Source of the DNA: an uncultured Bacteroidales bacterium
GTDB lineage: Bacteria > Bacteroidota > Bacteroidia > Bacteroidales > Bacteroidaceae
Direction: 5' to 3'
DNA length: 64,000 nucleotides
Assembly: GCA_945836755.1 (NCBI GenBank)
Contig: CAMAMB010000004.1
Location: forward strand, 1 to 64,000
Position 1 is the stretch's first letter; each line of letters begins with the position of its first letter. A program made the translations under genes and the position numbers. Under the pieces are notes generated by a model. The model saw only the letters and a list, made by a program, of their open reading frames with translations. It did not search any database and was not told where the DNA came from. Below are positions 1 to 64,000 of the stretch, in pieces.

Positions 1-447
1 AAGTCTACAGGCTTGAGCTAACTCGCCTCAGACACACTTAGTGAAACACTACCTCCACCTTCGAGCGGCGTGACGGTCGTAAATCCTGCCATTGAGGATG
101 GTCCCCCATGCGAAGCGGGCCATGGCCTCGGCACGGAGGGACGGCGGAAGATGGCGGAGGCAGCTCGTGAGATAGTCATCAATGTCACGCCATGACTGCT
201 CCATCTTCCGGAAGGGGCGGAGTGGCACGCGCTGAGAGGAAAGCGGAAGAGTCGTATTTGTCCCAGTGGCGAAGATGTGACTTGACGTCTAAGCCTTGTG
301 TGTGCTCGGCAATGAGCCCAGCTCAGCGACTAAGTCAAGCACGGTGTCGTTATTACCCGGCCACCTGCCATCTGCCACCCAACGGCTGAGAAGGGAGGAA
401 TGTAAGCGTATGATGAAGAGGATAGTATACAAGATAGTTGTAAGAAA
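1..447. other. Window start, no convincing gene
   Basis: This stretch lies downstream of galK and holds no gene I can support. On the minus strand a 51-codon open frame runs from an ATG at 204 to a stop at 49, and the same frame stays open upstream to about 287. Its predicted peptide is rich in Arg and Ala (for example WRDIDDYLTSCLRHLPPSLR) and I do not recognise it. The 49-250 part appears more GC-rich than the bases around it, so it may be the remnant of a lost gene. That is only a guess. Confidence 0.3.
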
Positions 448-475
448 ATGGCCGTGTATTTGTTGATACACGGCC
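442..475 (-). terminator. Terminator of the gal operon
   Basis: A perfect 10-bp stem GGCCGTGTAT (450-459) pairs with ATACACGGCC (466-475) around a TTGTTG loop. Read on the minus strand it is followed by ATTTTCTT (449-442). It sits 25 bases past the galK stop, as expected for an intrinsic terminator. Confidence 0.75.
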
Positions 476-500
476 ACTTTTAAAGAATGTGCGAAAAGAA

Positions 501-1661
501 TTAACAGAGTTTGCGGGCGCCGTCACCAATGACTACGTCAATAACGATAGGCTCTTTACCAAACTTCTCCTTGTAGGCTTTCTTGGCCGTGGTGATGAAG
601 TTCTCGTAGAGATCCTCGCTCACAAGGTTGATGGTACAACCGCCAAAGCCACCGCCCATGATACGGGAACCGGTGACGCCGCAGCTGTGAGCAACGTCGT
701 TGAGGAAGTCGAGCTCGGGGCAAGATACCTCATACTCCTTGCTCAGGCCATGATGTGTCTCGTACATCTTTTTGCCTACTTCCTCGTAGTCGCCTTCTTC
801 GAGAGCTACACAGACTTCCAGCACGCGGTACTTCTCACCGATGACGTACTTGGCGCGGAGAGCATCTTCCTCGCTCACCATACTACGCACCTCATCAAGC
901 ATATCGTAAGAGGCATCACGAAGGGTGTTCACCTCGGGGTGAAGCTTCTGCATGGCAGCTACCACGTTCTCGCAGCTCTTGCGACGGTCGTTGTAAGCCG
1001 AAGAGGCAAGGTCGTGCTTCACCTGAGAGTTGAGCAGAACGAGTTTATAGCCCTGAGGATCAAATGGGAAGTACTTATACTGGAGTGAACGGCAGTCAAG
1101 GCGCATGAGGCTGCCCTTCTTGCCAAACACAGAGGCGAACTGGTCCATGATGCCGCAGTTGCAGCCAATATAGTTGTGCTCGGTAGCCTGACCGACCTTG
1201 GCGAGCGTAAACTTGTCAATCTTATTGTCGCCGAAGAGGTCGTTGATGGCAAAGGCGAACGTACTTTCGAGAGCAGCAGAGGAAGACATACCTGCACCGA
1301 GGGGCACGTCGCCGGCAAAGGCGGTGTTGAAACCCTCAACGGGAACGCCGAGCTTCATCATTTCACGGCATACACCATAGACGAAACGGAAGTGAGTGGC
1401 GGAAGGACCCTTGTCGTCGTCAAGTGAGAACTCTACATAGTCCTTCAAGTCGATGGAGTAAGCGCGCACCTTGCGTGTGCCGTTGGGCTTAATCTCGGCA
1501 ATGACGCCCTGTTCTACAGCACCGGGGAACACGAAACCACCATTGTAGTCGGTATGCTCACCGATGAGGTTGATGCGACCGGGGGAGGCATATACTGATC
1601 CTGTGCTGCCGTCAAAGTGTTCGATGAAGCGGCTTCTAACGTCTTCGATAGTCAATTTCAT
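501..1661 (-). CDS. galK: Galactokinase
   Basis: Cytoplasmic GHMP-family kinase that phosphorylates alpha-D-galactose at C1 using ATP, the committed step of the Leloir pathway. The 386-residue length is typical. The galactokinase signature GRINLIGEHTDYNGG is near residue 28, the glycine/serine-rich ATP loop PLGAGMSSSAALES is near residue 120, and the third GHMP motif GSRIMGGGFGGCTINLV is near residue 340. It is the last gene of a minus-strand operon after galM and a sugar permease, about 45 bp from the permease, and a strong terminator follows. galT and galE are not in this operon and must lie elsewhere if the pathway is complete. The identification is secure. Confidence 0.97.
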   Translation of the reverse strand: MKLTIEDVRSRFIEHFDGSTGSVYASPGRINLIGEHTDYNGGFVFPGAVEQGVIAEIKPNGTRKVRAYSIDLKDYVEFSLDDDKGPSATHFRFVYGVCREMMKLGVPVEGFNTAFAGDVPLGAGMSSSAALESTFAFAINDLFGDNKIDKFTLAKVGQATEHNYIGCNCGIMDQFASVFGKKGSLMRLDCRSLQYKYFPFDPQGYKLVLLNSQVKHDLASSAYNDRRKSCENVVAAMQKLHPEVNTLRDASYDMLDEVRSMVSEEDALRAKYVIGEKYRVLEVCVALEEGDYEEVGKKMYETHHGLSKEYEVSCPELDFLNDVAHSCGVTGSRIMGGGFGGCTINLVSEDLYENFITTAKKAYKEKFGKEPIVIDVVIGDGARKLC

Positions 1662-1705
1662 AGTGTGGATATTTTATGGAGGTTAGTAATAGATGCAAGA
1701 GGACA

Positions 1706-2974
1706 TTATTCGGCTTTCTTGGAAACGCGGCTACCAACAAGGGCGTAGAACAGAATGTAGGCAGCGCAGAATACTACAACCCAGAAGCTATTGATATAGC
1801 CGGCTACGTCTGCGACAGAAGCCTGGATAAACATCATGACAGCACAGCCAAATACCATCGTCATGAAAATACCCGAAGCGATGGCAGTGTATCTGCCAAG
1901 ACCTTCAACTGCCATGTTGAAGATACCGCCCCACATCACTGAGGTGCAGAGACCAACGAGCAGGAAGGCAAAGATGCCGAGGGGAACTTCTTGCCAGATG
2001 AGTTCAAGCTTGCCCCAGTCTACGCCCGGGAAGTTCACAGTTACTCCGGCAGGAGCAAACATGCCGAAGAGAACAAGCAGTAGGGTGAGGGTGGACACGG
2101 TGGTAATCATGGTGCGGCTGGAAACCTTACCGCCGATGCTGGCGCCTACCAAACGGCCGATGAGCATCATGAACCAATAAACAGCCACGAGCATGCCGAC
2201 TGTACCGGCAGGAATACCTTCGCCGATGAGGTATAGGTTCACGAAGTTAGGTACACCAACCTCAATACCCATATACAGGAAGATGGCAAGAGCACCGAGG
2301 GCAAAATGGCGATAGCTCATAGCTTCCTTGATAAGCTCCACCTGCACAGGAGCCTGCTCGGGTTCTTCAATCTTGGTGAAGCAGATGACAACAAATGCTA
2401 CCACGAAAATAGCCAGGGCAATCATCAAGGCTGGAGTAGCATCGTCTATCTTGGCCTTAGCGGCATCTCCAATAAGAGCACCCATGAGGATGTAACAAGC
2501 CACGGCAGCAGACGAGTTGAACACACCACCTAACTGAATGAGCTGGTTGCCCTTGTTGCCACCACCTCCGAGGAGGTTGAGCATAGGGTTCACCACACAA
2601 TTGAGGATGGCCATGCAGAGACCTGCGATGAAAGCACCGGTGAGGTAAACGCCGAAGACGAGACCCAGATTTTCTTGTGCGTCGAGCTGGCCGCTAAACC
2701 ACTGAATAAGAATGCCAATGATGCCAACAACGAGGCCAATGAGGGCCGTCTTCTTGTAGCCGAATTTTGCGATGAGCATACCGGCGGGAATACCCATGAC
2801 TAAGTAAGCCACGAAGTTACCGTAGTTGCCGATTTGCGCCAGCACATTAGAGATTTCTCCCTGGTTCTTGATAATGGTTGCCATCGGCGTACAAAGGTTC
2901 GTCACGAAGGCAATCATGGCGAAGAGCGCTATCATCACGATGATGGCTCCCCATTGCTTTTGTTGATTACTCAT
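1706..2974 (-). CDS. MFS sugar permease (galactose/glucose type)
   Basis: Inner-membrane major facilitator protein of 422 residues with about 12 hydrophobic segments. The start resembles FucP/GluP-like Bacteroidetes sugar symporters (Met, then a short polar stretch, then IVMIALFAMIAFVTNLCTPM), and the loop motif between TM2 and TM3 reads AKFGYKK. Its position between galM and galK on the same strand points to galactose or a related hexose as substrate, taken up with a cation. That assignment comes from context: the sequence shows only the transporter family. It is separated from galM by a 190-bp gap with a large inverted repeat, so its expression may be partly uncoupled from galM. Confidence 0.85.
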   Translation of the reverse strand: MSNQQKQWGAIIVMIALFAMIAFVTNLCTPMATIIKNQGEISNVLAQIGNYGNFVAYLVMGIPAGMLIAKFGYKKTALIGLVVGIIGILIQWFSGQLDAQENLGLVFGVYLTGAFIAGLCMAILNCVVNPMLNLLGGGGNKGNQLIQLGGVFNSSAAVACYILMGALIGDAAKAKIDDATPALMIALAIFVVAFVVICFTKIEEPEQAPVQVELIKEAMSYRHFALGALAIFLYMGIEVGVPNFVNLYLIGEGIPAGTVGMLVAVYWFMMLIGRLVGASIGGKVSSRTMITTVSTLTLLLVLFGMFAPAGVTVNFPGVDWGKLELIWQEVPLGIFAFLLVGLCTSVMWGGIFNMAVEGLGRYTAIASGIFMTMVFGCAVMMFIQASVADVAGYINSFWVVVFCAAYILFYALVGSRVSKKAE

Positions 2975-3093
2975 TTGATGTTGGGTTTTGATTTATTGAA
3001 CTTAGAATTAAATGTATTTCAGCAGGACCTATGGTCCCTATAAGGCTAAGCCTATTATAGGAGAAACGGTTGACGATGCTTCTTAATATGCCT

Positions 3094-3151
3094 TGAGTTG
3101 ACGCTCAGACCATGTTCACTATCAATGGTGAGTAGTTTAAGCGTCAACTCA
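3094..3151. repeat. Intercistronic inverted repeat, galM-permease
   Basis: A 12-bp perfect inverted repeat, TGAGTTGACGCT (3094-3105) and AGCGTCAACTCA (3140-3151), lies between galM and the permease. Inside it TCAC/GTGA form a smaller stem. No clear U-run follows on the minus strand, so it may be an mRNA-stabilising or partial-termination hairpin rather than a full terminator. Confidence 0.5.
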
Positions 3152-3164
3152 GCATGTAATGTAT

Positions 3165-4250
3165 CTATTCTATGCCAAATTTGTAGATAGTCTTCTGTGT
3201 ATATACCTGACCGGGTTTAAGGACCACGGAGGGGAAGTAAGCTCGGTTAGGACTATCGGGGAAGTGCTGTGCTTCAAAACAGAGTGCCGAACGGCGGCCG
3301 AAGGTGGCCCCGAACTGTCCCTTGTAACCATCAGCCCAATTGTCCGAGTAGAATTGTACGCCGGGCTCAGTGGTATACACTTCCATGGAGCGACCGGATT
3401 TAGGCTCTACAATCTTGGCAGCGAAGGTCAATTCCCCAGGCTCGTGTTTATTGAGAACAAAACAATGGTCATAGCCAGCACCATTCTTAATTTGCTCATT
3501 GGACTCATCATCAATGAAGTCGCCCACAGCATGGGGAGTTGTAAAGTCGAAGGGGGTACCCTTTACACTGCGAATTTCTCCCGTGGGGATACTATTTTCA
3601 TCAATGGGGATATAGAAGTCGGCGTTAATCTGGCAGATAACGTCCTCGCAAGTGGGTGTGGGATTAGCTATGCCGGCAAGTGAGAAGAAGCCGTGACTCG
3701 TCATATTGACGATGGTCTTCTTGTTGGTTGTACCTTTGTAGTCTATCTTCAACTCATTATCATCAGTCAGAGAATACATCACCGTCATGCTCAGCTCGCC
3801 AGGAAATCCTTCTTCATAATAAGCAGATACATAACGAAGTACAAGCGTTTTTTCGTTCACTTGTTCAGCATCCCAAACACGAGCATGGAAGCCAGTAGGC
3901 CCTCCATGAAGATGGTTAGGGCCATTGTTCACTGCAAGGCTATATTCCTTGCCATTGAGTGTAAACTTACCATGGCATATACGATTGCCATAACGTCCCA
4001 CGAGAGTAGAGAGGAAAGGCTCAGGCGAGCTTACACAATCGTCAATGTTGTCATGACCTTGAATAATGTTAGCAAAGTTGCCTTCTTTATCAGGCACCAT
4101 AATGGCCACTAACGCACCACCGTAATTGGTAATAGCCACCTCCATTCCATTGGCATTGTGCAAGAAATAGAGGTCAGTTTGCTTGCCTTGGATAACTTTT
4201 TGGAAATCTGATTTTTTAAGTCCGCTGACAGACTTGACTTCGTCTTCCAT
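3165..4250 (-). CDS. galM: Aldose 1-epimerase (mutarotase)
   Basis: Interconverts the alpha and beta anomers of galactose so that galactokinase receives its substrate. From the ATG at 4250 the protein has 361 residues, normal for the family. Visible landmarks are the N-terminal NYGGALVAIMVPDK strand, the GRYGNRI motif, the NNGPNHLHGG motif with the active-site His, and the late acidic stretch around TTEPGVQFY. The open frame extends 32 codons further upstream to 4346, but the putative promoter at 4334-4364 would start transcription near 4327, so the 4250 start is preferred. It is the first gene of the gal operon. Confidence 0.94.
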   Translation of the reverse strand: MEDEVKSVSGLKKSDFQKVIQGKQTDLYFLHNANGMEVAITNYGGALVAIMVPDKEGNFANIIQGHDNIDDCVSSPEPFLSTLVGRYGNRICHGKFTLNGKEYSLAVNNGPNHLHGGPTGFHARVWDAEQVNEKTLVLRYVSAYYEEGFPGELSMTVMYSLTDDNELKIDYKGTTNKKTIVNMTSHGFFSLAGIANPTPTCEDVICQINADFYIPIDENSIPTGEIRSVKGTPFDFTTPHAVGDFIDDESNEQIKNGAGYDHCFVLNKHEPGELTFAAKIVEPKSGRSMEVYTTEPGVQFYSDNWADGYKGQFGATFGRRSALCFEAQHFPDSPNRAYFPSVVLKPGQVYTQKTIYKFGIE

Positions 4251-4333
4251 AGTCTTATGATTTAAGGTGTTAGAGTTGAGGTCAATAAAATGAACAGGTA
4301 CTATATACTCGGGCTTTTGCCATGTATACGAAG

Positions 4334-4364
4334 CAAAAGTGCACAAAACTTTCTTAACTTCAAA
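4334..4364 (-). promoter_or_regulatory. Bacteroidales-type promoter of the gal operon
   Basis: Reading the minus strand, a TTTG box (4364-4361) is followed after exactly 19 bases by CACTTTTG (4341-4334), which matches the Bacteroidales -7 consensus TAnnTTTG with one change. Transcription would begin near 4327, leaving a leader of about 77 bases before the galM ATG at 4250. Confidence 0.6.
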
Positions 4365-4493
4365 GAAATGTGTGGAAAAATAATGCTTAGAGCAAGCATC
4401 GGCTCAGTAGATTAGCTGATAATCAATACCGCGTGTCATGCTCTATCGCCGGAGTTGGAGACGCGCGAGGGACACCTGGAGTAGTTCGATAAG

Positions 4494-5834
4494 CTATCGG
4501 CGTGATACGGCTATATACACTAAGGCCACGGCAGCCAACGCCACCGGATAGAAGAGACATGGAATAATGTCGAAGGGAGTAAGCAAAGAAAGACCAGCCG
4601 CCATTAGCAGTTGCGCCCCATAAGGCAGTACACCCTGAACCACACATGAGAAGGTATCAAGCAATCCTGCTGTACGGCGCGGCGACAAACCATATCGAAC
4701 AGCTACAGACTTGGCAATTTCTCCTACGGAGAGAATGGCCACTGTATTATTGGCAGTACATACATTAGTTAGAGCAACCAGCATCGAAAGACAGAACTCA
4801 GCGCCACGCTTACCACTTATACGCCGCGTAAGGCCACGCACCAACCATGTTACTCCCCCACCCTTTCGTACCACAGCCAGCATACCACCTGCCATCATCG
4901 AGACAAGGATTAAGTCGCTCATAGAAAGAACGCCGGCATTGAGTGCTTCAAGCCAGGATGTGACTGTGAGATTTCCAAAGGCAATGCCAATCACTCCTGT
5001 TAGGGCAACACCAACTGTCAGTACTAACAACACGTTGATGCCCATTAAGGCAAGGACGAGAACCATGACATAGGGAAGTATCTTGTAATAAATGCCTGTG
5101 CCCACAATGACATTGTCCATGGTCAGACTTTGCGTTTCATGTCTACCTATGAACAAGTACATTATCAATACAATAGCTGCTGCCGGGATGGCAATGCGAA
5201 TATTAGCTTTAAACTTATCTATCATAGAGCAGCCTTGTGTCTTTGTAGCTGCAACTGTCGTGTCTGAGATAAAGGAAAGGTTGTCACCAAAGAAAGCACC
5301 TCCTACTATAGCGCCTACAAGTAATGGAAGATTACCACCCAATCTACTACTCATCTCAACAGCTACCGGCACAATAGATGCTATAGTACCCACCGATGTC
5401 CCGACGCACAGACTAACCAAGCAAGCGCACAAAAACAAACCTGCAGCAAAATAGGAAGGAGGAATTAATCCCACACATAAATCAACTACTCCACTCACAG
5501 CACCCATCTCACGAGCAGCATTTGCAAATGCACCAGCAAGCACAAATATCCACACCATAAGTAGCAGGTCGGGGTCACCTGCTCCGCTAGAATATATTCG
5601 CAAGCCGCTTGACATATCATAGCCACGCAAAGTCAACAAAGCAGCTACTGAGGTAATTAGGAATACCACTATCATTGGCAATGACAAGCCTATGATGCCA
5701 CTCATACCATTAAGAGTCATAAGGACTACCAACAAGAGCAATGGCAATAAGGCTACCCAACCGCGTCGACGTACTTTGTGAGGTCGAGGATGCTTCAATG
5801 AATTATTATATGATATGGCGGAGTGAATGACCAT
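4494..5834 (-). CDS. nhaC: NhaC-family Na+/H+ antiporter
   Basis: Multi-pass inner-membrane protein of the NhaC family, expected to exchange sodium and protons. From the chosen ATG at 5834 it has 446 residues and a dozen or so hydrophobic segments. The conserved block GGAFFGDNLSFISDTTVAATKTQG and the later TANNTVAILSVGEIAK stretch are characteristic of NhaC and related Na+-coupled carriers. The frame is open 19 codons further upstream, but those residues are weakly conserved in type and 5834 gives a short polar lead before the first membrane segment. It is transcribed alone, divergent from nagA. Na+ handling would fit a cell that also makes the Na+-pumping Nqr complex. Substrate could differ, since some relatives carry organic acids. 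Confidence 0.85.
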   Translation of the reverse strand: MVIHSAISYNNSLKHPRPHKVRRRGWVALLPLLLLVVLMTLNGMSGIIGLSLPMIVVFLITSVAALLTLRGYDMSSGLRIYSSGAGDPDLLLMVWIFVLAGAFANAAREMGAVSGVVDLCVGLIPPSYFAAGLFLCACLVSLCVGTSVGTIASIVPVAVEMSSRLGGNLPLLVGAIVGGAFFGDNLSFISDTTVAATKTQGCSMIDKFKANIRIAIPAAAIVLIMYLFIGRHETQSLTMDNVIVGTGIYYKILPYVMVLVLALMGINVLLVLTVGVALTGVIGIAFGNLTVTSWLEALNAGVLSMSDLILVSMMAGGMLAVVRKGGGVTWLVRGLTRRISGKRGAEFCLSMLVALTNVCTANNTVAILSVGEIAKSVAVRYGLSPRRTAGLLDTFSCVVQGVLPYGAQLLMAAGLSLLTPFDIIPCLFYPVALAAVALVYIAVSRR

Positions 5835-6205
5835 AGTGCAGGGATATATAAACAATAAAACAAATCGCAAATTGCTCGTTGACGGCAACAACTAATAGAG
5901 ACTGACAGGGAGACTGGTAATGTTAGATAGTGTCAGACATAACTTTAGTAGTTGCCAAAAACACCTACAAAAATAGTTGTTTAAAAGATAATTATCTCAC
6001 GTGCCTCTCCTATTTCTAATATTGTATTCGTATATTTGCTGCGATTAGCAAGTAGCCACAACCATATAATCTACCTTATGGGTGATGGTTTCCGCAATTC
6101 GTTCTCTTTAAATTATGCTAAGTGCTTGTTGAAGGCATTACCTATATCACGCAATAGATAGATTGTCAAGATACTCAAATAACTAACCACATCATCATTT
6201 CAACT
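5835..6205. promoter_or_regulatory. Divergent promoter region nhaC / nagA
   Basis: A 371-bp AT-rich gap between two divergent genes. A -7-like TATATTTG (6031-6038) faces nagA and TATTTTTG (minus strand, 5975-5968) faces nhaC. Neither has a clear TTG box at the expected distance, so only the -7 elements are supported. No open frame or repeat stands out. Confidence 0.35.
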
Positions 6206-7366
6206 ATGTTAAAACAAATCGTCAATTGCCGCATTCTCAGTCCATCAGGCTGGATAGAGGGCGGTTCGTTAGTAATTGAAGGAAATAAAATAAAGGCTGT
6301 CTCCAATAGTGATTTACCTATTGCCGGTGCCCAACAAATAGATGCAAACGGAGGTATCGTTGCCCCTGGTGGTATCGAAATGCACGTTCATGGAGGAGGT
6401 GGCCGTGACTTTATGGAAGGTACAGAAGAGGCCTTCCGTGTAGCAGTGGAGGCCCATCTCCAGCATGGTACCACAGCTATTTATCCAACTCTATCATCTT
6501 CGACTGTACCCATGATAGAGGCCGCTTGTGAGACCTGCGATAAAATGATGGCAGAGCCAGACTCACCCGTCATGGGCCTCCACCTCGAAGGTCCATACTT
6601 TAACCCTGCACAAGCCGGTGCACAAATACCAGAATGGATAAAGCCCCCCGTAGCCGAAGAGTATGTACCGCTAATGAAAAAATATGCTTGCCTGAAACGC
6701 TGGGATGAAGCCCCTGAACTTCCCGGAAGCATCGACTTTATCAAGAGCTGTAAGAAGCATGATATTCTTCCTTCTATCGGTCACACACGTGCCACATATT
6801 CGGATGTCCATGCTGCTAATGAAGCAGGAATGACTCACGCTACCCATTTTTATAATGCCATGCCTGTCGTATACAAGAAACGTGAGTTCAAGGAAGCTGG
6901 CACGGTTGAAAGTATTTTCGCAGAGCAAAATATGACTGTGGAGATGATCGCAGACGGCATACATGTACCTCCCGTCATGCTGCGTATGATTTATCAGATT
7001 AAGGGCGTTGATAAGACTGCACTTGTAACTGACTCCTTAGCTTGCGCTTGTACTCATGGAGATGCTGCCTTCGACCCACGTGTAATCCTCGAAGATGGTG
7101 TGTGCAAATTGGCAGACCGCTCTGCCCTGGCAGGCAGTATAGCCACCATGGACCGCCTTATACGCACTTGCGTGCAGCAAGCCAACATTCCTCTTGAAGA
7201 CGCCCTGACAATGTCAAGCCTTACCCCAGCACGCATCATGGGCATAGATGACCGCAAGGGCTCACTCGAGGTTGGCAAGGATGCAGACGTGGTAATCTAT
7301 TCTGCAGATGAACTTGAGCTGAAATACGTAATGCAGATGGGACGCGAGGTGGTTAACACACTCTAA
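6206..7366 (+). CDS. nagA: N-acetylglucosamine-6-phosphate deacetylase
   Basis: Cytoplasmic amidohydrolase that removes acetate from GlcNAc-6-phosphate, giving GlcN-6-phosphate for glycolysis or wall synthesis. The 386-residue protein shows the metal-binding HVHGGGG (H60, H62), the HLEGPYFNP motif near residue 128 that carries the metal ligand Glu, GHTRA near 192, HATHFYNAMP near 213, and a catalytic Asp in the LVTDSLA stretch near 275. It stands alone here: nagB is not adjacent. A hairpin follows at 7414-7455. Confidence 0.95.
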   Translation: MLKQIVNCRILSPSGWIEGGSLVIEGNKIKAVSNSDLPIAGAQQIDANGGIVAPGGIEMHVHGGGGRDFMEGTEEAFRVAVEAHLQHGTTAIYPTLSSSTVPMIEAACETCDKMMAEPDSPVMGLHLEGPYFNPAQAGAQIPEWIKPPVAEEYVPLMKKYACLKRWDEAPELPGSIDFIKSCKKHDILPSIGHTRATYSDVHAANEAGMTHATHFYNAMPVVYKKREFKEAGTVESIFAEQNMTVEMIADGIHVPPVMLRMIYQIKGVDKTALVTDSLACACTHGDAAFDPRVILEDGVCKLADRSALAGSIATMDRLIRTCVQQANIPLEDALTMSSLTPARIMGIDDRKGSLEVGKDADVVIYSADELELKYVMQMGREVVNTL

Positions 7367-7413
7367 GTTCTACCATCTACATCGTCTTATAGTTCCCCCA
7401 TATATATAGCTTT

Positions 7414-9215
<1,802 letters not shown>

Positions 9216-9527
9216 CCACAATCTCTGCTCCATATCTACATTCTCCTCATACCATCCCATCAACGGTAAGCCGTCTTTCCTCTTGGATATATTCTTTGCT
9301 CTCCCAGTCCAGGACAGATATGATATACCACTCATTTCATCCCAGGACAAAGAGCCAAACGATTTCAAATCTTTTCTTGAGAGACGATGGACACCTAATT
9401 ATCGTGCACTCCAAGAGGCATGGATGTCATCATCCCTAAGCTACTTAGGGACACATCATATCGCCACATTAGACGTATCCTCATGTAAGATGCCATTTTG
9501 GAGTATACTCATTCTAAAAATCTCATC
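9216..9527. other. pyrG-yidC spacer
   Basis: A 312-bp gap with no convincing gene. Two overlapping short frames here lack any recognisable protein features. The only structure is a small perfect hairpin, CCCTAAG (9434-9440) with CTTAGGG (9444-9450), which has no T-run after it. Confidence 0.4.
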
Positions 9528-11408
9528 ATGGACAAAAACACAGTCATTGGTCTCATACTCATGGTACTGGTGCTAATAGGTTTTAGCTGGTATCAAAATC
9601 AACAGATTACTCCTCCAGCTCCGGCGGAGCCTACTGCTAACACCCCATTGCAGCAGGATAATGAAAAGGCCAAGGTGTCTTCCAATGCTATCATTGCTCC
9701 TTCTGCGGTTGATAGTACAGCCATCTTTTATGGTGCCTCTCATGGAACGGCACAGGACATAGTCTTGAAGAACAATAAGGTGGAGGTTACCCTCTCCACA
9801 AAAGGCGCTTCAATTAAGCAGGTTCGTCTCAACGAGTATAAGAGCTACACAGACTTCGAAGCAGGTCATGACAATCCCTTAACCCTTTATTCTTCCAATC
9901 AGGCTGCCCTTGACATGGGCATCTCTCTGAAGAGTGGGAACTGTAACCTATCTGACTACTACTTCACACCCATAGAAGTCTCTGACTCCACCGCTGTCAT
10001 GCAGCTTCAAGGTAGAGATAGTCTGGCTTGCATAGAACTCACCTACAAGCTACTACCTGATAATTACCTCGTGAATGTCTCGGTCCGTACCATAGCTATG
10101 GCCGGTCAATTTGCTTCTGCTGAGACAGGGCTCTCCCTACAATGGAAAGACAAGGTCGCACAGCAGGAGAAGGGCTTCTACTTTGAGAACATGTATTCGA
10201 CCCTTACCTACAAGGTTCATGGTGATGATACACATAAGCTTTCAGAGCAGGAAAGTGATGAAGAAACTGCCGAAGGATTAGTCGATTGGGTCGCGTTCAA
10301 AAACCAATACTTCAGCTCTGTCCTCATTGCTCAGCGCCCTCTCAAGGAGGCTTATTTCAAGAGTCACCAGGAAGAAGAGCATAGCGGTTTCCTCAAGTCC
10401 TATCAGGCTGATATGACAGCCTCTTTAGACATCACAGGGCAGAAGGCCACCGTCTTCCAATTCTATTTTGGCCCCAATAATTATCGTCTGCTTCAGTCTA
10501 TGGATGACTACAAAATTACTGAGCATGACAACGAGCTTCAGGGGCTTGTCTATCTTGGCTGGCCCATTGTGAAATGGATTAACCGCTACTTCACCCTCTA
10601 TGTCTTTGACTTCTTCACACGTTTAGGCCTCCCCATGGGCATTGTGCTCTTGCTAATTACCATTTTGTTGCGTGTCATCGTTTACGTGCCCACTCGCAAA
10701 AGCTACTTGAGCAGTGCCAAGATGCGGGTGTTGAAGCCCAAAATTGATGAGATAGCTGCAAAATATCCTAAGAAGGAGGATGCTATGAAGCGCCAGCAGG
10801 AGACCATGACTCTATATAGCCGCTACGGTGTGAGCCCCATGGGAGGTTGCCTGCCTATGCTTATTCAGATGCCCATCTGGATAGCCATGTTCAATTTTGT
10901 GCCTAATGCTATTGAGTTGCGCCAGGAAAGTTTCCTCTGGGCCAATGACTTATCCACCTACGATAGTCTCATTTCTTGGGACATGCATATTTGGGGGCTT
11001 GGCAACCATCTCAGCCTATTCTGTCTCTTATTCTGTGCAACTAACCTCCTGTACAGTGTCATGACCATGCGTCAGCAGCGTGAAACCATGTCCGGTGAAC
11101 AGGCTGAGCAAATGAAGATTATGCAGTGGATGATGATGCTGATGCCTCTCTTCTTCTTCTTCATGTTCAACAAATACTCTGCCGGTCTAAACTACTACTA
11201 CTTCATATCTCTGCTATTCAGTGCACTGACCATGTGGTGGCTTCGCCGCACGACAGATGACGAGAAACTTCTTGCCAAGCTGGAGGCTTATTACGAGGAA
11301 CATAAAAACAAGCCCTCCTCGGGTATGGGAAGCCGCTATGAGGCCCTGCTCAAGAAGCAAGAAGACCTGTTGAAGAAACAGCGTGAGGCTCAACAACATC
11401 GCAAATAG
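9528..11408 (+). CDS. yidC: Membrane protein insertase YidC
   Basis: Inserts proteins into the inner membrane, alone or with SecYEG. From the ATG at 9528 the protein has 626 residues: an N-terminal anchor (VIGLILMVLVLIGFSW), a large periplasmic domain (about 60-350), and the conserved five-segment core containing GLPMGIVLLLITILLRVIVY and the MGGCLPMLIQMPIWIAMFN region, which are diagnostic. A basic, coiled C-terminal tail (KKQEDLLKKQREAQQ) resembles the ribosome-contacting tail of other YidC proteins. The frame opens 10 codons earlier, but 9528 begins directly with the anchor. Confidence 0.96.
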   Translation: MDKNTVIGLILMVLVLIGFSWYQNQQITPPAPAEPTANTPLQQDNEKAKVSSNAIIAPSAVDSTAIFYGASHGTAQDIVLKNNKVEVTLSTKGASIKQVRLNEYKSYTDFEAGHDNPLTLYSSNQAALDMGISLKSGNCNLSDYYFTPIEVSDSTAVMQLQGRDSLACIELTYKLLPDNYLVNVSVRTIAMAGQFASAETGLSLQWKDKVAQQEKGFYFENMYSTLTYKVHGDDTHKLSEQESDEETAEGLVDWVAFKNQYFSSVLIAQRPLKEAYFKSHQEEEHSGFLKSYQADMTASLDITGQKATVFQFYFGPNNYRLLQSMDDYKITEHDNELQGLVYLGWPIVKWINRYFTLYVFDFFTRLGLPMGIVLLLITILLRVIVYVPTRKSYLSSAKMRVLKPKIDEIAAKYPKKEDAMKRQQETMTLYSRYGVSPMGGCLPMLIQMPIWIAMFNFVPNAIELRQESFLWANDLSTYDSLISWDMHIWGLGNHLSLFCLLFCATNLLYSVMTMRQQRETMSGEQAEQMKIMQWMMMLMPLFFFFMFNKYSAGLNYYYFISLLFSALTMWWLRRTTDDEKLLAKLEAYYEEHKNKPSSGMGSRYEALLKKQEDLLKKQREAQQHRK

Positions 11409-11474
11409 CCTTCCGTCTAATCGCAAGATGCTAAGTTGACAGACTATCTACCTATCCATTTGTTGATACATAGG

Positions 11475-11507
11475 CCCACTGGGTGGCTTATCCAGTGGGT
11501 CTATTTT
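11475..11507 (+). terminator. Terminator after yidC
   Basis: CCCACTGG (11475-11482) and CCAGTGGG (11492-11499) form a stem followed by TCTATTTT. Just before it lies an imperfect hairpin with a TTGTTG loop (11451-11474), whose loop matches the one in the galK terminator. Confidence 0.7.
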
Positions 11508-11602
11508 GTGAGAACCACCCATAGTTTATCCCGCCTATAATAACCATCGCATAGTAGCTCCCACTCATAAGACTATTGTGCCGGACCTCTTACATCCACT
11601 AC

Positions 11603-13840
11603 ATGTTACTACCTACATTATTTGTAGCCATCTCTATGTTGCTTTCCAACCCAGCCATTACATCACCTTCTGCACCAGCCCCTACCGCCGATGCAGAAGG
11701 TGATGTAATTTCCAAGCAGCAACCTGCATTTACATCCGACCTCCTCACTCCCGAGGCTCTTTGGGCCATGGGGCGCATCGGTAGTGCTACTCTCTCGCCC
11801 AACTCGAGCCATCAGGCTGCTTATGCCGTTACATATTATAATGTGCAGCAGAACAAGAGCCGCACCGTCATCTATGGGCTTGACCTCTCTAAGTCTCAGA
11901 GTACTCTTCTCACTTCAGGCAGTGAAAGCCAGCGTGCGCCGCGGTTCATGCCCGATGGAGCACACATCGCTTACCTCTCGTCCAAGAGCGGCAGCTCCCA
12001 ACTGTGGTTGATGAATACCGACGGAACTGAGAAGCGTCAGATAAGCCATACCTCCTCTGACGTCAGCGATTATCTCTTCTCGCCTGATGGTAAGATGGTC
12101 ATCCTCATTATGGAAGTTCCTACTACTTCCTCCATTGCCGCCCCTGAGGCCGATCTTCCTTTAGCCACGGGCATGGTAATCAACGACCTCATGTACAAAC
12201 ACTGGGATACCTATACGAAGACTATCCCTCACCCCTTTGTCGCCTCGTTCGACGGTGAGTCTGTCGCCACGCCTATTGACCTTTTGGCCGGCGAGCCTTA
12301 CGAATGTCCCATGCTGCCCTTCGGTGGAATTGAGCAGCTGGCCTGGAGCCCTGACAGCAAGACCATCGCCTATACCTGCCGCAAGAAGACGGGAAAAGCC
12401 TATGCCATCTCGACCGACAGCGACATCTATCTTTATGATATAGCCTCCGGCACTACGCGCAACCTGTGCAAGCCCCTCCACTATCGTCCCTATGCCTGCG
12501 AGAAGCAGGGCACTTCTGATGGTGATACGATTGTCGAGCCCGCACGGAGTCTGCAAAATCAGTATCCTAACCTTCAAGATGACGATGTGCAGGCCGGCTA
12601 CGACGTAAACCCCGTCTTCTCCCCCTGTGGCCGATATTTGGCTTGGAGCAGCAGGGAGCGCGATGGATATGAGAGCGACCGTGCCCGTCTTTGCGTGCTC
12701 GACTTGCAGACAATGACTAAGAGCTATGTGACCGAGGCCTTCGACAGCGACGTCAATGAGTTTGTATGGGCTGCCGACAGCCGTTCGCTGTATTTCACGG
12801 GCGTCTGGCACGCCAAGACCCAAGTCTACCAGGTAACCTTAAAGGGAAAAGTCAGTCAACTCACCGACGATGTGGCTGATTATGCGCTTGTCGAACTGAC
12901 GTCTGACGGCAAAGCGCTTCTCGTCAAGCGTCACAGCATTTCACAGGCCGACGAACTCTACCTGCTAAACCTCGAAGCTAAGAAGGGGAAGCATGATGTG
13001 ACACAGCTCACCACCGAGAACCAGTACTTCTACGATCATCTCACTTTTGGAAAGGTGGAGGAGCGCTGGATACCTACGTCTGATGGCAAGAAAGAGCTAT
13101 GTTGGATTATCTACCCGCCCCACTTCGATTCCTCCAAGCAGTATCCTGCCCTGCTCTACTGTCAGGGTGGTCCTCAGTCACCGGTCAGCCAGTTCTGGAG
13201 CTATCGCTGGAATTTTCAGATTATGGCTGCTAATGGCTACATCATCGTTGCGCCCAACCGTCGCGGATTGCCGGGATTTGGCTCTGCATGGAATGAAGCC
13301 ATCTCAGGCGATTATCCCGGTCAGTGTATGCGTGACTATCTTTCCGCCATCGACTACATAGCCCGTGAGCCGTATGTCGACGCCTCTCGCTTAGGCTGCG
13401 TGGGCGCCAGCTTCGGTGGATATAGTGTCTATTGGCTGGCCGGTCACCACGACAAGCGTTTCAAGGCTTTCATCGCTCATGATGGCATTTTCAACACTAC
13501 TCAGCAGTACATGGAGACTGAGGAACTATGGTTCGCGAACTGGGATATGGGTTCTGCCCCTTGGCTTCGCGATGCCCAAGACCATGAGCAGGCCATCTTC
13601 CGCCAGTCGCCCCATCTCTTTGTCGACCGCTGGGACACGCCTATACTTTGCATTCACGGACAGCGTGATTTTCGTATCGAGTATACCCAGGCGGAGAGTG
13701 CATTTACCGCAGCCCGTATGCGCGGCCTTGATGCTCAGCTCCTTCTCTTCCCAGACGAGAACCATTGGGTGCTCCGCCCGCAAAACGGTATACTCTGGCA
13801 GCGCACCTTCTTCCGTTGGTTAGACAAGTACCTTAAATAG
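11603..13840 (+). CDS. Secreted S9-family (prolyl oligopeptidase/DPP type) peptidase
   Basis: Predicted periplasmic serine peptidase that would release dipeptides or short peptides from oligopeptides. From the ATG at 11603 (745 residues) it starts with a signal peptide (MLLPTLFVAISMLLSNPAI). A beta-propeller region follows (repeats such as FSPDGKMV, WSPDSKTIAYT, FSPCGRYLAWSS, about 70-480), then an alpha/beta-hydrolase domain with Ser603 in GASFGGY, Asp689 in HGQRDFRIEY and His721 in ENHWVLRP. The length and layout resemble dipeptidyl-peptidase 5-type enzymes of Bacteroidales, but the exact cleavage preference cannot be read from sequence. It heads a run of plus-strand genes encoding a transporter, a porin and another hydrolase. 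Confidence 0.88.
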   Translation: MLLPTLFVAISMLLSNPAITSPSAPAPTADAEGDVISKQQPAFTSDLLTPEALWAMGRIGSATLSPNSSHQAAYAVTYYNVQQNKSRTVIYGLDLSKSQSTLLTSGSESQRAPRFMPDGAHIAYLSSKSGSSQLWLMNTDGTEKRQISHTSSDVSDYLFSPDGKMVILIMEVPTTSSIAAPEADLPLATGMVINDLMYKHWDTYTKTIPHPFVASFDGESVATPIDLLAGEPYECPMLPFGGIEQLAWSPDSKTIAYTCRKKTGKAYAISTDSDIYLYDIASGTTRNLCKPLHYRPYACEKQGTSDGDTIVEPARSLQNQYPNLQDDDVQAGYDVNPVFSPCGRYLAWSSRERDGYESDRARLCVLDLQTMTKSYVTEAFDSDVNEFVWAADSRSLYFTGVWHAKTQVYQVTLKGKVSQLTDDVADYALVELTSDGKALLVKRHSISQADELYLLNLEAKKGKHDVTQLTTENQYFYDHLTFGKVEERWIPTSDGKKELCWIIYPPHFDSSKQYPALLYCQGGPQSPVSQFWSYRWNFQIMAANGYIIVAPNRRGLPGFGSAWNEAISGDYPGQCMRDYLSAIDYIAREPYVDASRLGCVGASFGGYSVYWLAGHHDKRFKAFIAHDGIFNTTQQYMETEELWFANWDMGSAPWLRDAQDHEQAIFRQSPHLFVDRWDTPILCIHGQRDFRIEYTQAESAFTAARMRGLDAQLLLFPDENHWVLRPQNGILWQRTFFRWLDKYLK

Positions 13841-13909
13841 TATTTTTCGCGCCACGCCTGTGGGCCGGCCATCATGCTAACTATTTCATCACACACATAA
13901 CTTTCTATT

Positions 13910-15295
13910 ATGACAGAAGCACTTACGCAAAAGCTGAGCGACTCTAAGGCCGCTCGATGGACCGCTCTGGTCATTGTCAGCCTCACCATGATGGCCGGCT
14001 ATTTCTTTACCGACGTCATGTCGCCCCTCGAACCACTCCTTACAGAGCATCCCTCCGTCAGCGGACTGGGCTTAGGATGGAGCAGCGACGAGTATGGCTT
14101 CTTTTCAGGCGCTTACGGCTACTTCAACGTCTTTCTACTGTTGCTTTTCTTCGGGGGCATCATTCTCGACAAGATTGGCATCCGCTTTACCGGCATACTC
14201 AGCACCGTCCTCATGTTCGGCGGAGCCCTTATCAAGTTCTGGGCTGTCAGCCAAAACTTTGACGGCAGTGTCACTTTGCCTCTCGGCATAGGTACATATA
14301 GCATCCAGGTACTCTGGGCCGTGCTTGGTTTTGCCATCTACGGTGTAGGCTGTGAGATAGCAGGCATCACGGTGAGCAAGGTCATAGTAAAGTGGTTCAC
14401 CGGTCACGAGTTGGCACTGGCCATGGGCCTTCAGGTGGCGCTGGCACGTATCGGTACTGCTGCCACCCTGGCGGTCTCTCTACCTTTTGCCAAGGCTTGT
14501 GGTGGCGTTCACTATGCCGTTGGTCTCGGAGCTGCCATGCTGTGTGCCGGCATGCTTGCCTTCCTCGTTTACTGCGTAATGGACAAGAAGCTTGACGCTT
14601 CTTCGTCAGCGGTGACCGGCGACGAGGAAGAAGGATTTAAGTTTGCCGACCTCACCACGCTCTTCCTCAACCGCGGTTTCTGGTATGTCGCCGTGCTCTG
14701 CCTCATGTTCTATGCCGGCGTCTTCCCCTTCCTCAAGTTTGCCACCAAGCTCATGGTCTTCAAGTACCATGTTGACGCCGACTTGGCCGGTCTCATTCCT
14801 GCCATGCTGCCTTTCGGCACCATCTTCCTCACTCCCTTCTTTGGCGGCATCTACGACAAGTATGGCAAGGGTGCTACCCTCATGATTATCGGTAGTGCGC
14901 TGCTCACGCTGGTCCATGTCCTCTTCGCTCTCCCCTTCGATTCATGGATCCTGGCCGTATGCGTGATGGTCATCCTCGGCATCGCCTTTGGTCTTGTGCC
15001 CTCTGCCATGTGGCCCTCCGTGCCCAAGATTATCCCCATGAAGCTACTCGGCACTGCCTACGCCCTTATCTTCTACATCCAGAACATCGGCCTGGCCCTC
15101 GTGCCCGTCTGGATTGGTAAGGTCAACCAGGCCAACACCGACGCCACCGGCGCCATCGATTACACCGAGGCTATGACCATCTTTGCTGGCTTTGGTCTGG
15201 TAGCCATCGTCATCTCCCTTCTTCTCCTCTGGGAGGACAAGCGTAAGGGCTACGGTCTCGAACTTCCTAACATCAAGCATGAAGACAAGGCATAA
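13910..15295 (+). CDS. MFS transporter, MFSD1-like (candidate dipeptide carrier)
   Basis: Inner-membrane major facilitator of 461 residues. The pattern GLGWSSDEYGFFSGAYGYFN, then GGIILDKIGIRF, then KWFTGHELALAMGLQVALAR matches the MFSD1 branch, where the mammalian member is a dipeptide carrier. Gene context supports a similar role: an upstream secreted S9 peptidase would make dipeptides and a downstream porin could admit them through the outer membrane. The substrate is inference. The gap to the peptidase is 69 bp and to the porin 27 bp, so co-transcription is likely. An alternative is another small metabolite, since the family is broad. Confidence 0.8.
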   Translation: MTEALTQKLSDSKAARWTALVIVSLTMMAGYFFTDVMSPLEPLLTEHPSVSGLGLGWSSDEYGFFSGAYGYFNVFLLLLFFGGIILDKIGIRFTGILSTVLMFGGALIKFWAVSQNFDGSVTLPLGIGTYSIQVLWAVLGFAIYGVGCEIAGITVSKVIVKWFTGHELALAMGLQVALARIGTAATLAVSLPFAKACGGVHYAVGLGAAMLCAGMLAFLVYCVMDKKLDASSSAVTGDEEEGFKFADLTTLFLNRGFWYVAVLCLMFYAGVFPFLKFATKLMVFKYHVDADLAGLIPAMLPFGTIFLTPFFGGIYDKYGKGATLMIIGSALLTLVHVLFALPFDSWILAVCVMVILGIAFGLVPSAMWPSVPKIIPMKLLGTAYALIFYIQNIGLALVPVWIGKVNQANTDATGAIDYTEAMTIFAGFGLVAIVISLLLLWEDKRKGYGLELPNIKHEDKA

Positions 15296-15322
15296 CGTCC
15301 TGCCCAATCCATCCACTCTATC

Positions 15323-16453
15323 ATGAAATATATCAGCATACTATCCCTCTGCGGCATGCTGGGGCTCACAGCCACCGCAGCCACGCCTCTCTCCGAGATG
15401 GAGGACAGCGCTCCCGCGAAATCTCTCTCGGTCAAGGAAATTGTAGACAAGGCTAAGCCCACACTTAAATTTGGGGGCTACATCATTGGCAAGTACTCCA
15501 TCCGTGATGAAAAAAACACCCAGGAGAATGGCGGCTTCGACCTCCGCTTTCTCCGTCTCTACGCCGACGGTCACGTCTACAACGACTTCTACTACAAGTT
15601 TCAGCTCGAAGTCAATGGGCAGCCTGGCGAAGACAAGGGGCCACGCATAGTCGACGCCTTCGTAGAATGGCAGCGCTTCGACTGTTTCCGTGTCAAGATG
15701 GGCCAATTCAAGCGTTCTTTCGGCTTCGAAAATCCCTACTCTCCCTTGGCCGTGGGTTTAGGCTCCTACTCACAGGCCACCATGAAGCTGGCCTCCATCG
15801 GCGACCGCTGCGGCGAGCACAAGAGTTCGGGACGCGACCTTGGACTTCAGCTTCAAGGCGATTTATTCCCCGCTTCCGACGGCCACAAGTGGGTGCACTA
15901 CCAGGTAGGTCTCTTCAACGGACAAGGCATCAACCATACCGACAAAGACAAGCACAAGGACCTTATCGGCGGCCTATGGTTCTCGCCCATCAAGAACCTC
16001 GCCATCGGTGGCTTTGGCTGGAATGGTACTTACGTCAACGAGAAGTATAACGGCGACCCCGCCACGCAGCGGGCCTCTGTCAAGCGTGTGCGCTGGGGTG
16101 CAGGCGTCAAGTACGAGTCTAAATGGACTTTCCGCAGTGAATACATGCACAGCGTGGGCGGGGTCACCACCGACGTCAATGCTCCCACCCGCAGCGATGC
16201 CTGGTACGCCACACTCGGAGTGCCGGTCATGAAGGACATGAAGGTATATGGGCGTTACGACTGCTATCGTGCAGCCAAGACCTGGGCTTCTCTGAAGACT
16301 GACTACGGTCTCTCCGTCAACTACAACTTAGGCAAGAATCTCATCTTCCAGCTCAACTACACCTATACCGACGATCGTAGCCGCCGCGTAGCAGGTGGCA
16401 CGAAAGACTCGCGTTACAATACTTTCGACTTTCAGGTGGCCGCACGTTTCTAA
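15323..16453 (+). CDS. Outer-membrane porin, OprO/OprP-like
   Basis: 376-residue beta-barrel with a signal peptide (MKYISILSLCGMLGLTATAA) and alternating hydrophobic strands ending in Phe (TFDFQVAARF), typical of outer-membrane barrels. The FRVKMGQFKRSFGFENPYSP segment and overall plan match the phosphate-selective porin O/P family. In Bacteroidales members of this family the cargo is mostly unknown. It lies 27 bp after the MFSD1-like transporter, which suggests that both act on the same nutrient, perhaps peptides. Confidence 0.82.
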   Translation: MKYISILSLCGMLGLTATAATPLSEMEDSAPAKSLSVKEIVDKAKPTLKFGGYIIGKYSIRDEKNTQENGGFDLRFLRLYADGHVYNDFYYKFQLEVNGQPGEDKGPRIVDAFVEWQRFDCFRVKMGQFKRSFGFENPYSPLAVGLGSYSQATMKLASIGDRCGEHKSSGRDLGLQLQGDLFPASDGHKWVHYQVGLFNGQGINHTDKDKHKDLIGGLWFSPIKNLAIGGFGWNGTYVNEKYNGDPATQRASVKRVRWGAGVKYESKWTFRSEYMHSVGGVTTDVNAPTRSDAWYATLGVPVMKDMKVYGRYDCYRAAKTWASLKTDYGLSVNYNLGKNLIFQLNYTYTDDRSRRVAGGTKDSRYNTFDFQVAARF

Positions 16454-16528
16454 CCGTCTGCCGCACACTGATAACGGGGTGAAGCCGGTCCTCAGGCCTG
16501 ACTTCACCCTTTCCTATACCTACTCGCC

Positions 16529-17797
16529 ATGTTCAGAAAGTTTGCCATTCTCCTTACCCTGCTTGTAGCAATGCCTATGTTGGCTTCGCGCCCCCTCATC
16601 CCCTCTCCCGACAGCCTCGCCGCCCTTCGCGCGGAGGTCTGGAACAGCTGGCGCCAGGCATGGGCCGCCTCAGAGCGCACCACTTCCCTGCCCTCTCTTG
16701 CTCCTCTCAGCGAAGCCAGAGTCACGGCCTGGCTTCTGCCCGACAGCCTTGAGCCACAGGCGCTTTTGCGCTTCCGTTCGGGCACCAAAGGTACACGTCC
16801 CTCGGCCGGTTGGCCCTGTTACGTCTATCTTCACGGCTCAGGGCCGCGCGAGGGCGAGTGGCAGGCCGGCTACGCCATGGCGCAACGCTTCGACGATGCT
16901 CCTTCTGCCTACTTCATACCGCAAATTCCACAGGAGGGCGCATACTACCGCTGGTGGCAGCGTTCCAAGCAATGGGCCTGGCATCGCCTCTTGCGCCATC
17001 TGCTCGCTTCGCCCGAGATCGACCCCGCCCGTCTCTATCTTTTCGGCATCTCTGAGGGAGGTTATGGCAGTCAGCGCTTAGCTTCCTACTATGCGGACTA
17101 TCTCGCGGGCGCAGGTCCCATGGCCGGCGGAGAGCCACTACGCAATGCGCCGGTCGAAAACCTGGGCCACGTGGCCTTCAGCCTGCTCACGGGCGAGAAC
17201 GACGCCATGTTTTACCGCCACATGCTCACCCGCCTCACGGGCGAAGCCCTTGACAGCATGGCACGTCTCTATGCTGACGAATATGTTCATCGCGTGGAGC
17301 TGATACCCGGATGTGGTCACGGTATAGATTACTCTCCCACCACCCCTTGGCTAAACCGCTATCGCCGACAGGCACAGCCTACCCACTGGCGTTGGGAAAA
17401 TTTCGAGATGGACGGCGTCAAGCGCAATGACTTTTATAACCTCGAGGTAATAGAAGAGACCGACGCGGAGCGAACCACCTACGAGTTTCGCACTGGTCAT
17501 GACAACGTGATAGAACTCACCGCGGAGCGAACGGCATACGACGTGACTTGGACCGATCCCCACTGGCATATACCCATGATTTTCTCCCGCCGCTATAGCC
17601 CGGCCGAACACGGGCAGTTAAATCTCTTTCTTTCAGAGACTATGGTCGACCTCACTCGGCCTGTAGAAATACGTGTCAATGGCCGTCGCCTGTTTCGTGG
17701 CCGCGTCAAGCCGTCGCGCCAAGCCATGTGGCGTTCAGCCGAGATATGGGGCGACCCTCTTCGCCTCTTTCCGGTAATGGTCGCGCTGTCCTGGTAA
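16529..17797 (+). CDS. Secreted alpha/beta-hydrolase of unknown substrate
   Basis: 422 residues with a signal peptide (MFRKFAILLTLLVAMPMLAS). An alpha/beta-hydrolase fold is visible: the oxyanion region YLHGSGPREG near residue 102, the nucleophile elbow GISEGGYG with Ser175, a probable acid Asp225 in TGENDAMF, and His264 in PGCGHGIDY. After about residue 275 there is an extra beta-rich domain of about 145 residues with no family I recognise. It is the last plus-strand gene of the peptidase/transporter/porin run, so a peptidase or esterase acting on the same nutrient is plausible. I give no symbol because the activity is not established. Confidence 0.75.
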   Translation: MFRKFAILLTLLVAMPMLASRPLIPSPDSLAALRAEVWNSWRQAWAASERTTSLPSLAPLSEARVTAWLLPDSLEPQALLRFRSGTKGTRPSAGWPCYVYLHGSGPREGEWQAGYAMAQRFDDAPSAYFIPQIPQEGAYYRWWQRSKQWAWHRLLRHLLASPEIDPARLYLFGISEGGYGSQRLASYYADYLAGAGPMAGGEPLRNAPVENLGHVAFSLLTGENDAMFYRHMLTRLTGEALDSMARLYADEYVHRVELIPGCGHGIDYSPTTPWLNRYRRQAQPTHWRWENFEMDGVKRNDFYNLEVIEETDAERTTYEFRTGHDNVIELTAERTAYDVTWTDPHWHIPMIFSRRYSPAEHGQLNLFLSETMVDLTRPVEIRVNGRRLFRGRVKPSRQAMWRSAEIWGDPLRLFPVMVALSW

Positions 17798-17836
17798 TCA
17801 ATGCCCCAGGCCCGTTCGTCCCTACACCTACATGCA

Positions 17837-18036
17837 GCCATCGTCGCCCGTTCGGGCGACGCCCATACACCGCCCCGTGGGCGGGCGTACACCAACCGAA
17901 GGATGAGCGTACACCGATAAGGCGACGATGGCGGGATGTACATGCCGCGACATCGAGGTCCGGTGGAGTGAGCCACTGCCACTGAGCCCAAACTCTCCGC
18001 CGGAAAGTATGTATGTTTCTCCACTATTAGGTATAC
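17837..18036 (+). repeat. 22-bp-unit intergenic element, copy 1 (with right arm)
   Basis: Terminal inverted repeat GCCATCGTCGCC (17837-17848) and its complement GGCGACGATGGC (17921-17932) enclose a 7-base linker (17849-17855) and three 22-bp units starting at 17856, 17878 and 17900. The unit core here reads like GGGCGGGCGTACACC. A right arm of about 115 bp (17921-18036) aligns without gaps, apart from the far end, to the arm of copy 2, at roughly 75-80% identity by eye. It lies between two convergent genes. No coding bias is seen between the arms. Confidence 0.8.
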
Positions 18037-18038
18037 AG

Positions 18039-18078
18039 CGACCGGCCTTGCGTACTCATCATACAGCAAGGCCGGTCG
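18039..18078. terminator. Bidirectional terminator between convergent genes
   Basis: A 13-bp perfect stem, CGACCGGCCTTGC (18039-18051) with GCAAGGCCGGTCG (18066-18078), lies just beyond the repeat arm. The plus-strand 3' side continues TATTATATG. It separates the hydrolase gene from the convergent nupG-like gene. Confidence 0.65.
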
Positions 18079-18174
18079 TATTATATGAATAGAAGAGAGA
18101 AAGGTGCACAACAGGGAGGCCGGACACAACGACGCGAAAATGTCTGTGAGCTGAACCCACCTGTGTGACCCCGT

Positions 18175-19440
18175 CTATTTCTCCTTGAACAGCAAGGCGA
18201 AGAGGACAAATACCGCAAATGCGTAAGCGGAGAAGATAGCCCAGCACGTGCGCCAGCCTGCTATGTTGAGCTCTGGCGAAGCCCCTTCTTGCACATAGTA
18301 ATTGACCACCCACATGGCTACGATGGTGCCTATCGTGGCGCCGAGACCGTTTGTCATCATCATAAAGAGGCCCTGCGCACTGCTTCGGATGCTCTTGTCG
18401 GTGTGGTTGTCGACGAAGAGTGCCCCTGATATATTAAAGAAGTCGAAGGCCACACCGTAGACAATCATGGAAAGGATAAACATCCATACTCCTGCACCCG
18501 GATCGCCCGTAGCGAAGAGGCCGAAGCGCAGCACCCAGGCAAACATGGCAATAAGCATGACACGCTTGATGCCGAAGCGCTTCATGAAGAAGGGTATGAG
18601 CAGGATACAGCATGTCTCGCTGATTTGAGAGAGTGAGATGAGGGCGTTGGCGTTATTAGCTCCGAAGGTATGGGCATACTCGGGTATGTTCTTAAAACTC
18701 ATGATGAAGGGATTGGCATAGCCATTGGTGATCTGGAGACTTACTCCCAACAGCATGCTGAAGATGAAGAAGATGGCCATGTGGCGGTTGGCCAGGAGCT
18801 TGAAGGCATCGAGACCTAAAGACTGTGCCACCGACTTGCGCTCGTCTCTGCTGCTGACGGGACACGGAGGCAGTGTGGGAGCATAAAGTGCCAGCACCAA
18901 GGAGAGCGCGCCGCTCAGAAGAAACTGCTGGTGCTCGGTCTGGAAACCTAAGAAGTTGACGAGGAGCATGGTACAGATAAAACCAATGGTGCCAAACACA
19001 CGGATGGGCGGGAAGTCGCGCACAGTATCAAGTCCGGCCTGTCCGAGGGCATTGAAGGCCACTGCGTTGCTGAGCCCTATGGTGGGCATGAAGAAGGCGA
19101 CACTCAGAGCATAGGGTATGAAGAGGCCAGACATGGAGGCGGTCGCTCCCATGCCGAGTGCCGTAAAGCCCGTGTAGAGCATCAAGGCACCGGCAATGGC
19201 GTGGCAGAGGCCCAACAGACGATGACCTGCCAGCCAGCGGTCGGCCACCACTCCCACAAGCCCCGGCATAAAGAGGCAGACAATGCCTTGCACGGCATAG
19301 AACCAACCAATCTGGGTGGAAAGGCCATGAGTGGCGAGATAGCTGCCCATGGAAGTAAGATAGGCTCCCCAAACAGCGAACTCGAGAAAGTTCATGACTA
19401 TGAGGCGGAGCTGTAAAATAGTTTTGGTGGAGGTTAGCAT
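18175..19440 (-). CDS. nupG: Nucleoside permease, NupG/XapB family
   Basis: Inner-membrane proton-driven nucleoside transporter of the MFS. Signature segments agree closely with E. coli NupG: FLEFAVWGAYLTSMGSYL, DFPPIRVFGTIGFI, AIFFIFSMLLGVSLQITN, SLSQISETCCILLIPFFMK, VYGVAFDFFNISGALFVD and SSAQGLFMMMTNGLG. The ATG at 19440 gives 421 residues, near the family length. The 22 extra codons upstream are proline-rich and unlike the family. It has no nucleoside-catabolism neighbour in this window: the next gene upstream encodes a porin-like protein, so cooperation with it for uptake is possible but unproven. Confidence 0.9.
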   Translation of the reverse strand: MLTSTKTILQLRLIVMNFLEFAVWGAYLTSMGSYLATHGLSTQIGWFYAVQGIVCLFMPGLVGVVADRWLAGHRLLGLCHAIAGALMLYTGFTALGMGATASMSGLFIPYALSVAFFMPTIGLSNAVAFNALGQAGLDTVRDFPPIRVFGTIGFICTMLLVNFLGFQTEHQQFLLSGALSLVLALYAPTLPPCPVSSRDERKSVAQSLGLDAFKLLANRHMAIFFIFSMLLGVSLQITNGYANPFIMSFKNIPEYAHTFGANNANALISLSQISETCCILLIPFFMKRFGIKRVMLIAMFAWVLRFGLFATGDPGAGVWMFILSMIVYGVAFDFFNISGALFVDNHTDKSIRSSAQGLFMMMTNGLGATIGTIVAMWVVNYYVQEGASPELNIAGWRTCWAIFSAYAFAVFVLFALLFKEK

Positions 19441-19578
19441 ATAGGTATGATTGAAAGGGTTAGTCAGTGGGAGCGTAGGAGGGGCAGGACAGATGGGCCG
19501 ATACACTGCCGGTGAGATGCTTGTTGAGCGCGGTATTGCCGACTTGCATCCTGAGAAGGAGGAGGAGTGGACGAGGCA

Positions 19579-22035
19579 TCAGTTGATGAAGTTCCACGAA
19601 AGGCCCAAGCGGATGACCATCTGGTTCAAGGGAGCGTGTGGCACAAGGAAGGGACGGCCGCTGCCCTGCTTATAGTTGACGTGAGAGGCCATGATATAGA
19701 AGCGCGTGCGCTTCAGGTGGAAATTGGCATAGACATTCACTATGGGATAATTTCCCACCTTGACACGCCCTACTTTATCCTGGACGGCATATTGGCCGAT
19801 GATAGGCGAATAGGTCGGCGCGTAATAGGGGGTGAAATAGGTCACATCTCCACCCACCTCCGTGCGTAGCACCTTTGCCAAACGGAATAGGAGGTAGAGG
19901 TTAGAGTATCCCGTGAACGCGGGCACGGGGAAAGCGTCCTTCTTGGTCGTGGTCTGATAGGTCAGCTCGTTGTCCCAGTGTAAGATGCCCCACTTGAAAT
20001 CTTGGTTGAGCGTAAGCCCGAGCAGCTGAATGTTGGTGTCGCTCTGGCGAACCTTTACCCCGTGACGATAGGCAGTATATCCGTCGGTATGGCCGTACGG
20101 GGTAAGCTCTTCTGCAAAGTAGGTATAGTTTTGCAGGTTCTGCAACGAGGCTGTGAGGCGAGTATGGTGATAGCTGGCAGAAGCAGCGAGAGAAGTGCGT
20201 ATCTCCTTCTTGAGATTGTCGTTATCCCACCATGCATTGCGGCCATGGTAATGACGATAATAGAAAGTGGGTCTCTCTGTATTGAAAGAGCCGGTGAGCT
20301 TGATGCGCAGGCTGTCGCGGCGGAAGGGCAAGGTGAGCGAAGCGTCGCCTTCGGCATGCACCTCTCCCCAGTCAGTGCCGGTGGTGCGGAGCTCTCCTAA
20401 GAGGTGGTAATGGAACACCTTGCCCTGCTCACGCAGAAGGCGGGCACCAATGGTAAAATAGTTTTCGACATAGGCTACCGGGTTCTTCTGCTCGTTAGGA
20501 AGCGTGTAACGGTTGTAGGCATGGCGGCCGTAGAGCTGTATGCCGCTCTGCATCCACTTGTTGAAGCCCTCGTGAAGCTCCAGGGCGAGGGTGTTCTCGA
20601 CGAGGATATGGTCGGTGCGATCGGAAGCCGAGTCTCCGGGAAGGAAGAAGTGGCTGAAGTACCCGGGGTTGTCGATATTGTTGCGTTCACGCGACTGGAA
20701 ACGGCGTACACCGTCGTTGAGACGGAAGGAATGGATGAACGAGGTGACGGGAACGAACTCAGTGAGGATGGTCAGCGTATCGGCTGTCGGCTCAGAGCCG
20801 ACCAGCAATGAGTCAGAGGCTTGACCCGTCGACGATGTCTGACGACGAGGCTGTCCTGCAGTGCGTGAGGACGACGAGCGGGCAGAGCGATTGAACTCCC
20901 GGTTAAGGTCAACACCTCGGGGCTGACGGGCACGGGAAACCGGAGGTGCTGCCGGCTGCTGGCGATGGAGACTGTCGGTGGCAGCTATCTGAAGAGCAAG
21001 ACTGTCTACCGGCAGAGCAGACGGAGTGGCATTGCGACTGAGGCTGTCAGACGATTGAACGCCGGCACTACTAAGACTGTCGGTCTGGGAAACAATGGTA
21101 TTATTACTGCGCGTATCAGGCTGAGAGCCCTGACGCTTGCTTTCAAAATAACGCAGGGCATCTTCTTTCTTTACAAGGCGGCCATGCTGGTCGCGATAGC
21201 GGGTGAGCCCAAGGCTATAACGATGGGTGAAGAAAAGCGTATTCTGCATAATCTTATTCCAGGCCCGCTGCAAGTTGATGGGCATATCGGCCGGCGAGTA
21301 AGTTGTGGGGAAACTCTCCGGACGATTGACAAAATCATCGTGCTGAATGCCACCATTCTCACGCGTCTTGAGCTGCAAGTGAGAAACGATGAGGTGGAGC
21401 TTATATCGGTCAGTGATATAAGAGCCATATAGACTTCCATTGAAGTGAGCCGTGGATTGTGCCTGGTAGTAACCACGACCATATAGATAGTCAGCCTTGA
21501 AACCTACGCCGAGGTGCTTCCCGGCATTGACTGCGAAGTTGGCCTTAATTCTGTCCTCGCCATTCTGTTTGTTGCCACACTCGTGATAGGTGATGGTGGT
21601 AAAGGGCGATTTCGTGTTGGTGAATAGAAGCTGGCCCGGAGTAGTGATGGAGTAGTCGTAGGGGCGGAGGAAAAGGAAAGGCTCACTCATCGTGTCGAAC
21701 GTCTGCTCCAGAAAGTGTCTGCTGATGCGTGGAGCAGCGAGGTTGCCTGTGTAGTTGTAGTGTCCGGTCATGCCCGAGGTGAACGCCTCGCGCTGGAAGG
21801 CATGGGGAACCGTATCGTAAGGGGCAGGAACAATATCGCCAAAACGAGGATGGACAGTCCAGGCATACAATCCCTCGGGCACGTCGGTACGTTCAATGCT
21901 GTCGCTGAGGGTGGATTGCCTGCCGGCCCGCCCTCCAAGGGGTAACGTCTGTGTCTGATGAGGTTGCTGGGCTGCGGCATCTATGGCAGACAGCAGGAAC
22001 AGCAGCAGAAGAAGTAAGGGCTTGGGTAAGCGCAT
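19579..22035 (-). CDS. Large outer-membrane protein, Porin_10 family
   Basis: 818 residues with a signal peptide (MRLPKPLLLLLLFLLSAIDAAAQ). The N-terminal and C-terminal parts show alternating amphipathic strands of a beta-barrel, and the C-terminus ends LGLSWNFIN. A low-complexity, Ser/Arg-rich insert lies around residues 300-420 (SARSSSSRTAGQPRRQ). This layout fits the putative porin family of Bacteroidetes (Porin_10). No substrate is known for the family. The insert could be surface-exposed. It sits between the nupG-like gene and a degenerate protease/TPR gene on the same strand. Confidence 0.78.
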   Translation of the reverse strand: MRLPKPLLLLLLFLLSAIDAAAQQPHQTQTLPLGGRAGRQSTLSDSIERTDVPEGLYAWTVHPRFGDIVPAPYDTVPHAFQREAFTSGMTGHYNYTGNLAAPRISRHFLEQTFDTMSEPFLFLRPYDYSITTPGQLLFTNTKSPFTTITYHECGNKQNGEDRIKANFAVNAGKHLGVGFKADYLYGRGYYQAQSTAHFNGSLYGSYITDRYKLHLIVSHLQLKTRENGGIQHDDFVNRPESFPTTYSPADMPINLQRAWNKIMQNTLFFTHRYSLGLTRYRDQHGRLVKKEDALRYFESKRQGSQPDTRSNNTIVSQTDSLSSAGVQSSDSLSRNATPSALPVDSLALQIAATDSLHRQQPAAPPVSRARQPRGVDLNREFNRSARSSSSRTAGQPRRQTSSTGQASDSLLVGSEPTADTLTILTEFVPVTSFIHSFRLNDGVRRFQSRERNNIDNPGYFSHFFLPGDSASDRTDHILVENTLALELHEGFNKWMQSGIQLYGRHAYNRYTLPNEQKNPVAYVENYFTIGARLLREQGKVFHYHLLGELRTTGTDWGEVHAEGDASLTLPFRRDSLRIKLTGSFNTERPTFYYRHYHGRNAWWDNDNLKKEIRTSLAASASYHHTRLTASLQNLQNYTYFAEELTPYGHTDGYTAYRHGVKVRQSDTNIQLLGLTLNQDFKWGILHWDNELTYQTTTKKDAFPVPAFTGYSNLYLLFRLAKVLRTEVGGDVTYFTPYYAPTYSPIIGQYAVQDKVGRVKVGNYPIVNVYANFHLKRTRFYIMASHVNYKQGSGRPFLVPHAPLNQMVIRLGLSWNFIN

Positions 22036-22075
22036 AGTCAGAAGAATGAAGCGGAAGAGGTGAAGGCTTGGCAGA

Positions 22076-23800
22076 TTACTTGCTATACTTCTCGATGTAG
22101 GGGGCTACTAAGTTGTCGCCCAGCTCCTGGGCTTTCTTGAGATGGGTAAGGGCCTCCTGCTTTTGGCCCGTCTCACCATAAGCAAGGCCAAGGATGCGAT
22201 AAAGGTCCGGGCTCTCGGGCAATTCAGGAAGAAGAGCCTTGGCAGCCGAGAGAGCCTGCTGATATTCTCCTACACGCAGATAGAAGAAGGCCTCCTCCAG
22301 GCGATAAGGCAGCGATACCTTAGCGGTGGCAATGGCCGTATGCAGGTCGTCGAGAGCCTGCTGATAAAGATGAGCGTCTACCTCTACCTGATAACGCAGA
22401 TAGTAGAAGCGGTCATTGAGGTTGCGTGGACCAAGTATCTTCTCGTACTCGTTGTAATCGTTGATAGCCTCGCGAAGACGCCCGGCATCTATCAGGCGCT
22501 GGGAGCGCTCTAAATAGTACTGCGCAGACTGTGCTGTAAGCGGCTTGGGAAGGACGGCGATGGCACTATCCAGGAGGGCGATGACCCGAAGACTGTCAGT
22601 ACCGCACATTTCAAGCGACCGAGCGGCTGCGAAATATACTTCCGGCGACTGGAAGGCAGGGTCGACGAGAACGTTCTTATAGTCGGCGTAAGCAGCAGCA
22701 TAGTCCTTGCTGGCAAAGAGACACTTCCCCCGCTGAAAGAGGTAGATGGACAGAGGCTTCAGACTATAGGCCGCTGTAGCTTCTTCAATGGCTCGCTGCA
22801 ACGTCCAGCCTGGAAACAACGCTGTAGTATCTCGCTGTGAGAGCGAAGCCCGATAGAGTAACTCGCTGAAGGAGTGGTGGACGTCGCATGCTGCCATCAG
22901 ACTGTCGCCTTGTGCATTGGCAGCAAGCCTGAATGCTTTCTGAAAATCAGCTTCTGTCTCGGCGTAGCGGCCAAGAGTGGCCAGAAACCGGGCACGCTGC
23001 ACATACCCATCAGGCGCTGTGGGCCAGGCATCCACAAAATCATTGTAAGCTATCAGACACGCCACCGTGTCGCGCTTGTTCATCATGTAGAGCGCGGTCT
23101 GTGCTTCATTGAATTTTTCAGGCAGTGCCTTGGGAATATGGATGGCACGCAAGTCGGTGCTCAATACCGTGGTCGACTTTTGACGAAGATCGTTGACGAA
23201 ACGGGCATCAATGGCGCAGGCACCCACCGCCGTGTGGGCGGACGAAGGTCGTTTCACGTTATACTGCAATATGGCTACGGCTTTACCATCCTCATCGAGC
23301 AGCGGTGTACCTACCATGTCGGCATCGTTGGGCACGGAGGTATCGTAATAGCGATACTGCTCATAAGGTGTATCGGCAGTAATCTCCGCCGTGAGTAGGT
23401 GGGCCTTCTTCTCAGACACTTGCTGATAGTAATTAAGTCGGGTGCCCATGGCCACCGGAGAGGATGTAAGTGCAATGAAAGGCGTTTCTCCCTTGGTCTG
23501 GACGGTGAAACGAACCAGGTCACAGGCACTTTCTGCAGCCACAATGCGGTGGACGACATACTCCTTGCCTTTGAAATCGCGAACCACAGCCTTGTGCGCC
23601 CCTTCTAATAGCGTGTAGGCACAAACGGCATGGCCTGAGGCGTTCACATAAAAGGCCCGGCCTGTCTTTCTGACCTTTCCGTCGGACCCGTATGCTGTCA
23701 CGGAGAGCATGGCCTTAGCGGCGTCTTTCACTGAAACCTGTCCCCAAGTGGGGAGAATAGACAGAAGACTCAGCAGAAGTGATAGATATACGGTTTTCAT
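22076..23800 (-). CDS. Exported trypsin-fold pseudo-protease with TPR repeats
   Basis: From the ATG at 23800 the protein has 574 residues and a signal peptide (MKTVYLSLLLSLLSILPTWG). Residues about 30-210 look like a trypsin/DegP-type chymotrypsin fold: GRAFYVNASGHAVCAYTLLEG corresponds to the usual strand carrying the catalytic His, and SACDLVRF to the Asp strand. However, the His position is Thr63, and the region that should contain the GNSGGPL Ser motif reads DMVGTPLLDEDG, so only the Asp (D94) is kept. Residues about 230-574 hold tetratricopeptide-like helical repeats, with clear units near the end (LGLAYGETGQKQEALTHLKKA). It is probably a binding or scaffold protein in the periplasm. Partner unknown. 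Confidence 0.75.
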   Translation of the reverse strand: MKTVYLSLLLSLLSILPTWGQVSVKDAAKAMLSVTAYGSDGKVRKTGRAFYVNASGHAVCAYTLLEGAHKAVVRDFKGKEYVVHRIVAAESACDLVRFTVQTKGETPFIALTSSPVAMGTRLNYYQQVSEKKAHLLTAEITADTPYEQYRYYDTSVPNDADMVGTPLLDEDGKAVAILQYNVKRPSSAHTAVGACAIDARFVNDLRQKSTTVLSTDLRAIHIPKALPEKFNEAQTALYMMNKRDTVACLIAYNDFVDAWPTAPDGYVQRARFLATLGRYAETEADFQKAFRLAANAQGDSLMAACDVHHSFSELLYRASLSQRDTTALFPGWTLQRAIEEATAAYSLKPLSIYLFQRGKCLFASKDYAAAYADYKNVLVDPAFQSPEVYFAAARSLEMCGTDSLRVIALLDSAIAVLPKPLTAQSAQYYLERSQRLIDAGRLREAINDYNEYEKILGPRNLNDRFYYLRYQVEVDAHLYQQALDDLHTAIATAKVSLPYRLEEAFFYLRVGEYQQALSAAKALLPELPESPDLYRILGLAYGETGQKQEALTHLKKAQELGDNLVAPYIEKYSK

Positions 23801-23882
23801 AGATGGAAGTGCGTGATGAAGGTATGGATTATGAAGTGCGATAGAAGTACGGGTAAGTGGAATGGGTAGAGGACGAAGATAG

Positions 23883-25562
23883 CTACGTGTAGCCAAGCAG
23901 ATGACGCGCATTGGCCAAAGCAGCCTCTGTCACGTCGACGCCGGAAAGGAGGTGGGCAATTTCTTCCACTCTCTCGTCACTACTCAATGGCACAAGATGG
24001 CTGTGGGTTGCGGTCTCGTCTTCTTCCTTATATACCTTATAATGATGGAGGCCGAGTGCCGCAATTTGTGGGAGATGGGTAATACAAATGACCTGGCAGT
24101 CTGTCGACATTTGAAGCATGACACGCGCCATGCTCTCGGCCATCATGCCGGAGACGCCCGTGTCAATCTCGTCAAAGATGATGGTCGGGAAGTGTCCACG
24201 CCTGCAAGCTATTGACTTGAGGGCGAGCATCAGCCTCGCAATCTCGCCACCAGAGGCTATAGTGCTTACATCACGAAGGGGGATGTTCTTGTTGGCAGAA
24301 AAAAGCAACGTGAGTGAATCCGCTCCCGTTGGCCGCAAGCCCTCAGAGGCAGGCTCAAAATGGAACGATAGTTGCACATGGGGCATGCCGAGTTCCCGTA
24401 AGAGCGAAGTGAGTTCCAGGGTTAAAGCGGCGGCGGCCTCTTGGCGCTTGGCCGTAAGGCGGGCTGCGCACTCAGTGAGTTGTTGCTTACTCAGTGCTTC
24501 CTGGTTTTCTAACCGAGCAAGCGTCTCGGCCATGTCGCTGCTTTGCGTGAGCGCGGCCTGCCATTCATCGCGAAGTGCAAGCAGCTCATCGCTGGTGGTA
24601 ACGTGGTGTTTCTGTTCGAGGTCGTAAATCCGCCCAAGCCGATCCTCGATAAACGCAAGTCGCTGTGGGTCGTAATCCACTTGGTCGGTGCCACGCACAA
24701 TCTCCTGGTACAAATCGTCCAGTTCGATACGGGCAGATGTAAGGCGGTCGGCCCAGCTATCGGCTTGCTGGTAGTGAGAAGCTATGCGGCTAAGCGCGTC
24801 GGCAGCTCCTCGTAGCTGGCGGATCACTCCCCCGCTCTCTCCTTGATCTAAGAGGCCGGCAGCTTGATAGAGGTGCTCCTTAATTTCTTCTGAATGGCTC
24901 AACAGCTCCTGTTCCTGCTCAAGCTCTTGCTGCTCGGCCGGTTGAAGGTTGAGGCTTTCAACCTGTTCGAGTTGATAAGAAAGGTAGTCGCTGTTCTTAT
25001 CATTATCCATGAGCGACCGACGAAGTGCTTGCAACTTTTTGTAAGTCTGCTGCCATTCTTTATAGAGGTCATGATATTGCCCCACGACGTTTGCGGCATC
25101 AGGAGCAGCTTGCAAGTAACCATCCAATGTGTCAAGGAGAAATCGCTCATCCCTTAGAAGCAGGTTTTGATGCTGGGAATGAACGTCCAGCAGCATCTGG
25201 CTCACTTCTTTAAGGTCTGTCAATTTAACAGGGCAGTCATTGATGAATGCTCGGCTCTTCCCCGAAATCATGACTTCGCGGCGTAGAATAATCTCGTCTG
25301 TGTCGAAGTCTATGTCATTGGCTTCACAGAAAGCCGGCAATGCTGGGTGGGTTGGCTTGAAAGCAGCCTCGACCACACACTTCTTCTCCCCGGTACGAAT
25401 GGCCTTAGCGTCGGCCCGTTGGCCCATAAGCAAGCCGATAGCTCCAAGTATGATAGACTTTCCCGCGCCGGTCTCGCCGGTAATGGCGGTAAACCCGGCT
25501 TGCCAGTCAATGTCGAGGGTGTCAATGAGAGCGTAGTGAGATATGTAGAGATGGTAAAGCAC
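23883..25562 (-). CDS. recN: DNA repair protein RecN
   Basis: SMC-like ATPase acting in double-strand break repair. The GTG at 25562 gives 559 residues beginning LYHLYISHYALIDTLDI, in register with other RecN proteins. The longer frame starts at a TTG (25586) inside a small hairpin and is less likely. Walker A is GETGAGKS near residue 33, long coiled-coil arms span about 150-370, and the ABC signature/Walker B region (ASGGEIARLMLALK, then TIIFDEIDTGVSG) follows near residue 430-480. It lies downstream of porD and coaBC, an order commonly seen in Bacteroidetes. Confidence 0.95.
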   Translation of the reverse strand: MLYHLYISHYALIDTLDIDWQAGFTAITGETGAGKSIILGAIGLLMGQRADAKAIRTGEKKCVVEAAFKPTHPALPAFCEANDIDFDTDEIILRREVMISGKSRAFINDCPVKLTDLKEVSQMLLDVHSQHQNLLLRDERFLLDTLDGYLQAAPDAANVVGQYHDLYKEWQQTYKKLQALRRSLMDNDKNSDYLSYQLEQVESLNLQPAEQQELEQEQELLSHSEEIKEHLYQAAGLLDQGESGGVIRQLRGAADALSRIASHYQQADSWADRLTSARIELDDLYQEIVRGTDQVDYDPQRLAFIEDRLGRIYDLEQKHHVTTSDELLALRDEWQAALTQSSDMAETLARLENQEALSKQQLTECAARLTAKRQEAAAALTLELTSLLRELGMPHVQLSFHFEPASEGLRPTGADSLTLLFSANKNIPLRDVSTIASGGEIARLMLALKSIACRRGHFPTIIFDEIDTGVSGMMAESMARVMLQMSTDCQVICITHLPQIAALGLHHYKVYKEEDETATHSHLVPLSSDERVEEIAHLLSGVDVTEAALANARHLLGYT

Positions 25563-25700
25563 GTAGTCTGGATGGTATAACGGCAAGGCGATATGCCGTT
25601 AAGTTGTTATTATATATAGAGAGTGTGACAGCGGGAAGGGTTGTAGCCTTAGCGACACCTACACTGGCGTATGAGTGCCTCGGTGCGGGTGGCGTCGTTG

Positions 25701-26630
25701 CTACTCCTTCATTTGCCGCCAATATGGGCCTTGTGACGGGTTTATCTTCTGAAGCGTTGCCACGACTGCCTCCTTTTCATTAGATGTACCGTGGCCTTTA
25801 TAGATTGAGAGCAGCTCGTCGCGCTTATACTCTGTGAAGAGTTGCGGGAGGCGGCTCATGCTCTTGTTGTTGTTGGCTTCTTTCAGCAGCTCCATGGCAG
25901 TGGTTATTCCGGCGCGTCCACGCTCCACATTCTCGCTCATCACGTCGAGCCCATCCCTATAATACGCGTATTGCATCTTTCTAAAGGGCTCCATGCCGCC
26001 GTCGAGCATATCGTTGATGATGGCGTAGCGGTTCTTGTCGTCTTCAAAGGCCTTCCAGCCCTTATATGACAGTGACTGGGCGTTATTGACGATGGTCTGC
26101 GCCGTCTGGAGCAACTCTGTACCGCCGAGTGGGGCCATCGCGTCCATATCCAAACCGAGAATGAGATAGACGTAGAAGGCAAGCGTGGCAGTTAAGTTGT
26201 TGTCAACCATATCTGCACGAAATTCAATCTGGTCAAACTCCTGAAACTCAAAGTTGAAGTTCGGATCATTAAAGAGGAAGAGGGTCGTGGTATAGTTGGA
26301 GCCGTAGACAGGACGGGTGGCCTGTACCATGAGCGTCGTCTCAAAGGCTCCGTTAGCCACGATGTATTTATTGACCGTAATGTTGAAGGTGCAATTTACC
26401 TTTTCGGTGTTTGTGAATTGAAGCGAGGTCCATGCGCGGTCATTCAAGAACTGTTCCAGAGTAGTTTTGAGGTTGTCGAAGATGGAAGTGCTCGTACCTT
26501 GTATCTGCGAATAATTGATGTTGACCCTTGCATCGAGTTCTTGGCCGCACGCAGGCAATGTATATGTGAACAACGAGGTTGCTATCAGCAGATAACAACC
26601 TACGCCAAGCCGTTGGACCAGGACCAACAT
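25701..26630 (-). CDS. porD: Type IX secretion-associated protein PorD (DUF4835)
   Basis: The DUF4835 family is linked to the type IX secretion system of Bacteroidetes and named PorD. From the ATG at 26630 (309 residues) it begins with a signal peptide (MLVLVQRLGVGCYLLIATSL) and then QELDARVNINYSQIQGT, characteristic of the family, followed by FDNLKTTLEQFLNDRAW and the LFLFNDPNFNFEFQEFDQIEF block. Alternative starts at 26690 and 26735 only lengthen the leader. It is between coaBC and recN on the same strand, its usual place in this phylum. Its molecular task is not known to me. Confidence 0.86.
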   Translation of the reverse strand: MLVLVQRLGVGCYLLIATSLFTYTLPACGQELDARVNINYSQIQGTSTSIFDNLKTTLEQFLNDRAWTSLQFTNTEKVNCTFNITVNKYIVANGAFETTLMVQATRPVYGSNYTTTLFLFNDPNFNFEFQEFDQIEFRADMVDNNLTATLAFYVYLILGLDMDAMAPLGGTELLQTAQTIVNNAQSLSYKGWKAFEDDKNRYAIINDMLDGGMEPFRKMQYAYYRDGLDVMSENVERGRAGITTAMELLKEANNNKSMSRLPQLFTEYKRDELLSIYKGHGTSNEKEAVVATLQKINPSQGPYWRQMKE

Positions 26631-26777
26631 ATACTTGAGGGTTACTCGAAGATGAGTGTGTAACGCGTTTACGGTTTGAGCTTTACTCATTGAGCTAATT
26701 GGGTTTCTTCTTCGTGCTTCCAAGCCATGGCTCACTGCCTCGGATGGTCGTTCGGGAGGGTCACAGCGGTCGGGAGG

Positions 26778-28010
26778 TTATTCGCCGAATGAGGTGGCAA
26801 GCACTTCGACAATGTCGTCGGCAACTTCAGTTTTATTTTTAAGCGGGAAGTGATACTTCTGGCCGGTGGCTGAAAGTATGGTCACCTTATTCGTGTCCAC
26901 GCCGAAGCCGGACCCGGCATCACGCAGGGAGTTCAGCACGATGTAGTCCATGTGCTTGCGTTCGAGCTTGGCCAGCGCATTTGCTTCTTCGTTGTCCGTT
27001 TCGAGGGCGAAGCCTATGAGGCGCTGTGCAGGGCTTTTGAGTTGGCCGAGAGCCTTTGCGATGTCGGGGTTCGGTACAAGTTGAAGACTGAAAGCCCCTG
27101 TCTCTTCGCGTTTTATCTTATGCGCCACGGCGTGGGCTGCTTTATAGTCGGCCACGGCAGCACAAAGTATGGCAGCATCGGCCTTGGGGAATAGGTTCAA
27201 GCATACTGCCAGCATCTCGTCGGCCGTGACAACGTCATGGCGACGTATGAGCGGGTGGTTCAACTGGAGAGCCACAGGTCCGGCCACCAATTCGACATGA
27301 GCGCCTGCTTTAGCGAGACTTTCGGCCAGTGCGAAGCCCATCTTTCCGGAGGAGTAGTTGCTGATGTACCTCACGGCGTCGATACTCTCCCGTGTGGGGC
27401 CGGCAGTCACAATCACCGTCTTATCTTTGAGTGGGCCGGCAGTGGGAGACGAGCCTTCAGCCACGAGACTGTCACGCACGGCGGCAAAGATATGTTCGGG
27501 CTCGGCCATACGTCCTTTACCAACGAGGCCGCTGGCCAGCTCGCCGCATTCAGGCTCTACGATGTTCGTGTTCCAAGCACGCAGTGTCTGCAGGTTCTGC
27601 CGAGTGGAGGGGTGGCGATACATATCGAGGTCCATGGCGGGCGCTAAGAAGACAGGCGCTTTCATAGACAGATAGGTGGTGATAAGCATGTTGTCGGCCA
27701 CTCCATGCACCATCTTGCCTATGGTCGACGCGGTAGCCGGGGCTATCACCATCGCATCGGCCCAGAGGCCGAGGTCAACATGGCTGTTCCAGCTTCCGTC
27801 GCGTTGTGAGAAGAATTCTGAGATGACGGGCTTATGAGTGAGGGCCGACAGGGTTATCGGCGTAATAAACTCACGGCCCGCAGGCGTAATGACCACCTGC
27901 ACCTCGGCACCTGCCTTAACGAAAAGGCGTATGAGCTGGCACGACTTATAGGCGGCTATACTGCCCGTGATGCCTAAGACTATGTGTTTGTTGGCTAAGA
28001 CTTGCCCCAT
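26778..28010 (-). CDS. coaBC: Bifunctional phosphopantothenoylcysteine decarboxylase / phosphopantothenate-cysteine ligase
   Basis: Two consecutive steps of coenzyme A synthesis in one 410-residue cytoplasmic protein. The N-terminal flavoprotein domain (about 1-190) has GITGSIAAYKSCQLIRLF, the conserved His in WNSHVDLGLW and the APAMDLDMYRHPSTRQN substrate-clamp region. The C-terminal synthetase domain starts near residue 200 with VIVTAGPTRESIDAVRYISN. It is followed by porD and recN and preceded by an exonuclease gene and dnaN, all on the minus strand with gaps of 44-150 bp. Confidence 0.96.
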   Translation of the reverse strand: MGQVLANKHIVLGITGSIAAYKSCQLIRLFVKAGAEVQVVITPAGREFITPITLSALTHKPVISEFFSQRDGSWNSHVDLGLWADAMVIAPATASTIGKMVHGVADNMLITTYLSMKAPVFLAPAMDLDMYRHPSTRQNLQTLRAWNTNIVEPECGELASGLVGKGRMAEPEHIFAAVRDSLVAEGSSPTAGPLKDKTVIVTAGPTRESIDAVRYISNYSSGKMGFALAESLAKAGAHVELVAGPVALQLNHPLIRRHDVVTADEMLAVCLNLFPKADAAILCAAVADYKAAHAVAHKIKREETGAFSLQLVPNPDIAKALGQLKSPAQRLIGFALETDNEEANALAKLERKHMDYIVLNSLRDAGSGFGVDTNKVTILSATGQKYHFPLKNKTEVADDIVEVLATSFGE

Positions 28011-28054
28011 GCTTTCCGGGTGGTTTGTGAGGATTATGAGTGAGGACGGCGCTA

Positions 28055-28825
28055 CTACTTCAGCATTCGCAGCTTCAGGCGCATGAGCACTTGCTTCGTG
28101 TTCTGCGTAAAGTCGCCTTGCATCATCCAGCTGAAAAAGCCAGGGTCACGTTGCAAGACGTCGGCCACGGGCTTGCCTTTGTACTTACCGAAGTTGAACA
28201 CTTCCCTACCCTGCTCGTCCATGATGATGCGGCCGGCAAGGTCGACATTGCGATTACGGCGCGAGAAGTCCGCCAGGCCTTCCACGTGGTTCGGCAGGCT
28301 GTCGGCATATCGTTCTACCTGCGCCTTTAGCACTTCAAGTGTGGCCCGAGTGTCGGCCATTGCGGAATGGGCATCGGTAAGGTCGGCGTGACAATAGTAT
28401 TTATAGGCGGCCGTGAGGTCACGCTTCTCCATCTTGTGGTAAATCACCATGGCGTCCACCAGGCGTATGCGGTCGATGGGGAAATCCACCCCGGCGCGTA
28501 TAAACTCTTCCACGAGCAGAGGCACATCAAAGGTGGACGAATTGAAGCCGGCCAGGTCTCCCTGGGCCATATGGGCGGCGAGAGCGGGAGCATGCTCCTT
28601 GAATGCCGGACAGTTCTTCAAATCGTCGTCGGTAATGCCGGTGATGGCGCTTGCCTCTGCCGACATGGGGCGCCCCGGGTTGAAGCGCTGACAATAGGTC
28701 TGCTCGCGACCGTCGGGGTAGAGGGTGATGTACGACAGTTCTACGATGCGGTCGGTGGCTATCTGCAGACCGGTGGCTTCGAGGTCGAAGAAGGTAAGCG
28801 GTCGCGTGAGTTGAAGCCGTGACAT
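28055..28825 (-). CDS. DnaQ-like 3'-5' exonuclease
   Basis: 256-residue DEDDh exonuclease. Exo I is FFDLEATGL near residue 12, Exo II includes the Asp in FNSSTFDVPLL near residue 98, and Exo III is DAHSAMADT near residue 150, giving the His and final Asp. The C-terminal part, with FNFGKYKGKPVADVL and FFSWMMQGDFT near residue 215-240, is an additional small domain common in Bacteroidetes members of this group. It begins only 5 bp after the dnaN stop and so is probably co-transcribed with the sliding clamp gene. That suggests a proofreading or repair role, but it may also act on RNA. Confidence 0.88.
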   Translation of the reverse strand: MSRLQLTRPLTFFDLEATGLQIATDRIVELSYITLYPDGREQTYCQRFNPGRPMSAEASAITGITDDDLKNCPAFKEHAPALAAHMAQGDLAGFNSSTFDVPLLVEEFIRAGVDFPIDRIRLVDAMVIYHKMEKRDLTAAYKYYCHADLTDAHSAMADTRATLEVLKAQVERYADSLPNHVEGLADFSRRNRNVDLAGRIIMDEQGREVFNFGKYKGKPVADVLQRDPGFFSWMMQGDFTQNTKQVLMRLKLRMLK

Positions 28826-28830
28826 GGGCC

Positions 28831-29961
28831 TTAATCGTTAAAGACGGAAGGAAGTATCAGCATAAGCACCTCTTCGCGTTCCTTCTGCACGGCAGGCTTG
28901 AGCACACCTGCACGACTGGCGTCGGCCAGCAGCATGGAGACGTCGTCGGCATCAATGTTTTGCACAAGGTCGAGCAGGGCGGTGCCATTGAAGGCAATGC
29001 TCATGGGGTTGCCCTGATACTCACAGAGCAGGGACTCCTCGGCCGACTTGCAGTAGTCGAGGTCTTGGGTGGAGATATGCAGGCTGCCTTCGGCCAGACG
29101 CAGCTTGACCAGCACCACGCCGGGGTTGGCAAAAACAAGCACTCGGCGCAGCACACTCACAAAGGCCTGGCGATTGAGCGTAAGCACATTGAAGTTGTCC
29201 TGGGGTATGACCTTCTTATAAGCGGGATACTTGGCGTCGACCAGACGGCAGAACAGCGAGAAACTGGCTGTAGTAAACCGTGCGGTACGATGGTTGAGGT
29301 TCATCTCCAATGCTTCGTCGCCCTGCTTGGCCAGCATGGCTTTGAGGAGGGTCACCGGACGCGCTCCGAGCAGATACATGCCGCCGCCATCGGTCACACC
29401 CACGTCTTTATAGGTAGACACCACAAGCTGACTGCCGTTGCTGGCAGCGAGCGAGAGGTCGCCGTCGCTGAGGTCGAAGCAGATAGAGTTGAAGTGGGGG
29501 CGCAGTTTGTCGTCAGCCACTGCAATGAGGCCACGCGTCAAGCCGGCATGAACGAAGGAGGCGGGAAGTGAGAGGGAAACGTTCTCCTCAGCAGCTTCCT
29601 GGAAAACCGGATAGTCTGTGGCGTCCTGCCCCATCATCTTATACTGTCCATTCTGATAACAGATGGTAGTCTCGAGGGTAGAGGTATTCACAAAGATGTC
29701 GAGAGGCTGCTCAGGCAATTCCTTGATGGCATCCTGGAGCACCTTGGCGTTGATGGCGAAGCATATGTCCTCGTCACACTCTTCGAGGCTGAGGTGCGAC
29801 ATCATTGTCGAGTCGTTGTCAGAGGCCGTAATGGTAAGCTCCAGGCCATGGATGTCGAATTTAAAGCAGTCAAGAATAGGGAGAGTGTTCTTCTGCACTA
29901 TCACACGACCGATGGTCTGTAAATGGGAAGAAAGCAGGTTACTTGAAACAACGAATTTCAT
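28831..29961 (-). CDS. dnaN: DNA polymerase III beta subunit (sliding clamp)
   Basis: The ring-shaped clamp that tethers polymerase III to DNA. The ATG at 29961 gives 376 residues, the usual length, beginning MKFVVSSNLLSSHLQTIGRV. Landmarks include NTLPILDCFKFD, the ASDNDSTMMSHL strand and the C-terminal AFNGTALLDLVQNIDAD region before VLMLILPS. A 51-codon upstream extension in the same frame has no family match and is rejected. Upstream lies a copy of the 22-bp-unit element. dnaA is not next to it here. Confidence 0.97.
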   Translation of the reverse strand: MKFVVSSNLLSSHLQTIGRVIVQKNTLPILDCFKFDIHGLELTITASDNDSTMMSHLSLEECDEDICFAINAKVLQDAIKELPEQPLDIFVNTSTLETTICYQNGQYKMMGQDATDYPVFQEAAEENVSLSLPASFVHAGLTRGLIAVADDKLRPHFNSICFDLSDGDLSLAASNGSQLVVSTYKDVGVTDGGGMYLLGARPVTLLKAMLAKQGDEALEMNLNHRTARFTTASFSLFCRLVDAKYPAYKKVIPQDNFNVLTLNRQAFVSVLRRVLVFANPGVVLVKLRLAEGSLHISTQDLDYCKSAEESLLCEYQGNPMSIAFNGTALLDLVQNIDADDVSMLLADASRAGVLKPAVQKEREEVLMLILPSVFND

Positions 29962-30224
29962 GCTTTTGAAAATAAAAATAGGTGATGACCCGCAGGCCTC
30001 AATGGGGCGAAAGGCCATCGGATGGGGAACGTGAAAGCAGTCAGAGCAATATGCCCATGCCGCAAAAGGCACCAGGCCCTTCATGGCAGCCACAAAGGTA
30101 CTAAGATTTTGCATTATGCCATCATTGCCGCATACAAAAATAGGCGCTTCTCCCCCTTCAGAGACGGCTGCATGCAGATTTGGTAGTCGGTAGATACCTC
30201 CTGTCCGTATCTGCGCCGCTTGCA
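29962..30224. promoter_or_regulatory. dnaN upstream region
   Basis: This gap contains -7-like sequences TACCTTTG (minus strand, 30100-30093) and TATTTTTG (30142-30135) facing dnaN. Neither has a good TTG box at 19-21 bases, so the promoter assignment is tentative. The repeat element, copy 2, lies directly upstream of both. Confidence 0.3.
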
Positions 30225-30467
30225 GCCATCGTCGCCCAAACGGTGGACGGACGTACGACGTTCTGTGGACGGTCGTACAGCGCTCTGTGAACGAGCGTAC
30301 AGCGCTCTGTGGACGGACGTACAGCGCTCTGTGGACGGACGTACACCGATAAGGCGACGATGGCTGGATGTATATGCCGCTCTATCGAGTTTCTGTGCAG
30401 TAAGTTACTGCCAATAAGCCGAAACTCTCTGCCGGGAAGTCTGTTTGTTACTCAATATTTAGAGTAC
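30225..30467 (+). repeat. 22-bp-unit intergenic element, copy 2 (with right arm)
   Basis: Inverted repeat GCCATCGTCGCC (30225-30236) and GGCGACGATGGC (30353-30364) flank the linker CAAACGG (30237-30243) and five 22-bp units beginning at 30244, 30266, 30288, 30310 and 30332. Four of the five contain GACGTACAGCGCT or a close variant. The right arm (30353-30467) aligns with that of copy 1, sharing GGATGTA, ATGCCGC, ACTGCCA, AAACTCTC and GCCGG in the same spacing. It sits upstream of dnaN and downstream of the nqr operon. Confidence 0.85.
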
Positions 30468-30502
30468 CCCACCGAAGAGCGCCGTATTGTCGGAGACACA
30501 AA

Positions 30503-30530
30503 AAAACTCACGCAATTATTCGTGAGTTTT
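30503..30530. terminator. Bidirectional hairpin terminator
   Basis: AAAACTCACG (30503-30512) pairs with CGTGAGTTTT (30521-30530) around CAATTATT, with A-rich and T-rich sides in both directions. It lies just beyond the right arm of copy 2. Confidence 0.65.
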
Positions 30531-30659
30531 CTTATAATAATAGGGTAACATCCGTATGTCCTGCTCCGGCGATGCGTCATTGGACAGGTGCTCCAAGACG
30601 TGGTTAGCCATGATAGCAGGTTATAATAAGATTGCAATTAATTCTCTCCAAAACAAACA

Positions 30660-30705
30660 CTGCCAAGTCATGATTTAGCTGGCGGCTAAATGAATGGCTT
30701 GGCAG
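30660..30705 (-). terminator. Hairpin after the nqr operon
   Basis: CTGCCAAG (30660-30667) with CTTGGCAG (30698-30705), plus an inner ATTTAGC/GCTAAAT pairing, forms a long stem 38 bp past the nqrF stop. On the minus strand it is followed by GTGTTTGTTTTGG. Confidence 0.6.
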
Positions 30706-30742
30706 TGGTATATCAGAGAGTTGGGCATCTTTGTTTCAAAGA

Positions 30743-32011
30743 CTATCCGCCGAAGTTGTCATACATGATGCTTTCGGGTTCAACACCTAAGCTGTCAAGC
30801 ATGCCGACAACTGCCTTGGACATGGGGCCGGGACCGCACATGTAATACTCTATATCCTCGGGAGCCTCATGGTCTTTAAGGTAAGTTTCATACATTACCT
30901 GATGCACAAAGCCTTCCGTGTAGGGAACACCTGCTGCATCTGCTGCTGGGTCCTTCCTGTCAAGGGCAAGATGGAAATGGAAGTTGGGGTACTCTTTCTC
31001 AAGCTGACGGAAGTCATCTAAATAGAACACCTCGTTGAGTGCACGAGCACCATAGAAATAATGCATCTCTCTATCCGTCGTATGGAGTGTCTTTGTCATG
31101 TGCATAATCTGGGCACGTAGCGGGGCCATACCTGCACCGCCTCCTACCCAAATCATTTCTTTCTTCGAGTCGAAGTGAGGATGGAAGTCTCCATAGGGGC
31201 CAGACATGATTACCTTATCTCCTGGTTTAAGGGTAAAGATATACGAAGAGGCTATACCCGGGTTCACGTCCATGAAGCCACTTCTGTCGGCCTTAAAAGG
31301 CGGTGTCGCAATACGGACCGTAAGCATAAAGACGTCTCCCTCAGCAGGATAGTTTGCCATGGAATATGCACGCACGGTTGGCGTTGGGTTAACGCATTTG
31401 AGGGGGAATAAGCCAAACTTTTGCCAAGCGGGCAGATATTCATCGCCGATAAGATCTTTGTCAATATCCTTATCGTAGTCCATTGAGAATGCTGGGATAT
31501 TTATCTGAGCATACGAGCCAGGGAGGAAGTCCATGTGAGCACCTGCGGGCAGTTGTACTTTGAACTCCTTGATAAATGTGGCAACATTCTTATTAGAAAT
31601 AACCGTACATTCATACTCCTTAACTCCCATGACGCTCTCAGGGACTTTAATCTTTAGGTCTGACTTCACCTTGCACTGACAACCCAGACGCCAATTCTCC
31701 TTCACTTGCTTGCGAGTGAAGTGACCGCGTTCGGAGTCAAGGATTTCGCCTCCACCTTCAAGGACCTGGCACTTACACTGGCCGCAGCTACCTTTGCCTC
31801 CACACGCAGAGGGAAGATAGATTCCCTTCTCGGAGAGAGTGGACAAGAGATTGCCTCCAACCGATACAGACACCGAGTCTTTATCATTGATGGTGATGTT
31901 GACCTCACCTTCAGGCGAAAGATACTTTTTTGCGATTAGCAGAATGATAACTAAAAGCAGAATGACAGCGAGGAAGACGCTGATACTTGATACTATCAAA
32001 TTGATATCCAT
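30743..32011 (-). CDS. nqrF: Na+-translocating NADH:quinone reductase subunit F
   Basis: Electron entry subunit: takes hydride from NADH via FAD and passes electrons to a 2Fe-2S centre. From the ATG at 32011 it has 422 residues: one N-terminal membrane anchor (LAVILLLVIILLIAKKYL), a ferredoxin domain with SACGGKGSCGQCKC plus the fourth Cys in LGCQCK, the FAD-binding RAYSMANYP near residue 230, and NAD-binding GGGAGMAPLRAQI and YFYGAR, ending with CGPGPM and an aromatic-free tail. An 18-codon upstream extension is rejected because 32011 begins directly before the anchor. Last gene of the nqrABCDEF operon. Confidence 0.96.
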   Translation of the reverse strand: MDINLIVSSISVFLAVILLLVIILLIAKKYLSPEGEVNITINDKDSVSVSVGGNLLSTLSEKGIYLPSACGGKGSCGQCKCQVLEGGGEILDSERGHFTRKQVKENWRLGCQCKVKSDLKIKVPESVMGVKEYECTVISNKNVATFIKEFKVQLPAGAHMDFLPGSYAQINIPAFSMDYDKDIDKDLIGDEYLPAWQKFGLFPLKCVNPTPTVRAYSMANYPAEGDVFMLTVRIATPPFKADRSGFMDVNPGIASSYIFTLKPGDKVIMSGPYGDFHPHFDSKKEMIWVGGGAGMAPLRAQIMHMTKTLHTTDREMHYFYGARALNEVFYLDDFRQLEKEYPNFHFHLALDRKDPAADAAGVPYTEGFVHQVMYETYLKDHEAPEDIEYYMCGPGPMSKAVVGMLDSLGVEPESIMYDNFGG

Positions 32012-32030
32012 CTGTACAATAGTGGAGGGG

Positions 32031-32645
32031 TTACAAACTAAGACCTGAGAAGCACATAAAGGCAAGGGCCATAAGACCTACCGTAATGAAGGTAATGCCA
32101 AGTCCCTGAAGTGGACGAGGCACGTCGGTATAAGCCATTTTCTCACGTATGGCGGCCAAAGCTACAATGGCAAGAAGCCATCCTATGCCCGAGCCAAGGG
32201 CATAGACAAAGGCGTCCAGCACAGAGCCTATATGTTGGGTGCTCCCCGGCTCCATAGAAATACGTTGCTGCATGAAGAGGCTGGCGCCCATGATGGCACA
32301 GTTAACGGCTATCAATGGCAGGAAAATGCCGAGGGCCGCATACAATGATGGTGAGAAGCGTTCCACTATCATCTCCACGAGCTGAACAATACCTGCAATG
32401 ACGGCGATGAATATGATGAATGAGAGGAATGACAAGTCTACGGTGTCTGTCTTTAACACATTCATAAGCAGGAGGTAATTGACCGGCACGGTGATAATGA
32501 GTACGAAGGTCACGGCCACGCCAAGTCCAAAGGCTGTTTTTACTGTCTTCGATACGGCCAGGTAGGAGCACATGCCAAGGAAGAAAGCAAATATCATATT
32601 GTCTACGAAGATAGACCTTATGAAGAGGCTGAATAGATGTTCCAT
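32031..32645 (-). CDS. nqrE: Na+-translocating NADH:quinone reductase subunit E
   Basis: Integral membrane subunit of 204 residues with six transmembrane helices, forming with NqrD the pair that binds a membrane-buried iron-sulfur centre. The start [26 protein letters not shown] carries the conserved Cys in a half-helix, and [10 protein letters not shown] carries the second one. It ends 20 bp before nqrF. A 113-bp gap with a hairpin separates it from nqrD upstream, unlike the 19-40-bp gaps elsewhere in the operon. Confidence 0.95.
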
Positions 32646-32671
32646 AAAATGCTTGGTAAATTGCATCCGCA

Positions 32672-32713
32672 CGTCATGTTGCAGTCAAGGGGTAATACCT
32701 TGGTGTCATGACG
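32672..32713 (-). repeat. Structured spacer between nqrD and nqrE
   Basis: CGTCATG (32672-32678) pairs with CATGACG (32707-32713), and inside it CAAGG (32686-32690) pairs with CCTTG (32698-32702). The double hairpin occupies an unusually long gap inside a tight operon. No T-run follows, so mRNA processing, stability or translational control is more likely than termination. Confidence 0.5.
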
Positions 32714-32758
32714 ATATGGGGGAGACTATTATGAGTGATATTTGTAGGGGAGATAAAG

Positions 32759-33388
32759 TTATGCTTCCTTTTGAGCGGCTCGCAGGGCCCAGATAAGGCA
32801 ACCTACAATGATGAGCGCCATGGCGGGCATGGTCATCATGCCATTATTGACATAAAAACCTCCGTTGTCCGCATAGATTGATTCCGGTATGATACGGAAG
32901 CCGAGAAGTGTCCCGTTGCCGAAGAGCTCTCGTACAAAACCTACGGCCACAAGTATCCACGCGTAGCCAAGGCCATTGCCCACACCGTCGAGGAAGCTCT
33001 CCCATGGGCTGCGCATCATGGCAAACGCTTCAAGGCGTCCCATCAGAATACAGTTAGTGATAATGAGCCCCACATAGACTGAAAGCTGCACGCTGACATC
33101 GTAAGCAAAGGCCTTGAGTATCTGTGAAACGAGGGTAACCAATGAAGCCACCACGACAAGCTGGACGATGATACGAATGCGATTGGGCACTGTCTTACGC
33201 AGCAACGAGATGATGACATTGGCGAAGGCTGTAATCACAGTCACGGAGAGGCCCATGACTATGGCGGGTTCGAGTTGTGCTGTCACTGCCAAGGCGGAGC
33301 AGATACCCAGAACTTGGACTGCGACAGGATTATCTTTGGCTAAAGGAGTGGTAAGAACCTCTCTTCTTTCTTGAGAAAACAGACTCAT
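32759..33388 (-). CDS. nqrD: Na+-translocating NADH:quinone reductase subunit D
   Basis: Six-helix membrane subunit of 209 residues, paralogous to NqrE. Conserved segments are NPVAVQVLGICSALAVTAQL (first buried Cys) and GLIITNCILMGRLEAFAM (second Cys), the same two-Cys arrangement as NqrE. It lies 19 bp after nqrC and before the structured spacer that precedes nqrE. Confidence 0.95.
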   Translation of the reverse strand: MSLFSQERREVLTTPLAKDNPVAVQVLGICSALAVTAQLEPAIVMGLSVTVITAFANVIISLLRKTVPNRIRIIVQLVVVASLVTLVSQILKAFAYDVSVQLSVYVGLIITNCILMGRLEAFAMMRSPWESFLDGVGNGLGYAWILVAVGFVRELFGNGTLLGFRIIPESIYADNGGFYVNNGMMTMPAMALIIVGCLIWALRAAQKEA

Positions 33389-33407
33389 AGCAGTATTCTG
33401 AAAAACA

Positions 33408-34136
33408 TTATTTGATTGTGTGCAGACTCTTGAAGTAGCCGGTATATTGCTTCAAGCCACTTTTGACCATGTCGGCTACTCCATTCGACGTGAGGGTAGC
33501 ACCTGTGATGCCGTCCACCTGGTACTGCTGGTTCTGGGGCTCAACCTTGCCATTCTTGACAACGGTGAGCAACGGTTCCTGACGCACAGTGTCAGTATCG
33601 GCAAAGATGTGCTTACCATTGAAGAGCTTCTGGAAGGGCTCGTCGGCTATGAGGGCGCCGAGGCCGGCCGTTTCACTTTCATGGGAGAAGTAGGCGCCAT
33701 AGATTGTCTGTAGATCGTCGTCGATGGCTATGTATCCCCAGAGGCCACCCCACAGGCCGCGGCCTGTGATGGGCACTACATATTTAATGGTACTGTCTAT
33801 CTGGCAGATGTAGACCGGTAGCTGCTTTGGGCTAATATCCTTGCTGGCTTTGGTAAAGCCGTCCTGGTCTTTATTCTTACCCTCTTTGACGATGTTTCCT
33901 ACTGAGTCGACGATGGCATCTGCCACCACCACAGCGTTGTAAGTACTCTCCACGTCTTCATTCGTAGCGAAGTCTCTGAGATGAAGCGAGGCTAATATCT
34001 GCTTCTTCTTATCCAGGGCCTCATTCTGATCTTGGCGTGGCTTGAGAGCCGACGACACAAAGGCCAGCAAGAAGGCCACGATGACCACCATGACTGAAGC
34101 GTAGATGATGGTGTATGAGTTTTTGTTGGTATTCAT
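33408..34136 (-). CDS. nqrC: Na+-translocating NADH:quinone reductase subunit C
   Basis: Single-anchor subunit of 242 residues with a covalently bound FMN facing the periplasm. The anchor is IIYASVMVVIVAFLLAFVSS, and the flavin attachment motif is GITGATLTS with the acceptor Thr at residue 214. The usual Ser in this motif (SGAT) is Thr here (TGAT), a conservative change. FMN attachment by an ApbE-type transferase is expected, but no apbE gene lies in this window. Confidence 0.95.
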   Translation of the reverse strand: MNTNKNSYTIIYASVMVVIVAFLLAFVSSALKPRQDQNEALDKKKQILASLHLRDFATNEDVESTYNAVVVADAIVDSVGNIVKEGKNKDQDGFTKASKDISPKQLPVYICQIDSTIKYVVPITGRGLWGGLWGYIAIDDDLQTIYGAYFSHESETAGLGALIADEPFQKLFNGKHIFADTDTVRQEPLLTVVKNGKVEPQNQQYQVDGITGATLTSNGVADMVKSGLKQYTGYFKSLHTIK

Positions 34137-34175
34137 AATGGGGAAGGATGGTTGTAGTATGGGCGTATCGTTTCC

Positions 34176-35354
34176 TTACTTCTTGGCTGTCTGCTTACCG
34201 CGGGCAAGACGCTTGTTGATATTGTGTTGCACGAAGAAATAGTCTATCAGCGGAGCGAACATGTTCATGAAGAGTATCGCGAGCATCATGCCTTCGGGGA
34301 AACCTGGGTTGAGCACACGGATCAGGATGGCGAGCATGCCGATGAGCAAGCCGTAGATATACTTGCCCTGTTCTGTGCGTGCACTCGTTACCGGGTCGGT
34401 GGCCATGAATACCGCGCCGAAGCAGAAACCGCCTGCCGCAAAGTGTTCCCAGCAGCTCATGCCTGCCACAGCGTTGTCGGCCGGACCGAAGAAGTTGAAC
34501 AGAAGGGCCACGATAGCGCCACCTACAAACACACTCACGATAGTCTTCCACGAAGCTATGCGTGTATACATCAGCAGGAGTGCGCCGATGGCGATGGCCA
34601 CTACGCTCGTCTCGCCGATAGAGCCGGGTACAAAGCCGAGCACCATGTCCGACAGACTATAGGAGATATTGGTGCCGGCAGCTGCTTCGCCGAGGGGGGT
34701 AGCCATGGTCGTGGCTTCGGGCAGATTATAGCCGAGAGAGCACACCTGCTCCTTGGCCAACCATACCTTCTCGCCGCTCATGCTGGTGGGGTATGAGAAG
34801 AAGAGGAAGGCGCGGGCGCAGAGTGCAGGGTTAAAGATGTTCATGCCGGTGCCGCCGAATATTTCCTTGCAGAGTATTACGGAGAAGGCTACGGCCAGGG
34901 CAAGCATCCAGAGGGGACAGTCCACAGGTACTATCATAGGAATGAGTATACCCGTCACCAGGTAGCCCTCTTGAATTTCTTCTTTCTTCCATTGAGCCAC
35001 AGCAAACTCGATGCCAAGGCCCACTAAGTAAGAAACGACTATCTTGGGGAGCACGAGCAGGAAGCCATAGAAGAACATTGCCCAGAAGCTTGTCTGCTCC
35101 ACCATACCGGCGGCAAGGGCGTTCTGGTAGCCGATGTTGTACATGCCGAAGAGCAGAGCCGGCAGCAGGGCGATGACCACAAACGACATGATACGTTTAG
35201 AGTCTATGGCATCATGTATGCTCACACCTGTCCGCGAGGTGGTGCTGGGTACGAGCATGAAGGTCTCCATGCCTTCAAACACAGAGTAGAATGCGTGCAG
35301 CTTACCTTTCTCTTCAAAGTGCGGGCGGAGCTTATCGAATATTGTCTTTATCAT
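34176..35354 (-). CDS. nqrB: Na+-translocating NADH:quinone reductase subunit B
   Basis: Main membrane subunit, 392 residues with about ten transmembrane helices, thought to form the Na+ channel and to carry a second covalent FMN. The candidate flavin site is the Thr in PEATTMATPLGEA near residue 220. KEIFGGTGMNIFNPALCARAFLFFSYP and GAVFMATDPVTSARTEQGKYIYG are typical of the NqrB/RnfD family. It lies between nqrA and nqrC. Confidence 0.95.
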   Translation of the reverse strand: MIKTIFDKLRPHFEEKGKLHAFYSVFEGMETFMLVPSTTSRTGVSIHDAIDSKRIMSFVVIALLPALLFGMYNIGYQNALAAGMVEQTSFWAMFFYGFLLVLPKIVVSYLVGLGIEFAVAQWKKEEIQEGYLVTGILIPMIVPVDCPLWMLALAVAFSVILCKEIFGGTGMNIFNPALCARAFLFFSYPTSMSGEKVWLAKEQVCSLGYNLPEATTMATPLGEAAAGTNISYSLSDMVLGFVPGSIGETSVVAIAIGALLLMYTRIASWKTIVSVFVGGAIVALLFNFFGPADNAVAGMSCWEHFAAGGFCFGAVFMATDPVTSARTEQGKYIYGLLIGMLAILIRVLNPGFPEGMMLAILFMNMFAPLIDYFFVQHNINKRLARGKQTAKK

Positions 35355-35384
35355 TGTGACGTATATATTATATATGTAGGGTGG

Positions 35385-36752
35385 CTATGAATTTTCTTTG
35401 CGAAGTATGTCCAGCCCTTCGCGCACAATGCGCTGGAGCTCAAGCTTAGATGAATCGACGAACTCTGCCACGGCGAAGTCTTCAGGTGCCACTTCGTAGA
35501 TGCCGAGTGCCTCCTGGCGGTCGATATCGCCGGTGATAATGGCCTTCACGAGGTGTCCGGCGTAGATGTCCATGGGGAACACGCGGTCATACTCGCCACT
35601 CATGATCATGCGGCGCTCGCCGCCTTTGATACGGCAGTCAAGGCGATAGGCGCGGTCGCCTCCGAAGAGACGTGAGAAGTAGGTGTAGCTCGTCGAGAAG
35701 TCGTTCAGACGGGGAGCTATCCAACCGAAGGGCTCTACCACGTCGTCGCCTTCGGGCAAGGCGCAAACTTCTGTACTGAACGCACCGAGATAGTCGTCGA
35801 GCGATGACTTCTGGCCCACGAGCGGATTACCATTGACAATGCGCACATGCCCGCCCTGCTTAACGCCGGCTGCAAATACAGCCTTCAGCGGGGTGCCCAC
35901 CGGGGTCTTGACGTAGCAGGGCTTCACGGCCTCGCTGCCACCCACGGCTATGATGCGGGTAAAGTCTGCCTGGCCGGTGCGCAGCAGGCGGCCTATCATG
36001 ATGACGGCTTCTGCTCCTATGGTCCACACCGTCTCGCCCTTGTTAACGGGGTCTGCATGATTGATGTGCACACCCACATTGCCTGAAGGGTTCGGACCGT
36101 CGAACACGTTGACGCTGACCTCGCTGACGGGGAGCAGAGGGGAGTTTATCTGTTCGGGCGAGATGCCTAAATGCACCTTGCTGATGCGTGCCAAGGCACG
36201 TAGACCGTTCTTGAAATCTTCTTCCTGCCCTGTGGCCACCACATTGAAGTCTGCGGCCAGTGGCATCTTGCTGAAGGCACTCACGAAGATACCCTTCGGA
36301 GCATCGGTAGGGCATGCTATCACGTCATACGGACGCTGGCGCACAAACGCAAAGAGGCCGGCCTCACACAGGAGGTTGACCATTTCATCGCGCGAGTAGT
36401 CGGCTATGGCTTTCACGCTGAAAGCCTTAGAGCCTTGCGTCTTGTCGGCTTCTATCTCCACGCGCAAAATCTTTCTACGCTCGCCACGCACGATGGCAGC
36501 CACCTTACCACTTACGGGGGAGGCGAATTTCACCATTCCCGTTGCTTTGTCACAAAACAGGGCATCTCCGGCCTTCACCATGTCACCTTCGCGCACAAGC
36601 AGACGTACCACCACACCGGTGAAGTCAGCAGGCCTGAGGGCATAGGTCTCGGCGAGAGGAAGCCCATTCACTGAGCCGCCGTTTTGGGGCGGCTGGGCCA
36701 TGCCTTCCAGCTTCAGGTCAAGGCCCTTCTTTATCTTATACAGGGTTTTCAT
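35385..36752 (-). CDS. nqrA: Na+-translocating NADH:quinone reductase subunit A
   Basis: First gene of the nqr operon: a soluble cytoplasmic-side subunit of 455 residues with no membrane segment. It begins MKTLYKIKKGLDLKLEGMA with the conserved GLDL motif, and holds the RLLVREGDMVKAGDALFCDK biotinyl-like hairpin near residue 55 and the YDRVFPMDIYAGHL block near residue 390. It caps the complex near NqrB. A likely promoter is at 36904-36935. The complex couples NADH oxidation to Na+ export, making a sodium gradient that the NhaC-type antiporter in this window could also tap or adjust. Confidence 0.96.
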   Translation of the reverse strand: MKTLYKIKKGLDLKLEGMAQPPQNGGSVNGLPLAETYALRPADFTGVVVRLLVREGDMVKAGDALFCDKATGMVKFASPVSGKVAAIVRGERRKILRVEIEADKTQGSKAFSVKAIADYSRDEMVNLLCEAGLFAFVRQRPYDVIACPTDAPKGIFVSAFSKMPLAADFNVVATGQEEDFKNGLRALARISKVHLGISPEQINSPLLPVSEVSVNVFDGPNPSGNVGVHINHADPVNKGETVWTIGAEAVIMIGRLLRTGQADFTRIIAVGGSEAVKPCYVKTPVGTPLKAVFAAGVKQGGHVRIVNGNPLVGQKSSLDDYLGAFSTEVCALPEGDDVVEPFGWIAPRLNDFSTSYTYFSRLFGGDRAYRLDCRIKGGERRMIMSGEYDRVFPMDIYAGHLVKAIITGDIDRQEALGIYEVAPEDFAVAEFVDSSKLELQRIVREGLDILRKENS

Positions 36753-36903
36753 TCACAAATAGATTGTGGATTTTGATTATTCTCTGACTAAGTACATGCA
36801 TCTCCCTCATGATCTAAGGGCGGGCCACCGCCGGCCCAAGACGCCAATGAGGGCGGATTATGGTATCCGTTTCTTGCAAAACGGGTTTACCTGCAAAACA
36901 GTG

Positions 36904-36935
36904 CAAAAATAGATAAATTCTTTACATTCTACAAG
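36904..36935 (-). promoter_or_regulatory. Putative promoter of the nqr operon
   Basis: On the minus strand CTTG (36935-36932) is followed after 20 bases by TATTTTTG (36911-36904), a perfect TAnnTTTG -7 box. Transcription would start near 36897, about 145 bases before nqrA. The rest of the 325-bp gap holds a GC-rich hairpin-like stretch near 36829-36841 and the inverted repeat at 37005-37053. Confidence 0.55.
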
Positions 36936-37004
36936 AAAAGTTCTTCTTTCGACGCACAAAGTGGCCGCTTTTTGATTTTTGGGGGAGTGGCCGTACCTTC
37001 AAAC

Positions 37005-37053
37005 CCACTGCCGCCACGCGTGCGGGGCTTCCCTTTACGCGTGGCGGCAGTGG
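37005..37053 (-). terminator. 17-bp perfect inverted repeat after the HU-HIG gene
   Basis: CCACTGCCGCCACGCGT (37005-37021) and ACGCGTGGCGGCAGTGG (37037-37053) form a perfect stem with a 15-base loop, 25 bp past the HU-HIG stop. On the minus strand GTTTGAAGG follows, only weakly T-rich. It probably terminates or protects the HU-HIG transcript. Confidence 0.6.
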
Positions 37054-37077
37054 TATGAAATAGCCGGGGACTGCCAC

Positions 37078-37710
37078 TTACTGAGCTTCGTCTCCGTCGG
37101 CAATGGTGTAATATGGGAACTGCGCCGCGCCGTGGCGCAGAAGGCGACCATCGGCCACAAGTCGCTTCAGCAGAGTTATACAATAAGTGCGCGAAAATCC
37201 TGTAACCGTCTGAAGCTGACGTCGATTGAAGAAACTGATATCGGTTTCGGTCATGCAGCGGCGCATCCGCTCCACCACTTGGTCGTCGCTCCAGAGCAGG
37301 TTCTGGTTGAGCGGATGGGCCGTGCGCCTGAAAGCCACGTCTCTCAAGGTGTTGACCAGACGCTTTTGGGGAAGGAAGCGCACACCCGAGAGTTTCAGGC
37401 TACGCGCCACGAGTTTGTCCTCAGCGTCGGTGATGGCTCGTTCTGATTTCAGTTCGGGTGTGAAATAGCCGATGCCTTCAAGGTGGACGCGGTCACCGGC
37501 GCTGAGTCTGTCTGAAAGAATGCCGCTAAGCGCCTCCAGCACCCCCTTGACGTCAGCAGGCGACATGGTACTCGAGGCACTAATCTTCTGACATATCTGG
37601 TCGGTGGTACACAGTTGGGAGTTGGCCACCACAGGATAGTAGCCCTGAAAAGGGATATCGGGTCTGTGGGGAATCTTACGCAGGTCGAAGGTAATAATGG
37701 ATGTAGCCAT
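37078..37710 (-). CDS. HU-HIG family DNA-binding protein
   Basis: 210 residues. The first 125 or so match the Bacteroidetes HU-HIG histone-like domain: TDQICQKISASSTMSPADVK, then VLEALSGILSDRLSAGDRVHLEGIGYFTPEL, then LSGVRFLPQKRL. Unlike plain HU, it has a C-terminal winged-helix-like region (NRRQLQTVTGFSRTYCITLLKRLVADGRL, about 160-195) that could read specific DNA. It is transcribed alone. A decayed copy of the 22-bp-unit element lies 70 bp upstream. Whether the protein binds such repeats is unknown. Confidence 0.85.
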   Translation of the reverse strand: MATSIITFDLRKIPHRPDIPFQGYYPVVANSQLCTTDQICQKISASSTMSPADVKGVLEALSGILSDRLSAGDRVHLEGIGYFTPELKSERAITDAEDKLVARSLKLSGVRFLPQKRLVNTLRDVAFRRTAHPLNQNLLWSDDQVVERMRRCMTETDISFFNRRQLQTVTGFSRTYCITLLKRLVADGRLLRHGAAQFPYYTIADGDEAQ

Positions 37711-38411
37711 AAGTTCTGTTATTAAATAGTAGGTTATGTGTTCGCAGGCTCATGTAGCAGTAAGCGCATGTACTTCGGGGCGCTGTCGCCCTTTCGGTGG
37801 ACGTTCGTCTGGCAATCGGACGACGCTCGTACGCCATTCAGCAGACGGGCGTCTGTCACTCGGTGTGCAATCGTCTCCCAAACAGTAGACGCTGACGCAA
37901 AGCCTTACAAAGATACGACGGCAAGGAGGCGAAAACAAGAGGGCCTGCTCCGAGGACCGTCGATTTATAGATTATTGTCCATTTCATCGGCAACTTGTCA
38001 CAAGCGGAAGCAGGGTGTTAAAAGCCGCAGCCATCCGGTCGGCGGTTAGAATGGGCGGTATGGTGAGGGACTGCCTCAACAAGTCACGATGGATGCCGTC
38101 ACAGGATATGGGAGACCATGGAAAGTGAGATTTTGAGGGTCTTCATCGCGAAAAATCATACCCGGCAGATGGTTTGACTGCCGTTTGAGCGGGCTCAGCA
38201 CGTCCTCTTTTGGCCGTCAAAGAGGAGCCATGAGGCTGAAATTGCTCCCCAACTTGCAAAAATGCCGGTCGCTTTGTCCCTCACAGCATGAAGAAATGTC
38301 TAAATTTGCAGCAAATTTTTGCCGCAAGCACTCAACCGGCCACTGAGCCGCCCCGTGCGCGACGCATCTACCTCCCCTCGTTTAACCCATAGCACTCAGC
38401 TATCAGCAATT
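37711..38411. other. Divergent gap with repeat copy 4 and a possible promoter
   Basis: A 701-bp region between the HU-HIG gene and the plus-strand gene at 38412. It holds repeat copy 4 (37778-37907), a hairpin CCTCTTT/AAAGAGG (38204-38225), and a -7-like TAAATTTG (38301-38308) facing the downstream gene. A TTTG at 38273-38276 lies 24 bases before it, longer than usual. No gene is supported here. Confidence 0.4.
37778..37907 (+). repeat. 22-bp-unit intergenic element, copy 4 (degenerate)
   Basis: The left edge keeps GTCGCC then CTTTCGG (37785-37797), as in copy 2. Five 22-bp periods follow, starting at 37798, 37820, 37842, 37864 and 37886, with the GACG..CGT core recognisable in most units. 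The terminal inverted repeat is poorly kept: the right end reads GATACGACGGC about 12 bp further on. It looks like an aged copy of the same element. Confidence 0.6.
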
Positions 38412-39389
38412 ATGGAACCTAACAACACTTCATCTACTCCCCGGCCGGACCTCGACCAGCCTGCCACATCCAACCAGCCTGAAGCCCCTCAGCCTGAAGC
38501 AGGGAGCAAAAACTCCAAGCAGGTCATCATCTACGCCATCATAGCCATCGTGGTTGTACTCGCAGTGGGCGCAACGGTGTGGTATACCAACTTCTCACAA
38601 GGCAAGGCCACAGAGGCCGAGTTTTACGCCTCACTCGACGGCAACGACAACCCCGAAGACTACAAGAGCTTCTTAGACCTGTATCCCGACAGCGAATATG
38701 CGCCTGAAGTAAAGCAGAAGCTGAAAGAGCTGGAGCAAATGCTCCGGGAGTGGAGCCTCATAAGCCTCTCAGACAAGGCGGCCGACTTCGCCCGCTTCAA
38801 GGAGCGTTACTCAACCTACTCCAACTATGCCCGCCTCTGTGACATCAAGATTGACTCGCTCGACTTCATCACGGCCCAACGTATAGGTACCCCCGAGGCT
38901 TACCAGCATTACCTCTCTGTACACCCTGAAGGCGACTACGCTTCGGAAGCTTCCATCGCACAAGGTCAAATTCAAGACCAGGAGGTGACGATGGAAGACC
39001 GCGACCGCATTCTCTCCGTCATTAACGAGTTCTATAAAGGCTTCGAAACCAACGACAAAGAGACAATTTGCTCAAACATTAGTGCAACGATGTCGCAGTT
39101 TCTTGGCCGACAGAATGTGACCAAGGCACAGGTGCTCGAGATGATAGAAAACATGTTTACCGAGAACATCCACAGCGTGCGCTTCAGTGTAAGCCGCGAT
39201 GCAGAAATCACCCACGAGAGCGGCGAGGGCAATCGCGCCGACCACGTCTACAAGGTCAAGTTCTCCGTGGACCAATATATAGAGCGCGAGGGCGACGGCA
39301 AGACCTTCAGCTCATACGAATGTGAGGCCCTGGTCAACTCATCGCTGCTCATCACTTCCCTGCACATGAAGGAACTCTCGCGCAAATAA
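38412..39389 (+). CDS. Single-span membrane protein of unknown function
   Basis: 325 residues from the ATG at 38412. A Pro/Ser/Asn-rich cytoplasmic lead (1-40) is followed by one membrane helix (IIYAIIAIVVVLAVGATVWY, about 43-62). Two similar helical segments carry the related phrases YKSFLDLYPDSEYAPEVKQ and YQHYLSVHPEGDYASEASI, reminiscent of TPR-like repeats. The last 110 residues (from about IVVINEFYKGFETNDK equivalent position 205) resemble an NTF2-like or stress-induced alpha+beta domain. I do not recognise a named family. The upstream frame to 38319 is rejected because the N-terminus there is basic and irregular. Confidence 0.7.
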   Translation: MEPNNTSSTPRPDLDQPATSNQPEAPQPEAGSKNSKQVIIYAIIAIVVVLAVGATVWYTNFSQGKATEAEFYASLDGNDNPEDYKSFLDLYPDSEYAPEVKQKLKELEQMLREWSLISLSDKAADFARFKERYSTYSNYARLCDIKIDSLDFITAQRIGTPEAYQHYLSVHPEGDYASEASIAQGQIQDQEVTMEDRDRILSVINEFYKGFETNDKETICSNISATMSQFLGRQNVTKAQVLEMIENMFTENIHSVRFSVSRDAEITHESGEGNRADHVYKVKFSVDQYIEREGDGKTFSSYECEALVNSSLLITSLHMKELSRK

Positions 39390-39552
39390 TCTCGGCTTGA
39401 CAAACGTCCCTGTCAGACGCCACACCTTACTGCCCCACCCCATACACTTGCATTTCACCATCCAACCTGATAAGCGGTCATAGCGGCTCAACCCACCTAC
39501 GCCCCTCCGCGGCTATTGAGACGATACGCATCGCGCAACTTACGTTACTCAC

Positions 39553-40008
39553 ATGCTTACCATCACCTCCTACGACGATTTTGCCCAGCACTTAGGGCAA
39601 GAGCTTGGCAAGTCAGAATGGCTTAAAGTAGACCAAGACCGTATCAACCTCTTTGCAGATGCCACCCTCGACCATCAGTGGATACACGTAGACCCCGTGC
39701 GCGCAGCCGACGGTCCCTTCGGCCAGACCATCGTACACGGCTACCTCACCTTGAGCCTCCTGCCCTACCTCTGGGAACAGGTCATCAAGGTAGAAAACGT
39801 CAAGATGCTGGTGAACTACGGCATGGACAAGATGAAGTTTGGTCAAGCCGTGCTCTCAGGCCAGGAGGTGCGCCTTGTGGCCTCCCTGCACAGCATCAGC
39901 AACCTCCGCGGAATATGTAAGGTGGAAATCAAGTTTACGATAGAAATAAAGGACGAGAAGAAGCCTGCTCTCAGCGGCATTGCCACCTTCCTCTACCACT
40001 TTGCCTAA
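39553..40008 (+). CDS. MaoC-like hydratase (hot-dog fold)
   Basis: 151-residue (R)-specific enoyl-hydratase-type protein. The hydratase signature is complete: FADATLDHQWIHVDP with the catalytic Asp/His, then GQTIVHGYLTLSLLP. The substrate is probably an enoyl-CoA or related thioester, but no pathway neighbour specifies it. It stands as a single plus-strand gene before a YigZ family gene. Confidence 0.88.
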   Translation: MLTITSYDDFAQHLGQELGKSEWLKVDQDRINLFADATLDHQWIHVDPVRAADGPFGQTIVHGYLTLSLLPYLWEQVIKVENVKMLVNYGMDKMKFGQAVLSGQEVRLVASLHSISNLRGICKVEIKFTIEIKDEKKPALSGIATFLYHFA

Positions 40009-40059
40009 AGCGCCGGACTACGCTACGTCACACCTATATATATAATCGCCCCACTGACC

Positions 40060-40686
40060 ATGGACGAGTTTGACTTTCTCACACTGGAAGAAATGGCCGC
40101 GGGCGTGTATACCGAAAGCCGGTCGAAGTTTATGGCCTTCATCCACCATGCAGACGATGAAACCGAGGCTCAGCACACGATAGAAGCCTATCGAAGGCAG
40201 TACCACGATGCACGTCATGTGTGCTGGGCATACATCGCCTCGGGAGTGGATGCGGCCGGCCAGCCTCAACAAGTCAGCAGAAGCAGCGACGACGGCGAGC
40301 CCTCAGGCACCGCAGGCAAGCCCATACTCGGCCGCCTGCAAGCCGCAGGACTTCAGCAGGTAGTGGCCGTCGTGGTAAGATATTTCGGTGGTGTCAAGTT
40401 AGGCACAGGCCCTTTGGCCAAAGCGTACCGCACCGCCACGGAAGAGGCGCTGGCCACTGCCAACATTGTCAGACGCCACCTAACGACGACCCTGCACTTC
40501 CGCGTGGGTTACGAGCTGGCTGACAAGGTGGAGCGCTGCATGAAGAAGCTGCAGACCGATAATCCCCGACGCACCTATGAAGCGGCCTATATACTTGTCA
40601 GCGTGGACGTACGCAATGCCCAGCTGCAGCAATTCATGGGAGAGATAGCGGATTACGTACAGTTTGAAACCTCTCCACAGCCGTGA
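40060..40686 (+). CDS. YigZ/IMPACT family protein
   Basis: 208 residues. The N-terminal IMPACT domain has [12 protein letters not shown], the [10 protein letters not shown] motif and the [16 protein letters not shown] block, followed by [20 protein letters not shown], all hallmarks of the UPF0029/YigZ family. The C-terminal part (about 140-208) is the small DUF1949-type ferredoxin-fold domain. Roles in translation control or protease regulation have been proposed for the family, but none is shown by sequence. Its stop overlaps the upstream leader of aspS. Confidence 0.9.
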
Positions 40687-40808
40687 CCCCCGGCGCAGTA
40701 CACAGCCCTCCCGCCCCTACCCCCGAAGCTCCGGCGAAACCACTCACCGCCACACGGACAAGCAACCATATCACATCAGCAACCCCCTTAATCTATAACC
40801 CCATATCT

Positions 40809-42575
40809 ATGTACAGAAGTCATACCTGCGGCAGTCTCCGCATCGAAGACAAAGGCAAACACGTCACCCTGGCAGGATGGGTACAACGTACTCGCAAGAT
40901 GGGCGGCATGACCTTCGTTGACCTCAGAGACCGCTACGGCATCACCCAACTCGTGTTTGACGAACAGAAAAGCGGTGAACTTTTTGAGCAAGCCAACAAG
41001 ACCGGCCGCGAATACGTCATACAGGTGGAGGGACTCGTGGAAGAACGTTATTCCAAGAACCCCAACATGCCCACCGGCGATATAGAAATCATCGTAGACA
41101 AGTACAACCTGCTCAACCCCTCGCTGACTCCCCCATTCACCATCGAGGAGAACACTGACGGCGGCGACGACCTCCGCATGAAGTACCGCTACCTTGACAT
41201 CCGCCGCGAAAATGTAAGGAAGAACCTCGAGCTACGCCACAAGTTCTGCATAGCGGTGCGTAACTTCCTTGACAGCAAGGGTTTCCTCGAGATAGAAACC
41301 CCCATACTCATTGGCTCTACGCCCGAAGGGGCTCGTGACTTCATCGTGCCCTCACGCATGAACCCGGGACAGTTCTACGCCCTGCCCCAAAGCCCTCAGA
41401 CACTCAAGCAACTGCTCATGGTGGCAGGCATAGACCGTTACTTCCAGATTGCCAAATGCTTCCGCGATGAAGACCTACGTGCAGACCGTCAACCGGAATT
41501 CACCCAGATAGACTGCGAAATGTCGTTCGTCACCCAGGAAGACATCCTGCAAATCTTTGAAGAGATGACCAAGTACCTCTTCAAGGAAGTGCGCGGCGTA
41601 GACCTCGGCGAAGCCCCCTTCCCACGTATGCCCTGGCAAGAGGCCATGGAGAAGTATGGCTCCGACAAGCCCGACACTCGCTTCGGCATGGAGTTTAAGG
41701 AGCTTACCACCCTGCTCAAAGGCACCGGCAACTTTAGCATCTTTGACGACGCCGCATACATAGGCGGCATAGTAGCTCCGGGCTGTGCGGGATACTCTCG
41801 CAAGCAACTCGACGAACTGACCAACTTCGTCAAGATGCCTCAAATCGGCGCCAAGGGCCTTGTTTGGGTCAAGGTGGCCGACGACGGAAGCATCAAATCG
41901 TCAGTGGACAAATACTACACACCGGAACAGATACACCAAGTCTGTGAAACAGCTGGCGCCGCTAACGGCGACCTCATCCTCATTCTTTGCGGCCCCGACG
42001 CTATGCGTTGCCGCAAACAGCTCTGTGAGCTCCGTCTCGAGATGGGTAATCGCCTCGGCCTGCGCGATAAGAACAAATTTTCCCTGCTGTGGGTGGTTGA
42101 CTTCCCCATGTTTGAGTGGAGCGACGAAGAAGGTCGCCTCATGGCCATGCACCACCCATTTACCTCTCCACGCCCTCAAGACATCCCCTTGCTGGCCACC
42201 CAACCTGAGAAGGTGCTTGCCGACGCCTACGACATGGTATGCAACGGCATAGAAGTAGGTGGCGGCTCCATCCGTATCCACGATGCAGAGCTTCAGGCAC
42301 AGATATTCAAGGTGCTCGGCTTCACCCCCGAAAAAGCACAAGCACAGTTTGGATTCCTGATGAACGCCTTCAAATATGGCGCACCCCCTCATGGCGGCCT
42401 GGCATACGGGCTCGACCGCTGGGTATCCATCTTCGCCGGCCTGGACAGCATCCGCGACTGCATAGCCTTCCCCAAAAACAACTCAGGCCGCGACGTCATG
42501 CTCGATGCCCCCTCTGAAGTGGCCGAGGCCCAGCTGGAAGAACTGAAGATAGCCCTTGTAAAAGACGCAGAGTAG
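40809..42575 (+). CDS. aspS: Aspartyl-tRNA synthetase
   Basis: Class II synthetase that charges tRNA-Asp. From the ATG at 40809 it has 588 residues. The N-terminal OB-fold anticodon-binding domain begins [26 protein letters not shown]. Motif 1 is [20 protein letters not shown], motif 2 is [18 protein letters not shown], and motif 3 is [17 protein letters not shown] bacterial-type GAD insertion lies at about 290-410. The 42-codon upstream extension of the frame is proline-rich and outside the family. Confidence 0.97.
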
Positions 42576-42688
42576 CGGAAAGACCACCCGATATGCGCAA
42601 CGCGTAATCTCAGCACACTACATGGTGCTATCTGTAAGTAACTCAGAAAAAAAGAGGAGCGAGGCGCTATCAATTATAAAAAAAGACG

Positions 42689-42696
42689 TAATTTTG
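42689..42696 (+). promoter_or_regulatory. -7 promoter element close to the DUF177 start
   Basis: TAATTTTG (42689-42696) matches the Bacteroidales -7 consensus perfectly, followed by CAGCCGCT and then the ATG at 42705. A start site about 7 bases further on would make a nearly leaderless mRNA. No clear TTG box lies 19-21 bases upstream. Confidence 0.4.
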
Positions 42697-42704
42697 CAGC
42701 CGCT

Positions 42705-43154
42705 ATGTATAGTGACAGCACTCTGACCATCAACCCCTCTAAAGCCGTGCAGACTTCTCCACTTCTGACGGTGAACTTGCAAGATGCCTTCTTTAAGGCA
42801 CTGGACCAAGACGAGGTGTTGGGCGGCGACGTAGAGGTCAACCTCGCGATAAGCAGCCAAGGCGCTTCCTTCTATGAAGTGAAGCTGCAAATCAAAGGAG
42901 ATGTCACTGTCGTATGTGACCGTTGTCTTGACCCCGTTAACGTTTCCGTAGCATGCGAGGACGTAGTGAAGGTGAAGGACGACGACGCAGACGAGACGCA
43001 GGGCACAGACCTGCTGTACACCGAAGTTGACGGTTCAATCGACCTGGGATGGACTGTCTACGAGGTCATCATTACAGCCCTACCCCCAAGGCGTATTCAC
43101 CTTGAAGGTCAATGCAACCCCGATACTGCAAAGTATATAGCCGGCGAAGCATGA
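42705..43154 (+). CDS. DUF177 (YceD) family protein
   Basis: 149-residue cytoplasmic protein of the DUF177/YceD family, which in many bacteria sits directly before rpmF. Its centre carries the conserved CDRCLDPV motif (Cys pair near residue 72), followed by an acidic stretch and DLGWTVYEVIITALPPRRIH. A link to 23S rRNA or ribosome assembly has been suggested for the family; the gene order here (45 bp before rpmF) fits that. It likely starts the rpmF-fabH-era-der transcription run. Confidence 0.88.
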   Translation: MYSDSTLTINPSKAVQTSPLLTVNLQDAFFKALDQDEVLGGDVEVNLAISSQGASFYEVKLQIKGDVTVVCDRCLDPVNVSVACEDVVKVKDDDADETQGTDLLYTEVDGSIDLGWTVYEVIITALPPRRIHLEGQCNPDTAKYIAGEA

Positions 43155-43199
43155 GATTACTCTGAATACAACTAAACTCAACAAAATCATTCTCATAAA

Positions 43200-43385
43200 A
43201 TGGCACATCCTAAAAGAAGACAGTCAAAGACCCGTACCCTCAAGCGTAGAACCCACGACAAAGCCGTAGCTCCTACGCTCGCCGTATGTCCTAATTGTGG
43301 TGCATGGCACATCTACCACACAGTATGCCCCACATGCGGCTACTATCGTGGTAAGCTCGCTATCAACAAGGAAGTAGCCGAATAA
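43200..43385 (+). CDS. rpmF: 50S ribosomal protein L32
   Basis: 61-residue ribosomal protein of the large subunit. It begins AHPKRRQSKTRTLKRRTHDK after Met, and has the zinc-binding type of two Cys pairs, VCPNCGAWHIYHTVCPTCGYY. The four Cys mean this is the zinc-dependent form. A terminator follows at 43461-43520. Confidence 0.97.
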   Translation: MAHPKRRQSKTRTLKRRTHDKAVAPTLAVCPNCGAWHIYHTVCPTCGYYRGKLAINKEVAE

Positions 43386-43460
43386 GGCTATTCTGCATCG
43401 CTCTCACGAGCGACGATAGTACACTTCCTATTGGCCACAAGCCATTTAGAACTAATTTCA

Positions 43461-43520
43461 ATAGAGAGTTTAAGAGTGGTACAGGGCCTCCCCCTCCCAC
43501 TCTTAGACTTGTCTCTTTTT
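43461..43520 (+). terminator. Terminator after rpmF
   Basis: TAAGAGTGG (43471-43479) and CCACTCTTA (43497-43505) form the stem, extended by GAG/CTC pairing outside, and a run CTCTTTTT (43513-43520) follows. Transcription beyond it into fabH is probably reinitiated. Confidence 0.75.
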
Positions 43521-43627
43521 ATATGAGAGGCACGGCATAATCTCACGCTGACTAAAAGACGTACATCCTTTCAAGGTATTTTAGTGCAGTTCGCTCAGTG
43601 CCCTCTCCCTAACCAAGTGAGTATAAC

Positions 43628-44620
43628 ATGGAAAAGATTAATGCCGTTATTACTGGCGTTGGAGGCTATGTGCCTGAATATGTGCTCAACAATGATGAGC
43701 TGGCTCGCATGGTCGATACCAACGATGAGTGGATAATGACACGCATCGGCATAAAGGAGCGCCGCATTCTCAACGAGGAAGGGCTCGGCACCAGCTACAT
43801 GGCCCGCAAGGCTGTCAAGCAGTTGCTGGAGAAGACGAACACCGATCCCGGAGAAGTGGACTGCCTCATCATTGCCACTACAACCCCTGACTATCACTTT
43901 CCCTCTACCTCAAGCATCGTTGTCGGCAAGGTGGGCATGAAGAATGCCTTTGCCATTGACATGCAGGCCGCATGTAGTGGCTTCCTATTTGCAATGGACG
44001 CAGCAGCGGGTATGATACAGAGCGGACGATATAAGAAGATAGTAGTCTGCGGTGCTGACAAAATGTCATCTATTGTAGATTACACCGATCGTGCAACCTG
44101 CCCAATCTTTGGTGACGGCGCTGCCGCTGTGATGGTTGAGCCAAGCACTGAAGAAGGATATGGTTGGCAGGATAGCTACCTGCGCACTGACGGTCTTGGC
44201 CTACCCTTCCTCTGTTTGAAGGCTGGCGGTTCGGTTTGTTCTCCTTCCTACTTCACGATAGACCACCGCATGCACTACCTCCACCAGGAAGGGCGCACAG
44301 TCTTCAAGTTCGCTGTGACGAACATGAGTAATGCCTGTGCCCTCATCGCGGAGCGTAATGGGCTTACCAAGGATAGTATCAACTGGATCGTTCCCCATCA
44401 GGCCAACGTGCGCATTATAGAAGCTGTGGCCCAGCGCCTGGAAGTGCCCATGGAGCAAGTAATGTTGAACATACAACGCTACGGGAACACCTCAGCCGGC
44501 ACCCTTCCCCTGGCTCTCTGGGATTATGAGAAGCAGCTCAAGAAGGGAGACAATCTCATCTTGACCGCATTCGGTGCCGGCTTCACCTGGGGCGCTGCCT
44601 ATATCAAGTGGGCTTATTGA
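43628..44620 (+). CDS. fabH: 3-oxoacyl-ACP synthase III
   Basis: Starts fatty acid chains by condensing acyl-CoA with malonyl-ACP. 330 residues with the Cys nucleophile in [11 protein letters not shown] near residue 116, the catalytic His in [13 protein letters not shown] near residue 258, and Asn in [13 protein letters not shown] near residue 288. The conserved [17 protein letters not shown] lies near the start. plsX, often between rpmF and fabH in other bacteria, is absent here. Confidence 0.96.
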
Positions 44621-44681
44621 TACCGGCCCGAGTGACAAAACGACTGCATCCATTCTCGCAACAACCCATATACCCACAAGA

Positions 44682-44724
44682 CCAACGGTCATGACTTTAA
44701 GCCGTGACCGTTGGTTGTTCGGTT
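44682..44724 (+). terminator. Terminator after fabH
   Basis: CCAACGGTCA (44682-44691) pairs with TGACCGTTGG (44705-44714), then TTGTTCGGTT. The stem is strong and the tail moderately T-rich. Confidence 0.6.
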
Positions 44725-44760
44725 AAATCTAACCCACGTCTAACAGGCACAACGCAGTAA

Positions 44761-45669
44761 ATGACCATAGAAGCATACAGCCCCACCCACAAGGCAGGCT
44801 TTGTCAATATCGTTGGTAACCCTAACGTTGGCAAGTCGACCTTGATGAATCTCTTCATGAAGGAGCGCATATCCATTACCTCCTTCAAAGCGCAGACCAC
44901 GCGCCACCGTATCATGGGCATCATCAATGAAGAAGACGTCCAAATAGTCTTCTCCGATACTCCGGGCGTGCTCAAACCTAATTACAAGTTGCAAGAAGAC
45001 ATGCTTGCCTTTTCGGTGTCCGCCCTGAGCGATGCAGATGTGCTGCTGTACGTCACAGACGTCATCGAAAAGCCTCAAAAGAACTCGGACTTCGTCGAGA
45101 AGGTGCAGAAGATGGATGTACCAGTACTGGTACTCATTAACAAAATCGATTTAAGCAACCAGACAAACCTGGAGAGCCTTGTAGAAGAGTGGCATCAGGT
45201 GCTCCCAGAGGCTGAGATATTCCCCATCTCAGCGAAAGCCAAGTTCAACATAGATAATGTGCTTGGTAGAATTAAGGAGTTACTTCCGGCTTCCCCACCC
45301 TACTTTGGCAAAGACCAGTGGACCGACAAGCCGGCGCGTTTCTTCGTGACAGAAATCATTCGCGAGAAGATTCTTCTATACTACGATAAGGAAATACCCT
45401 ACTCGGTAGAGGTCGTGGTCGAGGAGTTTAAGGAAAGCAAAGACCACATCCACATCTCGGCTGTCATCTATGCGGAACGCGAAAGTCAGAAAGGCATTCT
45501 CATTGGTCATCAAGGTATTGCACTCAAAAAGGTCTCCACCGAGGCTCGCCGCACCTTAGAGAAGTTCTTCGACAAACGCATATACCTTCGCACCTATGTC
45601 AAGGTAGATAAAGACTGGCGCAATAACAGTCAACGTCTCCAGGCATTTGGCTACGACCAAAAGGGGTAA
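44761..45669 (+). CDS. era: GTPase Era
   Basis: GTPase for 30S ribosome assembly that binds the 3' end of 16S rRNA. 302 residues: G1 GNPNVGKST, G3 DTPG in FSDTPGVLK, G4 NKID in LINKIDLSN, then a C-terminal KH domain with VIYAERESQKGILIGHQG and KKVSTEARR. The short N-terminal lead before G1 is typical. Confidence 0.96.
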   Translation: MTIEAYSPTHKAGFVNIVGNPNVGKSTLMNLFMKERISITSFKAQTTRHRIMGIINEEDVQIVFSDTPGVLKPNYKLQEDMLAFSVSALSDADVLLYVTDVIEKPQKNSDFVEKVQKMDVPVLVLINKIDLSNQTNLESLVEEWHQVLPEAEIFPISAKAKFNIDNVLGRIKELLPASPPYFGKDQWTDKPARFFVTEIIREKILLYYDKEIPYSVEVVVEEFKESKDHIHISAVIYAERESQKGILIGHQGIALKKVSTEARRTLEKFFDKRIYLRTYVKVDKDWRNNSQRLQAFGYDQKG

Positions 45670-45742
45670 GCCGGCTCTCATATATTCACTTCTCTCGCAG
45701 CTGCCGCATGGCGGTGCGACATTACATAAAACCGATTGAACT

Positions 45743-47056
45743 GTGTCCAAATTAATAGCCATTGTAGGCCGTCCCAACGTGGGTAAGTCTACACTCTTTA
45801 ATCGCTTGACCGGCACCCGGCAAGCCATTGTGAGCGACGAGGCAGGCACTACACGCGACCGACAATATGGTAAGTGCGAGTGGGGCAAGACCACATTCTC
45901 ATTAGTTGATACCGGAGGCTGGGTAGTCAACTCGGATGACATTTTCGAGGAAGCTATCCGCCGTCAGGTGACATTGGCGACCGAAGAAGCCGATGCCATC
46001 CTCTTCGTCGTGGATGTGAAGAACGGTATCACCGATCTTGACGAGGAAGTTGCACGCATCTTGCGTGCCACGAAAACGCCTGTCATACTATGTGCCAACA
46101 AGGCCGATAATAACATTGACCGCTACGATGCCGCAGAATTTTATAGCCTCGGCATAGGCGATCCATACCCCATCTCTGCTGCAACCGGAAGCGGCACAGG
46201 CGACCTGCTTGACCGCATCCTGGAAGTTGTGGGACGGGATAACGATGATGACGCTGTAGATGACATTCCTCGCTTGGCCGTAGTCGGTCGTCCCAACGCC
46301 GGTAAAAGTTCTATCATCAATGCGTTCCTCGACGAGCAACGCCATATCGTGACTGACATCGCCGGCACCACGCGAGACAGCATACTCACACGCTACAACA
46401 AGTTCGGCTTCGACTTCAACCTCGTAGATACTGCCGGCATTCGCAAAAAGAACAAAGTGAGCGAGGACTTGGAGTTCTATTCTGTGATGCGCGCCATACG
46501 CTCCATCGAATACTCTGACGTGTGTCTGCTCCTACTTGACGCGACACGTGGAATAGAGGGACAGGACCTCAACATATTGCAAATCATCCAGCGCAACCAG
46601 AAGAGTCTCGTCGTTGTAGTAAATAAGTGGGACCTCGTAGAGGATAAGTCTCAGGTAGCCATACGCCACTACACAGAGACCATACGTCAGCGTCTCGCTC
46701 CATTCACCGACTTCCCCATCGTGTTTACCTCAGCTGTAACTAAGCAGCGTATCTTCAAAGTGTTGGAGGTGGCCAATGAAGTCTGCAAGACACGTAAGAA
46801 CCATGTCGGCACATCTAAGCTCAACGAGGAGATGCTTCCTCTCATTGAAGCGTATCCCCCACCCTCCATCAAGGGTAAATATATCAAGATAAAGTATTGC
46901 ACGCAGATCCCCAATACACAAATTCCCACCTTCGTCTTTTACGCCAACCTTCCGCAGTATGTCAAGGAGCCTTACAAGCGCTTCCTTGAAAACAAGATAC
47001 GTGAACGCTGGAACTTCACAGGCACCCCCATTCAGATATTCATACGTCAGAAGTAA
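45743..47056 (+). CDS. der: GTPase Der (EngA)
   Basis: Double GTPase for 50S ribosome assembly, 437 residues. The two G domains have GRPNVGKST near residue 9 and GRPNAGKSS near residue 182, DTGGW and DTAGIRKK switch II motifs, and NKAD and NKWD specificity motifs. A KH-like C-terminal domain follows (about 355-437). The start codon is GTG at 45743, which places [14 protein letters not shown] right at the N-terminus; no ATG is available nearby. It is 74 bp downstream of era. Confidence 0.97.
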
Positions 47057-47076
47057 TTGGCCTACACTTTCATACA

Positions 47077-47529
47077 ATGAACCTTAATATCTCTATACTT
47101 GGGAAGTGGCAGAAGGCTACTTCCCTTGTTGTTTGCAGCTTCTGCTGTGCCTCTCTGTGTTTCATCCATGCCTCTTGCTCTGACAGTCATGCGACAGAGG
47201 CTGACCCCAACGGCTTCCAAGACAGTTTGGCAGTATATGACTATATGCTCCTTGCCAAGGGCCACTTCGAAGCCTATACCGATTCGATGGCTTCATGCCA
47301 CGGCGCTCCTCCCACATACAAGCAACACACCATTGCCTTGCTGAGACACCATTATCTGCAAGTGCTCTCTGACCGTAAGGGAGTACGCAGTGCACAGGTT
47401 GCCCGTAAAGAGTTTCACGACGATGGCAAGATGGTCAACGTCTACCTCAACGTGACCTACAACGACAGCACCAGCGACGAGATACAATTCCCCATGGTTT
47501 TCTTCCAAAATTCCTGGAGGATACGATAA
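47077..47529 (+). CDS. Small exported protein, unknown function
   Basis: 150 residues. A hydrophobic N-terminus (ATSLVVCSFCCASLCFIHASC) followed by Ser/Asp is consistent with an exported protein, and the Cys at HASC could be a lipid-attachment site, though the -3 position (His) is poor for a lipobox. The remaining residues form an alpha+beta domain with three strands near the end (MVNVYLNVTYNDSTSDEIQF, FPMVFFQNSWRIR) resembling the DUF4878/NTF2-like lipoproteins of Bacteroidales. It lies 20 bp after der, but its role is unknown. Confidence 0.65.
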   Translation: MNLNISILGKWQKATSLVVCSFCCASLCFIHASCSDSHATEADPNGFQDSLAVYDYMLLAKGHFEAYTDSMASCHGAPPTYKQHTIALLRHHYLQVLSDRKGVRSAQVARKEFHDDGKMVNVYLNVTYNDSTSDEIQFPMVFFQNSWRIR

Positions 47530-47550
47530 GTAGTGCGGTCTAATGCGCGA

Positions 47551-47567
47551 TTGGCACGAAGTTTGCA
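47551..47567 (+). promoter_or_regulatory. Sigma-54 promoter upstream of htpG
   Basis: TTGGCACGAAGTTTGCA (47551-47567) is a textbook RpoN site: GG at 47553-47554 and GC at 47565-47566 are exactly 10 bases apart and the surrounding bases match TGGCACGRNNNTTGCW throughout. Transcription would start near 47578, leaving a leader of about 38 bases before the htpG ATG at 47616. Confidence 0.65.
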
Positions 47568-47615
47568 ATATAGAGCGCAGAAATACCCAACATATTTTGT
47601 AAACATACTATCACT

Positions 47616-49673
47616 ATGAGCCAGAAAGGTAAAATAGGTATCACGACGGAGAACATATTCCCCGTCATCAAGAAGTTCCTTTACAGCGACCACGAAATAT
47701 TTCTGCGCGAGCTGGTAAGCAATGCCGTAGATGCCACGCAGAAACTCAAGACGCTGGCCATGAAGGGCGAGTACAAGAATGAGCTTGGCGACACCACTGT
47801 CCGCATCTCCATTGACACTGAGGCGGGCACACTGACGGTCAGCGATAGTGGCATCGGCATGACGGCCGAGGAAATCGACAAGTACATCAATCAGATTGCT
47901 TTCTCAGGGGCAAATGATTTTCTCGAGAAGTATAAGGAAGATGCTGCCGCCATTATCGGCCATTTCGGTCTTGGTTTCTACTCTGCCTTCATGGTAGCTT
48001 CTCGTGTTGACATACTGACCCACAGCTACAAAGATGGTAGCGAGGGTGTCAAGTGGACTTGTGACGGCTCGCCCGAGTTTGAGATTACGCCCTGCGATAA
48101 GTCCACGCGCGGCACCGATATTGTGCTCCACATCAGCGACGACTGCAAGGAGTTCCTCGAAAAGAACAAGATACAAGAACTACTCACCCGCTACTGCCGC
48201 TTCCTACCCGTGGCCATTGCATTTGGCAAGAAGACCAAGTGGGAAGGGGGCAAGGAAGTAGAGACTGACGAGGACAACATCATCAACGTCACTGACCCGC
48301 TCTGGACAAAGGCTCCCGCCTCACTCAAAGACGAGGACTACAAGAAGTTCTACTCCGACCTCTTCCCCATGAGCGACGACCCTCTGTTCTGGATACATCT
48401 CAACGTCGACTACCCCTTCCATCTCACCGGCGTGCTCTACTTCCCGCGTATCAAGAACAACATTGACATTCACCGCAACAAGATACGTCTCTTCTGCAAC
48501 CAAGTCTTTGTCACTGACCAGGTTGACAACATCGTTCCCGACTTTCTCACCCTCCTCCACGGCGTCATCGACTCTCCCGACATACCTCTGAACGTCAGCC
48601 GAAGCTATCTCCAGAGCGATGCCAACGTTAAGAAAATTTCCAGCTATATCACTCGCAAGGTGGCTGACCGTCTACAGTCCATCTTCAAGAACGACCGCGC
48701 CGACTTTGAGCAAAAGTGGAACGACCTCAAGCTTTTCATCCACTACGGGATGCTCAGCCAGGAAGACTTCTACGACAAAGCCAAAAACTTCGCCCTGCTC
48801 ACTGATGTCTCGGGCAAGCACTTTACCTACGAAGAGTATCAGACTTTAGTCAAAGACAATCAGACTGACAAGGATGGTAATCTCATTCTGCTCTACGCCA
48901 ACAACAAGGAGAGCGAATATGCCTACATCGCAGCCGCCGAAGCCAAGGGCTATAACGTGCTCCTCATGGACGGCGACCTCGACACCGCTACGGTGGGACT
49001 GCTCGAGCAGAAATTCGAGAAGTGCCGCTTCAGCCGCGTCGATGGCGACGTGATAGACCGCCTCATCGTCAAGGAAGGCAGCGAGGCCGGGCAGGTAGAA
49101 GCCTCTCTGAGCCAGAACCTCAGCGGCATCTTCACCGGCGCTCTGCCTAAGATAGACAAGGCCGAAATCCGCGTAGAGACAGCTGCCATGGGTAGCGACG
49201 CCGCCCCCGTGGTCATTACCCAGAGTGAGTACTTGCGCCGTATGAAGGACATGAGCCGCTTCCAGCAGGGCGCCTCCTTCTATGGCGAAATGCCTAACAT
49301 GTATACCCTCGTGCTCAATGCCGACCACCGTCTGCTCAAAGGCGTGGCCGCCGACATGGAGACCGCGCTCCACGACAAGCTTGCCCCGATTGAGAGCGAG
49401 ATGAAAGGTCTCGAGGCACGCCGCAACGCCATTAACGAGGCGCAGAAGGATAAGAAGTACGACGAGCTTACCGAGGATGACAAGGCCATGTCACGCCAGG
49501 TGGACGACGATATTCACCAGCTCGAGGAGAAGCGTCAGACTGTCTGGAAGGAGTACAGCGCCGGCAATCCTACCGTAGCCCAGCTGATAGACCTTGCTCT
49601 TTTGCAGAACGGCCTGCTACAAGGCGAAGCGCTGAGCCGCTTTGTCAGCCGCAGTGTCGAGCTTATGAAATAA
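47616..49673 (+). CDS. htpG: Molecular chaperone HtpG (Hsp90)
   Basis: Bacterial Hsp90, 685 residues. N-terminal ATPase domain: FLRELVSNAVDATQKL near residue 26, DSGIGMTAEEIDKYINQIAFSG near residue 78, GHFGLGFYSAFMVA near residue 111. The middle domain carries the conserved LPLNVSRSYLQ-like segment DIPLNVSRSYLQ with its catalytic Arg, and the C-terminal dimerisation domain contains LIDLALLQNGLL. It is preceded by a near-perfect sigma-54 promoter, unusual for an Hsp90 gene, and ends at a bidirectional hairpin. Confidence 0.97.
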   Translation: MSQKGKIGITTENIFPVIKKFLYSDHEIFLRELVSNAVDATQKLKTLAMKGEYKNELGDTTVRISIDTEAGTLTVSDSGIGMTAEEIDKYINQIAFSGANDFLEKYKEDAAAIIGHFGLGFYSAFMVASRVDILTHSYKDGSEGVKWTCDGSPEFEITPCDKSTRGTDIVLHISDDCKEFLEKNKIQELLTRYCRFLPVAIAFGKKTKWEGGKEVETDEDNIINVTDPLWTKAPASLKDEDYKKFYSDLFPMSDDPLFWIHLNVDYPFHLTGVLYFPRIKNNIDIHRNKIRLFCNQVFVTDQVDNIVPDFLTLLHGVIDSPDIPLNVSRSYLQSDANVKKISSYITRKVADRLQSIFKNDRADFEQKWNDLKLFIHYGMLSQEDFYDKAKNFALLTDVSGKHFTYEEYQTLVKDNQTDKDGNLILLYANNKESEYAYIAAAEAKGYNVLLMDGDLDTATVGLLEQKFEKCRFSRVDGDVIDRLIVKEGSEAGQVEASLSQNLSGIFTGALPKIDKAEIRVETAAMGSDAAPVVITQSEYLRRMKDMSRFQQGASFYGEMPNMYTLVLNADHRLLKGVAADMETALHDKLAPIESEMKGLEARRNAINEAQKDKKYDELTEDDKAMSRQVDDDIHQLEEKRQTVWKEYSAGNPTVAQLIDLALLQNGLLQGEALSRFVSRSVELMK

Positions 49674-49719
49674 CGTGACCGCCTCGGAAGACAGGCTCTT
49701 CCGTGTCTGAATAGCAGAT

Positions 49720-49756
49720 GAGGCTGTGTGGTGACTTAGGTCATACACACAGCCTC
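49720..49756. terminator. Bidirectional terminator htpG / DUF4468 gene
   Basis: GAGGCTGTGTG (49720-49730) and CACACAGCCTC (49746-49756) form an 11-bp perfect stem between two convergent genes. The loop is 15 bases. T-runs are weak on both sides. Confidence 0.6.
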
Positions 49757-49778
49757 ATCTTCGTATATCTACCGCAGC

Positions 49779-50372
49779 TTACTTTGCCCGTGCCGCTTCA
49801 GCCGCCTGCTTGAATATCTGTTCCACACGGTCGATGGTGAACCTACGGAACTTGCCGGCTATGCGGGTCAGCTTCTTGCCATCGCGGCTCAGGGCTTCGT
49901 CGTCAGTAATCCACTTCTCGGCCGGACGGTCTTCCTTGAAGTCACTATTGGCATCGGCGTCGTCATACTTGTAATGCAGCCGTCTCACCTGGGCAGTAAA
50001 GCCACCGTCTTTGGCCTGCATAATCAGCTGATAGTAAAAGCGCACGCGGTGGGTCACCCAGTTGGTCCGCTTGAAGTAGAGGTACTCTTCGATGCTGGCC
50101 ACTACCAGTCCGTCCTCTGCCGACGCTTCCGTGATACGGCTCTTGGAGAGCTGCTCCGGACCTTGCACCAACGACTTTTCAGTGAAGTCTATGAGCGACT
50201 GGTAGATGTCAGCACGCGTACGTCCGGAGGCCACGACGGTTGTATCAAACTGCACATAGCCGTCCACCACAGGCACAGCGCCCTGGAGGTAACGGCTCAC
50301 GTCGGCCTTCTGAGCAGGAAGCACCGCACAGCAGGAGACGAGGAGAAGGAGCGAAGCAATAATCTTCTTCAT
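49779..50372 (-). CDS. Exported DUF4468 protein
   Basis: 197 residues with a signal peptide (MKKIIASLLLLVSCCAVLPAQ). After GYVQFDTTVVASGRTRADIYQ comes the conserved DUF4468 core: FKRTNWVTHRVRFYYQLIMQAKDGGFTAQVRRLHYKYD. The family is common in Bacteroidales and binds no known ligand. It has an alpha+beta fold like the BPI-like TBP-domain group. It is convergent with htpG. Whether it is co-transcribed with pyrD (54 bp away) is unclear. Confidence 0.8.
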   Translation of the reverse strand: MKKIIASLLLLVSCCAVLPAQKADVSRYLQGAVPVVDGYVQFDTTVVASGRTRADIYQSLIDFTEKSLVQGPEQLSKSRITEASAEDGLVVASIEEYLYFKRTNWVTHRVRFYYQLIMQAKDGGFTAQVRRLHYKYDDADANSDFKEDRPAEKWITDDEALSRDGKKLTRIAGKFRRFTIDRVEQIFKQAAEAARAK

Positions 50373-50426
50373 AAGTATAAAGGGATAAGGGGAATATATG
50401 TTTTAAACTTTCGCAGGAGGGTGGCG

Positions 50427-51335
50427 TTAACCAATCACCCCGATGATGTCGTGCACGTCGGCTATGCCGTGGTCGTCGAGCCAGCGGTCTATGCCGTCGA
50501 CCACCTTCATGGTCACCGCTGGGTCTATGAAGTTGGCAGTCCCAATCTGTACTGCAGTGGCGCCGACCATCAGAAATTCGATGGCGTCTTCCGCCGTCAT
50601 GATGCCGCCCAATCCAATGATTGGGAGCTTGACCGCCTTTGCCACCTGGCTCACCATGCGCAGAGCCACAGGCTTGACGCAGGGGCCGGAGAGACCGCCT
50701 GTGCCAATGCTGAGGCGTGAGCAGCGGCGTTCAATGTCTACGCTCATGCCCATCAGCGTGTTGATGAGCGACACGGCGTCTGCACCTTCCGCCTCCACTG
50801 CTCGGGCTATGGAGGCTATGTCTGTCACGTTGGGCGAGAGCTTGACTATGAGTGTCTTAGAGTAAGCTTTGCGCACCTCGCGTACTACGGAGGCTGCGCC
50901 CTCGCAGGTCACGCCGAAGGCCATGCCGCCGTCCTTTACGTTCGGACAGGAGATGTTAAGCTCTATGGCATGCACCTCTTCCAGGGCGTCAATATGGCGT
51001 GCGCAGGCTGCATAGTCCGCGGGGCTCGACCCCGAAACGTTGACAATGACCTCCGACTTCAGTCCCTTGAGCTGTGGGTAGATATGCTGACAGAAGTGTT
51101 CCACACCGGGGTTTTGCAGGCCCACGCAGTTGAGCATGCCTCCCGTGGTCTCTGCCATGCGCGGATAGTCGTTACCCTCGCGCGGACGAAGGGTCGTACC
51201 CTTGACCACAAAGCCGCCGAGGCGGTTGAGGTCGACGAAGTCGGCAAATTCAAGGCCGTAGCCGAAGGTGCCCGAGGCCGTAAGTACGGGATTTTGCAGC
51301 GACAGCGCGCCTATGTTTACTTGTAGCTTTGCCAT
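50427..51335 (-). CDS. pyrD: Dihydroorotate dehydrogenase B, catalytic subunit
   Basis: Oxidises dihydroorotate to orotate in pyrimidine synthesis, class 1B, working with an electron-transfer partner. 302 residues with FMN-binding TIM barrel: NPVLTASGTFGYG near residue 14, the catalytic Cys in ELNISCPNVKDGG near residue 131, and the phosphate-binding GIGGIMTAEDAIEFLMVGATAVQ region near residue 245. Its start overlaps the end of pyrK by 19 bp, so the two subunits are translationally linked. Confidence 0.96.
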   Translation of the reverse strand: MAKLQVNIGALSLQNPVLTASGTFGYGLEFADFVDLNRLGGFVVKGTTLRPREGNDYPRMAETTGGMLNCVGLQNPGVEHFCQHIYPQLKGLKSEVIVNVSGSSPADYAACARHIDALEEVHAIELNISCPNVKDGGMAFGVTCEGAASVVREVRKAYSKTLIVKLSPNVTDIASIARAVEAEGADAVSLINTLMGMSVDIERRCSRLSIGTGGLSGPCVKPVALRMVSQVAKAVKLPIIGLGGIMTAEDAIEFLMVGATAVQIGTANFIDPAVTMKVVDGIDRWLDDHGIADVHDIIGVIG

Positions 51336-52108
51336 GATAATTGACGAACATTAAATACAGGACCTTCTTTACATACACACACGTTATGCCCGTCGGCGTT
51401 CTTCTCCACACAGCACAGGCAGGCGCCGAGGCCGCAGGCCATGAGGTTTTCGAGCGAGGCATAACAGCTGTCTATGCCTACTTCTGCCGCCTTGGCTGCC
51501 ACTGCCATCATCATGGGCTTAGGTCCGCAGGTGGCCACGACGTCGAAGTGCTCCGTGGCCCATACGCTATGGGCCGTCACAAAGCCGCGCTCGCCGGTAG
51601 ACCCATCTTCTGTGGTCAGGCACACACGCCCGTAACGCCCGAAGTCGTCGAGCTGCATAAGGTCTACACTGCGACGACCACCGAGCAGGAAGGTCACCTT
51701 GCGGCCTTGCTCATGAAGCAGGCTTCCGTAGTAGAGAAGAGGCGCCGTACCCACGCCGCCACCCACCAGGAGGTAGCTCTCAGCTTCGGGGAGGTCTATG
51801 GGGAAACCATGTCCCAGGGCGTAGACGCAGTCCAACTTATCGCCCGGACTTAGGGCAGAGAAGGCACGAGTGCCCTCGCCCACTTCATGGATGAGAAGCC
51901 AGAGGGTGCGGTCGGCGTAATCTACGAAATTGACAGAGATGGGGCGACGCAAGAAGGTATGCGGAGCGCGCGGAGCAAGCAGCTCTACAAACTGGCCCGG
52001 CTCTATGTCAGAGAGCGAGACCTCAGCGGGCAGCCTGAGTTTCAGCAGCACATAACCCTCACGGGGACGCTCAACTGCGGCCACCACCAAGGAGTGGGAA
52101 TATTTCAT
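51317..52108 (-). CDS. pyrK: Dihydroorotate dehydrogenase B, electron-transfer subunit
   Basis: Passes electrons from the PyrD FMN to NAD+ through FAD and a 2Fe-2S cluster. From the ATG at 52108 it has 263 residues. The FAD domain has FVELLAPRAPHTFLRRPISV, the NAD part has LLVGGGVGTAPLLYYG, and the cluster ligands are the Cys residues in MACGLGACLCCV and HNVCVCKEGPVF near the C-terminus. The 45-codon upstream frame is rejected since the family begins near 52108. It precedes pyrD in a two-gene operon. Confidence 0.93.
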   Translation of the reverse strand: MKYSHSLVVAAVERPREGYVLLKLRLPAEVSLSDIEPGQFVELLAPRAPHTFLRRPISVNFVDYADRTLWLLIHEVGEGTRAFSALSPGDKLDCVYALGHGFPIDLPEAESYLLVGGGVGTAPLLYYGSLLHEQGRKVTFLLGGRRSVDLMQLDDFGRYGRVCLTTEDGSTGERGFVTAHSVWATEHFDVVATCGPKPMMMAVAAKAAEVGIDSCYASLENLMACGLGACLCCVEKNADGHNVCVCKEGPVFNVRQLSWQSYK

Positions 52109-52177
52109 AGTGGGTAGAAGAGTAAGTTGACAGTCGGGTCTGCTACGTGGCAAGGCCCGCGGTTTGTAATTCGGGTG

Positions 52178-52208
52178 TAAAGTTAAATCTTTAAGCCTTA
52201 CATGCCAA
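52178..52208 (-). promoter_or_regulatory. Putative promoter of pyrK-pyrD
   Basis: On the minus strand TTG (52208-52206) is followed after 20 bases by TAACTTTA (52185-52178), close to TAnnTTTG. The start would be near 52171, about 63 bases before the pyrK ATG. Confidence 0.45.
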
Positions 52209-52308
52209 CATCGCACGCCGATTAACAAGCGGCAGACTGACAAAAACCTTTGTCAGCGGGCACTGACGCGCATCTGCAACCACACGCGCGGTTCGCCCGC
52301 TGCTTGCA

Positions 52309-52404
52309 GCCATCGTCTGCCGAGGCGTGGACGCCCGTCGCCCGACCGCTGTACGCTCGTCGCCCGACCGGTGTACGCCCGTCTACCCAAAAGGCGACGA
52401 TGGC
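52309..52404 (-). repeat. 22-bp-unit intergenic element, copy 3 (inverted)
   Basis: The inverted repeat is GGCGACGATGGC (52393-52404) with GCCATCGTC (52309-52317), extended outward by GCTTGC on both sides. Read on the minus strand the linker is TTTTGGG (52392-52386) and three 22-bp units follow (52385-52364, 52363-52342, 52341-52320), with cores such as GACGAGCGTACAGCGG. It is therefore in the opposite orientation to copies 1, 2 and 4. The right arm shared by copies 1 and 2 is not evident. Confidence 0.75.
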
Positions 52405-52651
52405 GGCAAGCAGGCGAGGAACGGCGGCTTGTACAGAAGGGCATGGGGCTATATACACAGAGCCGGAGGTGGCACCGCTGTCAGTGGAACGGCTAAAGAC
52501 GGACTCTCTGCGTTGCCGTCGATGGGCGGAAGCAGGCAATACGGCAGATGGGCTGGGTCTGTCGGCAACGACCGCCGGCCACGAACAAGGGCCGGCCCAT
52601 GGAGCAAGAGGCCGGCCCGAAGGTACGGAGGTGTGTATGTATATCAAGGTC

Positions 52652-53866
52652 TTAGTCGGCAGCAAGGTCAGCGCGATACCAATCATAGAGCCGACGAACG
52701 CCCTCTTCTATGTCGACCCTATGATGCCAGCCTAAGCTGTGCAGCTTTGTCACGTCGGTGAGTTTGCGCGGCGTGCCGTCGGGCTTGGAGGCATCAAAAG
52801 CTATCTCGCCTTCGAAGCCCACCGCAGCCGCCACCAGCTCGGAGAGACGACGTATGGAGACTTCACGGCCTGTACCTATGTTGACATGACAATTACGTAT
52901 GTCACCCAGAGCCGGAATGGCTCCGCCGCGGGCTGCGGAGCTGTTGCGGTCGACCGGACCGCTGGCGCTCACCCCGTAATGCACGCTGGAATAGCGGTCG
53001 ATGCCGATGATGTCGGCGAAGTCTACATGGAGCAGGAGGTGGACGGAGGCATCTGCCATGTCGTCGCTCCAGAGGAACTCGCGCAGGGGGCTGCCTGTGC
53101 CCCACAGGGCTACGCGGTTAGGGTAGACGCCGTACGAGGCCAGCACGCGGAGTATGTCGGTCTCGTCCGAACTGCCGTCGACCGTGCGGCAGGCCGTTCC
53201 GGTGTCGTCTTTCACATTCTCGCGGATGGGGCGAAGGGTGAGGTCACGACGTATGTGGGTCCAGCTACCCTCGTGGAGCAACTTGGCGAGATATATCTTG
53301 CGCATCATGGCGGGCATGACGTGACTGTTTTCGAGATGGAAGTTGTCACGTGGCCCGTAGAGGTTGGTAGGCATGACGGCGATATAGTTGGTGCCATACT
53401 GAAGGTTGTAGCTCTCGCACATCTTGAGCCCGGCGATTTTGGCAATGGCGTAAGGCTCATTGGTGTACTCGAGAGGCCCGGTGAGGAGGGCATCTTCCTT
53501 AATGGGCTGCGGAGCCATCTGCGGATAGATGCAGGTAGACCCCAGGAAGAGGAGCTTCTTCACGCCGTGGGCGTATGCCTCTCTGAACACGTTGCACTGC
53601 ATCAGGAGATTCTGCGTAATGAAGTCGGCCCTATAGAGGGAGTTGGCCATGATGCCCCCTACGAAGGCCGCTGCCAGTACGACCGCCTCGGGACGTTCGG
53701 CATCGAAGAAAGCGCGTACAGCTGCCCCGTCGGTGAGATCAAGCTCAGCATGGGTGCGGCCTACGAGGTTGGTATAACCACGCTGCCGCAAATTGCGCCA
53801 GATGGCACTGCCGACAAGTCCGCGGTGGCCGGCTATGTAGATTTTAGTGGTTTGAGGTAAAGTCAT
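52652..53866 (-). CDS. fcl: GDP-L-fucose synthase
   Basis: Epimerase/reductase that makes GDP-L-fucose from GDP-4-keto-6-deoxymannose, the second step after Gmd. NAD(P)-binding [10 protein letters not shown] lies near residue 13, then LGSTCIYP near residue 111, and YAIAKIAG near residue 143 with Tyr and Lys of the extended SDR family. At 404 residues it is longer than E. coli Fcl (321); extra residues occur at about 205-245 and 290-315, which is common in Bacteroidetes versions. It follows gmd and manA on the minus strand. Confidence 0.93.
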
Positions 53867-53980
53867 ATAGATAGGTTTGAAGGAAAAATAGCTCCGTAGA
53901 GTGGAGATAAAGCAGGGCGGATGCCTCGACCACAGCGAGCATCCACCCTACCCTAAGGTCAGTAAGAGAAAGCAGCAGGT

Positions 53981-55078
53981 CTACTTGACGAGACCCTTTT
54001 CAAGATATTCGGCCAGGTTGGTACGCATCACTCCGGCCACATGGTCGGCCGCCACCTTACGTACGTCGTGGCTCACCATTATCTCTACGAGACGCTCGAA
54101 GCTGGTGGACTGCGGGTTCCACCCCAGCTCGTTCTTCGCCTTGGTAGGGTCGCCGAGCAGGTTGACCACATCGGTGGGCCGGTAGAAGTCGGGCGACACG
54201 GCGACAACGACCTTGCCGGTGGCCTGGTCAATGCCCTTTTCGTCGACGCCTGCCCCCTCCCAACGAAGATTGATGCCCGCATAGCGGAATGCCAGCGTGG
54301 CAAACTCGCGCACGGTGTGCTGGACGCCGGTGGCTATGACGAAGTCCTCGGGCTTGTCGTGCTGAAGAATGAGCCACATGCACTCCACATAATCCTTGGC
54401 ATAGCCCCAGTCGCGCAGCGAGTCAAGGTTGCCGAGATAGAGGCAGTCTTGCTTGCCCTGGGCAATGCGGGCGGCCGCCAGGGTAATCTTGCGTGTGACG
54501 AAGGTCTCGCCACGACGCTCAGACTCGTGGTTGAAGAGAATACCTGAGCAGCAGAACATATGATAGGCCTCACGGTACTCCTTGACTATCCAGTAGCCAT
54601 AGAGCTTGGCCACGGCATAAGGGCTATAGGGATGGAAGGGCGTCTGTTCGTTCTGAGGCACCTCTTCCACCTTGCCGTAAAGCTCGGAAGTAGAGGCCTG
54701 ATAGATGCGACACGTGGCCTCGAGATGGTTGGTACGTACAGCCTCGAGGATACGCAGTACACCGATGGCGTCGACGTCGGCCGTAAACTCCGGAGCGTCG
54801 AAAGACACCTGAACATGCGACTGGGCGGCAAGGTTATAGATTTCGGTAGGTCGCACCATGCCGATGAGCTTGACGAGGCTCATGGAGTCAGTCATATCGG
54901 CGTAGTGGAGATGGAAGTGAGGCTTACCCTCAAGATGGGCAATGCGTTCACGAAAATCGACGGAGGAACGGCGGATGAGGCCATGAACCTCGTAGCCTTT
55001 GTCAAGAAGGAATTCACTCAGATAAGAGCCATCCTGACCTGTCACGCCGGTGATAAGGGCAATGTGAGGAGTAGACAT
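53981..55078 (-). CDS. gmd: GDP-mannose 4,6-dehydratase
   Basis: First committed step from GDP-mannose to GDP-fucose. From the ATG at 55078 it has 365 residues: [15 protein letters not shown] near residue 10, [11 protein letters not shown], the active-site STSELYG near residue 125, and [12 protein letters not shown] near residue 147 with the Tyr-Lys pair. The 9-codon extension upstream is rejected. A GDP-fucose supply next to the type IX genes suits Bacteroidales, which fucosylate surface proteins and polysaccharides. Confidence 0.96.
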
Positions 55079-55213
55079 AGATGAAAGGAAATAGTATTGG
55101 AGCAAGTCTCAGACACAACGGGCTAATAATAACAAGCCGGTCATATCGTCTTAAAGGTAGACTGCTCTGAAGGTGTGGATTGTAGAGAGATGAATAGGTG
55201 TGGGAAGGATGCG

Positions 55214-56530
55214 CTAACGCAAGTGGAGGAAGTCGGAGATATACTGCGAGATGGACTTGCGGTTGTTGATGAAGGTTTCAAGTACTTTGATCTCACCACC
55301 TTCGGCCGGCAAAATGTCATAATCGGCCATGACTGCCGGTATGAGGCATGACTGGTCGTGGGGCAGCAACACCTCAGAGCCATTGCTGCGGATGCGTATC
55401 TTGCAGTCTGCTGCAAAGTTCATGAGGATGACGAAGGAGTCATACTTAATCATGTTGCGATGAATGGGCACGGTATCGTTCACCACGTTAATACTGAAGT
55501 AGGGGGTGTTGAGCAACTCACCCACTTGGTGTTCCTGCTCAGAGGTGGTGCGATACTCGGGATAGACTTTAAAATCTATGGCCAGGGCTGCGAGGTCGGT
55601 CTGCAAGGGCCGCGGACGTCCATCCAGCCCCGGACGATTGTAGTCGTAGATGCGATAGGTAACATCGCTGGACTGCTGAATCTCGGCCAGCCGAATCCCC
55701 CCACAGATGGCATGTACTCTGCCCGCAGGCAGATAGAAAACATCGCCCTGATGGACCTCATGGCGGGCAAGCACCTCGGTGATAGAACCATCGGCCACGC
55801 GACGGCGGTACTCCTCAGAAGAAATCTGCTCTCTGAAGCCCGCATAAAGATAGGCTCCCGGCTTAGCATCAAGCACATACCACATCTCAGACTTGCCTGA
55901 CTTGCCATGTAGGCGCCATGCCATGTCATCGCCGGGGTGGACCTGAATGCTCAGGTCGTTGTGGGCATCAATTATCTTGGTGAGGAGTGGCAGCTGGTTG
56001 CCGTACCGAGCCGCGACCTGACGGCCAAGTATCTCGACAGGGTGGCGAGAAATGACGTCGGTCAGGGAGTAACGAGCCCAAGTGCCGTTCTCAATCTCTG
56101 ACTCGGAGCCAGGCACTGCCGAGACGGTCCAGTCCTCCGTGCCCCATACGAGCACCTTGCGCTGCTGCTTGAACAGCATGGGGTAAAGCTTGTTGCGTGT
56201 GGCCTCAATCACACAGCCTATGGTCATGATGCGCACGTCGGTAAGCGCGTACATCTCGTGGGAGATACAGCAATCTACATAGACGAAGTCGTCAGCCTTG
56301 CAACGATGTTTCTCTCCATCGAGCGAGACCTCCAACTCACCGCTAAGGACATAGAAAGCTTCCTGCATGTCGGGATGGATATGGGCAGTAGCCGTTTCAC
56401 CCTGCCGCAACTCTGTGACAGCTATCTGCGTGAGGCTACAACCGGTCTCGTTACTGGCAATAAGTACGCGCTTGCTACCTACACCATGGGAGGTCTTTTG
56501 GGGAAGTATGTCATTGAGCGAACGTATCAT
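55214..56530 (-). CDS. manA: Mannose-6-phosphate isomerase with N-terminal cupin
   Basis: Interconverts fructose-6-P and mannose-6-P, feeding GDP-mannose. From the ATG at 56530 (438 residues), which overlaps the acetyltransferase stop as ATGA, the first 110 or so residues form a separate cupin (TATAHIHPDMQEAFYVLSGE, then DDFVYVDCCISHEMYAL). The type I isomerase follows: SIQVHPGDD and KSEMWYVLD hold zinc ligands near residues 200 and 222, and LPAGRVHAICGG lies near residue 285. The extra cupin is unusual and may have regulatory or binding use. The zinc residues of the isomerase part look intact. Confidence 0.9.
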   Translation of the reverse strand: MIRSLNDILPQKTSHGVGSKRVLIASNETGCSLTQIAVTELRQGETATAHIHPDMQEAFYVLSGELEVSLDGEKHRCKADDFVYVDCCISHEMYALTDVRIMTIGCVIEATRNKLYPMLFKQQRKVLVWGTEDWTVSAVPGSESEIENGTWARYSLTDVISRHPVEILGRQVAARYGNQLPLLTKIIDAHNDLSIQVHPGDDMAWRLHGKSGKSEMWYVLDAKPGAYLYAGFREQISSEEYRRRVADGSITEVLARHEVHQGDVFYLPAGRVHAICGGIRLAEIQQSSDVTYRIYDYNRPGLDGRPRPLQTDLAALAIDFKVYPEYRTTSEQEHQVGELLNTPYFSINVVNDTVPIHRNMIKYDSFVILMNFAADCKIRIRSNGSEVLLPHDQSCLIPAVMADYDILPAEGGEIKVLETFINNRKSISQYISDFLHLR

Positions 56531-57096
56531 AGGGACGGAGAGGGTGATGGGTGGGAGCTTGATGGGGAGCAATGGTAGACATGACGATAAATATCGGCGA
56601 TGGTCTCTTCAAGAGCTTCAGACGAGAGGTCAATGGCCTTAGCCATAAGCAAGAGGGTAATCCATTCACCCCCGGCGGCATAGGGCGGCTGCTGGTAAGG
56701 ACGGCTGAGCAGGCTGAAGCCATGACGCTCGTAGAAGGCGATGCGCCGAACCGCCTCAGACGTCAGTGGAGGCTCCACCTCTAAGAGAAGAGGCAAGGAG
56801 TTACGGCTACTGAGCGCCTGAAGTATGGCAGAACCTATACCCTCGCCTCGACGTGAGGAGTCGACGGCAAAATGTTCGACATAAATGGCTGCGTGGAACT
56901 GCCACAATGTAATAAAGCCCACAAACTGACCTTGGGCATCGAGCGCTACCAAGGGACAGAAGTGGGCAGGAGGATTGTCACAATAGGCAAGCCACTGAGC
57001 AGAATCTCTGCGTTCCGCCAAGGGGAAAGAGAACTCGTAGAGACGAAGAGCCTCGGGCTGATACTGTGAAGTATATGGTACTAACTGTATGTGCAT
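56527..57096 (-). CDS. GNAT-family acetyltransferase
   Basis: 189-residue N-acetyltransferase. The acetyl-CoA loop is RRGEGIGSAIL near residue 83, preceded by YVEHFAVDSS, a normal motif A, and followed by AFYERHGFSLL (motif B). The substrate cannot be told. It overlaps manA by 4 bp (ATGA), so translation is coupled, and lies after ispF. The C-terminal Ser/Pro-rich tail is low complexity. Confidence 0.85.
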   Translation of the reverse strand: MHIQLVPYTSQYQPEALRLYEFSFPLAERRDSAQWLAYCDNPPAHFCPLVALDAQGQFVGFITLWQFHAAIYVEHFAVDSSRRGEGIGSAILQALSSRNSLPLLLEVEPPLTSEAVRRIAFYERHGFSLLSRPYQQPPYAAGGEWITLLLMAKAIDLSSEALEETIADIYRHVYHCSPSSSHPSPSPSL

Positions 57097-57157
57097 ACTG
57101 ACTACATTAACCTTACTCGCTATATGAACGACATGAGAAGCAGCGAGGCTACATGAT

Positions 57158-57640
57158 CTATACTCTCTCTATTAAGGCTACGGCATAGGCAGAAATGCCT
57201 TCTTGACGGCCGGTAAAGGCAAGACCCTCCGTCGTAGTGGCCTTGATACTTACATCCACATCGTCAACCACGAGGAGAGGCGACAGGGTGCGTTGCATGT
57301 GAGGAATGTGAGGATTGAGCTTTGGACGCTCTGCACATATCGTGGCGTCAACATTACCGACCTTCCACCCTTTGCTACGCAGCAGGTCGACTGTCTGCCG
57401 GAGAAGGATCTTGCTATCTATACCTTCAAACTCTGAGGACGTATCGGGGAAATGGAAACCTATATCCCGTAACCCCGCAGCCCCAAGAAGGGCGTCACAG
57501 ATGGCATGAATGAGCACATCGGCGTCGCTATGACCAAGAAGGCCCATGGTATGAGGAATTTCTATGCCGCCAAGGACAAGACGGCGGTCGGTGACAAGGC
57601 GATGGACATCGTACCCCATGCCTACGCGGATATTGGCCAT
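57158..57640 (-). CDS. ispF: 2-C-methyl-D-erythritol 2,4-cyclodiphosphate synthase
   Basis: Fifth enzyme of the MEP isoprenoid route. 160 residues from the ATG at 57640: MANIRVGMGYDVHRL with the metal-binding Asp-x-His, then GLLGHSDADVLIHAICDALLGAA (second His) and DIGFHFPDTS, and VDATICAERPKLNPHI near residue 103, which is diagnostic. It starts 7 bp after the porV stop, the same adjacency seen in Porphyromonas gingivalis. Confidence 0.97.
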   Translation of the reverse strand: MANIRVGMGYDVHRLVTDRRLVLGGIEIPHTMGLLGHSDADVLIHAICDALLGAAGLRDIGFHFPDTSSEFEGIDSKILLRQTVDLLRSKGWKVGNVDATICAERPKLNPHIPHMQRTLSPLLVVDDVDVSIKATTTEGLAFTGRQEGISAYAVALIERV

Positions 57641-57647
57641 AACTACA

Positions 57648-58802
57648 CTATCGGCGGTTGAACAAGTCGCGAATACCATCCATATCGAAGGAGAGGGACA
57701 CGCGGAAAGTCTGATCTAAGGGGTTGGAAGGCTGAGTAGCCACCACATAACCTGCGTCGACTGCGAGGACGTTGAGACGGAAGCCTGCACCCACCGTGGC
57801 GTATTTGCGGTTGCCCTGCATGACACTCTCATGATGGTAGCCGGCACGCAACGTAAACTTATCATTATACGTATACTCAGCACCTACACTCCACTGAATT
57901 TCTTCAAGTTCGCCCTTGAAACCGCGTTCGCTATCGCCAAACGACTTGAAGATACCCTTGATGCTGGACATATTATAATAGTCACGGTCAAGGCGCTCAT
58001 TATAATCAACATCGTCTTCATCCACACGCTGAAGAGGCATAGACGGCACGAGAAGCTTATTGGCATCAGCCGAGATGCTGATACGGTTATACTCATTGAG
58101 TGGAACCATATAGCTGAGGCCTAGGCGAAGATTGGTGGGTATGAAATAAGAGCGGTCGTCGCCGTAACTAATCTTGCTGCCCACGTTACTGATATTGAGA
58201 CCCCATGCCAACTGACACTCACGCGCCCCCATCATAAGATAAGTATTGTAATAGACACTGAGGTCGGCTGCGAAGGCAGAGCCAGGCTCTGTACTATCGT
58301 CATAGTGGCCGGTGATGTCGGAGTAAATATAGCGCAAGCCAACAGAGGCCGAGAACTTTTCACTCAACATACGCGAGTAGGCAGCATCTACACTAAACTC
58401 GTAGGGCTTAACCGTAAGTCCATCTGTCTCGGTAGTCACTTCACCAAGGGTAAAATATCTCACAGAGGCCGACAGCGCCTGATAGTCACCCAGACGAACA
58501 TAGCCGACGGCATTGAGCAAGGCAATGCCCGTAGTCAGCTTACGCAACCACGGGGTGTAGTTAATGGCAAACCCGGCCCGAGATATGGTAAAAGGATATT
58601 TGGCAGGGTTCCAATACTGGGAATGCACGTCAGGATCGGTAGCTGCACCAACATCACCCATACCACCTGCGCGAGCATCAGGAGCTATAGACTGAGATAC
58701 CACTGCCGTACGAACAGGGTTAAACTGGTCACGCACTTCGTCTTCAGCAAAAGTGACTTGGAAGAATAGCGAGCAGAGGGCGAAAAGCAGTATTCTTTTC
58801 AT
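57648..58802 (-). CDS. porV: Type IX secretion outer-membrane protein PorV
   Basis: Outer-membrane 14-strand barrel of the FadL-like fold that shuttles type IX cargo from the translocon to the attachment complex. From the ATG at 58802 (384 residues) a signal peptide (MKRILLFALCSLFFQVTFAE) is followed by SIAPDARAGGMGDVGAATD and SQYWNPAKYPF, signature segments of PorV, and the C-terminus FRVSLSFDMDGIRDLF fits barrel strands. It lies between porU and ispF, the common Bacteroidales order. Confidence 0.93.
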   Translation of the reverse strand: MKRILLFALCSLFFQVTFAEDEVRDQFNPVRTAVVSQSIAPDARAGGMGDVGAATDPDVHSQYWNPAKYPFTISRAGFAINYTPWLRKLTTGIALLNAVGYVRLGDYQALSASVRYFTLGEVTTETDGLTVKPYEFSVDAAYSRMLSEKFSASVGLRYIYSDITGHYDDSTEPGSAFAADLSVYYNTYLMMGARECQLAWGLNISNVGSKISYGDDRSYFIPTNLRLGLSYMVPLNEYNRISISADANKLLVPSMPLQRVDEDDVDYNERLDRDYYNMSSIKGIFKSFGDSERGFKGELEEIQWSVGAEYTYNDKFTLRAGYHHESVMQGNRKYATVGAGFRLNVLAVDAGYVVATQPSNPLDQTFRVSLSFDMDGIRDLFNRR

Positions 58803-58903
58803 GTAAAAATAGAGGTATATATAAGATGGCGCCCGCATGAGCCGGGTGGCTGGCTGCGGCAGCCCTTGTAGGTTAATAACGACTGAATGATCACTTTATT
58901 GCC

Positions 58904-61900
58904 TCAGCGACGAAGTATAATCTTCTTAGTCCCGGTCTCCTTGCCGCCGACAACTGAGCGATAGAAGTAGACGCCTGCGTCAATGGGAGCTCCGGAATAG
59001 TAGCTACGCGGCCAATCAATGGCCACATAAGCCCCTTCTGTCTGTACTGACTTAGACCACACGCACCGACCATACAGATCGTAAACTTCTGTTCGAACCG
59101 TCGTGGGCGAACCGCTGTCATTCTGGAAAGAAGTAATAAACCGGATTGCAGAAGAGGGGGCGTCAGAAAGGGGAGCTGCGTATACGTCAAACGCTTCCGG
59201 CTCAGAACCACGCACCGTAAAATGAAGACGAGTGGTAGTAGAGTTGTCATAGACATCCCACGCTCTAAAATCAATATAATGAGGTCCGGGCGTGAGGTCC
59301 TCCATCGGATACTCGATGAAGCCCTTGGTGTACGACTCATAGTCGAAGCTGAAATAGTCTCCTAACAAGACAGCCTCCGCCGGATTGCCATCGAGCCATA
59401 GCTCCATATCATGTCCCATATTCCCGGACATGGTCAGGACACCCGTTGAGTCATTGATGGTGGCATAGAAAGTGGGCGAAGGCCCAACGATGCCACCATC
59501 CGGAAAGTCGGGATGGTTGAGGTACACATAAATCTCCGGTCCTATAGAATCAGAATACTCTACATTCTCTATGCCGTTGTAACAGAAGCGACTGAAACTA
59601 CCACAGAACTCCTGGGGCATGCTGTCGTTGCTCAGTGCATAGAGTGACAGGAACCCGGGAGCCGTGCTCTGCGGTGTGCTGCGCGGAACAAGAAATTTGA
59701 GATTAAAGCGCCCCCCACTCACACGTACAATACCTTGGAAAAGAGTACGTGTATAGTCTGTGAAGGTAAGAGGAGATGTTCGTGTACAACCATAGCCCTT
59801 GCAGGTGATGGATTGCAAGGGAGTGAAGAGTGTGCCTGATACTTCTCCGTTAAAGGTTTCATCTACAGCCGACGCATCACTCTCACTACAAATATATCCG
59901 CCTATCACAACCTCACTACCCGCTTTTAACTGAGTGAGGGAACTTGAAGACACCGGTGCGCCGTTAATACTATCCACTACAATTCGATTGTCAGGATAGG
60001 CAAGTGCCACCGCAGGGTCACCAAGTAAGACATACTTCATCTTATTGATTGTCTGGTCTACACCTATGGAGGATGTGGTGTTACGTATGAGCTGACACTT
60101 CGTTTCACGCATGACATCACCCAATGTATAACGGCTGCCATCGGCCTTCTTCTCAAAAGCAAATTTTGCTACGCCAAGATTAAGGGCTCGATTATAGTTA
60201 GAGTAAACAGAACGGGTGGAACAGATAACAGCCAAGGCAGGAGACTTGCGATTATAGAGGGCCAATCTACCAAGATCGTCGATGGCTTGGTCGAATGGGG
60301 TAATCTCGCATGAAGCAAACACCCAAAGCGGGCAACCGTTGCCCTTCGAGTTAGCCACATCCTCCGGCATGAGAATAAAGTGCTTGGAAAGGCGCGATGG
60401 ATCACCGTGACCATTATAGTTGAGCCACAAAGCACCCTGCTGCATCACTTGAGTAATCTTAGTACGGGTCTCGGGGTATACGCCACCCTGCGAAGTCTGA
60501 GTCACAGCATAGACGTCGGGGAAGATACGCCGTGTGACAATACCTGAAGGTTTAGAGGTTTCAAGCTGCTTACCTACAGCCTGAGCGTCATTCATATGAA
60601 GATTATCGTCTCCCGAGTCGCCAATCAGCCACACATTATTCTTCCATGCACCTACATACTCCCTGCGCTGATATTTGAGAGAGGTGTCAACAAGATGAGT
60701 AGCAAGAGTCACATCGTGACACAGAAAGCGTCCGACACCCAGGTCTATCTTCTCTATCACAAAGTTATAGCCTTCGTTATCATCAAGATAAGCGAAATAG
60801 TCGTCACTGACATAAGAGTGAAGTGTACCTATAGAATAACCAATGTTCTGATATGACTCCTGATCGTTACGCTCAAAGGCCAGGAGATAGTCATCCGGGT
60901 TGCCACCTTTCCATTCAGCTGTCACCATCCTGTTATCATAAGCACCATCGCCAAAGAGTAAAAGATATTTAGGCGCGTCATCCAAAGTTGCAGCCTTGTC
61001 ATACAACATCTTCAGATAACGTCGATAGGCTGCCACATCAGGCGTACCACTGGAGAACTCATTGTAAATCTGATTGGCACGCACGACCTTAACTCGCAAG
61101 CCCTGAGACTGAGCATGCTCGTCTGCCAAACGTTGAGCCTGAGGTTGCAGTTTACCAGATGAAGGTATGATAATGATATAGTCAAGGTTCGCATCAGCAT
61201 GAAGATCCTGATTGTCAACACTACCTACTATCTCCGGAGAATTATAAGTAGCCTTCGCATCCACGATGATAAATCGGCGATTACCATTATCAGCCTTTGC
61301 CGTCAAGGTGTTGCCACTAAGTGAAGCTTGAAGTTGAGCCACAGGTTCATGCGCATTACCTAATTGCCAGACTTGAGTATGTGCATTGGCATTAGATATG
61401 GTAAGCTCAACCGCTCCATTCATCCCGGTAGTAAAGGGCTTCTTGGTAACAGAAGCATCAAGGCGTTGGGTATAAACAGCATAGAGATAGCCCAAACGAC
61501 CAGTACTGCTTGTCTGAGCTTTCACATCAACGGCATCGTTAGGCGTCAACTGAAACGCCCCGCGATACCCCCTCGCAGATTCTCCTTCTGAGACGGCCGG
61601 AAGTAGAGTTTCGGCAACGACCTCGCCACCTACTGAAAACTGAGCCTTGACTGACGAGGTGGAACTTTGAGCCGACACATCATAATAGACAGTAGCCAAA
61701 TCATCTGTAGAACCAGGCATTGAAAGCCTATACGTATGGCCCGCACCTTGCAAATCGTATTTATCGTAGAAATCTCGTCCACCACCATACCACATAAAGT
61801 CTTTACCATAAATATATGAGTAAGCAGGCACCGTTGACACCGGCTCAAATGAAGTGGTAGCAGTAGGGGCTGCTTCGGACCAGGCGAGGGGTTCTTCACC

Positions 61901-62767
61901 TTCGGTAAGGAAGTAGTAGCTATCGTTAGCGTAAGTATTTACTGTGAGGCCGGTACTGCCATAGCGCAGTAGACCCTCGGCAAAAAACAGCACATCGCCC
62001 TCACGACGATATAATGGCACCTCACAGAGGTCGTCGATGAGACCATCTGCTGTATCGTAGTCAAACTTCTCAGGCAGCAGACGACCACCATAACCATACA
62101 GCTTGACCTTTGAAGGGTTAGAAAACCCCATCTTACGCAACTGACTGTTACTTAGCTGATAAATGCCTTCTTCCTTCACCTTTATCTTCACCCATTTCCC
62201 TACAGCCAACACTGAGTGAGAGGCATAGCGTCCGGTAGAGGAAACGGTCTCCACATACTGCGCCACATTGCGCATAGAAGGCAGGATACGTGGCCCAATA
62301 TTACGGACCTTGAGTTTATAGCTCGTGATGCGTAGCCACTTTCCGTCACGGCATACAACAGGTACAAAGGAGACATCTGCCAATGTCTTCCTACGTGAGA
62401 CGCCTTTAACCACCTGCAAAACAGGCTGTTCAGAAGGTACAAAGCCTTGTTGGCGTAGTTGCCGGACCTCGACTTGAGATAGACGCTCAGTCTCAAGGAA
62501 CTCCAAAGTAATATTAAATGTGTCTGTATCAAGTAAGTGCCCTAACCTCACCTGCTCTTCCACAATGGGAATAGAGGTCTCTGTAATCGGATACTTGATA
62601 GAAGGTATATCCACAAAACCGGAAGTGGTGGCTACTGATTGTGCCGAAGCAATCATTGGGCACAATCCGAGCAGTCCGATTACCGCCGAGCAGGCGAACA
62701 TCCTACGAACACTCACGCGCAACAATAAAATAGAATGGAGAGGAAGTGGCATATAGTGAATAGACAT
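58904..62767 (-). CDS. porU: Type IX secretion sortase PorU
   Basis: 1287-residue C25 (gingipain-fold) Cys protease that removes the C-terminal signal from type IX cargo and joins the cargo to a surface anchor. After an N-terminal signal peptide (ending near IASAQ) a long beta-domain leads to the peptidase: YIIIIPSSGKLQPQAQRLAD, GDSGDDNLHMND, the catalytic His in LNYNGHGDPSRLS and the catalytic Cys in WVFASCEITPFDQ. The last 80 or so residues (RTEVYDLYGRCVWSK, ending GTKKIILRR) form a C-terminal signal-like domain, as PorU itself is sent by the system. A shorter start at 62701 is possible. Confidence 0.94.
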   Translation of the reverse strand: MSIHYMPLPLHSILLLRVSVRRMFACSAVIGLLGLCPMIASAQSVATTSGFVDIPSIKYPITETSIPIVEEQVRLGHLLDTDTFNITLEFLETERLSQVEVRQLRQQGFVPSEQPVLQVVKGVSRRKTLADVSFVPVVCRDGKWLRITSYKLKVRNIGPRILPSMRNVAQYVETVSSTGRYASHSVLAVGKWVKIKVKEEGIYQLSNSQLRKMGFSNPSKVKLYGYGGRLLPEKFDYDTADGLIDDLCEVPLYRREGDVLFFAEGLLRYGSTGLTVNTYANDSYYFLTEGEEPLAWSEAAPTATTSFEPVSTVPAYSYIYGKDFMWYGGGRDFYDKYDLQGAGHTYRLSMPGSTDDLATVYYDVSAQSSTSSVKAQFSVGGEVVAETLLPAVSEGESARGYRGAFQLTPNDAVDVKAQTSSTGRLGYLYAVYTQRLDASVTKKPFTTGMNGAVELTISNANAHTQVWQLGNAHEPVAQLQASLSGNTLTAKADNGNRRFIIVDAKATYNSPEIVGSVDNQDLHADANLDYIIIIPSSGKLQPQAQRLADEHAQSQGLRVKVVRANQIYNEFSSGTPDVAAYRRYLKMLYDKAATLDDAPKYLLLFGDGAYDNRMVTAEWKGGNPDDYLLAFERNDQESYQNIGYSIGTLHSYVSDDYFAYLDDNEGYNFVIEKIDLGVGRFLCHDVTLATHLVDTSLKYQRREYVGAWKNNVWLIGDSGDDNLHMNDAQAVGKQLETSKPSGIVTRRIFPDVYAVTQTSQGGVYPETRTKITQVMQQGALWLNYNGHGDPSRLSKHFILMPEDVANSKGNGCPLWVFASCEITPFDQAIDDLGRLALYNRKSPALAVICSTRSVYSNYNRALNLGVAKFAFEKKADGSRYTLGDVMRETKCQLIRNTTSSIGVDQTINKMKYVLLGDPAVALAYPDNRIVVDSINGAPVSSSSLTQLKAGSEVVIGGYICSESDASAVDETFNGEVSGTLFTPLQSITCKGYGCTRTSPLTFTDYTRTLFQGIVRVSGGRFNLKFLVPRSTPQSTAPGFLSLYALSNDSMPQEFCGSFSRFCYNGIENVEYSDSIGPEIYVYLNHPDFPDGGIVGPSPTFYATINDSTGVLTMSGNMGHDMELWLDGNPAEAVLLGDYFSFDYESYTKGFIEYPMEDLTPGPHYIDFRAWDVYDNSTTTRLHFTVRGSEPEAFDVYAAPLSDAPSSAIRFITSFQNDSGSPTTVRTEVYDLYGRCVWSKSVQTEGAYVAIDWPRSYYSGAPIDAGVYFYRSVVGGKETGTKKIILRR

Positions 62768-62779
62768 AGAGAAGAATAC

Positions 62780-63319
62780 TTATTTGATATTGAATGAGAG
62801 AAGCGTCTCACCTTGATGGGTATAGAAAAGGTGGTCACCGATATGTACCTCAGAGGGCACTTCCTCGGGATGAGGAATTAGCAACAGGTCGCCCTGCCTT
62901 AGTTGGAAGTGAGAAGAAATGTGCTCAATCAACGTATCACAGGTTGGCAGTAGCGATTCAAGAGTACCGGTCATCAACGGTGTCAGGGGCTGCGTCCCTA
63001 ACACCACAGCACTATCAAATCCTATAGCCAAGTCCCATGGTGCTGACTCTGCTTTTAGATTGTCGAGAAGAGGCTGGGCAGTGAAATGGTAAGCCACAGT
63101 AAACTCACTTTGATTATAATATCGATGTGCGAAACGTCGATCAATACTCTTACCAAGCCGGGTGATCTTCAGCGCCACACAAAGCCTCGCCATACAATGC
63201 TCTGCAAAGTCTGGAATAAAGAATGGCTTATTACCAACAAGGAGTGCGGTGTCTGGCAGAGTGGACACTGCATAGCCTTCTGTGGCTTCGGTTGCGGGAT
63301 GGAATAGATAAATGGTCAT
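62780..63319 (-). CDS. FAH-fold family protein next to porU
   Basis: 179 residues from the ATG at 63319, with similarity to the fumarylacetoacetate hydrolase fold (GKSIDRRFAHRYYNQSEFTV and SAPWDLAIGFDSAVVLG resemble the metal-site region). The typical metal ligands (Glu-x-Glu pair) are not clearly present, so catalysis is uncertain. In P. gingivalis a FAH family gene likewise precedes porU, so the neighbourhood is conserved. A T9SS role is only suggested by position. Confidence 0.7.
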   Translation of the reverse strand: MTIYLFHPATEATEGYAVSTLPDTALLVGNKPFFIPDFAEHCMARLCVALKITRLGKSIDRRFAHRYYNQSEFTVAYHFTAQPLLDNLKAESAPWDLAIGFDSAVVLGTQPLTPLMTGTLESLLPTCDTLIEHISSHFQLRQGDLLLIPHPEEVPSEVHIGDHLFYTHQGETLLSFNIK

Positions 63320-63336
63320 GGCGCAGAAGAAAGGGG

Positions 63337-64000
63337 TCAACGGTTAAGGATAAATTTCATACTTACGCCAAAGTTTTGGGTCGTCACCGGATAGGAGCTG
63401 GTAGTTAATAAAGGCTTGTTCATCTGTCGATCATAGTAAGCTGTCAGCGTAAGATACTTACTCAAAGAATAATCTGCGCTGAAACTAATCTGGACAGCCT
63501 TATTGCCACTGGTAGCTTGAGATAACTGAGTGATTATATCCCTATTAAGGGCGCACTGATTACGGAAGGTAATATCTAAACGGAGATTTAAATCGTTGCT
63601 AAATCCTTTGGCATTTGTCACGGTCTCTTGATTTCTTCTACCCCGTGTCCTAACAACACGTTTAGGTGCAAATAGATTTAAACCTACTACTTTATAGCCA
63701 ACACCTATCACATAGTCATTAGAACGTGTCTCTGTAATTTGTTGTGAGGTCATACTGAGAGTTAATACTCGGGTACGCCGTACCTCCATCTTTGCTGTTA
63801 TGTTGTTCTGGAAAGCCATGTCTACGCCTATCAAAGGAGAGAAACTTTCATTGATGCTTACTGTCGATATGTCGTAGGGGCAACTTGGCACAGGCATTCC
63901 AGTAGCCACATCACTCACAAAGCCAAAACCATTCATATATTCCATATATGAGGTATACGAATTATATGAGCCTACAGAATACACGCTCTTATAACCATGA
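63337..64000 (-). CDS. sprA: SprA, type IX secretion translocon (C-terminal part)
   Basis: The window ends inside this gene: only the last 220 or so residues are present and the frame is still open at 64000. SprA is the giant 36-strand outer-membrane pore of the type IX system. The visible part shows alternating strands and the typical ending: KSVYSVGSYNSYTSYMEYMN, VSINESFSPLIGVDMAFQNN, ISFSADYSLSKYLTLTAYYDRQ and TTQNFGVSMKFILNR. Being next to the FAH gene, porU and porV, it completes a type IX cluster. Confidence 0.88.
   Translation of the reverse strand, partial: HGYKSVYSVGSYNSYTSYMEYMNGFGFVSDVATGMPVPSCPYDISTVSINESFSPLIGVDMAFQNNITAKMEVRRTRVLTLSMTSQQITETRSNDYVIGVGYKVVGLNLFAPKRVVRTRGRRNQETVTNAKGFSNDLNLRLDITFRNQCALNRDIITQLSQATSGNKAVQISFSADYSLSKYLTLTAYYDRQMNKPLLTTSSYPVTTQNFGVSMKFILNR

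Follow-up and report, generated by a model that had tools for sequence, protein, structure and literature searches.

A 64,000-nucleotide stretch from the draft genome of an uncultured Bacteroidales bacterium (the window) contains, at four places, a short element made of 22-bp units in tandem. The locus raises the question of what holds such units in step, be it a protein bound to the DNA, the spread of a mobile element, the folding of a transcript, or the replication of palindromes. The elements form a dispersed family, short and intergenic, in which nearly self-complementary units of 22 bp stand in rows that mostly have inverted ends.

Results

Four copies in the window

All four copies proposed by a first-pass annotation, made from the sequence alone, are present where it placed them. 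A scan of the window for self-matches at lag 22, blind to that earlier finding, returned them as its top four peaks with 41, 34, 28 and 27 matches of 44; the next-best place reached 23, and the highest value in 20 dinucleotide shuffles was 25. Copy 1 exceeds the shuffle maximum by only 2, yet carries two perfect 12-mers. The copies and the features beside them are listed here with E values from the covariance model described in the next section.

17837-17932, minus strand: copy 1, a 96-bp element with perfect 12-bp inverted ends and three 22-bp units (model E 6.8e-26, for 17823-17946)
17934-18028, plus strand: flank common to copies 1 and 2, beside copy 1 (78% over 88 bp, blastn)
30225-30364, minus strand: copy 2, a 140-bp element with perfect 12-bp inverted ends and five 22-bp units (model E 6.3e-19)
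30366-30459, plus strand: flank common to copies 1 and 2, beside copy 2 (blastn and alignment to the copy 1 flank)
37078-37710, minus strand: HU-HIG domain gene, neighbour of copy 3 (PF18291, E 1.9e-26)
37768-37888, minus strand: copy 3, degenerate and without inverted ends (best-scoring span; model E 2.1e-7)
52295-52418, plus strand: copy 4, a 96-bp element (52309-52404) with outer arms (model E 2.7e-25)

Under the model, copies 1 to 3 score better on the minus strand. The outer arms of copy 4, CTGCTTGC and GCAAGCAG, pair with each other. Copies 1, 2 and 4 had been positioned correctly, but copies 1 and 2 had been drawn too long, and the excess over the elements proper is mostly the flank that they share. 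The inverted 12-bp ends reported for three copies are perfect in copies 1 and 2, but copy 4 carries two mismatches in its first 12-mer. Likewise, the description of all copies as intergenic holds relative to long frames, but short frames overlap them. The common flank is a segment of 95 bp located 3′ of copies 1 and 2, which are about 12 kb apart; its two versions align with a score of 82, against a maximum of 25 in 300 shuffles. It was not found at the other own-genome loci compared (L001-L069) and is the trace of a larger duplicated block.

Architecture of the element and its copies in the genome

The basic element of 96 bp consists of GCCATCGTCGCC, 4 bases, three units of 22 bp, 2 bases and GGCGACGATGGC. 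A search of the genome for end pairs with a free gap (10-bp inner ends, gap 64-94) found seven. Measured with the full ends included, six of these elements are 96 bp long and one is 118 bp long; although 31 gap lengths were open, all seven differ by the 22-bp step only. End pairs were also placed on 13 loci. A pair could be fitted at 12 of them, with a length of 96 bp in ten cases, 118 bp in one and 140 bp in one, but not at C26. As this layout allowed only lengths differing from 96 by multiples of 22, it is no test of the step. Terminal inverted repeats with 12-bp ends and up to 4 mismatches in all are present at 12 of these 13 loci, a count that leaves out three of the copies found by the model. 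The perfect 12-mer was found also at C14, C17:10588 and C46 of this 85%-complete assembly, where by eye it appears coding-like.

A covariance model (R1) was trained on ten 96-bp copies and found 16 distinct places in the draft genome, each with E < 1e-6 on the better strand; the window contains four of these. A match was built in for the ten training copies but not for the remaining six, which include window copies 2 and 3. Because the units are nearly self-complementary, the plan of the element is alike on both strands and most copies match on both.

From 39 units of 12 copies the consensus CGGTGTACGNNCGTCGCCCGNN was obtained, in which ACGNNCGTC is conserved at 90% or more. Units are more alike within copies (identity 0.741) than between them (0.685; 0 of 5000 shuffles), and this likeness does not track unit position. 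Inspection reveals two kinds of dyad alternating 11 bp apart, those of the CCGNNCGG kind being centred at 15.5, 37.5, 59.5 and 81.5 of the 96-bp copy; when the window itself was scanned for 11-bp dyads, the result did not rise above shuffles. Six further pairs, about 2 bp outside the 12-mers, covary among copies. In the interior, pairing within copies is no better than between copies, and RNAalifold predicts five pairs with one double change each. The identical repeats and unique spacers of a CRISPR are not found in these rows, whose units are contiguous and diverged, with a mean within-copy identity well short of identical (0.741).

Homologues in related genomes

The first-pass annotation had proposed a profile search of this genome and its relatives and had reckoned with the case that the four copies stand alone, with none in any relative. 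The 16 copies and the homologues described here speak against that case. Among 58 genomes of the genus, six, including the own genome, had a model match at E <= 0.001. Clear homologues, with an 18-bp palindrome and a 4-bp spacer, are present in G030 and G014; weak matches in G022, G081 and G016 were not counted as such. In G030, four units placed on each of seven copies pair at 5 to 8 of 8 positions, and the automatic count gives four dyads in five copies and three in two. Arms in this genome pair at 6.43 of 8 positions with their own partner, at 6.65 with other units of the same copy and at 5.06 with other copies, the own-partner value being reached by 20 of 5040 copy permutations; the arms thus change together between copies. 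The two copies in G014 show no own-partner preference (2156 of 5000 shuffles).

In an order-wide sample of 198 genomes two matched, namely the own genome and G162, which belongs to another family. Eight stretches read from G162 have spacers that are mostly GATC, like those of G030, and all seven arrays aligned are 84 bp long (one stretch, L319, with a longer array, was left out). At two G162 loci a stretch of 98 bp is identical; beyond it the left flanks differ, and the right flanks have a short patch in common. Spread or conversion in whole blocks has affected at least some of the copies. The left and right flank of a G162 copy pair with each other no better than flanks taken from different copies. 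By eye, several four-unit arrays of this genome (L320-L326) have an outer inverted pair like TTAACTCTTTCC and GGAAAGAGTTAA at a distance of 12-20 bp. An exact-pattern scan of named genomes returned 31 stretches, none with a Bacteroidota title and none with the expected spacing of 94 or 116, in a collection from which records near the own genome may have been hidden; these stretches are read as chance.

Survey of tandem palindromic arrays in the genus

The survey for tandem arrays with periods of 8 to 40 covered 30 genomes of the genus, with 2.06 Mb in all and the window included. The sample is not random, since known contig coordinates guided the choice of stretches; many surround dnaN, and two surround R1 matches (G081 and G016). 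Of the 434 tandem rows that resulted, 202 are intergenic; the other 232, 28 of which are palindromic, fall in predicted frames. A palindrome or complexity filter dropped 126 of the intergenic rows, among which periods 8, 9, 21 and 22 were counted 17, 18, 16 and 9 times, and left 76. Of these intergenic tandem palindromic rows, 53 have a period of 21-23: 32 have period 21, 16 have period 22, and five have period 23, four of which make up one long array. Periods of 8-9 occur in 15 rows, 18 in three, and 14, 24, 32, 34 and 38 once each, with none at 19, 20 or 25-31. At least one row with period 21-23 was found in 20 of the 30 genomes, and on inspection the letters of the units differ from genome to genome. 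Two window copies pass the survey; copy 3 reaches a z of 3.3 and copy 4 is absent from the listing. This recurrence of the same spacing with different sequences suggests that geometry is kept more than letters.

The same detector gave no rows in one shuffle of the genus DNA and none in 200 kb of E. coli. Control loci chosen for an inverted pair (L084-L114, 239 kb) gave four rows without the coding filter, and one and zero with it. Other families of the order contributed five rows in 271 kb, with periods of 9, 22, 23, 23 and 30, against the 76 rows in 2.06 Mb of the genus, so the class extends beyond the genus.

Good dyads were counted in 57 rows with period 21-22, nine from G030 and G014 and 48 from the survey. 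Four dyads, found in 25 rows, are the commonest automatic count (18 of 48 among the survey rows), followed by one or two in 14, three in 13, and five or six in five; given the 14 rows with one or two good dyads only, some rows are single hairpins. When distances between the centres of short palindromes were taken without requiring a tandem arrangement, a spectral peak appeared at 10.75 bp with a power of 24, against about 1 as the mean of three shuffles. As rows of palindromes have dyads at half the period by symmetry, this peak comes largely from the same arrays and is not independent.

One genome, G004, is an exception, with periods of 9 or 18 bp in 11 of 12 rows. Its stretches L165-L174 carry eleven intergenic palindromic arrays in 200 kb at these periods, often TCNGA plus four bases, and thus represent a different geometry within the genus. 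At three other loci (L264, L183 and L184) single array units look, by eye, inverted with respect to their neighbours.

Gene neighbourhood

Copy 3 adjoins the 5′ end of the HU-HIG gene, which had been assigned to the vicinity of copy 4, and nothing ties HU-HIG to the arrays, for which it had been suggested as a binding protein. Copy 2 lies between dnaN and a gene for an NqrF-like oxidoreductase, as judged from Pfam domains. Copies in the genome adjoin dnaN, gyrA, ligA, purA and the HU-HIG gene (window 28831-30114 and 37078-37710; L012, L010, L004 and L014), and the end of recG is one gene away from a copy.

A regulon of DNA metabolism was considered and rejected, the set of neighbours in the own genome not being repeated among the named array neighbours in relatives. 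In the survey 46 genes face an array, 20 of them named (dnaN left out): two are DNA-related, an N6 DNA methylase and a DnaX-like protein, five have no Pfam match and the rest are mixed, and the idea was dropped on these grounds. In 3 of 29 relatives the 400 bp upstream of the dnaN match contain an array (period 21-23, z >= 4); the 30 best loci of 50 matches were used here, and three loci were shortened by contig ends. For gyrA the count is 3 of 20, two of the three overlapping predicted short frames. Neither position is enriched over the background, in which 29 of 332 genes preceded by 200 nt or more of noncoding DNA have such an array. The gene context of 61 arrays is convergent in 18, codirectional in 34 and divergent in nine, without significant bias (p 0.14).

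Discussion

Relationship to known repeat families

The first-pass annotation knew of no named family with this structure, and neither a name nor a description for such arrays as a class was found in the open-access papers searched; one may exist elsewhere, as most subscription papers lie outside that body. Porphyromonas gingivalis belongs to the same order as the source bacterium, and its BrickBuilt MITE is the nearest described relative of the arrays. According to the accessible part of its description, BrickBuilt is dispersed and intergenic, with up to 22.8 tandem stem-loop units of 23 nt, inverted ends GAGACCTTTGCA like those of IS5-family elements, and leaders and tails of up to about 300 nt, and is limited to P. 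gingivalis and P. gulae (PMC4596501); repeats of P. gingivalis are also treated, in the part available, in PMC5771137. The overall plan of dispersed intergenic tandem units with inverted ends is similar, but as far as this description reaches, the arrays differ in ends (GCCATCGTCGCC in place of GAGACCTTTGCA), in period (22-bp units in place of 23 nt, the BrickBuilt units being known by description only) and in size (mostly 96-140 bp), and no leader or tail was seen.

Supercoiling, termination and mRNA stability have been suggested as roles of REP and BIME elements. In the part of the literature available, REPs, including those tagged with CGTC, are intergenic palindromes of 20-40 bp, sometimes grouped and mostly dimers (PMC3733652). 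Dispersed intergenic palindromic units in groups are found here as well, and CGTC, which like GTAG serves as a tag of REP-type units, is present in the array unit; the arrays differ in their step of 21-22 bp, in commonly having four dyads, in the inverted ends around them and in that no Y1 link was found. The BOX elements of pneumococcus also combine end modules with inner units whose number varies, but with other unit lengths and sequences and in another phylum. Iterons and the sites of DNA-wrapping proteins such as ParR and Lrp-type regulators are repeated, symmetric or phased, near 11 or 21-22 bp. These sites occupy few loci per replicon and have one conserved motif, whereas the arrays have many dispersed loci and many motifs.

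Possible function of the arrays

The step of two helical turns, common to different sequences, points to a constraint from duplex DNA. We therefore favour, with a probability of roughly 0.4, the reading that the helix sets the spacing and that dyads every two turns form a platform for a putative dimeric DNA-binding protein with a BIME-like role. Dyads so placed would all face one side of the helix, where the protein could bind side by side or wrap about 80-100 bp of DNA. The recognition letters would change fast between species, and the platforms might act in the manner of BIMEs, as local points of binding or topology between genes and not as operators of one regulon. The remark of the first-pass annotation that 22 bp is about two turns, which would let a protein occupy a single face, is its best-supported part, as a period of 21-22 bp recurs in the genus with different sequences. 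The conservation of ACGNNCGTC resembles that of a binding motif, and the mismatches show no net strand bias. On the other side stand the 9- and 18-bp periods of G004, which do not fit two helical turns, the absence of period 20, although it is as near to 21 as 22 is, and the concerted change of arms in G030, which a protein binding a fixed sequence does not predict. The dyad scan of the window, the rows with no more than two good dyads and the lack of enrichment near dnaN and gyrA also count against it.

A non-autonomous MITE- or REP-like element, whose inverted-end units are copied by a transposase in trans with the tandem array as passenger (a mode proposed for BrickBuilt, whose overall plan is similar), would account for the inverted ends and discrete lengths, for the further flank common to copies 1 and 2, and for the exact 98-bp element at two G162 loci with different left flanks. 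The MITE-like option raised earlier thus agrees with the dispersed copies, their ends and this repeated block. It is less easily reconciled with the transposase data: Y1, the sole transposase family searched, matched in 28 of 58 genomes, but neither in the own assembly (85% complete) nor in array carriers such as G033, G063, G016 and G002, and a tandem palindromic array stands at 4 of 30 Y1 loci. A RAYT link was rejected on the same counts. Furthermore, inspection of the displayed flanks by eye, in which empty sites were absent, revealed no target duplication, gene conversion between existing copies could produce the block identity, and the period common to different sequences is left unexplained, so we regard transposition as a somewhat unlikely explanation of the arrays. 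A by-product of replication, in which palindromes seed slippage and hairpin template switching that build and homogenise rows without function, fits the greater likeness of units within copies, the arms homogenised per copy in G030 and, by eye, flipped-looking units in G020 and G064. It does not fit the end sequences and unit motif common to dispersed copies, four as the commonest number of dyads, or the lack of such rows in 200 kb of E. coli; we are aware of no slippage mechanism by which a step of 21-22 bp would be fixed, and consider this origin improbable.

At the level of RNA, rows of transcribed hairpins at mRNA ends or in leaders could act in transcription termination or in the protection of transcripts. 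This explanation is kept alive by covariation in the outer stem of the own-genome copies and in G030, where arms pair better within copies than between them, and the double changes at five interior pairs and low fold energies, computed without a shuffle control, are in line with it. It is weakened by the mismatches (G-T 83 against A-C 91, no net excess), by the lack of a significant bias in gene context and of clear interior covariation in the own genome, and by G014, which has no own-partner preference. The overdispersion of mismatches between arrays (156 of 10000 simulations) is explicable by repeated units, and a row of hairpins would not require a period of 21-22 bp. No Rfam family reached its gathering score in the window, and together with the mismatch counts this leaves little support for the structured RNA that the first-pass annotation had listed; we judge an RNA-level function to be unlikely.

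The binding of a dimeric protein to phased dyads is compatible with a MITE- or BIME-like nature, since block identity, inverted ends and the concerted units show a behaviour like that of MITEs or BIMEs as well. A bolder form of this reading, which we think rather unlikely, would be a class of intergenic elements set by geometry throughout the order, with commonly four two-turn dyads and letters proper to each species, that would serve as platforms for fast-evolving dimeric nucleoid proteins wrapping 80-100 bp; such a class would be a bacterial counterpart of positioned wrapping sites. Provided that the spacing rule holds, a bacterial group would preserve the geometry of its intergenic DNA despite turnover of the sequence, a pattern that would suggest an architectural protein not yet recognised. 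Such elements would then be detectable by spacing instead of similarity, and BrickBuilt, described for P. gingivalis and P. gulae only, would join a wider class.

Close to the copy at locus C26, an open frame of repeated SLPTWERGLK-like peptides was observed (L066, 2011-2370), which resembles a CRISPR array read as protein.
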